Source: an uncultured Pseudomonadales bacterium (GTDB lineage: Bacteria; Pseudomonadota; Gammaproteobacteria; Pseudomonadales; Porticoccaceae). From it: a stretch of DNA of 42,735 nucleotides. Within the stretch, counting starts at the first letter, position 1. Each line of letters opens with the position of its first letter. The notes under the pieces are model-generated. The model saw nothing but the letters and a program-made list of their open reading frames with translations. It made no database searches and was not told the DNA's origin. Location of the stretch: assembly GCA_905478975.1 (NCBI GenBank), contig CAJQKW010000029.1, positions 1 through 42,735 on the forward strand. The letters run 5' to 3'. Positions 1-42,735 of the stretch are shown here, one piece after another. Made by a program: the position numbers and the translations under genes.

Positions 1-178
1 CATCAGCAACAACGGCATGTGGCCAAACCTCGCCGGGCAGAAAGAACCCTACCTGGCAAGCCAGCTTAAGCAGTTTAGAGATGGCAAGCGCGACAATGCC
101 ATGATGACAGCCATGGCCAAAGGCCTTAGCGATGCAGATATCGCCAACCTGGCAGCCTACTATGCCAGCCTGAAGTAA
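1..178 (+). CDS. Cytochrome c family protein, C-terminal fragment
   Basis: An open frame enters from the left edge (codons from base 2) and stops at TAA 176-178, giving 58 residues. The visible part reads like the C-terminal helix region of a class I cytochrome c of the c4/c5/c553 type: a GxWPNLAGQ segment, a YLxxQLxxFR helix, a methionine-rich stretch (MMTAMAKGLSD) that usually carries the axial Met heme ligand, and a final helix DADIANLAAYYASL. The CxxCH heme attachment motif would lie upstream, outside the window. Family knowledge says such proteins are periplasmic electron carriers. The gene is followed by a terminator, so it is not part of the catabolic run that begins downstream. Confidence 0.75.
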   Translation, partial: ISNNGMWPNLAGQKEPYLASQLKQFRDGKRDNAMMTAMAKGLSDADIANLAAYYASLK

Positions 179-216
179 ATGCCAGTCTGACATTAAAGGC
201 TAGCAGCTCAATACAG

Positions 217-248
217 CGCCCGGATCTGACGCAGAACCGGGCGTTTTT
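217..248 (+). terminator. Rho-independent terminator after the cytochrome gene
   Basis: A perfect 7-bp stem, CGCCCGG (217-223) with CCGGGCG (237-243), encloses a 13-nt loop and is followed by TTTTT (244-248). It sits 39 bases past the cytochrome stop codon. Confidence 0.8.
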
Positions 249-282
249 GGATCTAGGGTTTTTTTATTGTTTGCACAATTAC

Positions 283-304
283 AATCCAAGCTGTTTGTTT
301 TTTG
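283..304. promoter_or_regulatory. Putative operator S1 of the shared 22-bp motif
   Basis: AATCCAAG - CTGTTT - GTTTTTTG matches the AAACmAAC-N6-GTTTkTTT pattern found before several other units in this window, with a degenerate left half. Its TTGTTT (295-300) stands 16 bases before a TATATT box (317-322), so the site would overlap the -35 element of the ferredoxin promoter. A repressor bound here should block that promoter. The binding protein is inferred to be the TetR protein encoded at 37044-37751. Confidence 0.5.
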
Positions 305-322
305 CTTTAAAGGTTGTATATT
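295..322 (+). promoter_or_regulatory. Probable sigma70-type promoter of the ferredoxin gene
   Basis: TTGTTT (295-300) and TATATT (317-322) are spaced by 16 bases, about 58 bases upstream of the ferredoxin start codon. The same arrangement (TTGTTT, 16 bases, TATAGT) recurs before the gene at 927. Confidence 0.5.
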
Positions 323-379
323 GCTCGCCAATCCGTTCAGCTGCGCGCTGATTAACCGACCTGTCACTGGAGTTCACCT

Positions 380-700
380 ATGCCAAAAGTTACTTATATT
401 GAGGCCAATGGCCAAAGCCACGAAGTTGATCTAGACGCCGGTGTTAGTCTAATGCAGGGAGCTGTAGATAATATGATTGAGGGTATTGTTGCCGAGTGCG
501 GCGGTTCCTGCAGCTGCGCCACATGCCACTGTTATATAGACCAGCAATGGCTAGACAAGCTTGAGCCAGCCACTGAGATGGAAAATGACCTGTTGGAATG
601 TGTTACCGAGCCCAAAGACAACAGCCGACTATCCTGCCAGATAGTGATCAGCGATGACCTCAACGGTCTGGTAGTGCATCTGCCCGAGTCACAATTCTAA
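380..700 (+). CDS. Putidaredoxin-like [2Fe-2S] ferredoxin
   Basis: This 106-residue adrenodoxin/putidaredoxin-type ferredoxin would carry single electrons to a cytochrome P450 in the cytoplasm. The cluster ligands are C40, C46, C49 and C86 (C-x5-C-x2-C-x36-C). From memory, the sequence tracks Pseudomonas putida putidaredoxin along its whole length, including the GVSLMQ, CGGSxSCATCH, LECVT and NSRLxCQI stretches. The acidic residue that contacts P450cam (Asp38 of putidaredoxin) is kept as E39, and the critical C-terminal Trp is replaced by a terminal Phe. Two extra cysteines, C44 and C51, flank the ligands. The start is set by TGGAG seven bases upstream. The likely partner is the CYP101-like P450 at 19123-20322. 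No ferredoxin reductase gene is visible in the window. Confidence 0.93.
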   Translation: MPKVTYIEANGQSHEVDLDAGVSLMQGAVDNMIEGIVAECGGSCSCATCHCYIDQQWLDKLEPATEMENDLLECVTEPKDNSRLSCQIVISDDLNGLVVHLPESQF

Positions 701-737
701 AGCCCTCTGCGCTTTTTTTACCCTAGTTTTCGCTCTG

Positions 738-765
738 GCATGGTTACTATCTAACCATGCTTTTT
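738..765 (+). terminator. Rho-independent terminator after the ferredoxin
   Basis: A perfect 9-bp stem, GCATGGTTA (738-746) with TAACCATGC (752-760), has a 5-nt loop and is followed by TTTTT. It separates the ferredoxin from the nine-gene operon starting at 927. A weaker AAAGC/GCTTT hairpin with a T run lies just before it at 699-717. Confidence 0.88.
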
Positions 766-846
766 GGCAGCATTTGTCACGGTTGCTCCAATATTCTGCT
801 CAGAGCTGAACCGCCACACAGCCAAGAAATCAACGATTCACCTTGA

Positions 847-868
847 AAACCATCACGTTTGTTTTTTT
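847..868. promoter_or_regulatory. Putative operator S2 of the shared 22-bp motif
   Basis: AAACCATC - ACGTTT - GTTTTTTT fits the pattern AAACmAAC-N6-GTTTkTTT. TTGTTT (859-864) lies 16 bases before TATAGT (881-886), so the site covers the presumed -35 region of the nine-gene operon. An extra AAACAAAC half-site stands at 904-911, between the promoter and the start codon, in inverted orientation to the GTTTGTTT at 857-864. Confidence 0.55.
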
Positions 869-886
869 ATCGAAAAGATGTATAGT
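859..886 (+). promoter_or_regulatory. Probable promoter of the nine-gene operon
   Basis: TTGTTT (859-864), a 16-base spacer and TATAGT (881-886) stand 40 bases upstream of the first start codon. The spacing and hexamers match those before the ferredoxin gene. Confidence 0.5.
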
Positions 887-926
887 TTACTCAGCCGATA
901 ACTAAACAAACAAAAGGTTTATCTCC

Positions 927-1898
927 ATGCCATATCAAGAGGAATTTCTACTCAGAGCCTACCGCTCGATGAGAACCATTCGCGAATTCGAAGAGCGCTG
1001 TATTGCCGAGTTTATGGGCGGCAATGTGCCCGGTTTTGTGCACGCCTCAAACGGTCAGGAAGCCATTGCGGTCGCTGCCTGCATAGATCTTAGCGACAGC
1101 GATATTATTGGTAGTACCCACCGTGGCCACGGCCACTGTATTGCCAAAGGCTGTGATATTGGCGGCATGATGAAAGAAATTATGGGTCGCTCCACCGGCC
1201 TCTGCAAGGGCAAAGGCGGCTCCATGCATATTGCCGATATTGATAAAGGCATGCTCGGTGCCAACGCCATTGTTGGTGGCGGACCGCCGCTGGTCAATGG
1301 CGCAGCACTGGCCTCGAAAACCCTGGGTACTAAAAATGTCGCCATATCATTTAACGGCGATGGCAGTGCCAACCAGGGCACGGCCATGGAAGCTATGAAT
1401 ATGGCGGTTGTGCTGCAGTTACCCCATGTGTTTATTTACGAAAACAACGGCTACGCAGAGGGCACAGCCGCCAACTATGGGCTGGGCTGCGACAGTTTGA
1501 CCGATCGCAATGCCGGCTTTGGCATGCCAGCAGAATGTGTCGATGGCAACGACTTCTTTGCCACCTACGAGGCTATCAAGGTGGCCACTCAGCGAGCACG
1601 GGATGGTGGTGGCCCCACCTCTATTGAGGCCAAATGCGTGCGCTTTGACGGCCACTTTATTGGCGACCCGCAGCTGTACCGCGGCAAAGATGAGGTCAAA
1701 AATGCCCGCAAGAATCAGGATTGCCTGAAAATCTTCCGTGATCGGGTAATCAAAGAAGGCTGGCTAAAAGCCGCCGCCATGAACGCGATCGATAAAGAAA
1801 TCAAAGCCGAAATAGAACAGGCGGTTGCAGATGGCCTTGCGGCTCCGCACCCAGATCCCGCCACGGACCTAATGTCCGACGTCTACTGCTCATACTAA
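927..1898 (+). CDS. acoA: 2-oxoacid/acetoin dehydrogenase E1 component, alpha subunit
   Basis: This is the thiamine diphosphate-dependent alpha subunit (323 aa) of an E1 decarboxylase. The TPP/Mg motif GDGSAN lies at residues 144-149, with EAMNMA after it and YENNGYAEGT at 171-180. The THRGHGH segment (64-70) and the GKGGSMHIAD loop (95-104) are typical of the acetoin/pyruvate E1 alpha group. Together with the E1 beta, E2 and E3 genes that follow directly it would form a complete complex that cleaves an acyloin, a diketone or a 2-oxoacid to acyl-CoA. The acetoin-dehydrogenase type is preferred because both E1 subunits resemble AcoA and AcoB. The natural substrate may be a pathway intermediate rather than acetoin. 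AAAGG precedes the start by nine bases. Confidence 0.88.
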   Translation: MPYQEEFLLRAYRSMRTIREFEERCIAEFMGGNVPGFVHASNGQEAIAVAACIDLSDSDIIGSTHRGHGHCIAKGCDIGGMMKEIMGRSTGLCKGKGGSMHIADIDKGMLGANAIVGGGPPLVNGAALASKTLGTKNVAISFNGDGSANQGTAMEAMNMAVVLQLPHVFIYENNGYAEGTAANYGLGCDSLTDRNAGFGMPAECVDGNDFFATYEAIKVATQRARDGGGPTSIEAKCVRFDGHFIGDPQLYRGKDEVKNARKNQDCLKIFRDRVIKEGWLKAAAMNAIDKEIKAEIEQAVADGLAAPHPDPATDLMSDVYCSY

Positions 1899-1908
1899 GG
1901 TGACCCAA

Positions 1909-2955
1909 ATGACTAATAATTCTAATAACGCACAGGTCACAGGTAAGACTTCAATCAAGACTTACCGCGACGCCATCAATGATGCCATTCGTGAAGAGAT
2001 GCGCCGCGACCCCACAGTGATAGTTTTGGGTGAAGAAGTCTCCGGCGGCGCCGGTTGTGACGGCGAAGATGATGCCTACGGCGGTGTTTTTGGTGTGACC
2101 AAAGGGCTAATGCCCGAGTTTGGTCGCGAGCGGGTAATTGACACCCCCATCTCAGAAGCGGCCATTATTGGTGCTGCCGCAGGTGCTGCCAACAATGGTT
2201 TGCGACCTATTGCCGAGCTGATGTTCTTCGACTTTATCGGCGTGTCCTTTGACCAGATATTTAATCAGGCCGCCAAGTTCCGCTATATGTTTGGCGGCAA
2301 GTCAAAAACCCCCATGGTTATTCGTGGCACAGTGGGCGGCGGTTGGCGCGCCGGCGCACAGCACTCCAGCATGCTGCACTCTATTGTTACCCATATTGCC
2401 GGCCTTAAAGTGGTTATGCCCAGTAATGCCTATGATGCTAAGGGGCTTATGGTGCAGGCGATCCGCGATGACGACCCGGTAATCTTCCTCGAGCATAAAG
2501 TCATGTACGACAACGAGTGCGAAGTGCCAGACGAGCAATATGCCATTCCCTTTGGTGAAGCGGCATTCCCCCGCCAGGGCAAAGACGTCACCATAGTGGC
2601 TATCTCCAATATGGTCACCCATGCGATTGCCGCTGCTGACCTATTGGCCCAAGAGGGTATCAGCTGCGATGTGATTGACCCACGCACTGTGTCGCCAATG
2701 GACGATGAAGCCATTCTTGAAAGTGTCGAGGTCACAGGCCGACTGGTGGTAGTTGATGAGGGTAACCCACGCTGTGGTCTGGCCTCAGATATCGCCGGTA
2801 TTGTTGCCGAAAAAGGTTTTCACAGCCTCAGAGCACCTATTCGCACTGTCACCGCACCTCATACGCCGGTGCCTTTTGCGCCTGAATTAGAAGACGCCTA
2901 TCTGCCGAATGTAGACAAAGTGCTTGCCGCTGTTCGGGAAGTGTTGGGAGCCTAA
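1909..2955 (+). CDS. acoB: 2-oxoacid/acetoin dehydrogenase E1 component, beta subunit
   Basis: This 348-residue E1 beta subunit has a transketolase-like pyrimidine-binding domain in its first half and a C-terminal transketolase domain. Recognisable blocks are DTPISEAAIIGAAAG, ELMFFDFIGVSFDQI, QAAKFRYMFGG, the substrate-channel QHSSMLHS, and VVVDEGNPRCGLASDIA near the C-terminus. From memory this is closer to acetoin dehydrogenase AcoB than to housekeeping PDH beta. The start at ATG 1909 is chosen because AAGGTGA ends five bases upstream. A GTG at 1900 in the same frame would lie inside that ribosome-binding site. The gene begins ten bases after the E1 alpha stop and ends two bases before the E2 start, so translation is probably coupled. 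Confidence 0.9.
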   Translation: MTNNSNNAQVTGKTSIKTYRDAINDAIREEMRRDPTVIVLGEEVSGGAGCDGEDDAYGGVFGVTKGLMPEFGRERVIDTPISEAAIIGAAAGAANNGLRPIAELMFFDFIGVSFDQIFNQAAKFRYMFGGKSKTPMVIRGTVGGGWRAGAQHSSMLHSIVTHIAGLKVVMPSNAYDAKGLMVQAIRDDDPVIFLEHKVMYDNECEVPDEQYAIPFGEAAFPRQGKDVTIVAISNMVTHAIAAADLLAQEGISCDVIDPRTVSPMDDEAILESVEVTGRLVVVDEGNPRCGLASDIAGIVAEKGFHSLRAPIRTVTAPHTPVPFAPELEDAYLPNVDKVLAAVREVLGA

Positions 2956-2957
2956 TT

Positions 2958-4421
2958 ATGAGTAATGAAATTAAGTCGATCCAGATGCCCAAGTGGGGCA
3001 TGGAAATGTCCGAGGGCGAAATTAACGCCTGGCATGTTGAAATAGGTGCTCAAATCAATGCTGAAGATGATCTGGTGGATGTCGAAACCAGCAAAATCAT
3101 CAATACAGTCACTGCGGCTCACAGCGGCGTGCTGCGAGCCATAGTTGCCCAGCCCGGCGAAACCCACGATGTGGGTGCCCTTCTTGGGGTCCTAGCCTCG
3201 GCCGAGACCAGCGAAGCAGAGATTCAGGCATTTATTGATAGCCATAAAACTGCCAGCGCAGATGCAGTGGCTCCGGAGCCTGTGGCAGCAGAACCTGTAG
3301 CAGCCCCAGTGGCAGCACCTGCACCCCAGGCCAGTAATAATGCAGCCCTGGCTGAGGGTGGCGATGATAGTCATATTGCCGCTTCCCCTGTGGCTCGCAG
3401 ACTGGCCGCAGACTATGGTGTTAACCTCAACAATATTACCGGCACAGGCCGCCATGGGCGTATATCCAAGGCAGACCTAGAGACAGCGGTGACTGCCGCC
3501 GGTGGTCAGCTAATAGGCACCAACTCCGCAACTCCAGCAGGCCCAACTCAGCATGCTGATGATAGCCAGGTCAAGGCCACACCAGTAGCCCGGCGCATGG
3601 CTCAAGAGCTGGGCATTAACCTCCATGAGTGCCGTGTCAGTGGCGAGCGAGGCCGTGTTTGCAAGGCCGATGTTGAAGCCGCTGCAGCGCTAAAAAATAA
3701 ACTGCCCGCTCAATCAGTAGCCGTAAGCGCGGCGCCAAGCAGCTCAGAGGCACAGGTAATCAGTGGTATGCGCAAGACTATTGCCGGTCGCCTGCAGTCA
3801 TCCAAGCAGACAGCCCCCCATTATCGGGTACAGATTGATGCCGAGCTAGATCATCTACTCGCCACCCGCAAGCAGATTAACGATGCCAATAGCGAGACCA
3901 AAATTTCGGTCAATGACTTTATTATTAAAGCCTGTGCCAGCGCGCTGATCAGAGTGCCGGCGGTTAATGTGCAGTTTGATGGTGAGCAGGTAAGCTACTT
4001 TAATAATGCAGATATCAGTGTGGCTGTGGCCATCAAAGACGGCCTGATCACACCTATTATTTCAGGTGCCAATAACAAAGGACTTGAGAGCATTTCTCAT
4101 GAAATGCGCGATCTGTCCACCAGGGCAAAACTCAATCGCCTAAAACCTGAAGAATTTCAGGGCGGCAGCTTCTGCATCTCTAATCTGGGCATGTATGGCA
4201 TTAAGCAGTTCGATGCCATTATCAACCCGCCACAGGGCGCTATTCTGGCCGTAGGTGCCGGGGAGCAGCGCGCGGTAGTTAAAAATGGCCAGCTGGCTGT
4301 TGCCACAGTGGTCAGCCTGACTCTCTCCAGCGACCATCGCATTATTGATGGTGCTGTGGCCGCTGAGTTTATGGCTGTGCTCAAAGGCTTCCTCGAGCAA
4401 CCGGCAACCATGCTGGTCTAG
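2958..4421 (+). CDS. acoC: Dihydrolipoamide acyltransferase E2 with two peripheral subunit-binding domains
   Basis: This is the 487-residue E2 core of the complex. Residues 5-82 form one lipoyl domain with the lipoylated lysine at K46 (DVETSK). An Ala/Pro/Val-rich linker follows at about 100-130. There are then two peripheral subunit-binding domains in tandem, about 142-177 (ASPVARRLA ... GRHGRISKADL) and 207-243 (ATPVARRMA ... GERGRVCKADV). The acyltransferase domain starts near 265 and carries the active-site DHRIIDG at 459-465. One lipoyl plus two subunit-binding domains is unusual, since E2 chains normally vary lipoyl domains and keep one binding domain. Unlike the AcoC of some pseudomonads, this is a true acyltransferase and not an alpha/beta hydrolase fusion. 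Confidence 0.92.
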   Translation: MSNEIKSIQMPKWGMEMSEGEINAWHVEIGAQINAEDDLVDVETSKIINTVTAAHSGVLRAIVAQPGETHDVGALLGVLASAETSEAEIQAFIDSHKTASADAVAPEPVAAEPVAAPVAAPAPQASNNAALAEGGDDSHIAASPVARRLAADYGVNLNNITGTGRHGRISKADLETAVTAAGGQLIGTNSATPAGPTQHADDSQVKATPVARRMAQELGINLHECRVSGERGRVCKADVEAAAALKNKLPAQSVAVSAAPSSSEAQVISGMRKTIAGRLQSSKQTAPHYRVQIDAELDHLLATRKQINDANSETKISVNDFIIKACASALIRVPAVNVQFDGEQVSYFNNADISVAVAIKDGLITPIISGANNKGLESISHEMRDLSTRAKLNRLKPEEFQGGSFCISNLGMYGIKQFDAIINPPQGAILAVGAGEQRAVVKNGQLAVATVVSLTLSSDHRIIDGAVAAEFMAVLKGFLEQPATMLV

Positions 4422-4435
4422 GAGTTTAATTGAGT

Positions 4436-5827
4436 ATGCAGCATTATGACCTAATGGTAGTGGGCGGCGGCCCTGGCGGCTATGTGGCGGCTATTCGCGC
4501 CGCCCAGTTAGGCTTTAAAACCGCACTGGTTGAAAAGCAGCACCTGGGCGGTGTCTGCTTAAACTGGGGCTGCATACCCACCAAGGCACTGCTGCGCGGT
4601 GCAGATATTGCACAGACTATTAAAGAGGCAGAACATTTTGGTTTTGCTATCGACAACCTGAGCTTTGATATCAACAAGCTAGTGCAGCACAGCCGCTCCG
4701 TAGCCAGCAAACTTAGCGGTGGCGTTGCCTATCTAATGAAGAAAAATAATATTAAGGTAATAGACGGCACTGCCACCGTAGCCGACAAATGCCGGCTCGA
4801 TGTCAGTTATGACGGCTCAGTCACCCAATACAGAGCCGACCATATTATTCTTGCCACCGGTGGCCGGGCCCGCAATCTACCCAATATCAAAATTGACGGC
4901 GATCTAGTCTGGGGCGCCCGAGAAGCCATGACCCCCAGCCGCCTGCCCGGCAGCCTGCTGGTCATTGGCGGCGGAGCCATAGGGGTGGAATTTGCCAGCC
5001 TCTACAATGATCTGGGCTGCGATGTCACCCTGGTGGAAGCAGCAGAGCGCATAGTACCGGCAGAAGATGCCGAGATTTCCCAGCTGGCAGAAAAATCCTT
5101 TAAACAGCGTGGCATCAACGTCTTAACCAATACATTGGTCGATGAGGTTGAGGGTGCAGGCGAACAGTCACTGGCATCGATTGCAGGACCAGATGGCAAG
5201 CAACAGCAGAAATTTGACCAGGTTATTCTGGCCGTGGGTATTAGAGGCAATATTGAGGGCCTGGGTCTTGAGAACCTGGGCGTGACCACTGAAAACAGTT
5301 TTATAGTTGCCGATCCATTTGGCAAAACCAATCTGGCTGGCCTCTACGCCATTGGCGATGTGGCCGGCGCTCCGTGGCTTGCCCATAAAGCCAGCCACGA
5401 AGCGGTTATCTGTGTAGAGAATATTGCCGGCGTCCAGGGGGTCAAACCACTGGATAAACGCCGCGTCCCCGGCTGCACCTACTGCCGCCCGCAAATTGCC
5501 AGTATTGGCCTCACAGAAGCCCAGGCTAAAGCCGCGGGGCACAGCACCAATACAGGCCGCTTTAATATCGGCGCCAATGGCAAAGCCCTGGCAATTAATG
5601 AAGCCGAGGGGCTGGTTAAAACCGTCTTTGATAGCAATACAGGTGAGTTACTGGGTGCCCATATGATAGGCCCGGAAGTCACAGAGCAGATTCAGGGCTT
5701 TGGTATTGCCCAGCAGCTTGAGGCCACAGAACAGGAGCTGTCCCATACCATTTTTGCCCATCCAACAGTATCTGAAAGCATGCACGAGTCTGTTCTCGAC
5801 AGCATTGGTCTTTCGCTTCATCAATAG
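4436..5827 (+). CDS. lpdA: Dihydrolipoamide dehydrogenase E3
   Basis: This FAD flavoenzyme reoxidises the lipoyl group of E2 and reduces NAD+. The FAD-binding GGGPGG motif is at the N-terminus and the redox-active disulfide is C41/C46 in GGVCLNWGCIP. The NAD-binding motif GGGAIGVEFA lies mid-protein. The FAD site YAIGDV and the catalytic HPTVSE dyad (H442, E447) lie in the C-terminal half. Length is 463 residues from ATG 4436, normal for the family. A TTG at 4430 in the same frame sits at better spacing (five bases) from the AGGAG at 4420-4424, so a two-residue longer start is possible. It completes the four-gene complex and may be specific to it rather than the general cellular E3. Confidence 0.93.
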   Translation: MQHYDLMVVGGGPGGYVAAIRAAQLGFKTALVEKQHLGGVCLNWGCIPTKALLRGADIAQTIKEAEHFGFAIDNLSFDINKLVQHSRSVASKLSGGVAYLMKKNNIKVIDGTATVADKCRLDVSYDGSVTQYRADHIILATGGRARNLPNIKIDGDLVWGAREAMTPSRLPGSLLVIGGGAIGVEFASLYNDLGCDVTLVEAAERIVPAEDAEISQLAEKSFKQRGINVLTNTLVDEVEGAGEQSLASIAGPDGKQQQKFDQVILAVGIRGNIEGLGLENLGVTTENSFIVADPFGKTNLAGLYAIGDVAGAPWLAHKASHEAVICVENIAGVQGVKPLDKRRVPGCTYCRPQIASIGLTEAQAKAAGHSTNTGRFNIGANGKALAINEAEGLVKTVFDSNTGELLGAHMIGPEVTEQIQGFGIAQQLEATEQELSHTIFAHPTVSESMHESVLDSIGLSLHQ

Positions 5828-5843
5828 AGTTTAGAGATAAGCC

Positions 5844-6275
5844 ATGAGCAACCAAGTTCCACTCCAAGAAGGCCTATTTACCTGGCCCTCAAGCCAACCC
5901 CAGCTACTGGGTAGCAGATGCAGCCAATGCGCAGAGGCCGCCTTTCCCGCGCAGCCCGACTGTCGCAGCTGTGGCTCGCGGGACACCCAGATTATTGAAC
6001 TGGGAGACCGCGGCATATTATGGACCTGGACCATTCAGACCTTTATGCCCAAAGAGCCCTATCTTAGCGATGAAACCCCAGAGACATTTCGCCCCTACGG
6101 CGTAGCCTATGTGGAAATGCCCGGCGGCGTGCGGGTTGAAGCCCGCCTCCAGGCCAACAGCCCGGAACAGCTTAAGATTGGTATGCCCATGCAACTGGAT
6201 ATTGTGCCCTTTCGCACAGATGAAAACGGCGAGCAAAAAATGACCTTTAGTTTTAGTGCAGCGGAGAAAGCATAG
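5844..6275 (+). CDS. DUF35 Zn-ribbon/OB-fold protein, partner of the thiolase-like protein
   Basis: This 143-residue protein has an N-terminal rubredoxin-like zinc ribbon (RCSQC and DCRSC, two CxxC knuckles) followed by an OB-fold region with the typical YGVAYVEMPGGVRVEARL strand pattern. DUF35 proteins bind acyl-CoA and pair with thiolase-superfamily enzymes. In steroid side-chain degradation they act with the Ltp2 retro-aldolase. The thiolase-like gene begins two bases after this stop, which supports a complex of the two. It may deliver or position the CoA thioester. Confidence 0.88.
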   Translation: MSNQVPLQEGLFTWPSSQPQLLGSRCSQCAEAAFPAQPDCRSCGSRDTQIIELGDRGILWTWTIQTFMPKEPYLSDETPETFRPYGVAYVEMPGGVRVEARLQANSPEQLKIGMPMQLDIVPFRTDENGEQKMTFSFSAAEKA

Positions 6276-6277
6276 TT

Positions 6278-7420
6278 ATGGACGTAGCAATTATAGGCAT
6301 AGGCCTGCACAGATTTGGCCGCTCCCCGGATATGTCCGGCATGCAACAGGGCGCCTCGGCGGTGCGCGCAGCATTAGCTGATGCAGGCCTCTCATGGGCA
6401 GATATGCAATTTGCCTATGGTGGCAGCCAGGACGCCGGCAATGCCGATGCGCTAGTCAATGAACTGGGGCTGACCGGCCTGCAATTTACCAATATCTGGA
6501 ATGGCTGCGCCACCGGCGGCAGTTCATTGCATGCCGCCTACAGCGCCATTAAATCTGGTGAGTATGATCTGGGCGTAGTGGTAGGTTTCGACAAACACCC
6601 CCGAGGTGCCTTTAACCCCCAGCCCAAAGAATGGGGTTTGGATGACTGGTATGGCGAAACCGGGCTAATGCTAACCACGCAGTTTTTTGCGCTTAAAACT
6701 CAGCGCTATATGCATGACCATGGCATTACCGAAGATGCCCTGATTCGGGTATCAGAAAAAGCCTTTGCCAATGGCTCGCTAACGCCCACAGCCTGGCGCC
6801 AGCAGGCTCTGAGTTACGACGAGATTGCCAACTCAGCAATGATCAGCGACCCGCTGCGCAAATACATGTTCTGCAGCCCCGCCGAGGGCGGCGCGGCACT
6901 GATTATTTGCAATGCCGACAAGGCACATCAGTACTGCAGCAACCCACTATTTTTAAAAGCTGCCGCCGTGCGCACCCGCCACTATGGCAGCTTTGAAGTA
7001 TTTGCCCCGTCCCAGGCCATGAAAGTAGCAGATGCACCCACGGTGACCGCATCCAAGGCAGCCTTTGAGCTGGCCGGCATAGGCCCGGAAGATGTCGATG
7101 TGATGCAGCTGCAAGATACCGACAGCGGCACAGAGATTATGCATATGGCGGAAAATGGCTTCTGCAAACATGGCGAGCAGGAAAAACTGCTGCGCGAAGG
7201 TGCCACAGGTATCAACGGCTCCATGCCCATCAACACAGATGGCGGCTGCCTGGCCAATGGCGAGCCGGTGGGCGCTTCGGGTCTGCGCCAGGTCTATGAA
7301 GTCTGTGTGCAGCTGCGCGGCGAAGGCGGTGCACGGCAGGTGCCCAACAACCCCAGGGTCGGTTACACCCATGTCTATGGTGCCCCGGGCATCAGCGGCG
7401 TAAATATTATTACCAGATAA
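6278..7420 (+). CDS. Thiolase-superfamily protein (lipid-transfer/Ltp2-like), possible retro-aldolase
   Basis: This 380-residue protein has the thiolase fold and belongs to the SCP-x/lipid-transfer branch. C77 lies in the NGCATGGSS loop where thiolases carry the nucleophilic Cys. The C-terminal motif that is GHPxGASG in thiolases reads GEPVGASG (residues 328-335), so the catalytic His is replaced by E329. A tyrosine-rich GYTHVYG segment lies at 362-368. Known Ltp2-type proteins paired with DUF35 proteins are aldolases that remove propionyl-CoA or acetyl-CoA by a retro-aldol reaction. The His loss and the DUF35 neighbour make that role plausible, but it is inference. A true thiolase activity cannot be excluded because the Cys is kept. 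Confidence 0.82.
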   Translation: MDVAIIGIGLHRFGRSPDMSGMQQGASAVRAALADAGLSWADMQFAYGGSQDAGNADALVNELGLTGLQFTNIWNGCATGGSSLHAAYSAIKSGEYDLGVVVGFDKHPRGAFNPQPKEWGLDDWYGETGLMLTTQFFALKTQRYMHDHGITEDALIRVSEKAFANGSLTPTAWRQQALSYDEIANSAMISDPLRKYMFCSPAEGGAALIICNADKAHQYCSNPLFLKAAAVRTRHYGSFEVFAPSQAMKVADAPTVTASKAAFELAGIGPEDVDVMQLQDTDSGTEIMHMAENGFCKHGEQEKLLREGATGINGSMPINTDGGCLANGEPVGASGLRQVYEVCVQLRGEGGARQVPNNPRVGYTHVYGAPGISGVNIITR

Positions 7421-7447
7421 TTAAAATAATAAGCAGGAGTAAATGCG

Positions 7448-8830
7448 ATGTCTGAACTAATTAAAGTAAAGCAGCAGGGTGAAGCCCGCTGCGAGGGCCT
7501 GAGCTATCAGGATCTATTAGATAATGAAACCATCGAAGTACCAGCCTACTTGCGGGAAGACACCAACCCCTATATGGGCGATGAAGATCTGTCTGTAGAC
7601 CGCTGGATTTCACGAGACTTTCACGAGCTGGAAAAACAAAAGCTTTGGCCCAAGGTCTGGCAGATGACCTGTCGCGAAGAAGACATTCCTGAGGTGGGCG
7701 ACCACCATGTGTATGAGATTGTCGATCAGTCAATTATTGTTACCCGCACCGGCGAAAATGAAATTAAAGCCTTTATTAACTCCTGCCTGCACCGGGGTCG
7801 CATTCTGCGCGACTGCGATGGCCATGCGGAGGAATTTGTCTGCCCGTTCCACGGCGCCACCTGGGATATTAATGGCAACTTTAAAGGCATTCCCTGCAAG
7901 TGGGACTTTAGCCATCTGGACCAGAAAGATATGAGCCTGCCACAGGTGAAAGTCGATACCTGGGGCGGCTTTGTGTTTATTAATTTTGATGAAAACTGCC
8001 AGTCTCTGGAAGACTATCTCAATCCGTTGCCCGAGCATTTTTCTCGCTTCCCTCTGCACGACTACTACAAAGGCGCCCATGTTCAGCGCGTAGTGCAGTG
8101 CAACTGGAAAGTCGGTGCCGAGGCCTTTATGGAGTCTTTCCACACTCTTGAGACTCACAGCGAAATCCTCACCTTTACCGGCGATGCCAACTCCCAGTAC
8201 GACACTTTTGGCGACCATGTAAGCCGCTCTGTGACTCCCATGGGTGTAGCCAGCCCCCATATGCCCGAGGTCACCGAAGAAGAGACCATGCGCGATATTT
8301 TGGAACTCTCGGGACGCATGGCAACAGATAATGCCGAAGGCCATGCCATGCCCGAGGGCCTGACTGCCCGCTCCTATATTGCCGAGACTAACCGCGAGAT
8401 GTTTAGCGAACTGATCGGTGAGCCTCTGGATCAGGCTACTCAGTCAGAGCTGGAAGATGCCATTCTGTATATGCTGTTTCCCAATACTCAGGTATGGATC
8501 GGCTACAACGGCAATATTGTCTACCGCTTCCTACCCAATGGCGATGATCACAATAGCTGTATTTTTGAAACCATGATTTTGATGCGCTACCCCAAGGGTA
8601 CCCAAAAGCCAGAGCCCGCTGAGAAGAATATCCTGCGTCCGGATCAGGCCTTTAGTGAAGCGCCAGAAATTGGTGGTCTGGGGCCGGTATTTGATCAGGA
8701 CGACAGCAATATGGCCGCGGTACAGAAAGGCATGATTGCCTCCAGAAAAGGCGCCGTCAGTCTGGCCAGCTATCAGGAGAGCCGTATTCGTCACCTACAT
8801 CAAACCATTGATAAATACCTTAATGCCTGA
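7448..8830 (+). CDS. Rieske non-heme iron oxygenase, alpha subunit (1)
   Basis: This 460-residue oxygenase component has the Rieske [2Fe-2S] ligands C113, H115, C132 and H135 (C-x-H-x16-C-x2-H). Its mononuclear iron site includes H232 and H237 in ESFHTLETH. Such enzymes insert oxygen into aromatic or alicyclic rings, demethylate, or desaturate. No beta subunit gene lies beside it, which suggests an alpha-only enzyme. The next gene encodes a Rieske ferredoxin that is the likely electron donor. AGGAG eight bases upstream sets the start. The substrate cannot be named. Two other Rieske alpha genes in the window (16942 and 33022) differ clearly in sequence. Confidence 0.92.
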   Translation: MSELIKVKQQGEARCEGLSYQDLLDNETIEVPAYLREDTNPYMGDEDLSVDRWISRDFHELEKQKLWPKVWQMTCREEDIPEVGDHHVYEIVDQSIIVTRTGENEIKAFINSCLHRGRILRDCDGHAEEFVCPFHGATWDINGNFKGIPCKWDFSHLDQKDMSLPQVKVDTWGGFVFINFDENCQSLEDYLNPLPEHFSRFPLHDYYKGAHVQRVVQCNWKVGAEAFMESFHTLETHSEILTFTGDANSQYDTFGDHVSRSVTPMGVASPHMPEVTEEETMRDILELSGRMATDNAEGHAMPEGLTARSYIAETNREMFSELIGEPLDQATQSELEDAILYMLFPNTQVWIGYNGNIVYRFLPNGDDHNSCIFETMILMRYPKGTQKPEPAEKNILRPDQAFSEAPEIGGLGPVFDQDDSNMAAVQKGMIASRKGAVSLASYQESRIRHLHQTIDKYLNA

Positions 8831-8866
8831 TGCATTTGCGTCTGCACTGTAACTAACGAGAGCTCT

Positions 8867-9181
8867 ATGGCCATTACAGATACCTTAATACCCGCCGTCG
8901 ATATCAGCGACAAGCAGACTGTGCCTGTTACCCTCAATGGTAAAAATATTCTGATCTGTAAGGCCAACGGAGAATTTTATGCTGTGGACAACCAATGTAC
9001 TCATCAGCGTGCAGAGCTGACCGGGGGCCGGATACGAAACTGCTATCTGGCCTGCCCATTGCACGGCGTACGCTTTGATCTACGCACCGGCCAGCCCCTG
9101 GGCGAACTGACTAGAGTGCCGCTAAAAACCTATGATGTCAGTCTGGCTGACAATGGCAATCTGCAACTGGAGCTAGACTAA
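8867..9181 (+). CDS. Rieske [2Fe-2S] ferredoxin
   Basis: This small 104-residue Rieske protein has ligands C44, H46, C63 and H66 (C-x-H-x16-C-x2-H) in CTHQRAEL and CPLHGVRF. It resembles the NirD/BphF-type ferredoxin components of ring-hydroxylating oxygenases and should pass electrons to the oxygenase encoded just upstream. The gap to that gene is 36 bases. The reductase that would complete the chain is not in the window. Confidence 0.92.
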   Translation: MAITDTLIPAVDISDKQTVPVTLNGKNILICKANGEFYAVDNQCTHQRAELTGGRIRNCYLACPLHGVRFDLRTGQPLGELTRVPLKTYDVSLADNGNLQLELD

Positions 9182-9183
9182 CC

Positions 9184-10194
9184 ATGATTAACCGGCAAAT
9201 TGTTCTCGCCTCCTACGTCAGTGATGCCGCCCAACCAGAAAATTTTGCGTTGTCGGAAGGACCAGTTGCCGAGGTCGGCGATGGCCAGTTTTTGCTGCGC
9301 AATATGTACTTCTCTATGGAGCCCGCCATTCGCGGCTGGGTAGATGGCAAAGCCAACTACTTTGAGCCCATTGCCATTGGTGGCGTTATTAGAGGGCCCT
9401 CTGTCGGGCAGGTAATTAAGTCCTGCAACAAAGATTTTGTCGAAGGCGACTATGTATTTGCCCTCAACCAATGGGAAGACTATTCGATCTGCCACAGCGA
9501 CGCTATTTTGCTAGAAAAACTGTCGCCAGAAGAGGGTATTCCCCTGTCCTACTACGTGGGTTCACTGGGGGGAGCAGGTGCCACCGCCTATATTGGCCTT
9601 CATGAAGTGGGCCAGATTCAGGCCGGGCAAACTGTGGTGGTCAGTGCCGCAGCTGGTGCCACCGGTAGCATGGCCGGGCAGATTGCCAAGCTCTGTGGCT
9701 GCACCGTGATAGGTATTGTCGGCAGTGATGATAAGGCGCAGTTGATTGTCAACGAGTTTGGTTTTGATGCTGCCATTAACTATAAAACAGACGATATTAC
9801 CGCGGCAGTAACAGCACTGGCACCTGAGGGTGCAGATATCTATTTTGATAATGTCGGCGGCCCGGTACTCAATGCCATGCTGCCCGCCATGAAAGTCTAT
9901 GGACGTATTGTCAGCTGCGGCATGATCTCTGACTACAACCGCACCGACAACCCCAACCCGATTACCAATCTCTGGGAAATGGTGTCACGGCAGTTGACCA
10001 TGCAGGGTTTTTTGCTGCCCACTTATCAGGCTAAGGTGCCAGCAGCCATGGCCCAGCTTGAGGAGTGGATTCGGGCCGGTAAGATCAATGTGATAGAAAA
10101 TATCACCCAAGGGTTTGCCAATACACCGAAGGCATTTTGTGACCTGATGTCTGGCAAAACTGTGGGTAAGGCGCTGGTTAAGATCGACCTGTAG
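9184..10194 (+). CDS. Zinc-independent MDR family NADP-dependent oxidoreductase (1)
   Basis: This 336-residue medium-chain dehydrogenase/reductase is of the PTGR/CurA type that reduces the C=C bond of enones with NADPH. The N-terminal block SMEPAIRGWV and the nucleotide-binding AAAGATGSMAGQIAK are characteristic, as is YFDNVGGPVLNAML. No structural or catalytic zinc cysteines are present. It starts two bases after the Rieske ferredoxin stop and is the last gene of the operon. Three paralogues occur elsewhere in the window (11412, 14322 and 29591). A GGGTAG/CTACCC hairpin (10194-10208) spans the convergent stop with the next gene and has no T run. Confidence 0.9.
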   Translation: MINRQIVLASYVSDAAQPENFALSEGPVAEVGDGQFLLRNMYFSMEPAIRGWVDGKANYFEPIAIGGVIRGPSVGQVIKSCNKDFVEGDYVFALNQWEDYSICHSDAILLEKLSPEEGIPLSYYVGSLGGAGATAYIGLHEVGQIQAGQTVVVSAAAGATGSMAGQIAKLCGCTVIGIVGSDDKAQLIVNEFGFDAAINYKTDDITAAVTALAPEGADIYFDNVGGPVLNAMLPAMKVYGRIVSCGMISDYNRTDNPNPITNLWEMVSRQLTMQGFLLPTYQAKVPAAMAQLEEWIRAGKINVIENITQGFANTPKAFCDLMSGKTVGKALVKIDL

Positions 10195-10202
10195 GGTAGC
10201 GC

Positions 10203-10619
10203 CTACCCCTCTCTCTCCAACTGCACCTGATCTTCAGCCAGGGTCAACCAACAATGCTTTCTCTCAGTCCACACATGCACTGAAGGTTTTAAATCATCCA
10301 CCTGGTCCAGCGTACCGGCCTTAATAAAGATTAAACCCATAGCCGGCGCATTTTCAGTATCGGTAATCACCGGCGAACCACAGTTGCCACAGAAGCGGCG
10401 AAATACTGTTTGACCGCTGGTGCCCAGATCCTCAAAGGTCTTTAACTCACCGGTTAATTGCAGGCTATCACGAGGGTAAAAGGCCACTACCGAAAAGGCA
10501 GAACCCGCCTGCTTCTGGCAGTTTTTGCAGTGACAGACCACGGTTTCCACCGGAGTGTGCGGCACCTTATAGCGCACCTGACCACAGAGACAACCGCCCT
10601 CTCTCAATGCTTCTGTCAT
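10203..10619 (-). CDS. GFA/CENP-V domain zinc protein
   Basis: This 138-residue protein belongs to the glutathione-dependent formaldehyde-activating (GFA/Mss4-like) family. The cysteine pattern is clear: C10 and C12 (GGCLCG), C29, C31 and C34 (VCHCKNC), and C77 and C80 (FCGNCGSP), all likely zinc ligands. Members bind glutathione or small thiol adducts, but many have no proven reaction. It is the last of three minus-strand genes (MDR, SDR, GFA), 20 bases after the SDR. A role in handling a reactive aldehyde from the pathway is possible but unproven. Confidence 0.85.
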   Translation of the reverse strand: MTEALREGGCLCGQVRYKVPHTPVETVVCHCKNCQKQAGSAFSVVAFYPRDSLQLTGELKTFEDLGTSGQTVFRRFCGNCGSPVITDTENAPAMGLIFIKAGTLDQVDDLKPSVHVWTERKHCWLTLAEDQVQLEREG

Positions 10620-10639
10620 TGTCCTACCCCTATCAATAG

Positions 10640-11407
10640 TTAGTTAAGACCCAGAGCACCATCCACAGTAAATGCAGAGCCAGTAATAAATGAGGCCTCT
10701 TCGCTGGCCAGATACACCGCCATAGCGGCCACATCTTCAGGCTCGCCAATACGGCCAATGGGATGCATGGCTTTATAGCTGTCCATTAGCGCCTCACCAT
10801 CCTCTACCTGGCTAATCACCTTTTTCAGCATATCGGTCTGAATAACCCCGGGATTAATTGAATTGACATTGATGCCATAGCCACTGCGCGCGCAGTGCAG
10901 AGCCACAGATTTGGTCATCATATCGACTCCGGCTTTGGAGGCATTGTAGGCCACCAACTCGGGTTGGGCCTTAAACGAAGACACCGAGGCCATATTGATA
11001 ATGGCACCACCGCCATCGGCTTTCATCAGCTTGATGGCCCCCTGGCAGCCAAGAAAACAGCTGCGCAGATTGATACCCATGGTTTTATCCCAGGTCTCGA
11101 CATCCATATCTTCAATCGTGCCCATCAATGTGACACCGGCCACATTGACCATAATATCCAGCCCTGAAAACCTTTCGCCTGCAACAGCAAACAGATGCTG
11201 CCAATCGGCGGGCAGCGAAACATCCTGCTGCACAAACTCGCAGTTTGGCCCCAGTTTCTGCGCTGCGGCTATGCCCCCGGGCTGATCTATATCGCTAATA
11301 ATGACCACCGCGCCCTCGGCAATAAATCGCTGAGCAATACCATAGCCAATACCAGTGGCACCACCTGTGACTATGGCGCGCTTGCCCTGCAGTTTTTGCA
11401 CAGCCAT
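10640..11407 (-). CDS. Short-chain dehydrogenase/reductase (1)
   Basis: This 255-residue classical SDR has the cofactor motif TGGATGIG near the N-terminus, NVAG, and the catalytic YNASK with a Ser upstream (NMASVSS). The C-terminal ASFITGSAFTVDG stretch is typical. It should oxidise a secondary alcohol or reduce a ketone with NAD(P). The residue after the beta2 strand is acidic (ISDID), which favours NAD+. AAGGTG eight bases upstream supports the start. It lies four bases downstream of an MDR gene in the same operon. Confidence 0.9.
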   Translation of the reverse strand: MAVQKLQGKRAIVTGGATGIGYGIAQRFIAEGAVVIISDIDQPGGIAAAQKLGPNCEFVQQDVSLPADWQHLFAVAGERFSGLDIMVNVAGVTLMGTIEDMDVETWDKTMGINLRSCFLGCQGAIKLMKADGGGAIINMASVSSFKAQPELVAYNASKAGVDMMTKSVALHCARSGYGINVNSINPGVIQTDMLKKVISQVEDGEALMDSYKAMHPIGRIGEPEDVAAMAVYLASEEASFITGSAFTVDGALGLN

Positions 11408-11411
11408 AGAC

Positions 11412-12434
11412 TTACACCTTGAGCATTAATTTGCCCGTATTACTGCCATCAAAGAGCTTGTGAAATGCCGTCAATGTATTATCAAAACCATCGACAATAT
11501 CGTACTTAAACTGGATTTTATCCTCGCGGAGTAACTCGGCAATGGCGGCTGCACCGGCCTCAAACTGATCGAGGTAATTGCTAATCAAAAAACCTTGAAC
11601 TGTGGCGCTCTTAGCCAACACCTGCCACCAGTTATAGGGGCCGGGAACCGGCTCTGAGGCGTTGTAGGTAGAGATAGAACCACAGAACACGATACGCGCA
11701 TTGCTATTAATATTGAGCAGTGCCGCGTCGAGAATTTCCCCGCCCACATTATCAAAGTAAACATCTATGCCCTCTGGGCATGCCGCAGCAATAGCCCCAT
11801 TGAGATTACCTGATGCGGTTTTGTAATTGATTGCCGCGTCAAAACCCAGGTCTTGGGTCAGCCACTGACATTTATCATCGCTACCGGCCAGACCCACTAC
11901 ACGGCAACCCATGTTTTTTGCCAACTGGCCACCCAGCGAACCCACAGCACCGGCAGCAGCACTCATCAGTAATGTATCGCCTGGCTTTAGCTGTGCCGCG
12001 TCCTTGATACCAAAGTAAGCAGTAAGGCCCACAGCACCGAAGGCACTTAAATAATAGTGCAGCGGAAACTGGTTATCTTTGGGCACCTTGGTAATAAAAT
12101 AGCCATCAGACAGACTGTATTGTTCCCAGCCATTAAGGCCGTAGACCTCATCTCCCACAGCAAAATCAGGGTGGGTGCTTTCAACCACAGTACCCACAGT
12201 GGAGCTGCGAATTACATCGCCAATCTCTATAGGTGGCATATAGCTGGGCTCATCGCTCATCCAGCCGCGAATCGCCGGGTCCAGTGAGAAATACTCATTT
12301 TTGATCAGTATCTGGCCATCGGCTAGGCCGTCCACCTCGACGCTGCGAACCTTAACGTCATTGTCGGTGGTAGCTCCGTTTGGGCGCTGATGAAGATAGT
12401 ACTGCTGGTAGTGGATTGACATGGTTTTTCCCAT
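11412..12434 (-). CDS. Zinc-independent MDR family NADP-dependent oxidoreductase (2)
   Basis: This PTGR/CurA-type reductase is about 340 residues long. The family blocks SLDPAIRGWM, AAAGAVGSLGGQLAK and YFDNVGGEILDAAL are present. The frame stays open upstream to 12497, but the first about 20 residues of that longer frame look non-coding. ATG 12434 (MGKTMS) or ATG 12422 (MSIHYQ) is the more likely start, and neither has a strong ribosome-binding site. The gene is divergent from the SnoaL gene at 12599. The spacer between them holds a shared-motif variant. Confidence 0.87.
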   Translation of the reverse strand: MGKTMSIHYQQYYLHQRPNGATTDNDVKVRSVEVDGLADGQILIKNEYFSLDPAIRGWMSDEPSYMPPIEIGDVIRSSTVGTVVESTHPDFAVGDEVYGLNGWEQYSLSDGYFITKVPKDNQFPLHYYLSAFGAVGLTAYFGIKDAAQLKPGDTLLMSAAAGAVGSLGGQLAKNMGCRVVGLAGSDDKCQWLTQDLGFDAAINYKTASGNLNGAIAAACPEGIDVYFDNVGGEILDAALLNINSNARIVFCGSISTYNASEPVPGPYNWWQVLAKSATVQGFLISNYLDQFEAGAAAIAELLREDKIQFKYDIVDGFDNTLTAFHKLFDGSNTGKLMLKV

Positions 12435-12517
12435 TTTTATTTTAATTAGTTGAAGGCCTGTAAATGCTTTAACCCCAGACTCATAGTTAGGTTTCAAGGT
12501 ACCTGTTTAATAATAAA

Positions 12518-12540
12518 AAATCAACTGAGATTGTTTTTTT
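12518..12540. promoter_or_regulatory. Variant operator S8 in the 12435-12598 divergent spacer
   Basis: AAATCAAC - TGAGATT - GTTTTTTT is the shared motif with a 7-base instead of a 6-base centre. Its TTGTTT (12531-12536) stands 18 bases before TATAGT (12555-12560), a probable promoter for the SnoaL gene. The altered spacing makes this a weaker candidate than the other sites. Confidence 0.35.
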
Positions 12541-12598
12541 AAAGCCCTGTAAGGTATAGTGATCAGGTGCATATAAAAATAATACCAAGGAGCACCCT

Positions 12599-13012
12599 AT
12601 GCCTTTTTCCGGACCATTAGAAGACCGCCTCGCCATTCGTGAACTGCTAGATGTCTATGCTGACGCAGTTAACCAGCGCGACACCGAACTCTGGGCCTCA
12701 ACCTGGGCAGAGGATTCCAGCTGGAAACTACCAGTGATACCAGGCATGGAAAATGTCAGCGGCAAAGACAATATAGTCAATGCCTGGCAAACCGGCATGT
12801 CGATGTTTCCCTTTATTTTTATGGCCTTTAATGTAGGTGGTATTGAAGTTACTGGCGATACCGCCAAGGTCAGGTCCTATGCCTCTGAAGTGGGCACCAC
12901 ATTAGAGGGGGTAGAGATTCGCCCCAGAGGCCAATACGATGATCAGTTGATCAAAGTCGATGGCCAGTGGCTGTTTAAAGAGCGTATTTTCCACTCTATG
13001 TACGGCGAGTAA
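12599..13012 (+). CDS. SnoaL-like/NTF2-fold protein (1)
   Basis: This 137-residue NTF2-fold (SnoaL_4-like) protein has the typical N-terminal LEDRLAIRELLDVYADAVNQRD helix region, a central TWAEDSSW segment and a C-terminal FKERIFHSMYGE strand. Relatives include scytalone dehydratase-like enzymes, ketosteroid isomerase-like proteins and small oxygenase subunits. The reaction here is unknown. It is probably a dehydratase or isomerase acting on a pathway intermediate. AAGGAG six bases upstream sets the start. The ABM gene follows after five bases, the same SnoaL-ABM pairing as at 15607-16913. Confidence 0.85.
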   Translation: MPFSGPLEDRLAIRELLDVYADAVNQRDTELWASTWAEDSSWKLPVIPGMENVSGKDNIVNAWQTGMSMFPFIFMAFNVGGIEVTGDTAKVRSYASEVGTTLEGVEIRPRGQYDDQLIKVDGQWLFKERIFHSMYGE

Positions 13013-13017
13013 CCCTA

Positions 13018-13362
13018 ATGACCGTACTAATTAATGGCACTGTTAATTTCAAGCCTGAAGATGCGATAAAAGTATTGCCCGAAACCGCCCAGCTAATGGC
13101 CGAGACCCGTCTGCAAAACGGCTGCCGCCATTATGTCTGGAGCCTCGACCCAGCAGTGCCCGGCAGAATCTATGTGCACGAAAACTGGGAGTCCGTTGAG
13201 CATCTGCGCGCCCATCTGGCGAGCCACTTTTATACAGATATGCTGGCCATACTTTACAACTACGAGATACTGGACACGGATATTCTCAAATACAGTATTG
13301 ACCACTGCGAGCCAGTCTACGATGAAACTGGCACGCCGCGGGCAGACTTTTTTATGAAATAG
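13018..13362 (+). CDS. Antibiotic biosynthesis monooxygenase (ABM) domain protein (1)
   Basis: This 114-residue ABM/quinol-monooxygenase-like ferredoxin-fold protein has the diagnostic ENGCRHY-like segment (TRLQNGCRHYVWSLDP), YVHENWES and the LRAHLASHF helix. ABM proteins form dimers. Some are cofactor-free monooxygenases of quinols or anthrones, and others have only protective or unknown roles. It is translationally close to the upstream SnoaL gene. It converges on the esterase gene with four bases between the stops. Confidence 0.82.
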   Translation: MTVLINGTVNFKPEDAIKVLPETAQLMAETRLQNGCRHYVWSLDPAVPGRIYVHENWESVEHLRAHLASHFYTDMLAILYNYEILDTDILKYSIDHCEPVYDETGTPRADFFMK

Positions 13363-13366
13363 TTGG

Positions 13367-14317
13367 CTATTTAGAGCCTGTGCGCGAGTCAGGCATATTG
13401 TGGGCCCGGCGCAGTGCGCTGCCCACCTGATCCACCGCCTCTCGGGCAGCCTCAATAATGCCGGCCAGAGAGAAAAAGGCATGAATCAGGCCATCATAGC
13501 GGCGCATTTCAACCTCCACCCCTGACTCGGCAAGGCGTCTGGCATAGGCCTCACCCTCATCCCGCAAGGGGTCAAATTCCGCTGTAATCACCACGGCTGG
13601 CGGCAGACCCGATAGATCTTCGGCCAGCAATGGACTGATTAAAGGATTCTGGCGCTGCTCAATATCCGGGCAATAATGATCCCAGAACCAGCTCATCATG
13701 GTTTTGGTCAGCAGATAACCCTCGGCATTTTGCTGGAAGGACTCGGTGCTCATACTGGGTTCAGTAATCGGGTAGATAAGCAGTTGCAGCGCAAATTCAG
13801 GGCCATTGCGCTCCCGCGCCATCAGCGCCACCACAGCGGCCAGATTGCCACCGGCAGAATCACCACCAATACTAATAGGCCCCTGCTGGGCGCCCAGTTC
13901 AGACCCATTGGCCGCGGCCCAACAGGCTACTGCATAGCAATCTTCCGCGCCTGCAGGAAATGGATCCTCAGGGGCCAAGCGATAGTCCACAGCCACCACA
14001 ATACAGCCAGAGGCCGCGCAGATTTCTCGACAGTCGGCATCATGGGTAACCAGATTACCCAGCACCCAGCCACCGCCGTGAAAATGCACATGTACTGGCG
14101 CTGGCCCGCTGTGGGGCCGGTAAATTCGAATGGCAATATCACCAGCGGGTCCAGGTACAGTACTGTCGTGCACAGCATGCAGCTCAATGGTGGGCGGTAT
14201 GGTCTGGGCCGCTGTATAAATAGCGCGGCTCTCAGCGGCGGGCAACTCATGAAATTGCGGTGCATCCGATGCCGCCATCTCGGCGAGAATCGCCGCAGTA
14301 ACAGGTTCTAATGGCAT
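13367..14317 (-). CDS. Alpha/beta hydrolase, hormone-sensitive lipase family
   Basis: This 316-residue esterase/lactonase of the HSL (bacterial family IV) type has the oxyanion motif HFHGGGW (H80-G83) and the nucleophile elbow GDSAGG with S154. The Asp of the triad lies in AEFDPLRDEG and the His in DGLIHAFF. It should cleave an ester or lactone. In this context it could open a lactone formed from a ring ketone, but no Baeyer-Villiger enzyme is visible in the window. It starts four bases after the stop of the MDR gene at 14322, so the two are cotranscribed. Confidence 0.9.
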   Translation of the reverse strand: MPLEPVTAAILAEMAASDAPQFHELPAAESRAIYTAAQTIPPTIELHAVHDSTVPGPAGDIAIRIYRPHSGPAPVHVHFHGGGWVLGNLVTHDADCREICAASGCIVVAVDYRLAPEDPFPAGAEDCYAVACWAAANGSELGAQQGPISIGGDSAGGNLAAVVALMARERNGPEFALQLLIYPITEPSMSTESFQQNAEGYLLTKTMMSWFWDHYCPDIEQRQNPLISPLLAEDLSGLPPAVVITAEFDPLRDEGEAYARRLAESGVEVEMRRYDGLIHAFFSLAGIIEAAREAVDQVGSALRRAHNMPDSRTGSK

Positions 14318-14321
14318 GGGA

Positions 14322-15338
14322 TTACAGCTGAATCAGGCACTTGCCCAGATTGTTACCAGCCAGCATATCGACAAAAGCCTGGCCGGTAGACTCAATACCC
14401 TCAGACCAGTTAACCGGGCTGACCAATGAGCCGGATTTCAGCATCCCGGTAATATAGTCAATAGCCTCGGGGTAGCGATCCACATGGTCTGAAAACATAA
14501 AGCCCTCAGCTCTGGCGCGCTTGGTAATCAGCTCCCACATATTGCCCACCGCCTCATGGCCGCCATCTCGCTCATATTGGGACACAGCACCACAGAGAAT
14601 AATACGCGAGTTTTCTGCCAGCTGGCCGAGCATGGTAGTGAGCATGGGCCCACCCACATTGTCGTAGACAATATCCATACCCTCGGGCGCCACTTTTTGC
14701 AGCTGCTGCTCAAAGGGCTCGGCCGATTTATAGTCAATAACCTGGTCGTAGCCCAGAGTATTCTGCAGCCATTGACACTTGGCCTGCCCACCGGCAATAC
14801 CTACAGTGGTGCAGCCTTCTGCCTTGGCAATCTGCCCGGCAATACAGCCAATACCGCCAGCTGCGGCATTGATAACAAAGAGATCACCCTGCTTAGGCTG
14901 CCCTATATCCATAATGCCAAAATAGGCAGTCATACCAGAGGGGCCCAGACTGCACAGATACTCATGCAGCTCAACACCGGGATCCGGTTCGAGAATACTC
15001 ATCAGGTCAGAGCCATCGGCAATGCTGTACTGCTCCCAAGAGGTTCTGCCCATTACAATGCTGCCGACCGGGTACTGGTCATTGAGTGACTCCACCACGG
15101 TACCCATAACAATACTCTGCACTGGCTCACCCAGGGGCATAGACTCCAGATAGTTATCACCAGAGCCCTCATTCATCCACTGACGAAAACCTGCATCCAG
15201 AGACAGATACAGGTTTTTGATCAGGAACTCACTGCCCTGCAAACTTCTAAGCGGTTGGGTGTCAACGGCAAAGTCTGCCGCTACCAGGTGCTCTGCTGGC
15301 CTGCGCGCGAGCAATACACGTGTATTCATCTGGGTCAT
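14322..15338 (-). CDS. Zinc-independent MDR family NADP-dependent oxidoreductase (3)
   Basis: This third PTGR/CurA-type reductase has 338 residues from ATG 15338 (MTQMNT). Motifs are SLDAGFRQWM in the N-terminal block, the cofactor loop AAAGGIGCIAGQIAK, and YDNVGGPMLTTML. The frame is open up to 15437, but the extra 33 residues (MFVIYLLCLLRYHKF...) have no counterpart in the paralogues. An ATG at 15329 is another option. It heads a two-gene unit with the esterase. Confidence 0.87.
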   Translation of the reverse strand: MTQMNTRVLLARRPAEHLVAADFAVDTQPLRSLQGSEFLIKNLYLSLDAGFRQWMNEGSGDNYLESMPLGEPVQSIVMGTVVESLNDQYPVGSIVMGRTSWEQYSIADGSDLMSILEPDPGVELHEYLCSLGPSGMTAYFGIMDIGQPKQGDLFVINAAAGGIGCIAGQIAKAEGCTTVGIAGGQAKCQWLQNTLGYDQVIDYKSAEPFEQQLQKVAPEGMDIVYDNVGGPMLTTMLGQLAENSRIILCGAVSQYERDGGHEAVGNMWELITKRARAEGFMFSDHVDRYPEAIDYITGMLKSGSLVSPVNWSEGIESTGQAFVDMLAGNNLGKCLIQL

Positions 15339-15427
15339 ATACTTGTATCCATATTTTTTATTAGTATGCGAAGCAGTTTGGAGCTGCCTTTTAAACTTAT
15401 GGTACCTCAGCAAACACAATAGGTAAA

Positions 15428-15453
15428 TAACAAACATGTGTGATGGTTTTTAT
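15428..15453. promoter_or_regulatory. Possible degenerate shared-motif site in the 15339-15606 spacer
   Basis: TAACAAAC and GTTTTTAT face each other with 10 bases between them, upstream of the MDR gene (minus) and the SnoaL gene (plus). The half-sites fit the shared motif but the spacing does not. I see nothing else definite in this spacer except the strong GGAGG at the SnoaL start. Confidence 0.2.
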
Positions 15454-15606
15454 TGACGGGCTGCAGGTGCCAAAGTACTATGATAGGCATCAAAGGGTCT
15501 TTAAAAGGCCTGGTAGAACAATAAAAAATCGACCTCTGGTCAACTGTTGCGCAGCCTGATTTTGCTCAGGTTGGCACCACCAACCTAGCACAAATGGAGG
15601 CCTCCC

Positions 15607-16047
15607 ATGGCAACTACCACAGCACAGAATTTCGCCGACCACCTGGAAATCCAGCAGGTGCTCAACCTCTATGCCTCAGCGCTGGACAAGCATCAATGGT
15701 CTGACCTGGAGCAGGTCTTTACTGAAGATGCAGTAGCCGACTTTATTGGCATAGGTGTCTGCGAGGGCCGCCAGGCTATTACCGAACTGGTTACCGGCGT
15801 GCTGACCCAATGCGCGGTAACTCAGCACCTACTTGGCAACTATATGATTGATGTCGATGGCGACAAGGCTACCGCCAGCTGTTATCTGTCGGCTATGCAC
15901 GCAGGCCTGGGTGACTACGCCGCAGAAATTTTTACTGTCTGGGGTGAATACAATGACCAGCTGGTGCGCACCGCCGACGGCTGGCGCATCGCCCACCGCT
16001 CGTTGACAACTATGCATGCATCAGGTGATATTGGTTTAAATGGCTAG
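15607..16047 (+). CDS. SnoaL-like/NTF2-fold protein (2)
   Basis: This 146-residue protein of the SnoaL_4/NTF2 fold starts with a FADHLEIQQVLNLYASALD helix. The cone-shaped fold's strands are represented by VFTEDAVADFIG and ATASCYLSAMH, with a final DGWRIAHRSLTT strand. It is a paralogue of the protein at 12599 with modest similarity. Function is unknown, and dehydratase, isomerase or small-subunit roles are all possible. GGAGG six bases before the ATG is a strong ribosome-binding site. It begins a five-gene plus-strand operon ending with ThuA. Confidence 0.84.
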   Translation: MATTTAQNFADHLEIQQVLNLYASALDKHQWSDLEQVFTEDAVADFIGIGVCEGRQAITELVTGVLTQCAVTQHLLGNYMIDVDGDKATASCYLSAMHAGLGDYAAEIFTVWGEYNDQLVRTADGWRIAHRSLTTMHASGDIGLNG

Positions 16048-16105
16048 CTGATCAACAGCTAATAAGTAGCCGCAAATAACAATAATAAATAGCGAGCACG
16101 GCAAT

Positions 16106-16552
16106 ATGATAAAACTGCACTCCCACCATGATATAGGCGCATCCAGAGATATTATCTGGGGGCTGTTGATGGACTTTGGCAATATCGAAGCCTGGTGGCC
16201 TGAAAATGGCCCAGTGCACATTGAACGAGTGGAGATAGAGGGTAGCGGCCCAGGCATGGTCCGCTATATGCACAACGCAGGCTTTGACAACCCTGTCGCC
16301 GAGCGCCTCGACGACCTGGATCTTGAAAACTACATTATTACTCTGTCCATTATCGGCGATCGCCCAGCTGGACTGCTGCACTATCAAGCAAGGGGACAGC
16401 TTACCGAACTCGAAGGTGGTGGCTGCCGGTTGACCTATGACTCAGAATTTATCGCCGAGCAAGGCCGCGAAGACGAGGCCCGCGGGTTTTTACTTGGCGC
16501 CTACGAATTGATGTATCAGGGCTTCGACCAAATTTCAGCGCAACAGCAATAA
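16106..16552 (+). CDS. SRPBCC family protein (polyketide cyclase/dehydrase-like)
   Basis: This 148-residue START/SRPBCC-fold protein has the usual beginning HSHHDIGASRDIIWGLLMDFGNIEAW-like in layout, the GSGPGMVRYM turn, and a C-terminal helix GAYELMYQGFDQI. SRPBCC proteins bind hydrophobic ligands and include polyketide cyclases and dehydrases. A binding or isomerase role for a hydrophobic intermediate fits the context. It lies between a SnoaL and an ABM gene in one operon. Confidence 0.82.
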   Translation: MIKLHSHHDIGASRDIIWGLLMDFGNIEAWWPENGPVHIERVEIEGSGPGMVRYMHNAGFDNPVAERLDDLDLENYIITLSIIGDRPAGLLHYQARGQLTELEGGGCRLTYDSEFIAEQGREDEARGFLLGAYELMYQGFDQISAQQQ

Positions 16553-16598
16553 ACCCCATTTAACAAAACCTATTAATAAAAACATCAGGGATTAAATT

Positions 16599-16913
16599 AT
16601 GTTAGCTATCTCCGCAAAAATTGAACTGGCCGCCAAAGATGTCGCTGCCTATATAGCAGCCGCACAAAAGATTATCGCCCCCACTCATCAAGAGCCTGGC
16701 TGTCAGCGCTATGCCATTGCAGTAGACGTCAACGACGCCAATGTAATCTGGATCTCTGAACAGTGGGAGAGTGAAGCGGCACTGATGGCCCACCTGGCCA
16801 TGCCCCATATTGTTGAATTTATGACCTTCTGCGGCACCGTCGAGATAACCGGCATGGATGTTGTTAAATATGATGTATCAGCCGCTGGCCCGCTGGTACT
16901 GCCCGAAAGCTAA
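16599..16913 (+). CDS. Antibiotic biosynthesis monooxygenase (ABM) domain protein (2)
   Basis: This 104-residue ABM-fold protein has the family pattern of an N-terminal strand (AISAKIELAAKD), an EPGCQRYAIAVD segment, WISEQWES, and the helix ALMAHLAMPHIVEF. It belongs with YgiN/ABM quinol monooxygenase-like proteins. It is the second ABM copy in the window and again lies in an operon with a SnoaL protein. The next gene is a Rieske oxygenase. A cofactor-free oxygenation of an enolised intermediate is possible but not shown. Confidence 0.84.
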   Translation: MLAISAKIELAAKDVAAYIAAAQKIIAPTHQEPGCQRYAIAVDVNDANVIWISEQWESEAALMAHLAMPHIVEFMTFCGTVEITGMDVVKYDVSAAGPLVLPES

Positions 16914-16941
16914 AACCTGAAACAGTCGAGGAATACACAGC

Positions 16942-18117
16942 ATGACTATTGCAGAGAACTACAACCGCATTATTGCCCGCATTATTGATGATGTAGACAA
17001 CGGCACCACAGACCAAGCCGAAAGCACCTTATCTGTTCCATCAAAAAACTATACCGATGCCGATATCTGGCAGCAGGAAATGGATCTGATCTTTAAAAAG
17101 GTGCCTGTATTTGTAGCCCTGACTCAGGAACTGCCTAACCCGGGCGACTACAAAACCTTTCAATTTCTGGACAAACCTCTGCTGATCACCCGCCTCAAAG
17201 ACGGTACCGCCCGGGTTATGCTCAATGTCTGCTCTCATCGAGCCATGACGGTTGCCACCGAGCCCTGCGGTAACAGGTCGCGCTTTACCTGCCCCTACCA
17301 TGGCTGGATGTATAGCAATGACGGTGTACTGCGCGGTGTTGCAGACCATGAAAAGTTTGGTGATTTCGACAAACAGACCAACGGCCTTACCCAGCTTCCC
17401 GTCTACGAGCGAGGCGGCATGATCTTTACCGTACTCGAGCCCGGTGAAAACGAGGTTGATTTCGATGACTTCCTGGGGGGCGTGATGGAGGATATCGGCC
17501 GTCTAGGCCTAGAGAACTGGCATTTCTGTGGCCAGCGCAAGATCGATGGCGCCAACTGGAAAGTCGCCTATGACGGCTATCTGGAAGGCTACCATTTTGC
17601 CGCTGCCCACCCAGAAACCATTGCCCAGCGCACCTATTCCAATATCATGCAGTTTGATGCCTACGGGCCCCATACATTGATCTGCTTCCCTCATCTGGCG
17701 ATTAAAGAAAACCTTGCCGATGTAGCTCCAGAGGATTATCACAGGCACGAAAACAATGGCTACGACTGGATTCGCACGCTGTTTCCTAATATCTCATTGT
17801 TTGTGGCACCGGAGATTACTCTAGTCAGCCAGATTATTCCCGGCCCACTGCCCAACCAGAACACCACCTATATCAACTTTATTCACCCCACCAAACCGGA
17901 TACAGAAGATACCGAACTGCAGGGCATGATGGACTTCTTCCAGGAGGTGGTGGATGTCGAAGACTACCAGGTAGGCTTGTCGATTCAGAAAGGCCTGGAA
18001 GCCAACGCCCACGCCAATGTGACCTTTGGCCGCAACGAAGCCGGCAACCAGCTGTTCCATAAATGGGTGGAATGGTATCTGGCCAATGACCCCACAGCGC
18101 CCAAGCCAACCCTTTAA
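16942..18117 (+). CDS. Rieske non-heme iron oxygenase, alpha subunit (2)
   Basis: This 391-residue oxygenase has Rieske ligands C97, H99, C117 and H120 (C-x-H-x17-C-x2-H; CSHRAM and CPYHGWMY). The catalytic iron site includes H218 and H223 in YLEGYHFAAAH. The length and layout fit the alpha-only ring-hydroxylating or demethylating group. No ferredoxin or beta subunit is beside it. It may share the Rieske ferredoxin encoded at 8867 or use a reductase elsewhere. GAGGA upstream sets the start. Confidence 0.9.
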   Translation: MTIAENYNRIIARIIDDVDNGTTDQAESTLSVPSKNYTDADIWQQEMDLIFKKVPVFVALTQELPNPGDYKTFQFLDKPLLITRLKDGTARVMLNVCSHRAMTVATEPCGNRSRFTCPYHGWMYSNDGVLRGVADHEKFGDFDKQTNGLTQLPVYERGGMIFTVLEPGENEVDFDDFLGGVMEDIGRLGLENWHFCGQRKIDGANWKVAYDGYLEGYHFAAAHPETIAQRTYSNIMQFDAYGPHTLICFPHLAIKENLADVAPEDYHRHENNGYDWIRTLFPNISLFVAPEITLVSQIIPGPLPNQNTTYINFIHPTKPDTEDTELQGMMDFFQEVVDVEDYQVGLSIQKGLEANAHANVTFGRNEAGNQLFHKWVEWYLANDPTAPKPTL

Positions 18118-18149
18118 TTGATTAAAAATAATAACCACAAAGGTGCCCA

Positions 18150-18956
18150 ATGAGTATTCATGACAACCGTGCAGGTCGCATCAACTGCCTACTGATTGCC
18201 GGAGGCGTGTGGCACGATATTGACCATGCCCGGCTGGAGCTGCTTAAGCTACTGGCAGAAGACGAGCGCTTCCGGGTGCGAGTATTTGAGGACTACGAAA
18301 ACCTCGAGGCCCTCAAGGAAGCCGATTTTATTGTTAGCTACACCTGTAATGTGGTGCCTTCATTAAAGGCTCAAGAGGCGCTTAAAGCCTGGGTTGAGAC
18401 AGGTGGCCGCTGGTATGCATTGCATGGCACTAATTCGATTATCCGGCTGATGTCCAGCGGGCTCTATGGCACCCCCGACTGGGCGCCATTATTTGTCGAA
18501 ACCCTGGGCTCCATGTTTCGCTCGCACCCGCCCATTGCTCCCTATACCGTCTCTGTCGCCGACCCAGACCACCCCCTGGCCAAGGGTATAGAACCCTTTG
18601 AATCTGATGACGAGCTGTATCTGATGAAAACCTATGGCGACCTGCATGTGATTCTAGATACAGAGTACGGCGGCAAAGCAGAGGGCTTTGAAGAAGATGA
18701 ATGGGAACATGCCCGTCATCCAGTGTTTTATACCCATAAAGTGGGTGAAGGTGAGGTGCTGTATCTGACGCTGGGCCACTGTCGTCATCATCATGATATG
18801 CAGCCATTGCTCCACTACTGGCCAACTATAGATCGCGGCTCCTGGGAACTACCCGTGTTTTATGAGCTGTTGCGACGAGGTATTCAATGGGCGATTGAGC
18901 CTATGGATAAAGCCACCGCTGATGCCATGGCCAAGGCTCGGGCTGCTGCAGAGTAA
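18150..18956 (+). CDS. ThuA-like domain protein
   Basis: This 268-residue ThuA-like (class I glutamine amidotransferase-like fold) protein has an N-terminal GGVWHDIDHAR segment, a central YALHGTNS loop where GATase-like proteins bear the nucleophile region, and DPDHPLAKGIEPF and TLGHCRHHHDM near the C-terminus. ThuA proteins are known from trehalose/sugar utilisation operons and many genomes, with no clear enzymatic reaction proven for most. Its place at the end of a SnoaL-SRPBCC-ABM-Rieske operon is not sugar-related. AAGGTG precedes the start by four bases. Confidence 0.82.
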   Translation: MSIHDNRAGRINCLLIAGGVWHDIDHARLELLKLLAEDERFRVRVFEDYENLEALKEADFIVSYTCNVVPSLKAQEALKAWVETGGRWYALHGTNSIIRLMSSGLYGTPDWAPLFVETLGSMFRSHPPIAPYTVSVADPDHPLAKGIEPFESDDELYLMKTYGDLHVILDTEYGGKAEGFEEDEWEHARHPVFYTHKVGEGEVLYLTLGHCRHHHDMQPLLHYWPTIDRGSWELPVFYELLRRGIQWAIEPMDKATADAMAKARAAAE

Positions 18957-19002
18957 CTTTCTAGAACAGAGGGCTGGCTGGTGGGGGCTGGGGTGCAGAG
19001 AG

Positions 19003-19115
19003 ATACCAGCCTGCGCTGGTATGACGTGTTGATTGTTATAGGGGCTGGTATGACGTGTTGATTGTTATAGACGCGCTGATTGTTATAGGGGCTGGTACGG
19101 CGTGGTGATTGCTAG
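19003..19115. repeat. Short tandem repeats and hairpin in a convergent spacer
   Basis: A perfect 8-bp hairpin (ATACCAGC 19003-19010 with GCTGGTAT 19015-19022) leads into direct repeats. A 27-bp unit beginning GCTGGTATGACGTG occurs at 19015-19041 and again at 19044-19070. A truncated copy (GCTGATTGTTATAG) starts at 19075, and a diverged copy is at about 19091-19115. CCTGCGCTGGTA at 19010-19021 also recurs in inverted orientation across the end of the P450 gene (19123-19135). The region lies between the convergent ThuA and P450 genes and may act in termination. Confidence 0.7.
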
Positions 19116-19122
19116 CGCAAAG

Positions 19123-20322
19123 TTACCAGCGCAGGTTTAATTGATTTACTACACCGACAATACCGCTGCTGAAGCTAACCTCTGCATCCTCATTTACATC
19201 AAAATCCGGTATGCGCCGCAACCATTCTTCAATGGCGATGCGCAGCTCAACCCGGGCCAGATTTTTGCCGGGACAGGTATGGGCACCGCGGCCAAAGGTG
19301 AGACTATTACCCTGCTTGCGACCAAACTCCACAGCCACGGCATTGGGAGTAAAAGTATTATCCATACCAGCTAATGGGGTTGGTGCGGCAACCATATCCC
19401 CCGCCTTTAACTGTACGCCATGAAACTCCATATCTTCGGTAACTTCTCTGGCCACAGTGACCAGCGGGAAGCGTCGCAAGATCTCCTCAACCGCATCGCT
19501 GACACTGATTTGCCCGGTAATAATTTGCTGGCGGTGCGGCTTATTGCGGGCCAAAAACAGAAACACAAAACCGAGTAGATTGACCACAGTGTCGACACCG
19601 GCAATAAACACCTGAATAGACAATTTAATGGCCTCTTCTCTGGTCAAACGGCGGCCGTTGGTTTCCGTATTAATCATACGACTCAGCATATCTGTGCCAT
19701 CTGCACCCATCCGCTGGTCCACGTAGGGAGCAATATAATCCTTGAGGTTTTGCAGTGCCTCGGCAAAGGTAATGGTGCCGTCTGGTCTAATCAGCTGGTC
19801 AGTCCAGTACTTGGTCTGGGGTATATCCTTTTCTGGCAGATCCATCATCGACAGAAATACACGGATCGGCAGAATATCGGCAAAATCCTGGGTGAAATTA
19901 CACTCACCTCTGTCGGCAAAACCATCGATCAGGCTAGTGACAATTGCGCGGATATCCTCACCCATAGCATTAATCGCCGCCGGTGCCATGCTGTGGTTTA
20001 GGGTTTTGCGATAAAAATGGTGCTCTGGGGGATCTATGGTGGTTGGCAGCAAACCATGGTCTGCACTATGGCTCTTGGGAAGAATTATACTGCGGCTGGA
20101 AAATCTGCTGTAGTCGGTCAGTATCTCTTCAATAATAGATGATCTTGTAGGCAGCCAATGGCCTTCATTTTGCTGGGTCCACACCAGAGGGCAGGAATCG
20201 TCCTCTTGCAATAATCTGACCCAGGCTTCGTGGAAGTCTTTCTCAATGCCCGGTGGGGCGTACATATTAAAGTCTCGAACCAGGTGCTCTGGAACATGCT
20301 CAGGTAATCTTTCAGTGCTCAT
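19123..20322 (-). CDS. Cytochrome P450, CYP101 (P450cam)-like
   Basis: This 399-residue P450 has the heme-binding FGRGAHTCPG with C350, the ExxR motif E280-R283, and the oxygen-activating AGVDT with D244 and T245. From memory it aligns with P450cam almost without gaps at an offset of seven residues: C350 to C357, T245 to T252, R105 to R112. R112 of P450cam binds putidaredoxin. The residue matching substrate-binding Tyr96 is H89, and pocket positions L244, V247 and G248 become Q237, I240 and A241, so the substrate should differ from camphor. ATG 20322 is chosen because GGAGG ends five bases upstream. A TTG at 20337 overlaps that site. It is the last gene of the ACAD-ACAD-SDR-SDR-P450 operon. 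Hydroxylation of a terpenoid is a fair inference. Confidence 0.93.
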   Translation of the reverse strand: MSTERLPEHVPEHLVRDFNMYAPPGIEKDFHEAWVRLLQEDDSCPLVWTQQNEGHWLPTRSSIIEEILTDYSRFSSRSIILPKSHSADHGLLPTTIDPPEHHFYRKTLNHSMAPAAINAMGEDIRAIVTSLIDGFADRGECNFTQDFADILPIRVFLSMMDLPEKDIPQTKYWTDQLIRPDGTITFAEALQNLKDYIAPYVDQRMGADGTDMLSRMINTETNGRRLTREEAIKLSIQVFIAGVDTVVNLLGFVFLFLARNKPHRQQIITGQISVSDAVEEILRRFPLVTVAREVTEDMEFHGVQLKAGDMVAAPTPLAGMDNTFTPNAVAVEFGRKQGNSLTFGRGAHTCPGKNLARVELRIAIEEWLRRIPDFDVNEDAEVSFSSGIVGVVNQLNLRW

Positions 20323-20340
20323 TCCAGCCTCCAACAAGTT

Positions 20341-21111
20341 CTACCCTAGCCTCACAGAATGGGCCGCATCTGCGGTGACCACAGTGCCCGCCATATAACT
20401 TGCAGCATTACTGGCTAACAGCAAAATCGTACCATCCAGTTCAGATAACTGCCCTGCTCGCCCCAGTGGTAGATTAGCCAGATCAGCTTTGCCTTGCTCT
20501 GTCTCATAATAGTCAGCCACCAGATCCGTATGCAAAAAGCCCGGCGCCAATGCATTAACCCGGATGCCATGCTCCACCAGCTCGTGCCCCATGACAGCAG
20601 TCAGCTGATTGACCGCACCTTTAGAGGCACTGTAATGGGTCAGACCCTTAAATGAAGACACCGCACAGATCGAGGAAATATTAATAATATTGCCACCAAT
20701 GCCCGCGGCTAACATGCGCTGCGCCCCTTCCTGGCCCAGATTAAACACCCCTTTAACATTCACATTCAGCACATGGTCCCAGTTGCCCTCCTCCATCTCG
20801 ACAAAGGGTTGACGACCTGTGGCACCGGCATTGCTAAAGATAATATCCGGCGTACCAAATTCCTTCTCGGCAAGATCAAAGCCTGCTTTGACCGAAGCGC
20901 GATCGGTCACATCCATGGCCACTGCCAGAGCTTTGCCGCCCTTGGCCCTAATACTCTCAGCAAGGTTCTCCAACAGATCTACTCTCCGTGCAGCACAGAC
21001 TACTGCAACACCATTATCTGCCAGCAATTTAGCGATATGCTCTCCCAAACCACTGGATGCACCGCTGACCATTGCCACTCTGCCCTTCACGGAAAATAGT
21101 TTATCTATCAC
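20341..21111 (-). CDS. Short-chain dehydrogenase/reductase (2), next to the P450
   Basis: This is a classical SDR with the cofactor motif SGASSGLG, NAGATG, the catalytic YSASK and Ser in NISSICAVSS, and APGFLHTDL. The start codon is probably GTG 21111 (MIDKLF; 256 aa), with AGGTGA five bases upstream. A GTG at 21120 lacks a ribosome-binding site. It is cotranscribed with the P450, whose start lies about 18 bases downstream. The natural guess is that it oxidises the alcohol made by the P450, as the hydroxycamphor dehydrogenase does in camphor degradation. Confidence 0.88.
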   Translation of the reverse strand: MIDKLFSVKGRVAMVSGASSGLGEHIAKLLADNGVAVVCAARRVDLLENLAESIRAKGGKALAVAMDVTDRASVKAGFDLAEKEFGTPDIIFSNAGATGRQPFVEMEEGNWDHVLNVNVKGVFNLGQEGAQRMLAAGIGGNIINISSICAVSSFKGLTHYSASKGAVNQLTAVMGHELVEHGIRVNALAPGFLHTDLVADYYETEQGKADLANLPLGRAGQLSELDGTILLLASNAASYMAGTVVTADAAHSVRLG

Positions 21112-21153
21112 GGAATTCACCTTTTTATTATTTTTAAATTAAAACTGCAGAGA

Positions 21154-21915
21154 TTAGAATTGCACTCGCTTGGTAAAGCCACCATCAATCACCACATTGG
21201 TGCCAGAGGTGTAGGCTGACAATGGGCTCAGCAGCAGAGCCACCTGCACACAGACTTCTTCAGCGGTGCCCATGCGACCTGCAGGAATCATGGCCACAGT
21301 AGACTCATAGATTTCTGGCATTGCGGCTTTAATCTGATCCCAGGCACCACCATCAATAAAGATCGGGCCCGGGCTTACGGTATTAACCCGAATACCCATA
21401 GGCGCCAGATCCTGAGCCAGATTGCCGAAGTAGTTGAGCAGTGCGGCTTTCATCGCGCCATAGGGCACAGCACCGGCGAAGGCTTCCAGAGAAGCGGTAG
21501 AACCAATGCTGACAATAGAGCCACAGTCAGATTTTTCCAGATGGGGCTTAGCTGCATTAACCGCTTTCCAACTGGCCAGAACATCGGCTTCAAAATTGCT
21601 GCGCCATCCGGATTCCTCTGCATCAGCGCCACCGGCACTGACATTGGCGACAAAGCCATCGACGCCACCTAGGGCATCGGCACAGTTGCCCACCCAGGCT
21701 TCCAGTGAAGCAGAGTCAGTGACATCAACCACTTCACCATGGGCTTTTACGCCCATGGCTTTAATAGTATCTACCGCAGCGTTTACCTCATCGGCATTGC
21801 GCGCACAGATACCTACATTACAGCCCTCGGCGGCCAGTGTTTTTGCCAGGGCAAAACCAATGCCCTTAGATGAACCGGTAATCAAAACTGATTTATTCTT
21901 TAATTGCAGATCCAT
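21154..21915 (-). CDS. Short-chain dehydrogenase/reductase (3)
   Basis: This 253-residue SDR has TGSSKGIG near the N-terminus, a catalytic YGAMK with an upstream Ser (VSIGSTAS), and SPGPIFIDGG, which is typical of the FabG-like group. The N-terminal MDLQLKNKSVLITG is a standard SDR opening. AAGGAG eight bases upstream defines the start. It lies between an acyl-CoA dehydrogenase and SDR (2) in the P450 operon. It may act on a 3-hydroxyacyl-CoA or on a ring alcohol, and the sequence does not decide which. Confidence 0.89.
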   Translation of the reverse strand: MDLQLKNKSVLITGSSKGIGFALAKTLAAEGCNVGICARNADEVNAAVDTIKAMGVKAHGEVVDVTDSASLEAWVGNCADALGGVDGFVANVSAGGADAEESGWRSNFEADVLASWKAVNAAKPHLEKSDCGSIVSIGSTASLEAFAGAVPYGAMKAALLNYFGNLAQDLAPMGIRVNTVSPGPIFIDGGAWDQIKAAMPEIYESTVAMIPAGRMGTAEEVCVQVALLLSPLSAYTSGTNVVIDGGFTKRVQF

Positions 21916-21949
21916 AATGATCGCTCCTTATTATTGGTTTTATATGGCG

Positions 21950-23086
21950 TCAAATTTCAAATTGCATATAGCGTGACAGGTGAGAATCTCGCGATCCAAA
22001 CATCACACCAATAGCCGCCAAGCGTTTAAAATAATGACCGACACTAAACTCGTCGGTCGTGCCTATTCCTCCGTGCAGCTGTATCGCATTGTGCGACACA
22101 TACCGCCCTGCCTTGCCCACCTTTGCTTTGAGAGCGGCAACACATTGCTGTGCATCCTCAGAGCCGTTATCTAATTTCCAGGCCGTGGCCATTAGCAGTG
22201 ATCTGGTTAATTCAATGTCCATATACATATCTGCCATGCGGTGACGCAACACTTGAAAGCTGGAAATTGACTGGCCAAATTGTTTGCGCTGTTTGGTGTA
22301 ATCTACTGTGGCATTGAGCAATGCATCCATTGCGCCCACAGCTTCAGCACAGACGGCCACTATGGCTCTTGAGAAAATTGGTTCCGCCAGCTCAGAAAAC
22401 TCACCGGCAACGCCCACCAGAGCCTGAGCATCCAATGCAACATTGTCCAACTGCAATTCACAGGCCGAGCGTCCATCATAGGTTTTATAGTTTTTGCAGC
22501 TCAGTCCTGGAGCATTTTTAGGCACCGCAAATAGGCTGATGCCCGCAGCGGAATCCAATACATCGTTGCCAGTGCGAGCCGTCACTAGAAATAGATCGGC
22601 CTCGGGGCCATTGAGCACAACCGCCTTGTGGCCATTGAGCAGGTAGCCATTGGCAGCCACTTCAGCCTTGGCTGCTACATACTGAGGGTTGGCCATATGG
22701 CCTTCCTCCAGGTAGGCCAGCGCCCCCTGCAACTCTCCGGCCATTAGCCCGGCGAGATACTGTTGTTTTATCGCAGTCTGCCCACCGGCCTCAAGCAAGC
22801 CGCCCACCAGCACCACAGATTCCAGATAGGGCTCCAGCACCAGATACTTGCCAAACTGCTCGCACAGAATCATGGTCTCCAGGGCGCCACCACCAAAGCC
22901 ACCGGCCTCTTCCTCAAAGGTCATGGCCAGCCAGCCCAGGTCTGCAAACATCTGCCACTGCTCGGCATTAAAGCCAGCATCCCGAGCAAGCGCAGCCTGA
23001 CGGTTTTCGAAGCTGTAGTTTTCGCGCAGGTACTTGTCTGCACTGTCGTGCAACATGGTCTGTTCTTCGCTGTATTCAATAAACAT
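21950..23086 (-). CDS. Acyl-CoA dehydrogenase, second subunit of a heteromeric pair
   Basis: This 378-residue ACAD-fold flavoprotein has an N-terminal all-helical domain, a middle beta domain and a C-terminal FAD-binding domain ending QLHGGIGTTDEFSVGHYFKRL. Adjacent non-identical ACAD genes of this kind (FadE28/FadE29-like) encode alpha2beta2 enzymes in steroid side-chain degradation. The first subunit gene lies 12 bases upstream (23099-24286). The pair probably desaturates a bulky branched or cyclic acyl-CoA. Which subunit carries the active-site base cannot be settled from the motif alone. Confidence 0.87.
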   Translation of the reverse strand: MFIEYSEEQTMLHDSADKYLRENYSFENRQAALARDAGFNAEQWQMFADLGWLAMTFEEEAGGFGGGALETMILCEQFGKYLVLEPYLESVVLVGGLLEAGGQTAIKQQYLAGLMAGELQGALAYLEEGHMANPQYVAAKAEVAANGYLLNGHKAVVLNGPEADLFLVTARTGNDVLDSAAGISLFAVPKNAPGLSCKNYKTYDGRSACELQLDNVALDAQALVGVAGEFSELAEPIFSRAIVAVCAEAVGAMDALLNATVDYTKQRKQFGQSISSFQVLRHRMADMYMDIELTRSLLMATAWKLDNGSEDAQQCVAALKAKVGKAGRYVSHNAIQLHGGIGTTDEFSVGHYFKRLAAIGVMFGSRDSHLSRYMQFEI

Positions 23087-23098
23087 GCAATAACCCCA

Positions 23099-24286
23099 CT
23101 ACAGCCGCAGAACTCGTTTAGCGATAATATCTCGCTGAATTTCTGCCGAGCCTCCATAAATAGTTGAGGCGCGATTATTAATATATTCGGCCATGGTGGT
23201 CAGGCCACAGTCGGGGCCTATGGTGTCGCCCTGATAGCTTGGCTGCAGAGCATCCAACTGCTTAACCAGCGCATGTTCACCCATTACTTCCAGACTTAAT
23301 TCATTAAAGCGCTGACCAATCTCTGTGCCCACCACCTTGGTCAGGGACGACAGTGCTCCGGCATTACCACCTGCCTCAAAGGCGCCCTTAACCCGCAGCT
23401 CAGTATATTCAAGGGCCAGTGCGTCCACCGCAATATCGGCCAGCTTGGCGGTAAATACAGGGTTCTGGCTCCACAGCTGGTTATCAGCATCGCGCTGAGA
23501 GTTTGCCTGCTTGTTGATTTTGGCCATTTGTTTTTTATGGTCGATGGTAAAATTGTGGCCTCCGCGCTCAAATTCCAGCAGCGACTTGGCTACATCCCAA
23601 CCCTGGTTTTCTTGCCCTAGAAGATTGCTCGCGGGAACCCGCACATTGTCAAAAAACACTTGGCACTGCTCAACGGTGCCATCCAGGCCAACAATAGGTT
23701 CGACCTGAAGGCCCTGAGAATCCATATCCACCAATATAAAACTGATGCCAGCCTGGGGGCGTCCCTCTTTTGAGGTTCTCACCAGACAGAAAATTTTATT
23801 GCTGTGCTGAGCATAGCTAGTCCAGATTTTTGAACCATTGATTAAGTAGTCGTCTCCATCCCGCACCGCAGAAGTAATCAACGATGCCAGGTCAGAGCCG
23901 GCACCGGGCTCGGAGTAGCCCTGGCACCACATGTCTTCGCCGGAGAGTATTCTCGGCAAGTAATAGTCTTTTTGCTGCTCAGTACCGTGGAGCATCAGCA
24001 TAGGCCCCAGCATCTGCAAACCCATTGCGGGTAACGAGGGTGCATTGGCCAGCTTGCACTCCTCCTGAAAGATATAACGCTGATTGAGCGTCCAGCCTGT
24101 TCCGCCGTATTCCGCGGGCCAGTCTGGCGCAATCCAACCCTGACTATGCAGCGCCCGGTGCCATTTCATAGTGGCATCGTAATCCGCAAATACACTGGTC
24201 ATCAGCTCACCGGCACGCACAATATCTGGCGTCAGCGCGCGCTCAAGAAAGGCTCGGACTTCTTCGCGGAACAGGTTATCGGTCAT
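23099..24286 (-). CDS. Acyl-CoA dehydrogenase, first subunit of a heteromeric pair
   Basis: This 395-residue acyl-CoA dehydrogenase opens with NLFREEVRAFLE. It has WCQGYSEPGAGSDLAS (the FAD/substrate loop), KIWTSYAQHS, and a C-terminal IYGGSAEIQRDIIAKRVL helix typical of actinobacterial-type FadE proteins acting on polycyclic or branched substrates. It is the first gene of the five-gene P450 operon. A promoter (TTGCAA, 17 bases, TAAAAT on the minus strand) and a clear shared-motif operator stand directly upstream. The joint placement with the P450 links hydroxylation and beta-oxidation of the same substrate. Confidence 0.9.
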   Translation of the reverse strand: MTDNLFREEVRAFLERALTPDIVRAGELMTSVFADYDATMKWHRALHSQGWIAPDWPAEYGGTGWTLNQRYIFQEECKLANAPSLPAMGLQMLGPMLMLHGTEQQKDYYLPRILSGEDMWCQGYSEPGAGSDLASLITSAVRDGDDYLINGSKIWTSYAQHSNKIFCLVRTSKEGRPQAGISFILVDMDSQGLQVEPIVGLDGTVEQCQVFFDNVRVPASNLLGQENQGWDVAKSLLEFERGGHNFTIDHKKQMAKINKQANSQRDADNQLWSQNPVFTAKLADIAVDALALEYTELRVKGAFEAGGNAGALSSLTKVVGTEIGQRFNELSLEVMGEHALVKQLDALQPSYQGDTIGPDCGLTTMAEYINNRASTIYGGSAEIQRDIIAKRVLRL

Positions 24287-24322
24287 AGATTATCTCGGTT
24301 GAAAATTTAACGACTGCAACAT

Positions 24323-24344
24323 AAACAAACAGCCTTGTTTTTAT
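24323..24344. promoter_or_regulatory. Putative operator S3 of the shared 22-bp motif
   Basis: AAACAAAC - AGCCTT - GTTTTTAT is one of the best matches to the pattern AAACmAAC-N6-GTTTkTTT. It overlaps the -10 box and presumed transcription start of the ACAD/P450 operon promoter, where a bound repressor would block transcription. Confidence 0.6.
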
Positions 24345-24371
24345 TTTATGGTCAATAGCAAACTATTGCAA
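24343..24371 (-). promoter_or_regulatory. Probable promoter of the ACAD/P450 operon
   Basis: Read on the minus strand, TTGCAA (24371-24366) and TAAAAT (24348-24343) are separated by 17 bases, about 57 bases upstream of the first ATG. It lies between the end of the ligase gene and the operon, so the ligase is a separate unit. Confidence 0.5.
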
Positions 24372-24415
24372 CGAAATCCCGGCTAGCCATGAGTTGTTCT
24401 GGTTCAGCAAAAATA

Positions 24416-26086
24416 TTATCCCTCTGCCTGCACAGTCTGTTTAATTTGTTGCCGCAGTACATCTTTGCGCACCTTGCCCGATGCGGTTTTTCCCAATTCA
24501 CTGCAAAACTCCAGCCGCTGAGGCCACTTTTGTTTGGCCAGCCCGCTGCGCTCTAGAAATGGCTTGAGCTCCGATAGGGTAAACTGTGCTGAATCTCGGG
24601 TGACCAGAAAAGCACAGACTCCCTCGCCCAGCCTCTGGTGCGGCATGGACACCACGGCTGCCTCAGAGATCAACTGGTGCTGATGCAGTACATCTTCGAT
24701 TTCCCTAGCGGAAATATTTTCACCGCCGCGGATAATAATGTCCTTCTTGCGATCGGTGATAACAATGGCTCCCTCGGGGGTAATATGGCCTATATCACCA
24801 GTGTGAAAGTAACCTTGGGCATCAATGGCATCACGGGTTTGATATTCCTCGCCATAGCCAAGCATCATTGCCGGGCCCTTGGCCAGAATTTCACCATCTG
24901 CACCCTGGGGCAATGGATTGCCTTGATCATCGACAATCAACACATCCCAGTTATTGATTCGGCCATCGGTGGTTGCCGCTAGGCTCTCGTCTTCTGGTGC
25001 AGTGAAGCCAACTGTGATCAGCGGCGCTTCGGTACAGCCGTAAACTCTAAAGGCTCTGCAATGAGTCAGTGTGCTATGGGTATCTACAATCAAATTGGGC
25101 GGCACCGAAGCACCACCACAGGCAAAAAGGCGCATGGATGGCAGACCCAGAGAATCCCGTTTGGCCTTGTCTACCAACTCCTGTAAAAACGGCGTTGCGC
25201 TGATACACGCAGTGGCGCCGATCTGCTCAATATAGCTAACCGCCTTATCTACATCCCAGCGCTCCATAAAGGCGGTTTTGCAGTCACTGATAAAGGCCTG
25301 CTCAATACCATTGGCAAACCCGGTAATATGTGTAACCGGTGAGGGCATCAACATGACATCAGCTGAACCCAGCTGCCAGGCATCTACGCCATTATCTATA
25401 GCCCGCGCCAGGGATTGATGGCTGTGCCGCACTGCCTTGGCTCTGCCCGTAGTGCCAGAGGTGTACATTATTACCTTAACCGCATTCATATCGGTTGGTT
25501 GCTTATCTGGTAGCGGCCCTCTGGGTGAACTAATTAAATCCTCGTATTGCAGCATATCTGCCGACCCTTCAGCCTGGCGTACAGAAACCACCATCTCAAG
25601 ATCGGGCAGTTGCGGTAACAGTCTTGCCACCATGGCCGGAAAGTCATAATCCCGATAGAGCCCAGGAATAAATAAACAGCGGCTGCGGCTGTCAGCCAGA
25701 ATAAAGGCCAACTCGCGATCTCGATAAATCGGTATCACCGGGTTAACTATCAGCCCTAGCCAAACTGCAGCAATATCTATGGCCACTGCCTCGCGCCAAT
25801 TGGGCAACTGAAAACTAATTACATCGCCGGCTTTTAATCCCAGCGCCGACAACGAGGCCGCCAGAGCCATGGCTTCATTGAAAATACTGCCGTACTGAAT
25901 ATGTTGGCCATTTTCAAGATAGATAACAGTCTCATCTGGAGAGCTAAGGGCTTTTTGCCAGCTGTAGTCCGCTAGATTTTTTTCTCGTAGTTGCATGTTA
26001 GACCTATGTGGCAAATACCGTCCTAGCGCCTGCGCCTGGACATAGAGTCCAGCCAGAGCCAATAGATGGGCCTGAAACCAGGACAT
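24416..26086 (-). CDS. AMP-dependent acyl-CoA synthetase/ligase
   Basis: This ANL-superfamily ligase activates a carboxylic acid to its CoA ester through an acyl-adenylate. Motifs, numbered from the 556-residue frame, are the P-loop YTSGTTGRAKA (208-218), YGCTEAP, YFHTGDIG, the hinge DRKKDIIIRGGENIS, and the catalytic lysine K538 in ASGKVRK. ATG 25996 (MQLREKN) has AGGT about six bases upstream and may be the true start, which would give 526 residues. The ATG at 26086 has no visible ribosome-binding site. The substrate is unknown, and a cyclic or branched acid from the pathway is expected. It is divergent from the TonB receptor. Confidence 0.9.
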   Translation of the reverse strand: MSWFQAHLLALAGLYVQAQALGRYLPHRSNMQLREKNLADYSWQKALSSPDETVIYLENGQHIQYGSIFNEAMALAASLSALGLKAGDVISFQLPNWREAVAIDIAAVWLGLIVNPVIPIYRDRELAFILADSRSRCLFIPGLYRDYDFPAMVARLLPQLPDLEMVVSVRQAEGSADMLQYEDLISSPRGPLPDKQPTDMNAVKVIMYTSGTTGRAKAVRHSHQSLARAIDNGVDAWQLGSADVMLMPSPVTHITGFANGIEQAFISDCKTAFMERWDVDKAVSYIEQIGATACISATPFLQELVDKAKRDSLGLPSMRLFACGGASVPPNLIVDTHSTLTHCRAFRVYGCTEAPLITVGFTAPEDESLAATTDGRINNWDVLIVDDQGNPLPQGADGEILAKGPAMMLGYGEEYQTRDAIDAQGYFHTGDIGHITPEGAIVITDRKKDIIIRGGENISAREIEDVLHQHQLISEAAVVSMPHQRLGEGVCAFLVTRDSAQFTLSELKPFLERSGLAKQKWPQRLEFCSELGKTASGKVRKDVLRQQIKQTVQAEG

Positions 26087-26282
26087 ATTGAGGTTTAAGG
26101 TAACCCAATCTTAAAAAACATACAATGCTGTTTTTTAATAAAACGACGGTCTTTATTTTCTGATGCCCTAACACCCAAGCTATACGCCAGCTGACATAAG
26201 CGCTGTAAATACAGCTCTATCCCTGAGTCGAACAGGGTCATATGAACTGGTACTAGGGTCAAATGTTTGTCCCTAAAATGGG

Positions 26283-26311
26283 TTGAACTTTTCAAAAACT
26301 AGCGCTATATT
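26283..26311 (+). promoter_or_regulatory. Probable sigma70 promoter of the TonB receptor gene
   Basis: TTGAAC (26283-26288), a 17-base spacer and TATATT (26306-26311) form a good promoter. It stands 128 bases before the receptor start. The 353-base divergent spacer 26087-26439 otherwise shows only the operator S4 and no convincing gene. Confidence 0.6.
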
Positions 26312-26328
26312 GGTGCAAAGCAAATAAA

Positions 26329-26350
26329 AAGCCAACTCGCTTGTTTTTTG
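26329..26350. promoter_or_regulatory. Putative operator S4 of the shared 22-bp motif
   Basis: AAGCCAAC - TCGCTT - GTTTTTTG fits the pattern with one mismatch in the left half. It lies 17 bases after the -10 box, just past the expected transcription start of the TonB receptor gene, a position suited to repression. Confidence 0.55.
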
Positions 26351-26439
26351 TTTTACAAAGGGGTGAGCATTAACGACGGTACGTTTTAACTGCCTTCTGA
26401 TGCTATAGAACTACAAAAATGTCCTGAGGGTCTTAGACA

Positions 26440-28653
26440 ATGATTTATAAAAAAAGCTATAAAAAACAATTGCTTCCTGCTCTAATCTCAATCTGTACCA
26501 TTCCACTTGCTTCGACCGGCGCTATTGCCCAGGAAGAGTCAGCGGGTCTTGAAGAGATTGTGGTTACTGCTCGAAAGCGTCAAGAATCAATCCAAGATGT
26601 ACCTGTGGCAGTGTCTGCTATCAGTCCAGGTCAACTAGAGCGCGGGTCTATCACCAGCTCTCTTGATTTGGGTAAATTGGTTCCCAATGTGGAACTCCAT
26701 GAGACAAACATTGGCTCTGAGTCATTGAGTGCATCGATTCGTGGGCTAAGTTACGACGATATCGAAAAATCAATTGAACCCACAGTAGGTGTGGCTATTG
26801 ATGGTGTTTTCCTAGCCAGTAATTCTGGTGCTGTATTTGACTTTTTTGATGTTGAATCAGTGGAGGTGCTGCGTGGCCCTCAGGGGACTCTGTTTGGTCG
26901 CAATACAATCGGTGGTGTCATTAATGTGCAGCGCACCGAGCCAACAGGTGAATTCGGTGTAAAACTCGAAGCTGTTGCTGGTGACGAGAGCCTAACCGAC
27001 CTTAAAGGTGTTATAAACATGCCCCTTACAGATAAAGGCGGCATTAAACTATCCTTTAAAAACACTGAATCAGACTCGCACGTCTACAACACAACGCTAA
27101 ATGATCGCCGTCCGTTCAAGGACTCTACATCAATGAGTGTTTCTGTTAAGTATAACTTTACCGACAGCACCTCAGCAGTAGTAACTTACGATGACTACGA
27201 GCATGACACAACCGCACCAGACAACATCTTTGTGAGTGCGAGTGCATTAGGCGACGGCGCCCGTGCTTCAGAGGCTGATGACTGGAATACATCTCCACAG
27301 GGTATTCCTTTAACTGCTTCGCTAGAAGGTGAGAACACCACCTTGAAGATTACTCATACCACCGATGACTATGAAGTGAAGTACATCATGGGCATCATGG
27401 ATTATAAAGAAGCGGCAGATGAGGCCTCTTGGGGAACGCCTGGAGTTTTCTTCCCTGTAGATCGAGATCAAGATTTCAAGCAGACATCTCATGAGGTTCA
27501 ATTCATCTCCGATTATGATGGCCCTATGAACTTTGTTGCCGGCTTGTACAGCATGAAGGCCGATTCTTATATTTCATCTGGTCCGATTCAGAACTTCACA
27601 TCTGAACATTCATTAGAGACTCTCGCCTTGTTTGGAGAGATGAGCTATGAAATAGATGATCTCTGGTCGCTGACCCTGGGCGCTCGATACACTGAGGAAG
27701 ACAAAGAACTAGATACTCGCTCTTATCCTCTGGTAGTTGGGAACGCTGCAAGACTTGCCGACAGCAGTGATCCAGCCGATCTGCTCAATGCGTCAAGCCC
27801 AACCTTCGAAGACGATAACGTGTCTTACCGTATTGTTTTGCAGCGAGAATTGGATATGGGCATGATGTATGCCTCTTATTCAACCGGCTTCCGCAGTGGC
27901 GGCTTCTTTAACCGCGGCACCACTGACTCAGAAGTAGCGCCTTTTGAATCTGAGGAAGTTGCTAGCTTCGAAATCGGTCTGCGAAGCAACCCAACTGATA
28001 ACTCGCAGATCAATATCACCTACTACAACGCCGAGTACACAGATAAGCAGGTAACTGTTATTACTGCCGCCAGCGACCCGGTGTGTGGTAAAGGTGGTGC
28101 TGCCGAAGATGCGAACGGTGTAACCTGCTCCTTTGTGCGTAATGCCGGTGAAGTGAGCATGGATGGTATCGAGTTTGAAGGGGTATTAATGGCCTCAGAG
28201 CAGTTAACCCTGCGCACATCGATTGGTACCTTCAGTGGTGACTATGACAAGTATGACTACAATGGTGTAGACATCTCAGACAAAGCTAGACTGCTATATG
28301 CGCCTGAGCTAACTGCATATTTTGGTGCAGAATATACCTCTGAGATGGCTGGTGGTTTAATCACCGTCAACGCCGGATTAAGCTACAAAGATGAAGTCGA
28401 GACTCAGGCTGACTGGTCCACCTACGACCCAGCAACAGGTCCAGAGGTGACTATTGATAGCTACGAGTCAATGGATATCTCTGCAACCTATATCAAGGAT
28501 CTAGGCAACGGTACTCTGAAGGTTCGCGCCTACGGAACTGATTTGCTAGAAAGCGGAAATAGAGTTAGCCGCAGATATGACGCAGGCGCATTTGCCTGGG
28601 CTGAGTTGGCTCCCCGCCGCCAGATGGGTATAGCGGTAGGATACGAGTTCTAA
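26440..28653 (+). CDS. TonB-dependent outer membrane receptor
   Basis: This 737-residue outer membrane transporter has a signal peptide to about residue 30 (Lys-rich start, hydrophobic core, AIA cleavage site). A TonB-box-like EEIVVTARKR follows at 38-47, then the plug domain with SIRGL and VEVLRGPQGTLFGRNTIGG. A 22-strand-type barrel follows, with many aromatic/Gly turns and a C-terminal Phe (GIAVGYEF). It belongs to the iron-complex/hydrophobic-substrate receptor group seen with catabolic clusters in sphingomonads and marine gammaproteobacteria. It probably imports the cluster's substrate. Codon use looks less GC-rich than its neighbours, but this is an impression and not a count. Confidence 0.93.
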   Translation: MIYKKSYKKQLLPALISICTIPLASTGAIAQEESAGLEEIVVTARKRQESIQDVPVAVSAISPGQLERGSITSSLDLGKLVPNVELHETNIGSESLSASIRGLSYDDIEKSIEPTVGVAIDGVFLASNSGAVFDFFDVESVEVLRGPQGTLFGRNTIGGVINVQRTEPTGEFGVKLEAVAGDESLTDLKGVINMPLTDKGGIKLSFKNTESDSHVYNTTLNDRRPFKDSTSMSVSVKYNFTDSTSAVVTYDDYEHDTTAPDNIFVSASALGDGARASEADDWNTSPQGIPLTASLEGENTTLKITHTTDDYEVKYIMGIMDYKEAADEASWGTPGVFFPVDRDQDFKQTSHEVQFISDYDGPMNFVAGLYSMKADSYISSGPIQNFTSEHSLETLALFGEMSYEIDDLWSLTLGARYTEEDKELDTRSYPLVVGNAARLADSSDPADLLNASSPTFEDDNVSYRIVLQRELDMGMMYASYSTGFRSGGFFNRGTTDSEVAPFESEEVASFEIGLRSNPTDNSQINITYYNAEYTDKQVTVITAASDPVCGKGGAAEDANGVTCSFVRNAGEVSMDGIEFEGVLMASEQLTLRTSIGTFSGDYDKYDYNGVDISDKARLLYAPELTAYFGAEYTSEMAGGLITVNAGLSYKDEVETQADWSTYDPATGPEVTIDSYESMDISATYIKDLGNGTLKVRAYGTDLLESGNRVSRRYDAGAFAWAELAPRRQMGIAVGYEF

Positions 28654-28676
28654 ACACTGCAACACAAGCAACACCC

Positions 28677-28711
28677 AAGGGCGATTGAACCCAGTTCAAT
28701 CGCCCTTTTTT
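28677..28711 (+). terminator. Strong terminator after the TonB receptor
   Basis: A perfect 14-bp stem, AAGGGCGATTGAAC (28677-28690) with GTTCAATCGCCCTT (28694-28707), has a 3-base loop and a run of T. Confidence 0.93.
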
Positions 28712-28717
28712 ATGGAC

Positions 28718-28750
28718 GCAAAAAAAAAGCCGCTAACTAAAGCGGCTTTT
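28718..28750 (-). terminator. Terminator of the eight-gene minus-strand operon
   Basis: AAAAGCCGCT (28725-28734) pairs with AGCGGCTTTT (28741-28750) around a 6-base loop. On the minus strand the hairpin is followed by a long U run (the A tract 28720-28728 on the plus strand). It lies 27 bases past the last gene of the operon. Confidence 0.88.
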
Positions 28751-28776
28751 AAATTTCCCCCTATACCCAACCTCAA

Positions 28777-29544
28777 TCAGAACCCCATCTCAGTGGCAGT
28801 GGGTACCCGGCGTAGGGTTTGGCCACCAGAGATATCCAACATTCTACCCGTCATAAATGACTCATCCGACAGCAGCCACAGTGCAGCATTGGCCATATCC
28901 TCAGTAGAGGGCAGTTTGCCCATAGGTATCTCATTGAGAAATGCCTGCCGAATGTTGGGCATAGCCAGAAATCCCTCAGTCATCGCACTGGGGGTAAACC
29001 CTGGAGACAGAGAGTTAACGCGGATATTCTGCCCGCCGTACTCAACTGCCGCTATACGCACTATATGGTCGGCTCCAGCTTTGGTCCCTGCATAAGCCGC
29101 AAGCCCCGGAGGAGCCAGTAGAGCGGTCTGAGACGAGGTTGTCACCACAGAGCCACCATCGCTCATGCGGGCTGCCATATGCTTAATAAATAAGGTGGTT
29201 CCAATCAGGTGCACCTCGCAGTTTTGCTGCAACACCTCGCGGCTGATATCGGCGATCGCTGAAGAGGTTTCAATACCCGCAAAGTTAATTGCGCCATCCA
29301 GTTTGCCATAGTGGGTCACTGCTGCATCAGCAAGCGCAGCAAGTTGCTGCTCATCAGTAATATCGCAGCCAATCGCCAATGCTCCCAAGCTGTCCGCGAT
29401 AGCCTGCACCCGGTCCAGCCTGCGTGCCGCCAATACCAGCTTGGCGCCCTCAGCCTGGCAGCGTCGTGCGGTTGCCGCACCCATGCTGCGCTCATCAGAC
29501 GCACCAAGAATTACAATAACTTTGCCTTCTAATCTACCTGCCAT
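28777..29544 (-). CDS. Short-chain dehydrogenase/reductase (4), atypical cofactor loop
   Basis: This 255-residue SDR has the nucleotide loop LGASDERSMGAATAR instead of the usual TGxxxGIG, and this longer loop resembles divergent, enoyl-reductase-like SDRs. The catalytic YAGTK, with TTSSQT upstream, and SLSPGFTPSAMTEGF are present, and SGGQTL ends the protein. AGGGG upstream supports the start. It is the last gene of the eight-gene operon, 46 bases after the MDR gene. It could be an alcohol dehydrogenase or an enoyl reductase. Confidence 0.87.
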   Translation of the reverse strand: MAGRLEGKVIVILGASDERSMGAATARRCQAEGAKLVLAARRLDRVQAIADSLGALAIGCDITDEQQLAALADAAVTHYGKLDGAINFAGIETSSAIADISREVLQQNCEVHLIGTTLFIKHMAARMSDGGSVVTTSSQTALLAPPGLAAYAGTKAGADHIVRIAAVEYGGQNIRVNSLSPGFTPSAMTEGFLAMPNIRQAFLNEIPMGKLPSTEDMANAALWLLSDESFMTGRMLDISGGQTLRRVPTATEMGF

Positions 29545-29590
29545 GTCTATTTACCCCTGCTGTTATATTGTTATTATTCAGCGGCAGCGG

Positions 29591-30607
29591 TCAGATCTTA
29601 ACCAGCTGCTTACCAAAATTTTGCCCCGAGAAAAGGCCAGCCAGTGCTTGCGGGCACTGCTCTATACCCTCAAGGATATATTCTTTAACCAAAATCTTGC
29701 CCTCATCAACCCATTGCATTAACTGCTCGGTGGCCTCTGGGTAACGATCCACATGGTCGAGCACAATAAAGCCCTCCATATGGCAGCGGCGAATCACCAG
29801 CTGCATATAATTTTTTGGGCCCGGCGGCAACTCTGCCACCTGATAGCCACTGGAGATACCGCCACAGAGCACAATGCGCCCGTAGTTCGCCATATTGACC
29901 AGCACCTGGTCGAGAATCTCGCCACCAACATTATCAAAGAAAATATCGATCGAGTTTTTGCAGAGCTCTTGAAGGCGCAACTCCACCGACTCAGACTTAT
30001 AATCAATTACCGCGTCATAACCCAGCTCGTCCAGCAGCCACTGACACTTGGCCTGCCCGCCGGCAATACCTATAACCCGGCAACCCATTAGCTTGGCAAT
30101 TTGACCCACGGTAGAGCCTGTGGCACCAGCTGCGCCAGAAATGACAATGGTATCGCCGGCCTTTGGTTTGCCTATATCCAGCAGGCCAAAATAGGCAGTA
30201 AGCCCTGTTAAGCCATAGATATGCAGCGGGTAAGAAATAGGTACGGACTCAATAATTTTTTCTACTGGAAACAGCCCAGAGCCATCACTAATAGCGTATT
30301 CCTGCCAGCCAAAACCACCCTGAACCCGGTCGCCGATCTGGTAATCTGCATGCTTGCTGGCAATCACTTCACCGGCGGCAACTGAGCGCATCACCTCACC
30401 AATGGCCACTGGCGGTACATAGCTGCGCACATCGTTGAGCCAGCCACGCTGAGCTGGCTCAAAGGATAGATACTGGGTTTTGACCAAAAACTCACCATCG
30501 GCAAGCTCGCCGACAGTTTCGGTTTCAAAATTAAAGTGCTGCTCAGCTACGGTGGTTTGCGGCCGTGACTTTAATGTCCATTTGCGGTTGGTCAATGCTG
30601 CTGTCAT
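29591..30607 (-). CDS. Zinc-independent MDR family NADP-dependent oxidoreductase (4)
   Basis: This fourth PTGR/CurA-type reductase (338 aa) has SFEPAQRGWL, GAAGATGSTVGQIAK and FFDNVGGEILDQVL. The ATG overlaps the stop of the DUF3604 gene by four bases (ATGA), so translation is coupled. It probably reduces an enone intermediate or oxidises an alcohol. It is a clear paralogue of the copies at 9184, 11412 and 14322. The four copies lie in four different transcription units. Confidence 0.9.
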   Translation of the reverse strand: MTAALTNRKWTLKSRPQTTVAEQHFNFETETVGELADGEFLVKTQYLSFEPAQRGWLNDVRSYVPPVAIGEVMRSVAAGEVIASKHADYQIGDRVQGGFGWQEYAISDGSGLFPVEKIIESVPISYPLHIYGLTGLTAYFGLLDIGKPKAGDTIVISGAAGATGSTVGQIAKLMGCRVIGIAGGQAKCQWLLDELGYDAVIDYKSESVELRLQELCKNSIDIFFDNVGGEILDQVLVNMANYGRIVLCGGISSGYQVAELPPGPKNYMQLVIRRCHMEGFIVLDHVDRYPEATEQLMQWVDEGKILVKEYILEGIEQCPQALAGLFSGQNFGKQLVKI

Positions 30608-32472
30608 GGGGTGTACCAGATAGGCGAGGAGTAGGCGCGGTCCTGAATAATATCTGGCGCACGGGGGTCAATTACCGCACCGAAATAGGCTCGGTCATAG
30701 GCGGTCCAGCGCGGCGTAGGAATCTGAATAACCCTTGCATAATAGAATGCACGCTGTTCAGGGTCGAAGTCTGGGTCAGTCCAAACGGCAGTTAACTCAG
30801 GGTCGCCTATGCTATTGCTATAGGTGGTATTTGCCAGGTCTACGCTGTTGCCCACCGGCGGAATCTTGCCTAACCAATTAGCACTGCGGTTATCTGACAG
30901 GGCTACATCAAAGATGTCTTCATGGGTTTGGCCATTAGCATCCAACCAGCCTTTGATGATTTGCACGCGGTCCAGGTTGGCGCCGTCCGGGTCTCTGGCC
31001 GCAGCCACCATAAAGCTAGGTGCACTGCCGGCTTTGCTGCGCGTTAGGTCGCCGCCCATAGGCACGCCCTTCTGGTAGCCAATGCTGGCAAAGTTAGCCT
31101 GCAACAGGTCGCTGTGGGTAAACTCCCAGCCACCAAAAAAGCGCAGCTGGATACGGGTGCCCGAGGTGGCATAGACCTCACGGCGCTTAATCGCCTGAAA
31201 CAGCGACTCGCGAGTATTTTCCGGTGCCCACACCGCCGCCAGCCCCGAAGACACCAGCTGCCAAATCTTTTGCAGTTGATCGGCCATTCGCTTTTCGGTG
31301 CGGTCTACAGAAGGCTCATCATGGGCAAACTTACCAAAAAAGTTATCCTCATAGGTGGTAGCCATACCAGTGTGGGAGTCGGTGCTGCCAATTAGGCCAA
31401 ACTTAAACGGGTTAGCACCCAGATTGGCCTCATGGCGCAGGCCCTCTTTCAGTGCCGAGCGGCTGTATTCGTACTGCAGCATCTGCGGCTGTTTGGGCGT
31501 ATCCAGAGTAATATTGCCCTCATCCCATGTCTCAAAGTTCGCAAACTCATCACTGGGTGAAAGAAACGGATGGGCCTCGCCATCGCCTTTGATCTGGGTG
31601 GTTTCATACACCGGCTCCCAGCGGGCACGTTTACGTGCATAGGCCTCGTCAAGTGGCAGCCCATTTTCCCGATTAGGCGAAAACATGCGTCCATTGCTGA
31701 CATTGCCATTGTGGGCAATGGCAATCACCTCGCCTCCGGTTTCCTTTTCATAGCGAGCAAGGGCATCCCAGAGATCTTCTGGGTCATTGCTGTGCTGTGC
31801 TGAGAACGGCGTATGCTGCGAGGCTATATCTGCACCATCTTTGTAAATCACCACCCGGTGCAAGTTGTCGCCAGTGATCATAGAGGTCCATTCATAACCC
31901 ACAAAGGCGGTAAACAGCCCCGGCTCGTTGTATTTGTCCGCCACTGCCGCAGCCTCTGACCAGATTGATCTGCGCAAACTTTCAGGCGTCAAATACTCAG
32001 GTTCGCTGGTTTGAATAGCATCAGAGAAAGCCAGTGCCAAGCCCATCATATCGCCCTGCTTCATCATCTGCTGCCATTCCATGCCCATCTTCCACTCCTT
32101 TAGACGGGGGTCATTGGCCTCCAACTGAGCATAGATACCTAGGTACTCCGCATGGTCGGTCACTGCCAAAAAGTCCAGGGGACGGCGCAGTCGCGCCGGC
32201 ATACCATTATCTGCTTCCACAGTCTGTCCGCGGGCAAACATAAAAGCCTGATCTTTAGTCAGGCGGGTCTGCAGAATATAGGCATCTGCAGATAGCTGTG
32301 AATGCAGATGCAAATCACCCCAGTAGAGATTGGTTAGACCCTCTCTGACCGGTGCTGAATAATCCAACTTTTGCTCTGCCAGCGTTGCTTCTTGGTCATT
32401 GGCATGTAGTAAATCACTCATTGCCAGCACCATCACCACGGTTGTGGCGCTACTGATAAGCTTGTACATCAT
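30604..32472 (-). CDS. Exported DUF3604 protein, putative metallohydrolase-like
   Basis: This 622-residue DUF3604 protein has a probable signal peptide (MMYKLISSATTVVMVLAMSD, cleavage near LHA at 21-24). The N-terminal part has PHP-like metal-binding features: WGDLHLHSQLSADAY with H55 and H57, then LAVTDHAEYLG with D106, H107 and E109. Later segments such as VIAIAHNGN, GSTDSHTG and REVYATSGTRIQLRF are typical of the family. The reaction of DUF3604 proteins is not established to my knowledge. It is probably periplasmic or outer-membrane attached, so it could act on the substrate before uptake. AGGGG four bases before the ATG supports the start. Confidence 0.88.
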   Translation of the reverse strand: MMYKLISSATTVVMVLAMSDLLHANDQEATLAEQKLDYSAPVREGLTNLYWGDLHLHSQLSADAYILQTRLTKDQAFMFARGQTVEADNGMPARLRRPLDFLAVTDHAEYLGIYAQLEANDPRLKEWKMGMEWQQMMKQGDMMGLALAFSDAIQTSEPEYLTPESLRRSIWSEAAAVADKYNEPGLFTAFVGYEWTSMITGDNLHRVVIYKDGADIASQHTPFSAQHSNDPEDLWDALARYEKETGGEVIAIAHNGNVSNGRMFSPNRENGLPLDEAYARKRARWEPVYETTQIKGDGEAHPFLSPSDEFANFETWDEGNITLDTPKQPQMLQYEYSRSALKEGLRHEANLGANPFKFGLIGSTDSHTGMATTYEDNFFGKFAHDEPSVDRTEKRMADQLQKIWQLVSSGLAAVWAPENTRESLFQAIKRREVYATSGTRIQLRFFGGWEFTHSDLLQANFASIGYQKGVPMGGDLTRSKAGSAPSFMVAAARDPDGANLDRVQIIKGWLDANGQTHEDIFDVALSDNRSANWLGKIPPVGNSVDLANTTYSNSIGDPELTAVWTDPDFDPEQRAFYYARVIQIPTPRWTAYDRAYFGAVIDPRAPDIIQDRAYSSPIWYTP

Positions 32473-32494
32473 TGTGCCCCTGTTTTAATCGTTA

Positions 32495-33016
32495 TTATTT
32501 ATAGGCAGAGAGGGGGGTAACAATCTCAATCAGATTGCCGTTGTTATCCCGAATAAACAGCAGCCGCACACCGGCTGCATCAAAGTTGGTAGGCGGCAGC
32601 TCAAGCTCTACACCGCGACTGACCAGTTCGGCCGCCACCGCATCCACATCGGCGCTGTTAAAGGCCATATGCACATAGCCGCGATCAGACATAGCGGTAA
32701 ATATATCAGGAGCAACCGACTCTTTCTGAAAAGCCTGTTTGGTACCCACCACCTCAATCATAAAACCATTGGCGGCGATATAGCCCACATCTACATCTGG
32801 GTAACCTTCTATATCCCATTCCCGCACTACCTCAAAGCCAAGTACTCTGTTATACCAGTCTAGAGTGGCTCTGTAGTCGTCAGTGGAGATCATAATATGG
32901 TCGGCGCGCATCTGGGCCAACGGGTTGACTTTAGGTGCGCTATCTTCGGCGACAGCTAGGCCAGCAAAAGAGACAAGGCAACCAATAACATATCCCGCAA
33001 CAGGGGTTTTAAGCAT
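32495..33016 (-). CDS. Exported VOC/glyoxalase-fold protein
   Basis: This is a vicinal oxygen chelate protein of about 173 residues with a signal peptide (LKTPVAGYVIGCLVSFAGLA, cleavage at AVA/ED). The four metal ligands expected in the fold are visible: the His of ADHIMIS, the Glu of FMIEVVG, the His of YVHMAF and the Glu of NLIEIV. It resembles glyoxalase I and related isomerases or dioxygenases. Export is unusual for this family. ATG 33016 is favoured because GAGG stands eight bases upstream. ATG 33022 and GTG 33025 sit on or next to that site. The gene overlaps or abuts the Rieske stop, and its neighbour downstream is the exported DUF3604 protein. Confidence 0.85.
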   Translation of the reverse strand: MLKTPVAGYVIGCLVSFAGLAVAEDSAPKVNPLAQMRADHIMISTDDYRATLDWYNRVLGFEVVREWDIEGYPDVDVGYIAANGFMIEVVGTKQAFQKESVAPDIFTAMSDRGYVHMAFNSADVDAVAAELVSRGVELELPPTNFDAAGVRLLFIRDNNGNLIEIVTPLSAYK

Positions 33017-33021
33017 CCGCA

Positions 33022-34365
33022 TCACCTCAGCTGGTCTGAATTTACAATATCTGTGGCAACATAATCATTGAGCAGCTCATGGAAGCGCTGCACCCGCTTC
33101 TCCTGATGCGTCAAAATACAGCCCTTAAAGCCGCGGGAATTGAGGCCCTGCTGCTGGCTGGTACCAATACTCAGATCCTGGTCGGCAACAAAGCCCACCG
33201 ACTGGCCATCGCCATACACCGAGTGGCGATTCTCCGCCCATTCCAGAGGCATGGGGCCTATGGGCGTAATCACCTCTTTCATACCCTCAACCGGCGGCGC
33301 CAGCACCCAGTGGTGAAAGACACATTTTTGTGGGTCTGTAGGGTGCGGCTCGGTGCGCAGAATCTGGCACTGTTCCGGCGACATGGTGATAGTTAGGTTG
33401 GGGAACAGAGTGCAGTGAAAATAGTCCACTAGCTGCTGGTCGCTCATATTCTGATAATTGGTGTAACCAATTTCTGGGCCCATTTGACGCTTGGCAGCCA
33501 CTATGGCCTCGCGAATATCGCCGGTGTGGCCATTGAAGTCGGCCGGGTCCAGGCCCCAGGCACGGGCCACATCGTCGAGAGGCGCAGGCACCTCACCGGT
33601 TTCATGCTGCGGGTTTCTGGTACTGGCCTGATGGCCCTTCATCCACATAGAGTTGTGACCGCTCTCGTACATCTCAAACAAGGTGTCTGACAGGCCATCG
33701 TTAATAAAGGTGGAGAGCTCTGGATGGATGGTGGGCAAATGATAACTCTCGTTAAAGTTATCGCGGATAATCTTCCAGTTAAAATCTGCATCAGCAGTCA
33801 GGTACATGACCCTGATCCAGTTATCCAAGCCATAATCTTTAAGCCGCTCAGGTAATGGCTCTAGCCATTCCAGCAGGGGTTTGGCGTCTTCGTCCATGCA
33901 GTAAAAGATAAAGGGGCCCCAGATTTCGCAACGCACTTGGGTAAGTGTTACCTTGCCGCAGGGATTACCGTCGGGGAAATCATCGGGATCCTGCACATTC
34001 ACTAGCACGCCATCTGGAGCAAACTGCCAGCCATGGTAGCCACAGGTGATTCTGTCGCTGCCACCTATATCCCCCAGCACCAGGCGGTTGCCGCGATGAG
34101 GGCATGCATTGTAGAACGCTTTAATGGAGCCATCTGCCTGGCGCACCATAATCACTGACTCGGCGCCCAGGTTGTGGCGAACATAGTCGCCCTCCTGCTC
34201 CAGTTCTGCGACCATACCGCCCAGGTGCCAAACCTTAGGCCACAGTTTCTGATTTTCGCGCTCCATAAACTCTGCAGAAATGTACCGGTCTGCAGTAATG
34301 TTGTCTCCCCTTACCGGCAGATCAAAACCTTTGGCATAGCGAGACGTTTCAGCTTGAGAGCTCAT
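33022..34365 (-). CDS. Rieske non-heme iron oxygenase, alpha subunit (3)
   Basis: This 447-residue oxygenase alpha subunit has Rieske ligands C88, H90, C108 and H111 (C-x-H-x17-C-x2-H; CPHRGN and CGYHGWQF). The catalytic iron motif is NFNESYHLPTIHPE, with two His. This form resembles alpha-only oxygenases of the phenylpropionate dioxygenase-like group. It has no partner ferredoxin next to it. GAGGTG upstream sets the start. It is fourth in the eight-gene operon, after three SDRs, and is translationally coupled to the VOC gene. Confidence 0.91.
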   Translation of the reverse strand: MSSQAETSRYAKGFDLPVRGDNITADRYISAEFMERENQKLWPKVWHLGGMVAELEQEGDYVRHNLGAESVIMVRQADGSIKAFYNACPHRGNRLVLGDIGGSDRITCGYHGWQFAPDGVLVNVQDPDDFPDGNPCGKVTLTQVRCEIWGPFIFYCMDEDAKPLLEWLEPLPERLKDYGLDNWIRVMYLTADADFNWKIIRDNFNESYHLPTIHPELSTFINDGLSDTLFEMYESGHNSMWMKGHQASTRNPQHETGEVPAPLDDVARAWGLDPADFNGHTGDIREAIVAAKRQMGPEIGYTNYQNMSDQQLVDYFHCTLFPNLTITMSPEQCQILRTEPHPTDPQKCVFHHWVLAPPVEGMKEVITPIGPMPLEWAENRHSVYGDGQSVGFVADQDLSIGTSQQQGLNSRGFKGCILTHQEKRVQRFHELLNDYVATDIVNSDQLR

Positions 34366-34432
34366 AGCGCACCTCTATTATTATATTTAGCAAAACCAGG
34401 GTCAGTAACAGGGTTATCGGCCTGGCACAGCC

Positions 34433-35194
34433 TTACTTGGCCATCAGGCCGCCATCTACCACCAGTTCTGTACCTGTCACATAGTTCGCTTCATCTGAGG
34501 CGAGGAACAACACGCAGTTGGCCACCTCCTCTGGAAAGCCCATGCGACCCCAGGGAACACTCTCGCCTATCTTTACAAACTCATCATAGTTATCGCGACG
34601 GGCATCGTTTTGAATATTGGTATCAATCAAACCGGGATGAACCGAGTTGCAGCGAATACCATCGGCGGCATGTTCCATGGCAATGGTCTTGGCCAGGTTT
34701 TGCACGCCAGCTTTAGCAATACCATACACAGATACACCGGGAAGGCCGCGCAGACCAGCAACCGATGACATATTGACAATAGAGCCGCCACCGCTGGCAA
34801 TCATCGCCGGCAGCGCCTTGCGACAGCCATAGAAGACACTGCGAATATTGACATCCATCTGCAGGTCATAGTCTGCGGTGGTGTATTCGCTGATAGGCCG
34901 CAACAGGGCAATACCTGCATTGTTGACCAGAATATCCAGGCTGCCAAAACGCTCAACCGTAGCATCTATCACTTGCTGCCAGCGGTCTTCGTCGACCACA
35001 TTCTGCTCCATGGCCAACACCTCGGCGCCAAGCGCCGTTAGGTTTTTCTCAGCTACCGCCAAACCTTGCATATCAATATCTGTAATCACCAGCTTGGCGC
35101 CCTCTTCGGCAAAGCGAACGGCACTGGCATAACCCAGCCCTGGATTTGACGCTGCACCAGTGATAATAGCGACTTTATTTAACAATCTAGACAT
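34433..35194 (-). CDS. Short-chain dehydrogenase/reductase (5)
   Basis: This 253-residue SDR has the cofactor motif TGAASNPGLG, slightly extended, with ITDID (acidic, NAD-preferring), NNAGIALL, and catalytic VYGIAK with NMSSVAG. The C-terminus GTELVVDGG is typical. It is the third gene of the eight-gene operon. SDR genes 5, 6 and 7 lie in a row with spacers of about 35 bases and share about the same length, which suggests tandem duplication followed by divergence. AAGGA upstream sets the start. Confidence 0.9.
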   Translation of the reverse strand: MSRLLNKVAIITGAASNPGLGYASAVRFAEEGAKLVITDIDMQGLAVAEKNLTALGAEVLAMEQNVVDEDRWQQVIDATVERFGSLDILVNNAGIALLRPISEYTTADYDLQMDVNIRSVFYGCRKALPAMIASGGGSIVNMSSVAGLRGLPGVSVYGIAKAGVQNLAKTIAMEHAADGIRCNSVHPGLIDTNIQNDARRDNYDEFVKIGESVPWGRMGFPEEVANCVLFLASDEANYVTGTELVVDGGLMAK

Positions 35195-35229
35195 AGCAGT
35201 ATTCCTTATTATTTTTTTAAAATTTTAGT

Positions 35230-35979
35230 TTAAATTGCATTCCAGCCGCCATCGACCTCTAGCAGGCTTCCAGTGCTAAAAGACGATAGGTCCGAGGCCA
35301 AATACATCACACCATTGGCCACTTCCTGCGGTGTGCCAAGACGATTAATGGCATGTTTGGTGGCCAGCACCGACAGGTCTTCAACCAGGCTAACAACCAA
35401 TGGTGTAGCCACATTGCCCGGACAGATAGCGTTAATGCGAATATCCCGATTGGCATATTCCACTGCCACGGTGCGGGTAAGCCCAGCAACGGCAAATTTG
35501 CTGGTGACATAGGGCGAGGCATTGGGGTAGGTATTGCGGCTAGTGGCAGAGGCCATATTAACAATGCGCCCGCCCCCCTGTTTGAGCATCTGGCGAATCT
35601 CAGCCTGCATGCACAGCCACACCCCCTTAAGATTAACCCCCATTACACGGTCAAATTCTGCTTCACCAACCTCGTGAAATTCCTGCAATGGGGTGGCGGT
35701 GCCTGCATTGTTGACAGCAATATCCAGCCGGCCAAAACGCGCCACTACCGCCTCCAGCATGGCGTTGACATCTGCTGAGTTACTGGCATCGTTAATCAGC
35801 CCCAGCACATCGGCACCTGCCTCTTGCAGGTCGGCCACCGCCTTGTCCAGCGCTTGCTGGGAAATATCTGTAATTGCCAGCTTAGCGCCAGCCTCGGCAA
35901 ATGCCATGGCACAGGCATAGCCCAGGCCTGCACCAGCGCCGGTAATCAGTACAACTTTATGGTTAAAATTAAAGGTCAT
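35230..35979 (-). CDS. Short-chain dehydrogenase/reductase (6)
   Basis: This 249-residue classical SDR has TGAGAGLG, ITDIS (NAD-preferring acidic residue), NNAGTATP, catalytic YVTSK with NMASATS, and a terminal GSLLEVDGGW. It is the second gene of the eight-gene operon. Its sequence differs enough from its two neighbours to suggest a separate substrate or step, such as sequential oxidation of ring hydroxyls. Confidence 0.9.
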   Translation of the reverse strand: MTFNFNHKVVLITGAGAGLGYACAMAFAEAGAKLAITDISQQALDKAVADLQEAGADVLGLINDASNSADVNAMLEAVVARFGRLDIAVNNAGTATPLQEFHEVGEAEFDRVMGVNLKGVWLCMQAEIRQMLKQGGGRIVNMASATSRNTYPNASPYVTSKFAVAGLTRTVAVEYANRDIRINAICPGNVATPLVVSLVEDLSVLATKHAINRLGTPQEVANGVMYLASDLSSFSTGSLLEVDGGWNAI

Positions 35980-36013
35980 AACCTGTGTTCTTATTCTAAT
36001 TATTGGTGGTTAA

Positions 36014-36775
36014 TCAGGCGGCGTTGCCGCCGTCGACCATATACACACTGCCGGTGCAGTAGCTGCTGTCATCGCTGCCTAGAAATACCATCATCTTGGC
36101 AATTTCATCTGGCTGCCCATAGCGGCCCAGCGGAGTAACAGCCTCAACCATAGCACGAAAATCTGGTGCGCCGGCCTCGGCAAAACCCTCCTCAATAGAG
36201 GTAATCATGCGTGTTTCCACGGCACCGGGATTGACAGTATTGACCCGGATATTATGGGCGCCGCACTCCAGAGCCGCGCAGCGCATAAGGCCAATGGCCG
36301 CATGTTTGCTGGCGTTGTAGCAGGCAGTATTGGGTGAACCCTTAACACCGGCACCAGAAGAAGTGATAATAATGCTGCCACCGCCCTGGTCGCGCATTAG
36401 CGGAATCACATAGTGCAGGCCCAGCCACACCCCGCGCACATTAACAGCAAACACCCTGTCCAGATTGCTGACATCAGTGCTGGCAATATCGCCAATATCA
36501 CCCTCAACACCAGCATTGGCCACAAACACATCAATGCGCCCAAAAGTGGCCACACAGGCATCGACCATAGCCTTGACCTGCTGTTCTTGAGTGACATCAA
36601 CCGCCATGGCGGCACAGCGATCAGCGCCCAGCTCATCGGCCAGTGCCTGAGTCACCTCAGTGTCCATATCGGCCAGCATAACCTTAGCGCCCTCGGCAAC
36701 AAACCGTCGTACCGCCGCCACGCCTATACCACCGCCAGCACCCGTAATAAGTACAACCTTTTGTTCCAGCTTCAT
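36014..36775 (-). CDS. Short-chain dehydrogenase/reductase (7), first gene of the operon
   Basis: This 253-residue classical SDR has TGAGGGIG, LADMD after the second strand, NAGVEG, catalytic YNASK with ITSSGAG, NPGAVETRM, and a C-terminal GSVYMVDGG. AAGGGT upstream sets the start. Directly upstream (36805-36830) is the most symmetrical copy of the shared operator. The gene therefore appears to be the first of an eight-gene regulated transcript. Confidence 0.9.
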   Translation of the reverse strand: MKLEQKVVLITGAGGGIGVAAVRRFVAEGAKVMLADMDTEVTQALADELGADRCAAMAVDVTQEQQVKAMVDACVATFGRIDVFVANAGVEGDIGDIASTDVSNLDRVFAVNVRGVWLGLHYVIPLMRDQGGGSIIITSSGAGVKGSPNTACYNASKHAAIGLMRCAALECGAHNIRVNTVNPGAVETRMITSIEEGFAEAGAPDFRAMVEAVTPLGRYGQPDEIAKMMVFLGSDDSSYCTGSVYMVDGGNAA

Positions 36776-36804
36776 CGAATTACCCTTTTTTTATTATTTT
36801 GCTA

Positions 36805-36830
36805 GAAAACAGACATGCATGTTTCTTTTC
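36805..36830. promoter_or_regulatory. Putative operator S6, near-perfect 26-bp palindrome
   Basis: The core is AAACAGAC - ATGCAT - GTTTCTTT (36807-36828), flanked by matching GA and TC bases. Of the 26 positions, 22 match their own reverse complement. It lies 30 bases upstream of the first SDR of the eight-gene operon and fits the shared motif and its 6-base centre. The rest of the 268-base spacer 36776-37043 shows a small CAACGC/GCGTTG hairpin at 36902-36916 and no gene. Confidence 0.6.
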
Positions 36831-37043
36831 TTGAGATCATATTATCAATCGGAATCTGCTGCAACACCTTTGTCTTCGAGAATTAGCCGCGCACAGGGTC
36901 GCAACGCCTAGCGTTGTAGAGGAGAAAATTATTGCTGGAAATAACGGGCTGAGGTCGGCTCGGTTACTGCACTGGCCTGGGTTACAAAACACAGGCAGCC
37001 CCAGCTTGAGACCTGGCGCTGCCCTGCTGACGGATTAGCCCGC

Positions 37044-37751
37044 TTAGTCGATAAGATTGGCTTCTTGGTAAATATCGTAGAGGATAGCCGTCAGGTAGGT
37101 CATAACACGCTTGGCACGGGCCTTTTTGCGCACTGACATATGGCTTAGAGCCATGCCTTTCATCAGGAACTGCACCATGTCATGGGCGCCTTCAAGTCGC
37201 GACAGGTTTTGCCAGTGGGGGAACACCGCCTTAGCGGTATCCAGAAACTGTTTCTCAAAATCTTTTTCCACCGGCTCAATAACCTGGCGCAGCTCTGCAT
37301 CAGTGCGCGACGCCGCCAGCAACTCCTGATAGGCCAGAAACGAGGGCAGATTGACATACTGCCAGGCCGCCTCAACCGACTCGCGAATCACCTGGTGGGT
37401 CAGGGTACGCTGAGGGTCATCAATATCGGACATCAACTCGCGATACTCCTGCAGGCGCAACATATGCAGATAATCGACAACAGCGCGCATAACTGTCATG
37501 CGCGACGGAAAATGATGCATCATGGCGCCCCGCGAGACACCGGCGTAATTTGCAATCAAGGCAGTGGTAGTATTGGCATAACCCAGCTCAAGTAGACATT
37601 GAATAGTAGCCTCTAGTATCGACCAGCGCGTCATTGCGCTTTTTTCAGCCTGCCAGCCTTTTTCGTTGCGCTGAGGTCGCTTCTTTTCTGCAGTGGTGGC
37701 TGCAGTTGAGTGCGGTGCGTCCTGGTTGCTAATCGATTTCTCCATACCCAT
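37044..37751 (-). CDS. TetR/AcrR family transcriptional regulator
   Basis: This 235-residue TetR family regulator has a long basic N-terminal extension (about 40 residues). The helix-turn-helix domain runs from about 42 to 88, including TTTALIANYAGVSRGAMMHHF, followed by a helical ligand-binding domain. The ligand could be the substrate or a CoA ester of the pathway. It is the only regulator in the window and is flanked by catabolic genes, so it is the best candidate to bind the shared 22-bp motif. Two AAACCAAC half-sites and an unrelated perfect palindrome lie upstream, consistent with autoregulation. AGGAAA before ATG 37751 supports the start. Confidence 0.92.
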   Translation of the reverse strand: MGMEKSISNQDAPHSTAATTAEKKRPQRNEKGWQAEKSAMTRWSILEATIQCLLELGYANTTTALIANYAGVSRGAMMHHFPSRMTVMRAVVDYLHMLRLQEYRELMSDIDDPQRTLTHQVIRESVEAAWQYVNLPSFLAYQELLAASRTDAELRQVIEPVEKDFEKQFLDTAKAVFPHWQNLSRLEGAHDMVQFLMKGMALSHMSVRKKARAKRVMTYLTAILYDIYQEANLID

Positions 37752-37771
37752 TCGTTTCCTATTTGCGGTGT

Positions 37772-37799
37772 AATATATTCCAGCTTTTCAAAAAACCAA
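37772..37799 (-). promoter_or_regulatory. Probable tetR promoter
   Basis: On the minus strand TTGGTT (37799-37794) and TATATT (37777-37772) are spaced by 16 bases. The -35 hexamer lies inside an AAACCAAC half-site (37793-37800). Confidence 0.45.
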
Positions 37800-37804
37800 C
37801 ATTG

Positions 37805-37823
37805 GATGGTAATTTTTACCATC
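37805..37823. promoter_or_regulatory. Perfect 19-bp palindrome upstream of tetR
   Basis: GATGGTAA - TTT - TTACCATC is a perfect inverted repeat with a 3-base centre, 54 bases upstream of the tetR start and next to its probable -35 box. No second copy was seen in the window. It could be an operator of the TetR protein itself or of another regulator. Confidence 0.55.
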
Positions 37824-37849
37824 GGCCAAGCGGTATTATAACTAGTTTA

Positions 37850-37871
37850 AAACCAACTTGCCTGTTTTACC
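37850..37871. promoter_or_regulatory. Putative operator S5 of the shared 22-bp motif
   Basis: AAACCAAC - TTGCCT - GTTTTACC has a perfect left half and a partial right half. It lies between the ACAD stop and the tetR gene, upstream of tetR. Confidence 0.5.
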
Positions 37872-37905
37872 CTGTAGTAACTCAGAACCACGGGCAAATT
37901 AAGCA

Positions 37906-39135
37906 TCAGGCCTTGGCCCCCGAGTAGCGCTCGATAATTTGCTTGCCCAATGCCATCTGATGCACCTGATCTGGGCCATCTGCCTGGCGACACCAGCGCG
38001 CATAGTTATAGCCCTCGGCCATGCAATAGTCTTCGGTTAGCCCACCAGCCCCATGCATCTGCATAGCGCGGTCAATCACATTTTGTACCAGCAGCGGTAT
38101 GGTGGTCTTGGTTGCGGCAATCATATCAATGGAGGCAGGCACCCCCTGCTGATCAATTTGGTGGCAGGTTTTTAGCACCAGCAGTCGGGCCATTTCGATC
38201 TCAGAGAACATCCGTGAAATATCTTCGCGCACCGATTGGTGCTTGCTTAGGGCGCGACCAAAAGTCACCCTAGAGGTGGCGCGCTGACAAGCCAGCTCCA
38301 GCGACCGCTGTGCAGTACCTATTAAGCGCATACAATGGTGCATGCGCCCGGGGCCCAGACGGCCCTGGGCAATTTCAAAACCCCGGCCCTCGCCGAGCAG
38401 CACATTTTCAAGGGGCACACGGCAGTTTTCAAAAACCAGCTCGGCATGACCAATAGGCGCATCGTCATAGCCAAAGGTCGACAGCGGCCTGACCAAAGTA
38501 AGCCCCGGCGTATCTTTGGGCACCAGCACCTGGGTCTGCTGCAAATGACGGTTGCTGTTATGTGGGTCTGACTTACCCATCACAATCAATATCTTGGTGC
38601 GCTCATTCATTGCGCCGGTGATAAACCACTTGCGGCCATTGAGCACCCATTCATCGCCATCTTTAACAATGCTCATCTCGACGTTGGTGGCATCACTGGA
38701 TGCAACCTGAGGCTCTGTCATCGCGTACGACGAGCGAATATCGCCAGCCAGCAACGGCGTCAGCCACTGCTGCTGCTGTGCCTTGGTGGCGTAATTCATA
38801 AACACTTCCATATTGCCGGTGTCCGGTGCATTGCAGTTAAACACCTCTGGCGACCAGATGACCCGCCCCATCAACTCACATAAAGGCGCATATTCAGCAA
38901 AGCTTAAGCCCCCATGGTCACAGTATTCAGCATGGGATGGAGGCACAAAGAGATTCCACAGACCTGCAGCCTTAGCCTTTAGCTTGAGCTCATCCATCAG
39001 TGGCAGAGGCGCAAAACGGTTTTCCGCGGCATCTAACTGACGGGCGTAGTTTTCCTCATTGGGGTAGATATGCTGATCGAAAAAATCACTCAGCCGCTCG
39101 AGTAATTGCTGAGACTTTTCGCTGTTTTGGTACAT
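37906..39135 (-). CDS. Acyl-CoA dehydrogenase, ACAD10/11-like
   Basis: This 409-residue acyl-CoA dehydrogenase has SSYAMTEPQVASSDATN, KWFITGAMN and a C-terminal MQMHGAGGLTEDYCMAEGYNYARWCRQADGPDQVH-type block in layout, which resembles the ACAD10/ACAD11 group rather than the paired FadE proteins at 21950-24286. ACAD11-like enzymes act on long or 4-hydroxylated acyl-CoAs in animals, and no such claim can be made here. CGGAG upstream sets the start. It lies 85 bases downstream of the enoyl-CoA hydratase gene in the same direction, so the two likely form one unit for beta-oxidation. Confidence 0.9.
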   Translation of the reverse strand: MYQNSEKSQQLLERLSDFFDQHIYPNEENYARQLDAAENRFAPLPLMDELKLKAKAAGLWNLFVPPSHAEYCDHGGLSFAEYAPLCELMGRVIWSPEVFNCNAPDTGNMEVFMNYATKAQQQQWLTPLLAGDIRSSYAMTEPQVASSDATNVEMSIVKDGDEWVLNGRKWFITGAMNERTKILIVMGKSDPHNSNRHLQQTQVLVPKDTPGLTLVRPLSTFGYDDAPIGHAELVFENCRVPLENVLLGEGRGFEIAQGRLGPGRMHHCMRLIGTAQRSLELACQRATSRVTFGRALSKHQSVREDISRMFSEIEMARLLVLKTCHQIDQQGVPASIDMIAATKTTIPLLVQNVIDRAMQMHGAGGLTEDYCMAEGYNYARWCRQADGPDQVHQMALGKQIIERYSGAKA

Positions 39136-39220
39136 AGTGGAACTCCGCTACAGGCCCTATTTAAAAGGCCAGATTAATTATTGGCACAGATGCAAACACC
39201 GCACTGAGGAAACCCGCGCT

Positions 39221-40084
39221 TTACCACCAGGGGTAAAAAGGAGGCATATCCGCCGTGGCACTGGCCTGAAAATCAGCCCGCCGTTTTTCCAAAAAGGCCG
39301 ACACTCCCTCCTTGCCGTCTGCCGAGCTGGTGTAATACACCGCCAGAGATTCAACCTTGTGGGCCTCCACCGGGTGAGCAGCTGCAGAGTTGCGATACAT
39401 CATCTGTCGGATTAACGCAGACGACACAGGCGCAGTATTGCTGGCAATCTGCTCTGCCATCTCGTAGGCCCTGGCCAGTAAATTATCTGGCTCGCAGACC
39501 TCATAAACCAACCCGCCACTGTGAGCATCGGTGGCGTCAAATATTTCGCCGAACAGCATCCACTTTAATGACTGCTGCATGCCCACAATACGAGGCAGAA
39601 ACCAGGTAGAACAACCCTCAGGGGCAATGCCGATCTTGCCAAACACAAAACCAATCCGCGCCTTCTGTGAAGCCAGACGAATATCCATAGCGCAGATCAT
39701 AGTGGCGCCAATACCCACAGCAGCGCCGTTGATCGCAGCGATTACCGGCTTTTTACAGTCATAAATGGCCAAAGTTACCTTGCCACCACTGTCGCGAACA
39801 CCAGGCATACTGTCCGGATCTTCCATCTCGGCAAGGGTAGGCTGACGCCCCTCATCAAGGCCAAACACATTGCCCGTTGATGTCAGATCCATACCAGCAC
39901 AAAACGCCTTGCCGGCACCGGTCACAACAATCACCCGCACAGCATCGTCTTCACTGGCCCGATAAAACGCCGCAGCCAACTCATCGCTCATTTCCAGCGT
40001 AAAAGCATTCATGCTATCTGGTCGATTGAGCAGCAGAGTTAAAATGCCATCCTCAACCATATATTTAATTGTGTTGTATTCCAT
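39221..40084 (-). CDS. Enoyl-CoA hydratase/isomerase family protein
   Basis: This crotonase-fold protein has 287 residues from ATG 40084. Blocks include LNRPDSMNAF, GAGKAFCAGMDL (first oxyanion loop), NGAAVGIGATMICAMDIRLAS (second oxyanion loop), and GKIGIAPEG, where the Glu sits at a usual catalytic position. It should hydrate an enoyl-CoA or shift its double bond. AAGGG seven bases before ATG 40084 supports this start over a TTG at 40108 that opens the longer frame. It is the first gene of a probable two-gene unit. Confidence 0.9.
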   Translation of the reverse strand: MEYNTIKYMVEDGILTLLLNRPDSMNAFTLEMSDELAAAFYRASEDDAVRVIVVTGAGKAFCAGMDLTSTGNVFGLDEGRQPTLAEMEDPDSMPGVRDSGGKVTLAIYDCKKPVIAAINGAAVGIGATMICAMDIRLASQKARIGFVFGKIGIAPEGCSTWFLPRIVGMQQSLKWMLFGEIFDATDAHSGGLVYEVCEPDNLLARAYEMAEQIASNTAPVSSALIRQMMYRNSAAAHPVEAHKVESLAVYYTSSADGKEGVSAFLEKRRADFQASATADMPPFYPWW

Positions 40085-40205
40085 AATCAGCCCTTGTAAT
40101 GCCAACAATCAAAGAGAGATAGCAGCGCCTCGCCGACCTATATAACGGCTTTAACGGCCAAACTCCCCGTGAAATTTTCTGTTCAGATATTAGCATCTGT
40201 AAAAA

Positions 40206-40252
40206 AAACAAACTAGCATAACTTTTATTTGGCGTTAAACGTTTGTTTATTT
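40206..40252. promoter_or_regulatory. Shared-motif half-sites upstream of the enoyl-CoA hydratase
   Basis: AAACAAAC (40206-40213) and GTTTGTTT (40241-40248) face each other 27 bases apart in the 216-base spacer 40085-40300. The second overlaps GTTTATTT at 40245-40252 with the centre ACGTTT, as in S2. No copy here is a full match with the 6-base centre. I regard these as probable but weaker sites. Confidence 0.35.
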
Positions 40253-40260
40253 AAGACATA

Positions 40261-40290
40261 AAAAAGCCCGGCACTAGCCGGGCTTTTTTA
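40261..40290 (-). terminator. Terminator after lysS
   Basis: AAAAAGCCCGGC (40261-40272) pairs perfectly with GCCGGGCTTTTT (40277-40288) around a 4-base loop, with A and T runs on both sides. It lies 11 bases past the lysS stop. Confidence 0.93.
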
Positions 40291-40300
40291 TAAGGCACCT

Positions 40301-41794
40301 TTATTCAGGGCGCATATGGGGAAATAACAACACATCGCGAATAGACGGCGAATCCGTCAGCAACATCACCAGCCGGTCAATGCCAATACCCTCACCCGCC
40401 GTAGGCGGCATGCCATACTCCAGCGCGCGAATATAGTCAGCATCAAAGTGCATAGCCTCGTCATCACCCGCCTCTTTTTCGGCAACCTGCTGCTTAAAGC
40501 GCGACTCCTGATCTTCCGCATCGTTGAGCTCTGAGAAGCCATTAGCAATCTCGCGGCCACCCACAAAGAACTCAAAGCGATCGGTGACATGAGGGTCTTG
40601 ATCATTGCGGCGCGCCAGCGGCGACACCTCTGCCGGGTACATAGTAATAAAAGTAGGCTGCTCTAAAAGATGCTCAACCGTCTTCTCAAAAATCTCAATC
40701 TGCACCTTGCCCAGGCCCCAGATATCCTTCAGTGGAATATGCAGCCCCTCGGCAATCGCACGGGCACCGGCTTCATCGGCCAACTGCTCAGCACTGATAT
40801 CTGGGTTGTACTGCAAAATAGAATCAAACACCGACAGACGGGTAAATGGCTCAGCAAAGTCATAATGAGTCTCGCTGACCACCTCGCCCTCAGCATCCTT
40901 AACCGTATTCACCACCTTAGTCGAACCCAGCACCTCAGTGGTCATTTTGCGCAGCATATCTTCAGTTAGATCCATCAGATCATTAAAATCTGCGTAGGCC
41001 TGGTAGAACTCCAACATAGTGAACTCAGGATTATGGCGAGTCGACAAACCCTCATTGCGGAAATTGCGATTGATCTCATAAACCCGCTCAAAACCACCTA
41101 CCACCAGCCGCTTGAGATAAAGCTCCGGCGCAATACGCATATACATATCGATATCCAGCGCATTGTGATGAGTCACAAAAGGACGCGCCACCGCACCCCC
41201 AGGAATCACCTGCAACATAGGTGTCTCAACTTCCAGATAGTCGGCACCATTTAAATAGCGGCGAATAAAGTCCACCACCTTAGAGCGCACGCGAAAGGTA
41301 TTGCGCACCTCAGGGTTAACAATTAAATCCACATAGCGCTGACGGTAACGCATCTCTTGATCTGCCAGGCCATGAAACTTATCCGGCAGCGGACGCAACG
41401 CTTTGGTCAGCAACTGGTACTCGTCCATCTGCACGTAAAGGTCACCCTTACCCGACAGATGCAGCGCACCTTTAATACCAACAATATCACCCAGGTCCAG
41501 CGACTTAGCAAAGGGCCGCGCCTCTTTGGTGACATACAGCTGAATAGTGCCCGAGCTGTCTTGCACCACCATAAAAGCACCGCGATTGCGAATTACCCGA
41601 CCCGCCACCGAGACAATTTTGCCCAGCTTTTCTAGGTCTTCCTTGGTCTCATGGCCAAAACCAGACTGCAGCTCAGCGGCACTGTGCTCTGGCCGAAAGT
41701 CATTAGGAAATGCAGTACCACCCTCTTCACGCAATGCAGTGAGTTTGGCCCGGCGCTCGGCGATTAGCTTATTCTCGTCTTGTTGATCAGTCAT
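40301..41794 (-). CDS. lysS: Lysyl-tRNA synthetase, class II
   Basis: This 497-residue class II lysyl-tRNA synthetase charges tRNA-Lys in the cytoplasm. It has an N-terminal OB-fold anticodon-binding domain (about 60-140) with [17 protein letters not shown]. Class II motif 2 is in [20 protein letters not shown], and motif 3 is [21 protein letters not shown] near the C-terminus. It is a housekeeping gene and marks the edge of the catabolic region. prfB lies upstream in the same direction, as in E. coli. Here a 286-base repeat-rich spacer separates the two, so they may not be tightly cotranscribed. Confidence 0.97.
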
Positions 41795-41851
41795 ATCTCA
41801 GTCTTTATCAAAATAATTTATGTAACCACCACCCAAATTACGCTCGATCAA

Positions 41852-41961
41852 GGATGCAATGCAGGGCAAGCATCTGAGACCTCGAGCAACAGGGATGTTG
41901 CTCAAGAGCGTACAGGGAAGTATTTACAGCGTGTCTCAGATGCTTGCCCTGTGTTGCATCC
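41852..41961. repeat. 110-bp imperfect palindrome (REP/MITE-like) between prfB and lysS
   Basis: 29-bp inverted arms at 41852-41880 and 41933-41961 include GCATCTGAGAC and AGGGCAAG. They differ at only two positions, and both of these become G-U pairs in a plus-strand RNA. Nested inside is GAGCAAC (41884-41890) with GTTGCTC (41897-41903). It could be a non-autonomous mobile element or extragenic palindrome. No gene lies in the 286-base spacer 41795-42080. Confidence 0.8.
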
Positions 41962-42010
41962 GTGTTTAATACTCCGTGCCACTTTACTGAGATCCTTCGC
42001 TGCGCTCAGG

Positions 42011-42078
42011 ATGACTCGGGTGGAGCGCTCCTGATGACTCGGGTAGAGCGCTCCGGATGACTCGGGTAGAGCGCTCAG
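42011..42078. repeat. Three 23-bp tandem repeats abutting the prfB stop
   Basis: Units starting ATGACTCGGG and ending GAGCGCTC begin at 42011, 42034 and 42057, an exact 23-base period with few differences. They follow a TCCTTCGCTGCGCTCAGGA hairpin-like sequence (41992-42011) of the extragenic palindrome kind. The last unit ends two bases before the prfB stop. Confidence 0.85.
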
Positions 42079-42080
42079 TT

Positions 42081-42735
42081 TTAAAGACCAGCTTTTAGCG
42101 AAGCCACAATAAACTGATCCAACTTGCCATCCAACACCGCCTGAGTATTACGCGTCTCCACACTAGTACGCAAATCCTTAATTCGCGCATCATCCAACAC
42201 ATAAGAGCGAATTTGACTACCCCAGCCAATATCCGACTTAGTATCCTCAGTCGCCTGCGCCGCCTCAGCGCGCTTCAGCATCTCCGCCTCGTACAACTTA
42301 GCGCGCAGCATCTGCCAACACTTATCGCGGTTTTGGTGCTGCGACCTCTGACTCTGACACTGCACCACAATACCACTGGGCTCATGGGTCAGGCGCACCG
42401 CAGAATCGGTCTTATTAATATGCTGACCACCAGCGCCAGACGCCCGGTAAGTATCAGTACGCACATCCGACGAACCAATCTCAATCTCAATATTGTCATC
42501 GATCTCCGGCGACACATAGACCGCCGAAAACGACGTATGGCGACGATTGCCCGAATCAAACGGCGACTTGCGCACCAAGCGGTGCACACCAATCTCGGTG
42601 CGCAACCAACCAAAGGCATATTCGCCACTTATCTGCACCGTCGCACTCTTAATACCAGCTACATCACCAGCAGAGCACTCCACCAGCTCCGCCTTAAAAC
42701 CCTTATCGTCCGCCCAGCGCAAATACATACGCAAC
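42081..42735 (-). CDS. prfB: Peptide chain release factor 2, C-terminal part
   Basis: This is the C-terminal about 218 residues of RF2, which releases the peptide at UGA and UAA codons. The GGQ motif that reaches the peptidyl-transferase centre is present in [16 protein letters not shown]. Upstream is the typical [16 protein letters not shown] and [13 protein letters not shown]. The frame runs off the right edge, so the start, the SPF anticodon-like loop and the programmed frameshift site lie outside the window. It is on the same strand as lysS and upstream of it. Confidence 0.96.

Follow-up and report, generated by a model that had tools for sequence, protein, structure and literature searches.

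The TetR-family regulator encoded in the stretch of DNA analysed here (42,735 nucleotides, the window) is, judging from sequence, very probably a local repressor that governs one catabolic regulon, acting through a 22-bp palindrome and released by a pathway intermediate. The palindrome (AAACAAACA-N4-TGTTTGTTT) recurs in promoter gaps, is nearly confined to the cluster, is conserved in relatives and co-occurs with tetR; we infer that TetR binds it, that it represses rather than activates, and what its inducer might be. Since the same palindrome precedes all the gene groups and is kept together with one repressor gene in relatives, a substrate probably induces the catabolic block as a whole.

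The pattern AAACMAAC-N6-GTTTKTTT with up to three mismatches, each register and strand being tallied separately, matches the window 22 times against 0.65 expected, a count reached in 0 of 100 dinucleotide shuffles. The recurrence that an earlier note had picked out by eye is therefore real. A symmetrised matrix built from nine window sites yields ten matches at a threshold of at least 15 bits (Table 1), nine of which are the training sites, 40206 being the tenth. All ten are intergenic in a window that is 92.1% coding, and the palindrome heads each catabolic unit preceded by a gap of more than 100 bp; the matrix scan did not find it in the window's two convergent gaps or in the lysS/prfB gap. 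When each training site was left out in turn, eight of the nine scored above the shuffled-window level (0.000–0.200 expected per site; 60 shuffles). The exception, 37850, scored 7.6 bits with 3.5 expected by chance, and so is weak rather than strong as formerly listed. Two supposedly weak copies are in fact strong: 15428–15449 (24.9 bits), and one placed at 12518–12540 that is better read as 12515–12536 (24.1 bits). The site given as 283–304 is real but out of register, being a +4 shift of the better 279–300, and 26116–26137 before the acyl-CoA ligase gene had been overlooked.

Table 1. Candidate operators and gene units of the window, with matrix scores or basis of assignment.
Feature	Position	Strand	Score or basis
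Candidate operator before [2Fe-2S] ferredoxin gene	279..300	+	19.9 bits; leave-one-out 15.5, 0.10 expected per shuffled window
[2Fe-2S] ferredoxin	380..700	+	Fer2
Candidate operator before operon 927-10194	847..868	+	26.8 bits; leave-one-out 25.4
Nine-gene operon	927..10194	+	Pfam
GFA, SDR, oxidoreductase	10203..12497	-	Pfam
Candidate operator, divergent oxidoreductase-SDR-GFA (-) / SnoaL-ABM (+)	12515..12536	-	24.1 bits; leave-one-out 21.4
SnoaL-like and ABM proteins	12599..13362	+	Pfam
Alpha/beta hydrolase, oxidoreductase	13367..15437	-	Pfam
Candidate operator, divergent oxidoreductase-hydrolase (-) / SnoaL-SRPBCC-ABM-Rieske oxygenase-ThuA (+)	15428..15449	-	24.9 bits; leave-one-out 23.1
SnoaL, SRPBCC, ABM, Rieske oxygenase, ThuA	15607..18956	+	Pfam
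CYP101-like P450, two SDRs, two acyl-CoA dehydrogenases	19123..24286	-	Pfam, PDB sequence matches
Candidate operator before ACAD-ACAD-SDR-SDR-P450 operon (-)	24323..24344	+	27.1 bits; leave-one-out 25.2
AMP-dependent acyl-CoA ligase	24416..26086	-	Pfam
Candidate operator before AMP-dependent acyl-CoA ligase (-)	26116..26137	+	21.4 bits; leave-one-out 15.5, 0.067 expected
Candidate operator before TonB-dependent receptor	26329..26350	+	19.7 bits; leave-one-out 14.0, 0.20 expected
TonB-dependent receptor	26440..28653	+	Pfam
SDR, oxidoreductase, DUF3604, VOC, Rieske oxygenase, three SDRs	28777..36775	-	Pfam
Candidate operator before SDR-SDR-SDR-Rieske-VOC-DUF3604-oxidoreductase-SDR operon (-)	36807..36828	+	24.3 bits; leave-one-out 17.6, 0.017 expected
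TetR-family regulator, proposed binder of the palindromes	37044..37751	-	TetR_N PF00440, E 7e-11
Weak operator-like site before tetR	37850..37871	+	15.5 bits as training site
Acyl-CoA dehydrogenase and enoyl-CoA hydratase	37906..40108	-	Pfam
Candidate operator before enoyl-CoA hydratase-ACAD (-)	40206..40227	+	15.7 bits, outside training set

The host is a marine SAR92-clade bacterium, and the catabolic and uptake block spans about 42 kb. By Pfam, the nine-gene operon runs E1a–E1b–E2–E3–OB–thiolase–Rieske oxygenase–Rieske ferredoxin–oxidoreductase, its products including a 2-oxoacid dehydrogenase complex, a ChsH2-like OB protein and a thiolase-like protein. Start codons place the likelier starts of two oxidoreductases at 12434 or 12422, not 12497, and at 15338 or 15329, not 15437. 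The claim that TetR is the only regulator was borne out among the 42 gene-like ORFs scanned for DNA-binding regulators (40 via Pfam, LysS and PrfB via NCBIfam; the count excludes further, overlapping ORFs and a gene truncated by the left window end). The idea of one TetR regulon for the whole region is supported by the scans, conservation and co-occurrence described below, except that lysS and prfB lie outside it.

The palindrome is two-fold symmetric, with C8 and G15 invariant in 15 sites aligned with their own reverse complements. This symmetry speaks against mere AT-rich promoter or UP-element DNA lacking a dedicated binding protein, a highly improbable reading, though one that would suit the A/T-richness of the motif and its location in promoter gaps. 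Sequence-model matches (below) are moreover scarce outside the cluster in four genomes and absent from three others, and sites are present in alphaproteobacterial plasmid loci at 61–68% GC, where five shuffles per locus gave none. A second register of at least 10 bits occurs at +4 or −4 in 40 of 70 sites, against 33% expected from independent columns. As a refinement of TetR repression, two dimers may bind overlapping sites cooperatively, as QacR dimers do, a possibility that we hold only tentatively: the sites share descent and are not independent observations, and the half-site is a tandem tetramer in its own right (AAAC-AAAC), which accounts for much of the effect.

In 23 orthologue loci, a matrix trained on the window alone finds 64 sites against 3.2 in dinucleotide shuffles. 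Fifty-eight of these are outside ORFs, which make up 85.6% of the scanned DNA, and two are deep within ORFs (locus L066). In the roughly 350 bp that precede the tetR match, sites of at least 14 bits occur in 16/23 loci (shuffled, 0.5%) and of at least 10 bits in 20/23 (shuffled, 3.3%). As with site 36807 in the window, 13/23 have a site of at least 14 bits within 600 bp downstream of tetR. Site 12515 has an identical counterpart in relatives G222 and G159, and site 40206 has counterparts in loci L036, L040, L056 and L057. Where gene order is rearranged (HTCC2080, Luminiphilus, Zhongshania, Aestuariicella, Pseudomaricurvus), candidate operators occupy the promoter gaps that result; the counterpart of operon 927–10194 is divergent to tetR, with a candidate operator between, in Aestuariicella, Zhongshania and Pseudomaricurvus. 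On two of the points raised in the earlier note, frequency relative to shuffled sequence and conservation upstream of genes in relatives, the palindrome holds up. The site of tetR itself is also weak in L053–L056 (88–94% identical; 4.8–11.2 bits), and because it is weak in the window and in these nearest relatives tetR autoregulation there is doubtful.

Several sphingomonad plasmids that encode a related TetR alongside similar genes carry the palindrome as well. On the Sphingobium RAC03 plasmid (61% GC), whose TetR is 34.6% identical to that of the window, all seven sites of at least 12 bits lie between annotated genes and precede Rieske, SDR, NTF2-like, TonB and tetR genes. Two of the nine plasmid loci scanned had no sites, and one plasmid site is inside the tetR gene (L103). 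Within the order, TetR matches at E ≤ 1e-20 occur in 22 of 293 genomes, own genome included, and the cluster thiolase, used as marker gene, is present in 7/8 genomes with tetR and 0/7 without.

A sequence-model scan (150 best candidates scored per genome; training partly on sites of the same genomes) places 21 of 24 matches inside the cluster in four SAR92-type genomes: 6/7 in the own genome, in the single-contig relative G222 and in G159, and 3/3 in G202. It gives none in three tetR-less genomes of the same genus or family, a set that does not include G107, and at E ≤ 10 it does not return 12515, 26329, 37850 or 40206. At up to one mismatch, six of the eight places matched by the pattern in the own genome are inside the window. 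Genome-wide scanning, which the earlier note had proposed, thus succeeds with the model but does no better than chance with two-mismatch patterns, of which two matched the own genome 62 and 70 times, the reversed control giving 73 and 71, no clear excess. Across 14 genomes scanned, a further two-mismatch pattern against its control gave 13 versus 10 in the own genome, 36 versus 19 in G222, 30 versus 11 in G280, and 36 versus 19 in tetR-less G107. As loose patterns fail to separate real sites from chance genome-wide, stricter scoring is required; and since the own assembly is only 79.9% complete, further targets may be absent from it.

Could an unlinked regulator, global or a TetR paralogue, bind the palindrome while the linked TetR has other targets? 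Two further, weak TetR matches occur in the own genome (30% and 36% identity across the HTH region), the site of tetR is weak in the window, and the loose-pattern count in G107 points the same way. We nevertheless regard this as very unlikely: a global regulator would have sites elsewhere, yet model matches cluster here and are absent from the three tetR-less genomes, and sites stand upstream of tetR in most orthologue loci and beside related tetR genes on several plasmids.

The protein itself has the features of the TetR family. TetR_N (PF00440) matches residues 45–88 at 42.2 bits against a cut-off of 24, and HTH residues S73-R74-G75-A76 and H80-F81 are invariant in 33 aligned sequences (the window TetR and 32 homologues, 32–94% identical to it). 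Its AlphaFold2 model has nine helices (pLDDT 85.9, pTM 0.78), and the titles of the 50 Foldseek matches listed are mostly transcriptional regulators or repressors, many named TetR family. Among the PDB sequence matches listed the top is 2w53 (E 2.7e-9), which we take to be SmeT, with TtgR next; EthR2 and Rv0078 are best among the Foldseek matches listed, at 22–24% identity across the Foldseek alignments and TM-scores near 0.5. All four resemble the window TetR in fold and HTH, whereas EthR2 and Rv0078 have roles in efflux or drug activation, unlike the catabolic cluster here. KstR, like the repressor proposed here, is a TetR repressor of a large catabolic regulon, in its case for cholesterol. 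Its operator TNNAACNNGTTNNA shows no enrichment in the window, with 13 matches at up to one mismatch against 11.3 expected; one exact match, 37837–37850, touches the weak tetR site.

KstR2 of mycobacteria and rhodococci is likewise a TetR protein that represses locally, through a palindrome found in a handful of promoters in its adjacent catabolic cluster; its regulon was deduced by like reasoning, is conserved with its cluster, and was confirmed by gel shifts and a deletion (PMC3068626). Its operator AnCAAGnnCTTGnT is 14 bp, compared with 22 bp here, and is not enriched either, with 26 window matches at up to two mismatches against 21.2 expected, none overlapping the ten sites; no KstR2-named chain was found among 60 of the 67 PDB sequence matches of the window TetR. 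Snowprint, in the part of its description available, uses the same logic, deducing an operator from conservation beside a regulator, but is a method and not a regulon (PMC10858194). PheR of Sphingobium SHPJ-2 was rejected as a relative, being an IclR-family protein with another motif in the accessible text (PMC13273656).

Promoter-like matches are near chance overall (17 versus 16.5 in 1–16700; 26 versus 18.4 in 24200–42000), so that the earlier placing of four sites at −35/−10 boxes is only fairly supported, by four matches at candidate operators on the correct strand. Two of these, 15453–15481 (+) and 40203–40174 (−), adjoin sites 15428 and 40206, which lie just upstream of the −35 boxes, positions from which TetR might recruit polymerase as an activator or dual regulator. 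We consider such activation unlikely: site 24323 abuts 24371–24343 (−) and site 26329 lies downstream of 26283–26311 (+), positions on or beyond the boxes that fit blockage, and the majority of TetR proteins studied are repressors (PMC3511530).

Under repression, a TetR dimer would recognise the palindrome in nine or ten promoter regions: those of the TonB receptor for uptake, of the acyl-CoA ligase for activation, and of the genes for the P450, Rieske, dehydrogenase, thiolase and SDR steps. As long as substrate is absent, TetR would block the cluster promoters; with substrate, a pathway intermediate would bind TetR and free them. Our guess at the inducer is the CoA thioester made by the acyl-CoA ligase, because the gene for this enzyme is itself under a candidate operator.

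In PDB sequence matches the P450 is nearest to CYP101J2 and P450cam, and DUF3604 has no significant match. The thiolase is nearest to a benzoylsuccinyl-CoA thiolase, and one of the three acyl-CoA dehydrogenases, the other two being outside the comparison, to 4x28 and Tcur3483, presumably of steroid role. Such similarities point tentatively to a substrate of the cyclic terpenoid or steroid type. No description of the regulon was found among the matches listed from the open-licence PubMed Central literature, as far as their accessible text goes, and the available part of a lignin-dimer review has nothing matching the cluster (PMC12997858). SAR92 bacteria are abundant in coastal seawater, as the accessible part of one study has it (PMC10746254).

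We judge the chances even that the TetR–operator pair marks and controls a new pathway that breaks down a cyclic compound demanding oxygenation, which may be an algal terpenoid or sterol, and that sphingomonad plasmids share with marine gammaproteobacteria, among them SAR92, Halieaceae and Zhongshania. On that reading the regulator–operator match has been kept across two classes despite reshuffled genes and TetR proteins only about 33–41% identical, and hence the operator could serve, whatever the genome, to list the genes of the pathway. A well-defined operator would define the gene set of a 40-kb pathway and allow this regulon to be traced in further genomes, sphingomonad plasmids included, and the compound that releases TetR from it, being the substrate or derived from it, would provide a handle on what the pathway consumes.

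The 22-bp palindrome that the earlier note had picked out by eye does recur in the window, its pattern matching 22 times with up to three mismatches against 0.65 matches expected. Aligning the sites extended the symmetry further inward, to AAACAAACA-N4-TGTTTGTTT, with C8 and G15 invariant in a 30-row alignment (15 sites and their reverse complements). A position weight matrix built from nine window sites gave ten matches of at least 15 bits, all of them intergenic. Because nine of these ten had trained the matrix, the fair test is leave-one-out scoring, in which eight of the nine sites were clear of shuffled windows and the site before tetR (37850) was not; the tenth site, 40206, lay outside the training set. 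The observation holds, with corrections. Of 70 distinct sites, 40 also score well in a register shifted by 4 bp, where independent columns would predict 33%. This could reflect binding of two dimers, or no more than the tandem AAAC repeat that makes up the half-site.

Twenty-three gaps of at least 30 bp occur in the window and nine carry sites, the gap between the acyl-CoA ligase and TonB receptor genes carrying two. Among the 12 gaps longer than 100 bp, nine have sites and in every case head a catabolic unit; two convergent gaps and the lysS/prfB gap have none. In this count two genes were taken to start at their likelier codons, 12434 and 15338. For 10 of 12 listed starts the site centre lies 40 to 169 bp from the start codon. 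The remaining two, 12497 and 15437, are 28 and 1.5 bp from the site centre and were probably set too far upstream. Three related loci (L054, L056 and L058) have an extra SDR gene, ~38% identical to the window SDR 28777-29544, between tetR and the counterpart of SDR 36014-36775; it is absent from the window (36829-37043), where the operator once before it now heads the remaining operon.

Features of the window, with placement and basis of assignment
Feature	Position	Placement	Basis
Copies of the 22-bp palindrome	279, 847, 12515, 15428, 24323, 26116, 26329, 36807, 37850, 40206	intergenic	
tetR, proposed regulator	37044-37751 (-)		TetR_N domain (Pfam)
Uptake: TonB receptor		operator-headed unit	Pfam
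Activation: CoA ligase		operator-headed unit	Pfam
P450		operator-headed unit	nearest CYP101J2 and camphor 5-monooxygenase
Ferredoxin and three Rieske oxygenases		operator-headed units	Pfam
Three acyl-CoA dehydrogenases		operator-headed units	one compared, nearest 4x28 and Tcur3483
Thiolase-like protein with OB partner; 2-oxoacid dehydrogenase complex		operator-headed units	Pfam
Many SDRs, ThuA, DUF3604		operator-headed units	Pfam
Short direct repeats GTATGACGTGTTGATTGTTATAG, ~29 bp apart	19010-19120	convergent ThuA/P450 gap	by eye
Imperfect inverted repeat	around 41855-41965	lysS/prfB gap (41850-42080)	by eye
Tandem GATGACTCGGGTAGAGCGCTC-like units	41850-42080	lysS/prfB gap	by eye

The 42.7-kb window is one contig (G000:C29) of a 2.24-Mb assembly that is 79.9% complete. 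The Porticoccaceae bin SI075_bin53 holds a protein identical to its TetR, and the SAR92-clade strains H921, MOLA455 and HTCC2207 are among the close named relatives. This bin has two tetR orthologues on different contigs, L052 and L054, 100% and 93% identical to that of the window, probably because two strains or species share a single bin.

The motif is kept in relatives and is commoner there than in shuffled DNA. In 23 orthologue loci (L053-L075, including L054 and excluding L052; 390,867 bases), a matrix trained on the window only found 64 separate sites of at least 14 bits, against 3.2 in dinucleotide shuffles. Fifty-eight of the 64 lie outside ORFs, even as ORFs of at least 100 aa cover 85.6% of the DNA. 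Of the other six, four lie no more than ~110 bp from where the ORF is listed to start; two near-threshold sites of L066 are deep within genes. Upstream of tetR, matches reached at least 14 bits in 16 of the 23 loci and at least 10 bits in 20 (0.5% and 3.3% in shuffled sequence), and at least 14 bits within 600 bp downstream in 13. Gene order varies: in Aestuariicella, Zhongshania and Pseudomaricurvus, tetR is divergent to an E1-thiolase operon with the operator in between, and in HTCC2080 and Luminiphilus the order differs again, with operators in promoter gaps. Several operators of the latter two (L073, L074) have AAGCAAGC-like half-sites instead of AAACAAAC, while the TetR recognition stretch is unchanged. 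L053 to L056, which are close to the window (88-94% identical), have poor pre-tetR sites (4.8-11.2 bits), and autoregulation may therefore be weak or lost in the sublineage that they form with the window.

Seventeen TetR homologues elsewhere in the order (L019-L035; 32-43% identity) possibly belong to a wider regulator-operator group. Six (L027, L029, L030, L031, L033 and L035) have a match of at least ~18 bits in the 300 bp before tetR, and several others have variants such as AAACAGT..ACTGTTT farther from the gene.

Genome-wide, stricter scoring put most places in the cluster; patterns with two mismatches lost their discriminating power. Seven whole genomes were searched with a covariance model that used sequence only and was built from 15 sites, the 150 best candidates in each being scored. 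Distinct places fell inside the cluster in six of seven cases in the window's own genome, in G222 (one contig) and in G159, and in three of three in G202; there was no match at E <= 10 in G281 (same genus), G078 or G181 (same family), which are without a TetR match at E <= 1e-20. At these settings the model left four of the ten window sites unlisted, and its recall is not independent because it was trained partly on sites of the genomes scanned; the scarcity of matches elsewhere is independent of training. When a simpler pattern was allowed a single mismatch at most, six of the eight places it matched in the own genome lay inside the window. With two mismatches there was no own-genome excess, and a second such pattern was in excess in G222, G262 and G280, but also in G107, a tetR-less genome of the same family outside the seven scanned, where the loose pattern matched 36 times against 19 for the reversed control.

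Presence of the regulator and of the cluster also go together. A TetR match (E <= 1e-20) was found in 22 of 293 sampled genomes of the order, own genome included. The cluster thiolase (threshold E <= 1e-60) was looked for in 15 chosen genomes and was present in seven of eight with tetR and in none of seven without; the eighth, G052, where it was not found, is a fragmentary 75% genome. One thiolase match, G249:C2:15751-16887, was reported with an internal TAA, which may reflect either a disrupted gene or a sequencing error.

Related TetR proteins are found on plasmids of Alphaproteobacteria. With a matrix refined on gammaproteobacterial sites, at least one site of at least 12 bits was present in seven of nine plasmid loci (seven Sphingomonadales, one Caulobacter, one Ponticoccus), L077 and L102 having none, and five mononucleotide shuffles per locus gave no site. 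Sphingobium sp. RAC03, isolated from an algal phycosphere, has the most: seven sites, all between annotated genes, that head Rieske, SDR, NTF2-like, TonB receptor and tetR genes; like the window, its cluster also has E1/E2, OB-fold, thiolase, ThuA and ABM genes. Croceicoccus marinus has four sites, all between genes. The tetR relatives of Caulobacter and Ponticoccus have unlike surroundings, and the sole Ponticoccus site falls within the tetR gene.

The AlphaFold2 model of the window TetR is helical (pLDDT 85.9). Its best Foldseek matches among those listed are EthR2 and Rv0078 (22-24% identity), and the PDB search returned no close relative of known function among the best 60 of 67 matches. 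Residues S73-R74-G75-A76 and H80-F81 of the HTH are invariant in 33 aligned sequences, as are Q34, K37 and R42 just before it; this invariance is in keeping with a conserved operator. As for the pathway, we take 4x28 and Tcur3483 to be steroid enzymes, and our guess at the substrate is a cyclic terpenoid or steroid.

Comparison of genomes gives good support to the proposal that one TetR would govern the region. The predicted system is of an ordinary kind, a local TetR catabolic regulon, whose operator set is unusually complete and whose spread is wide.
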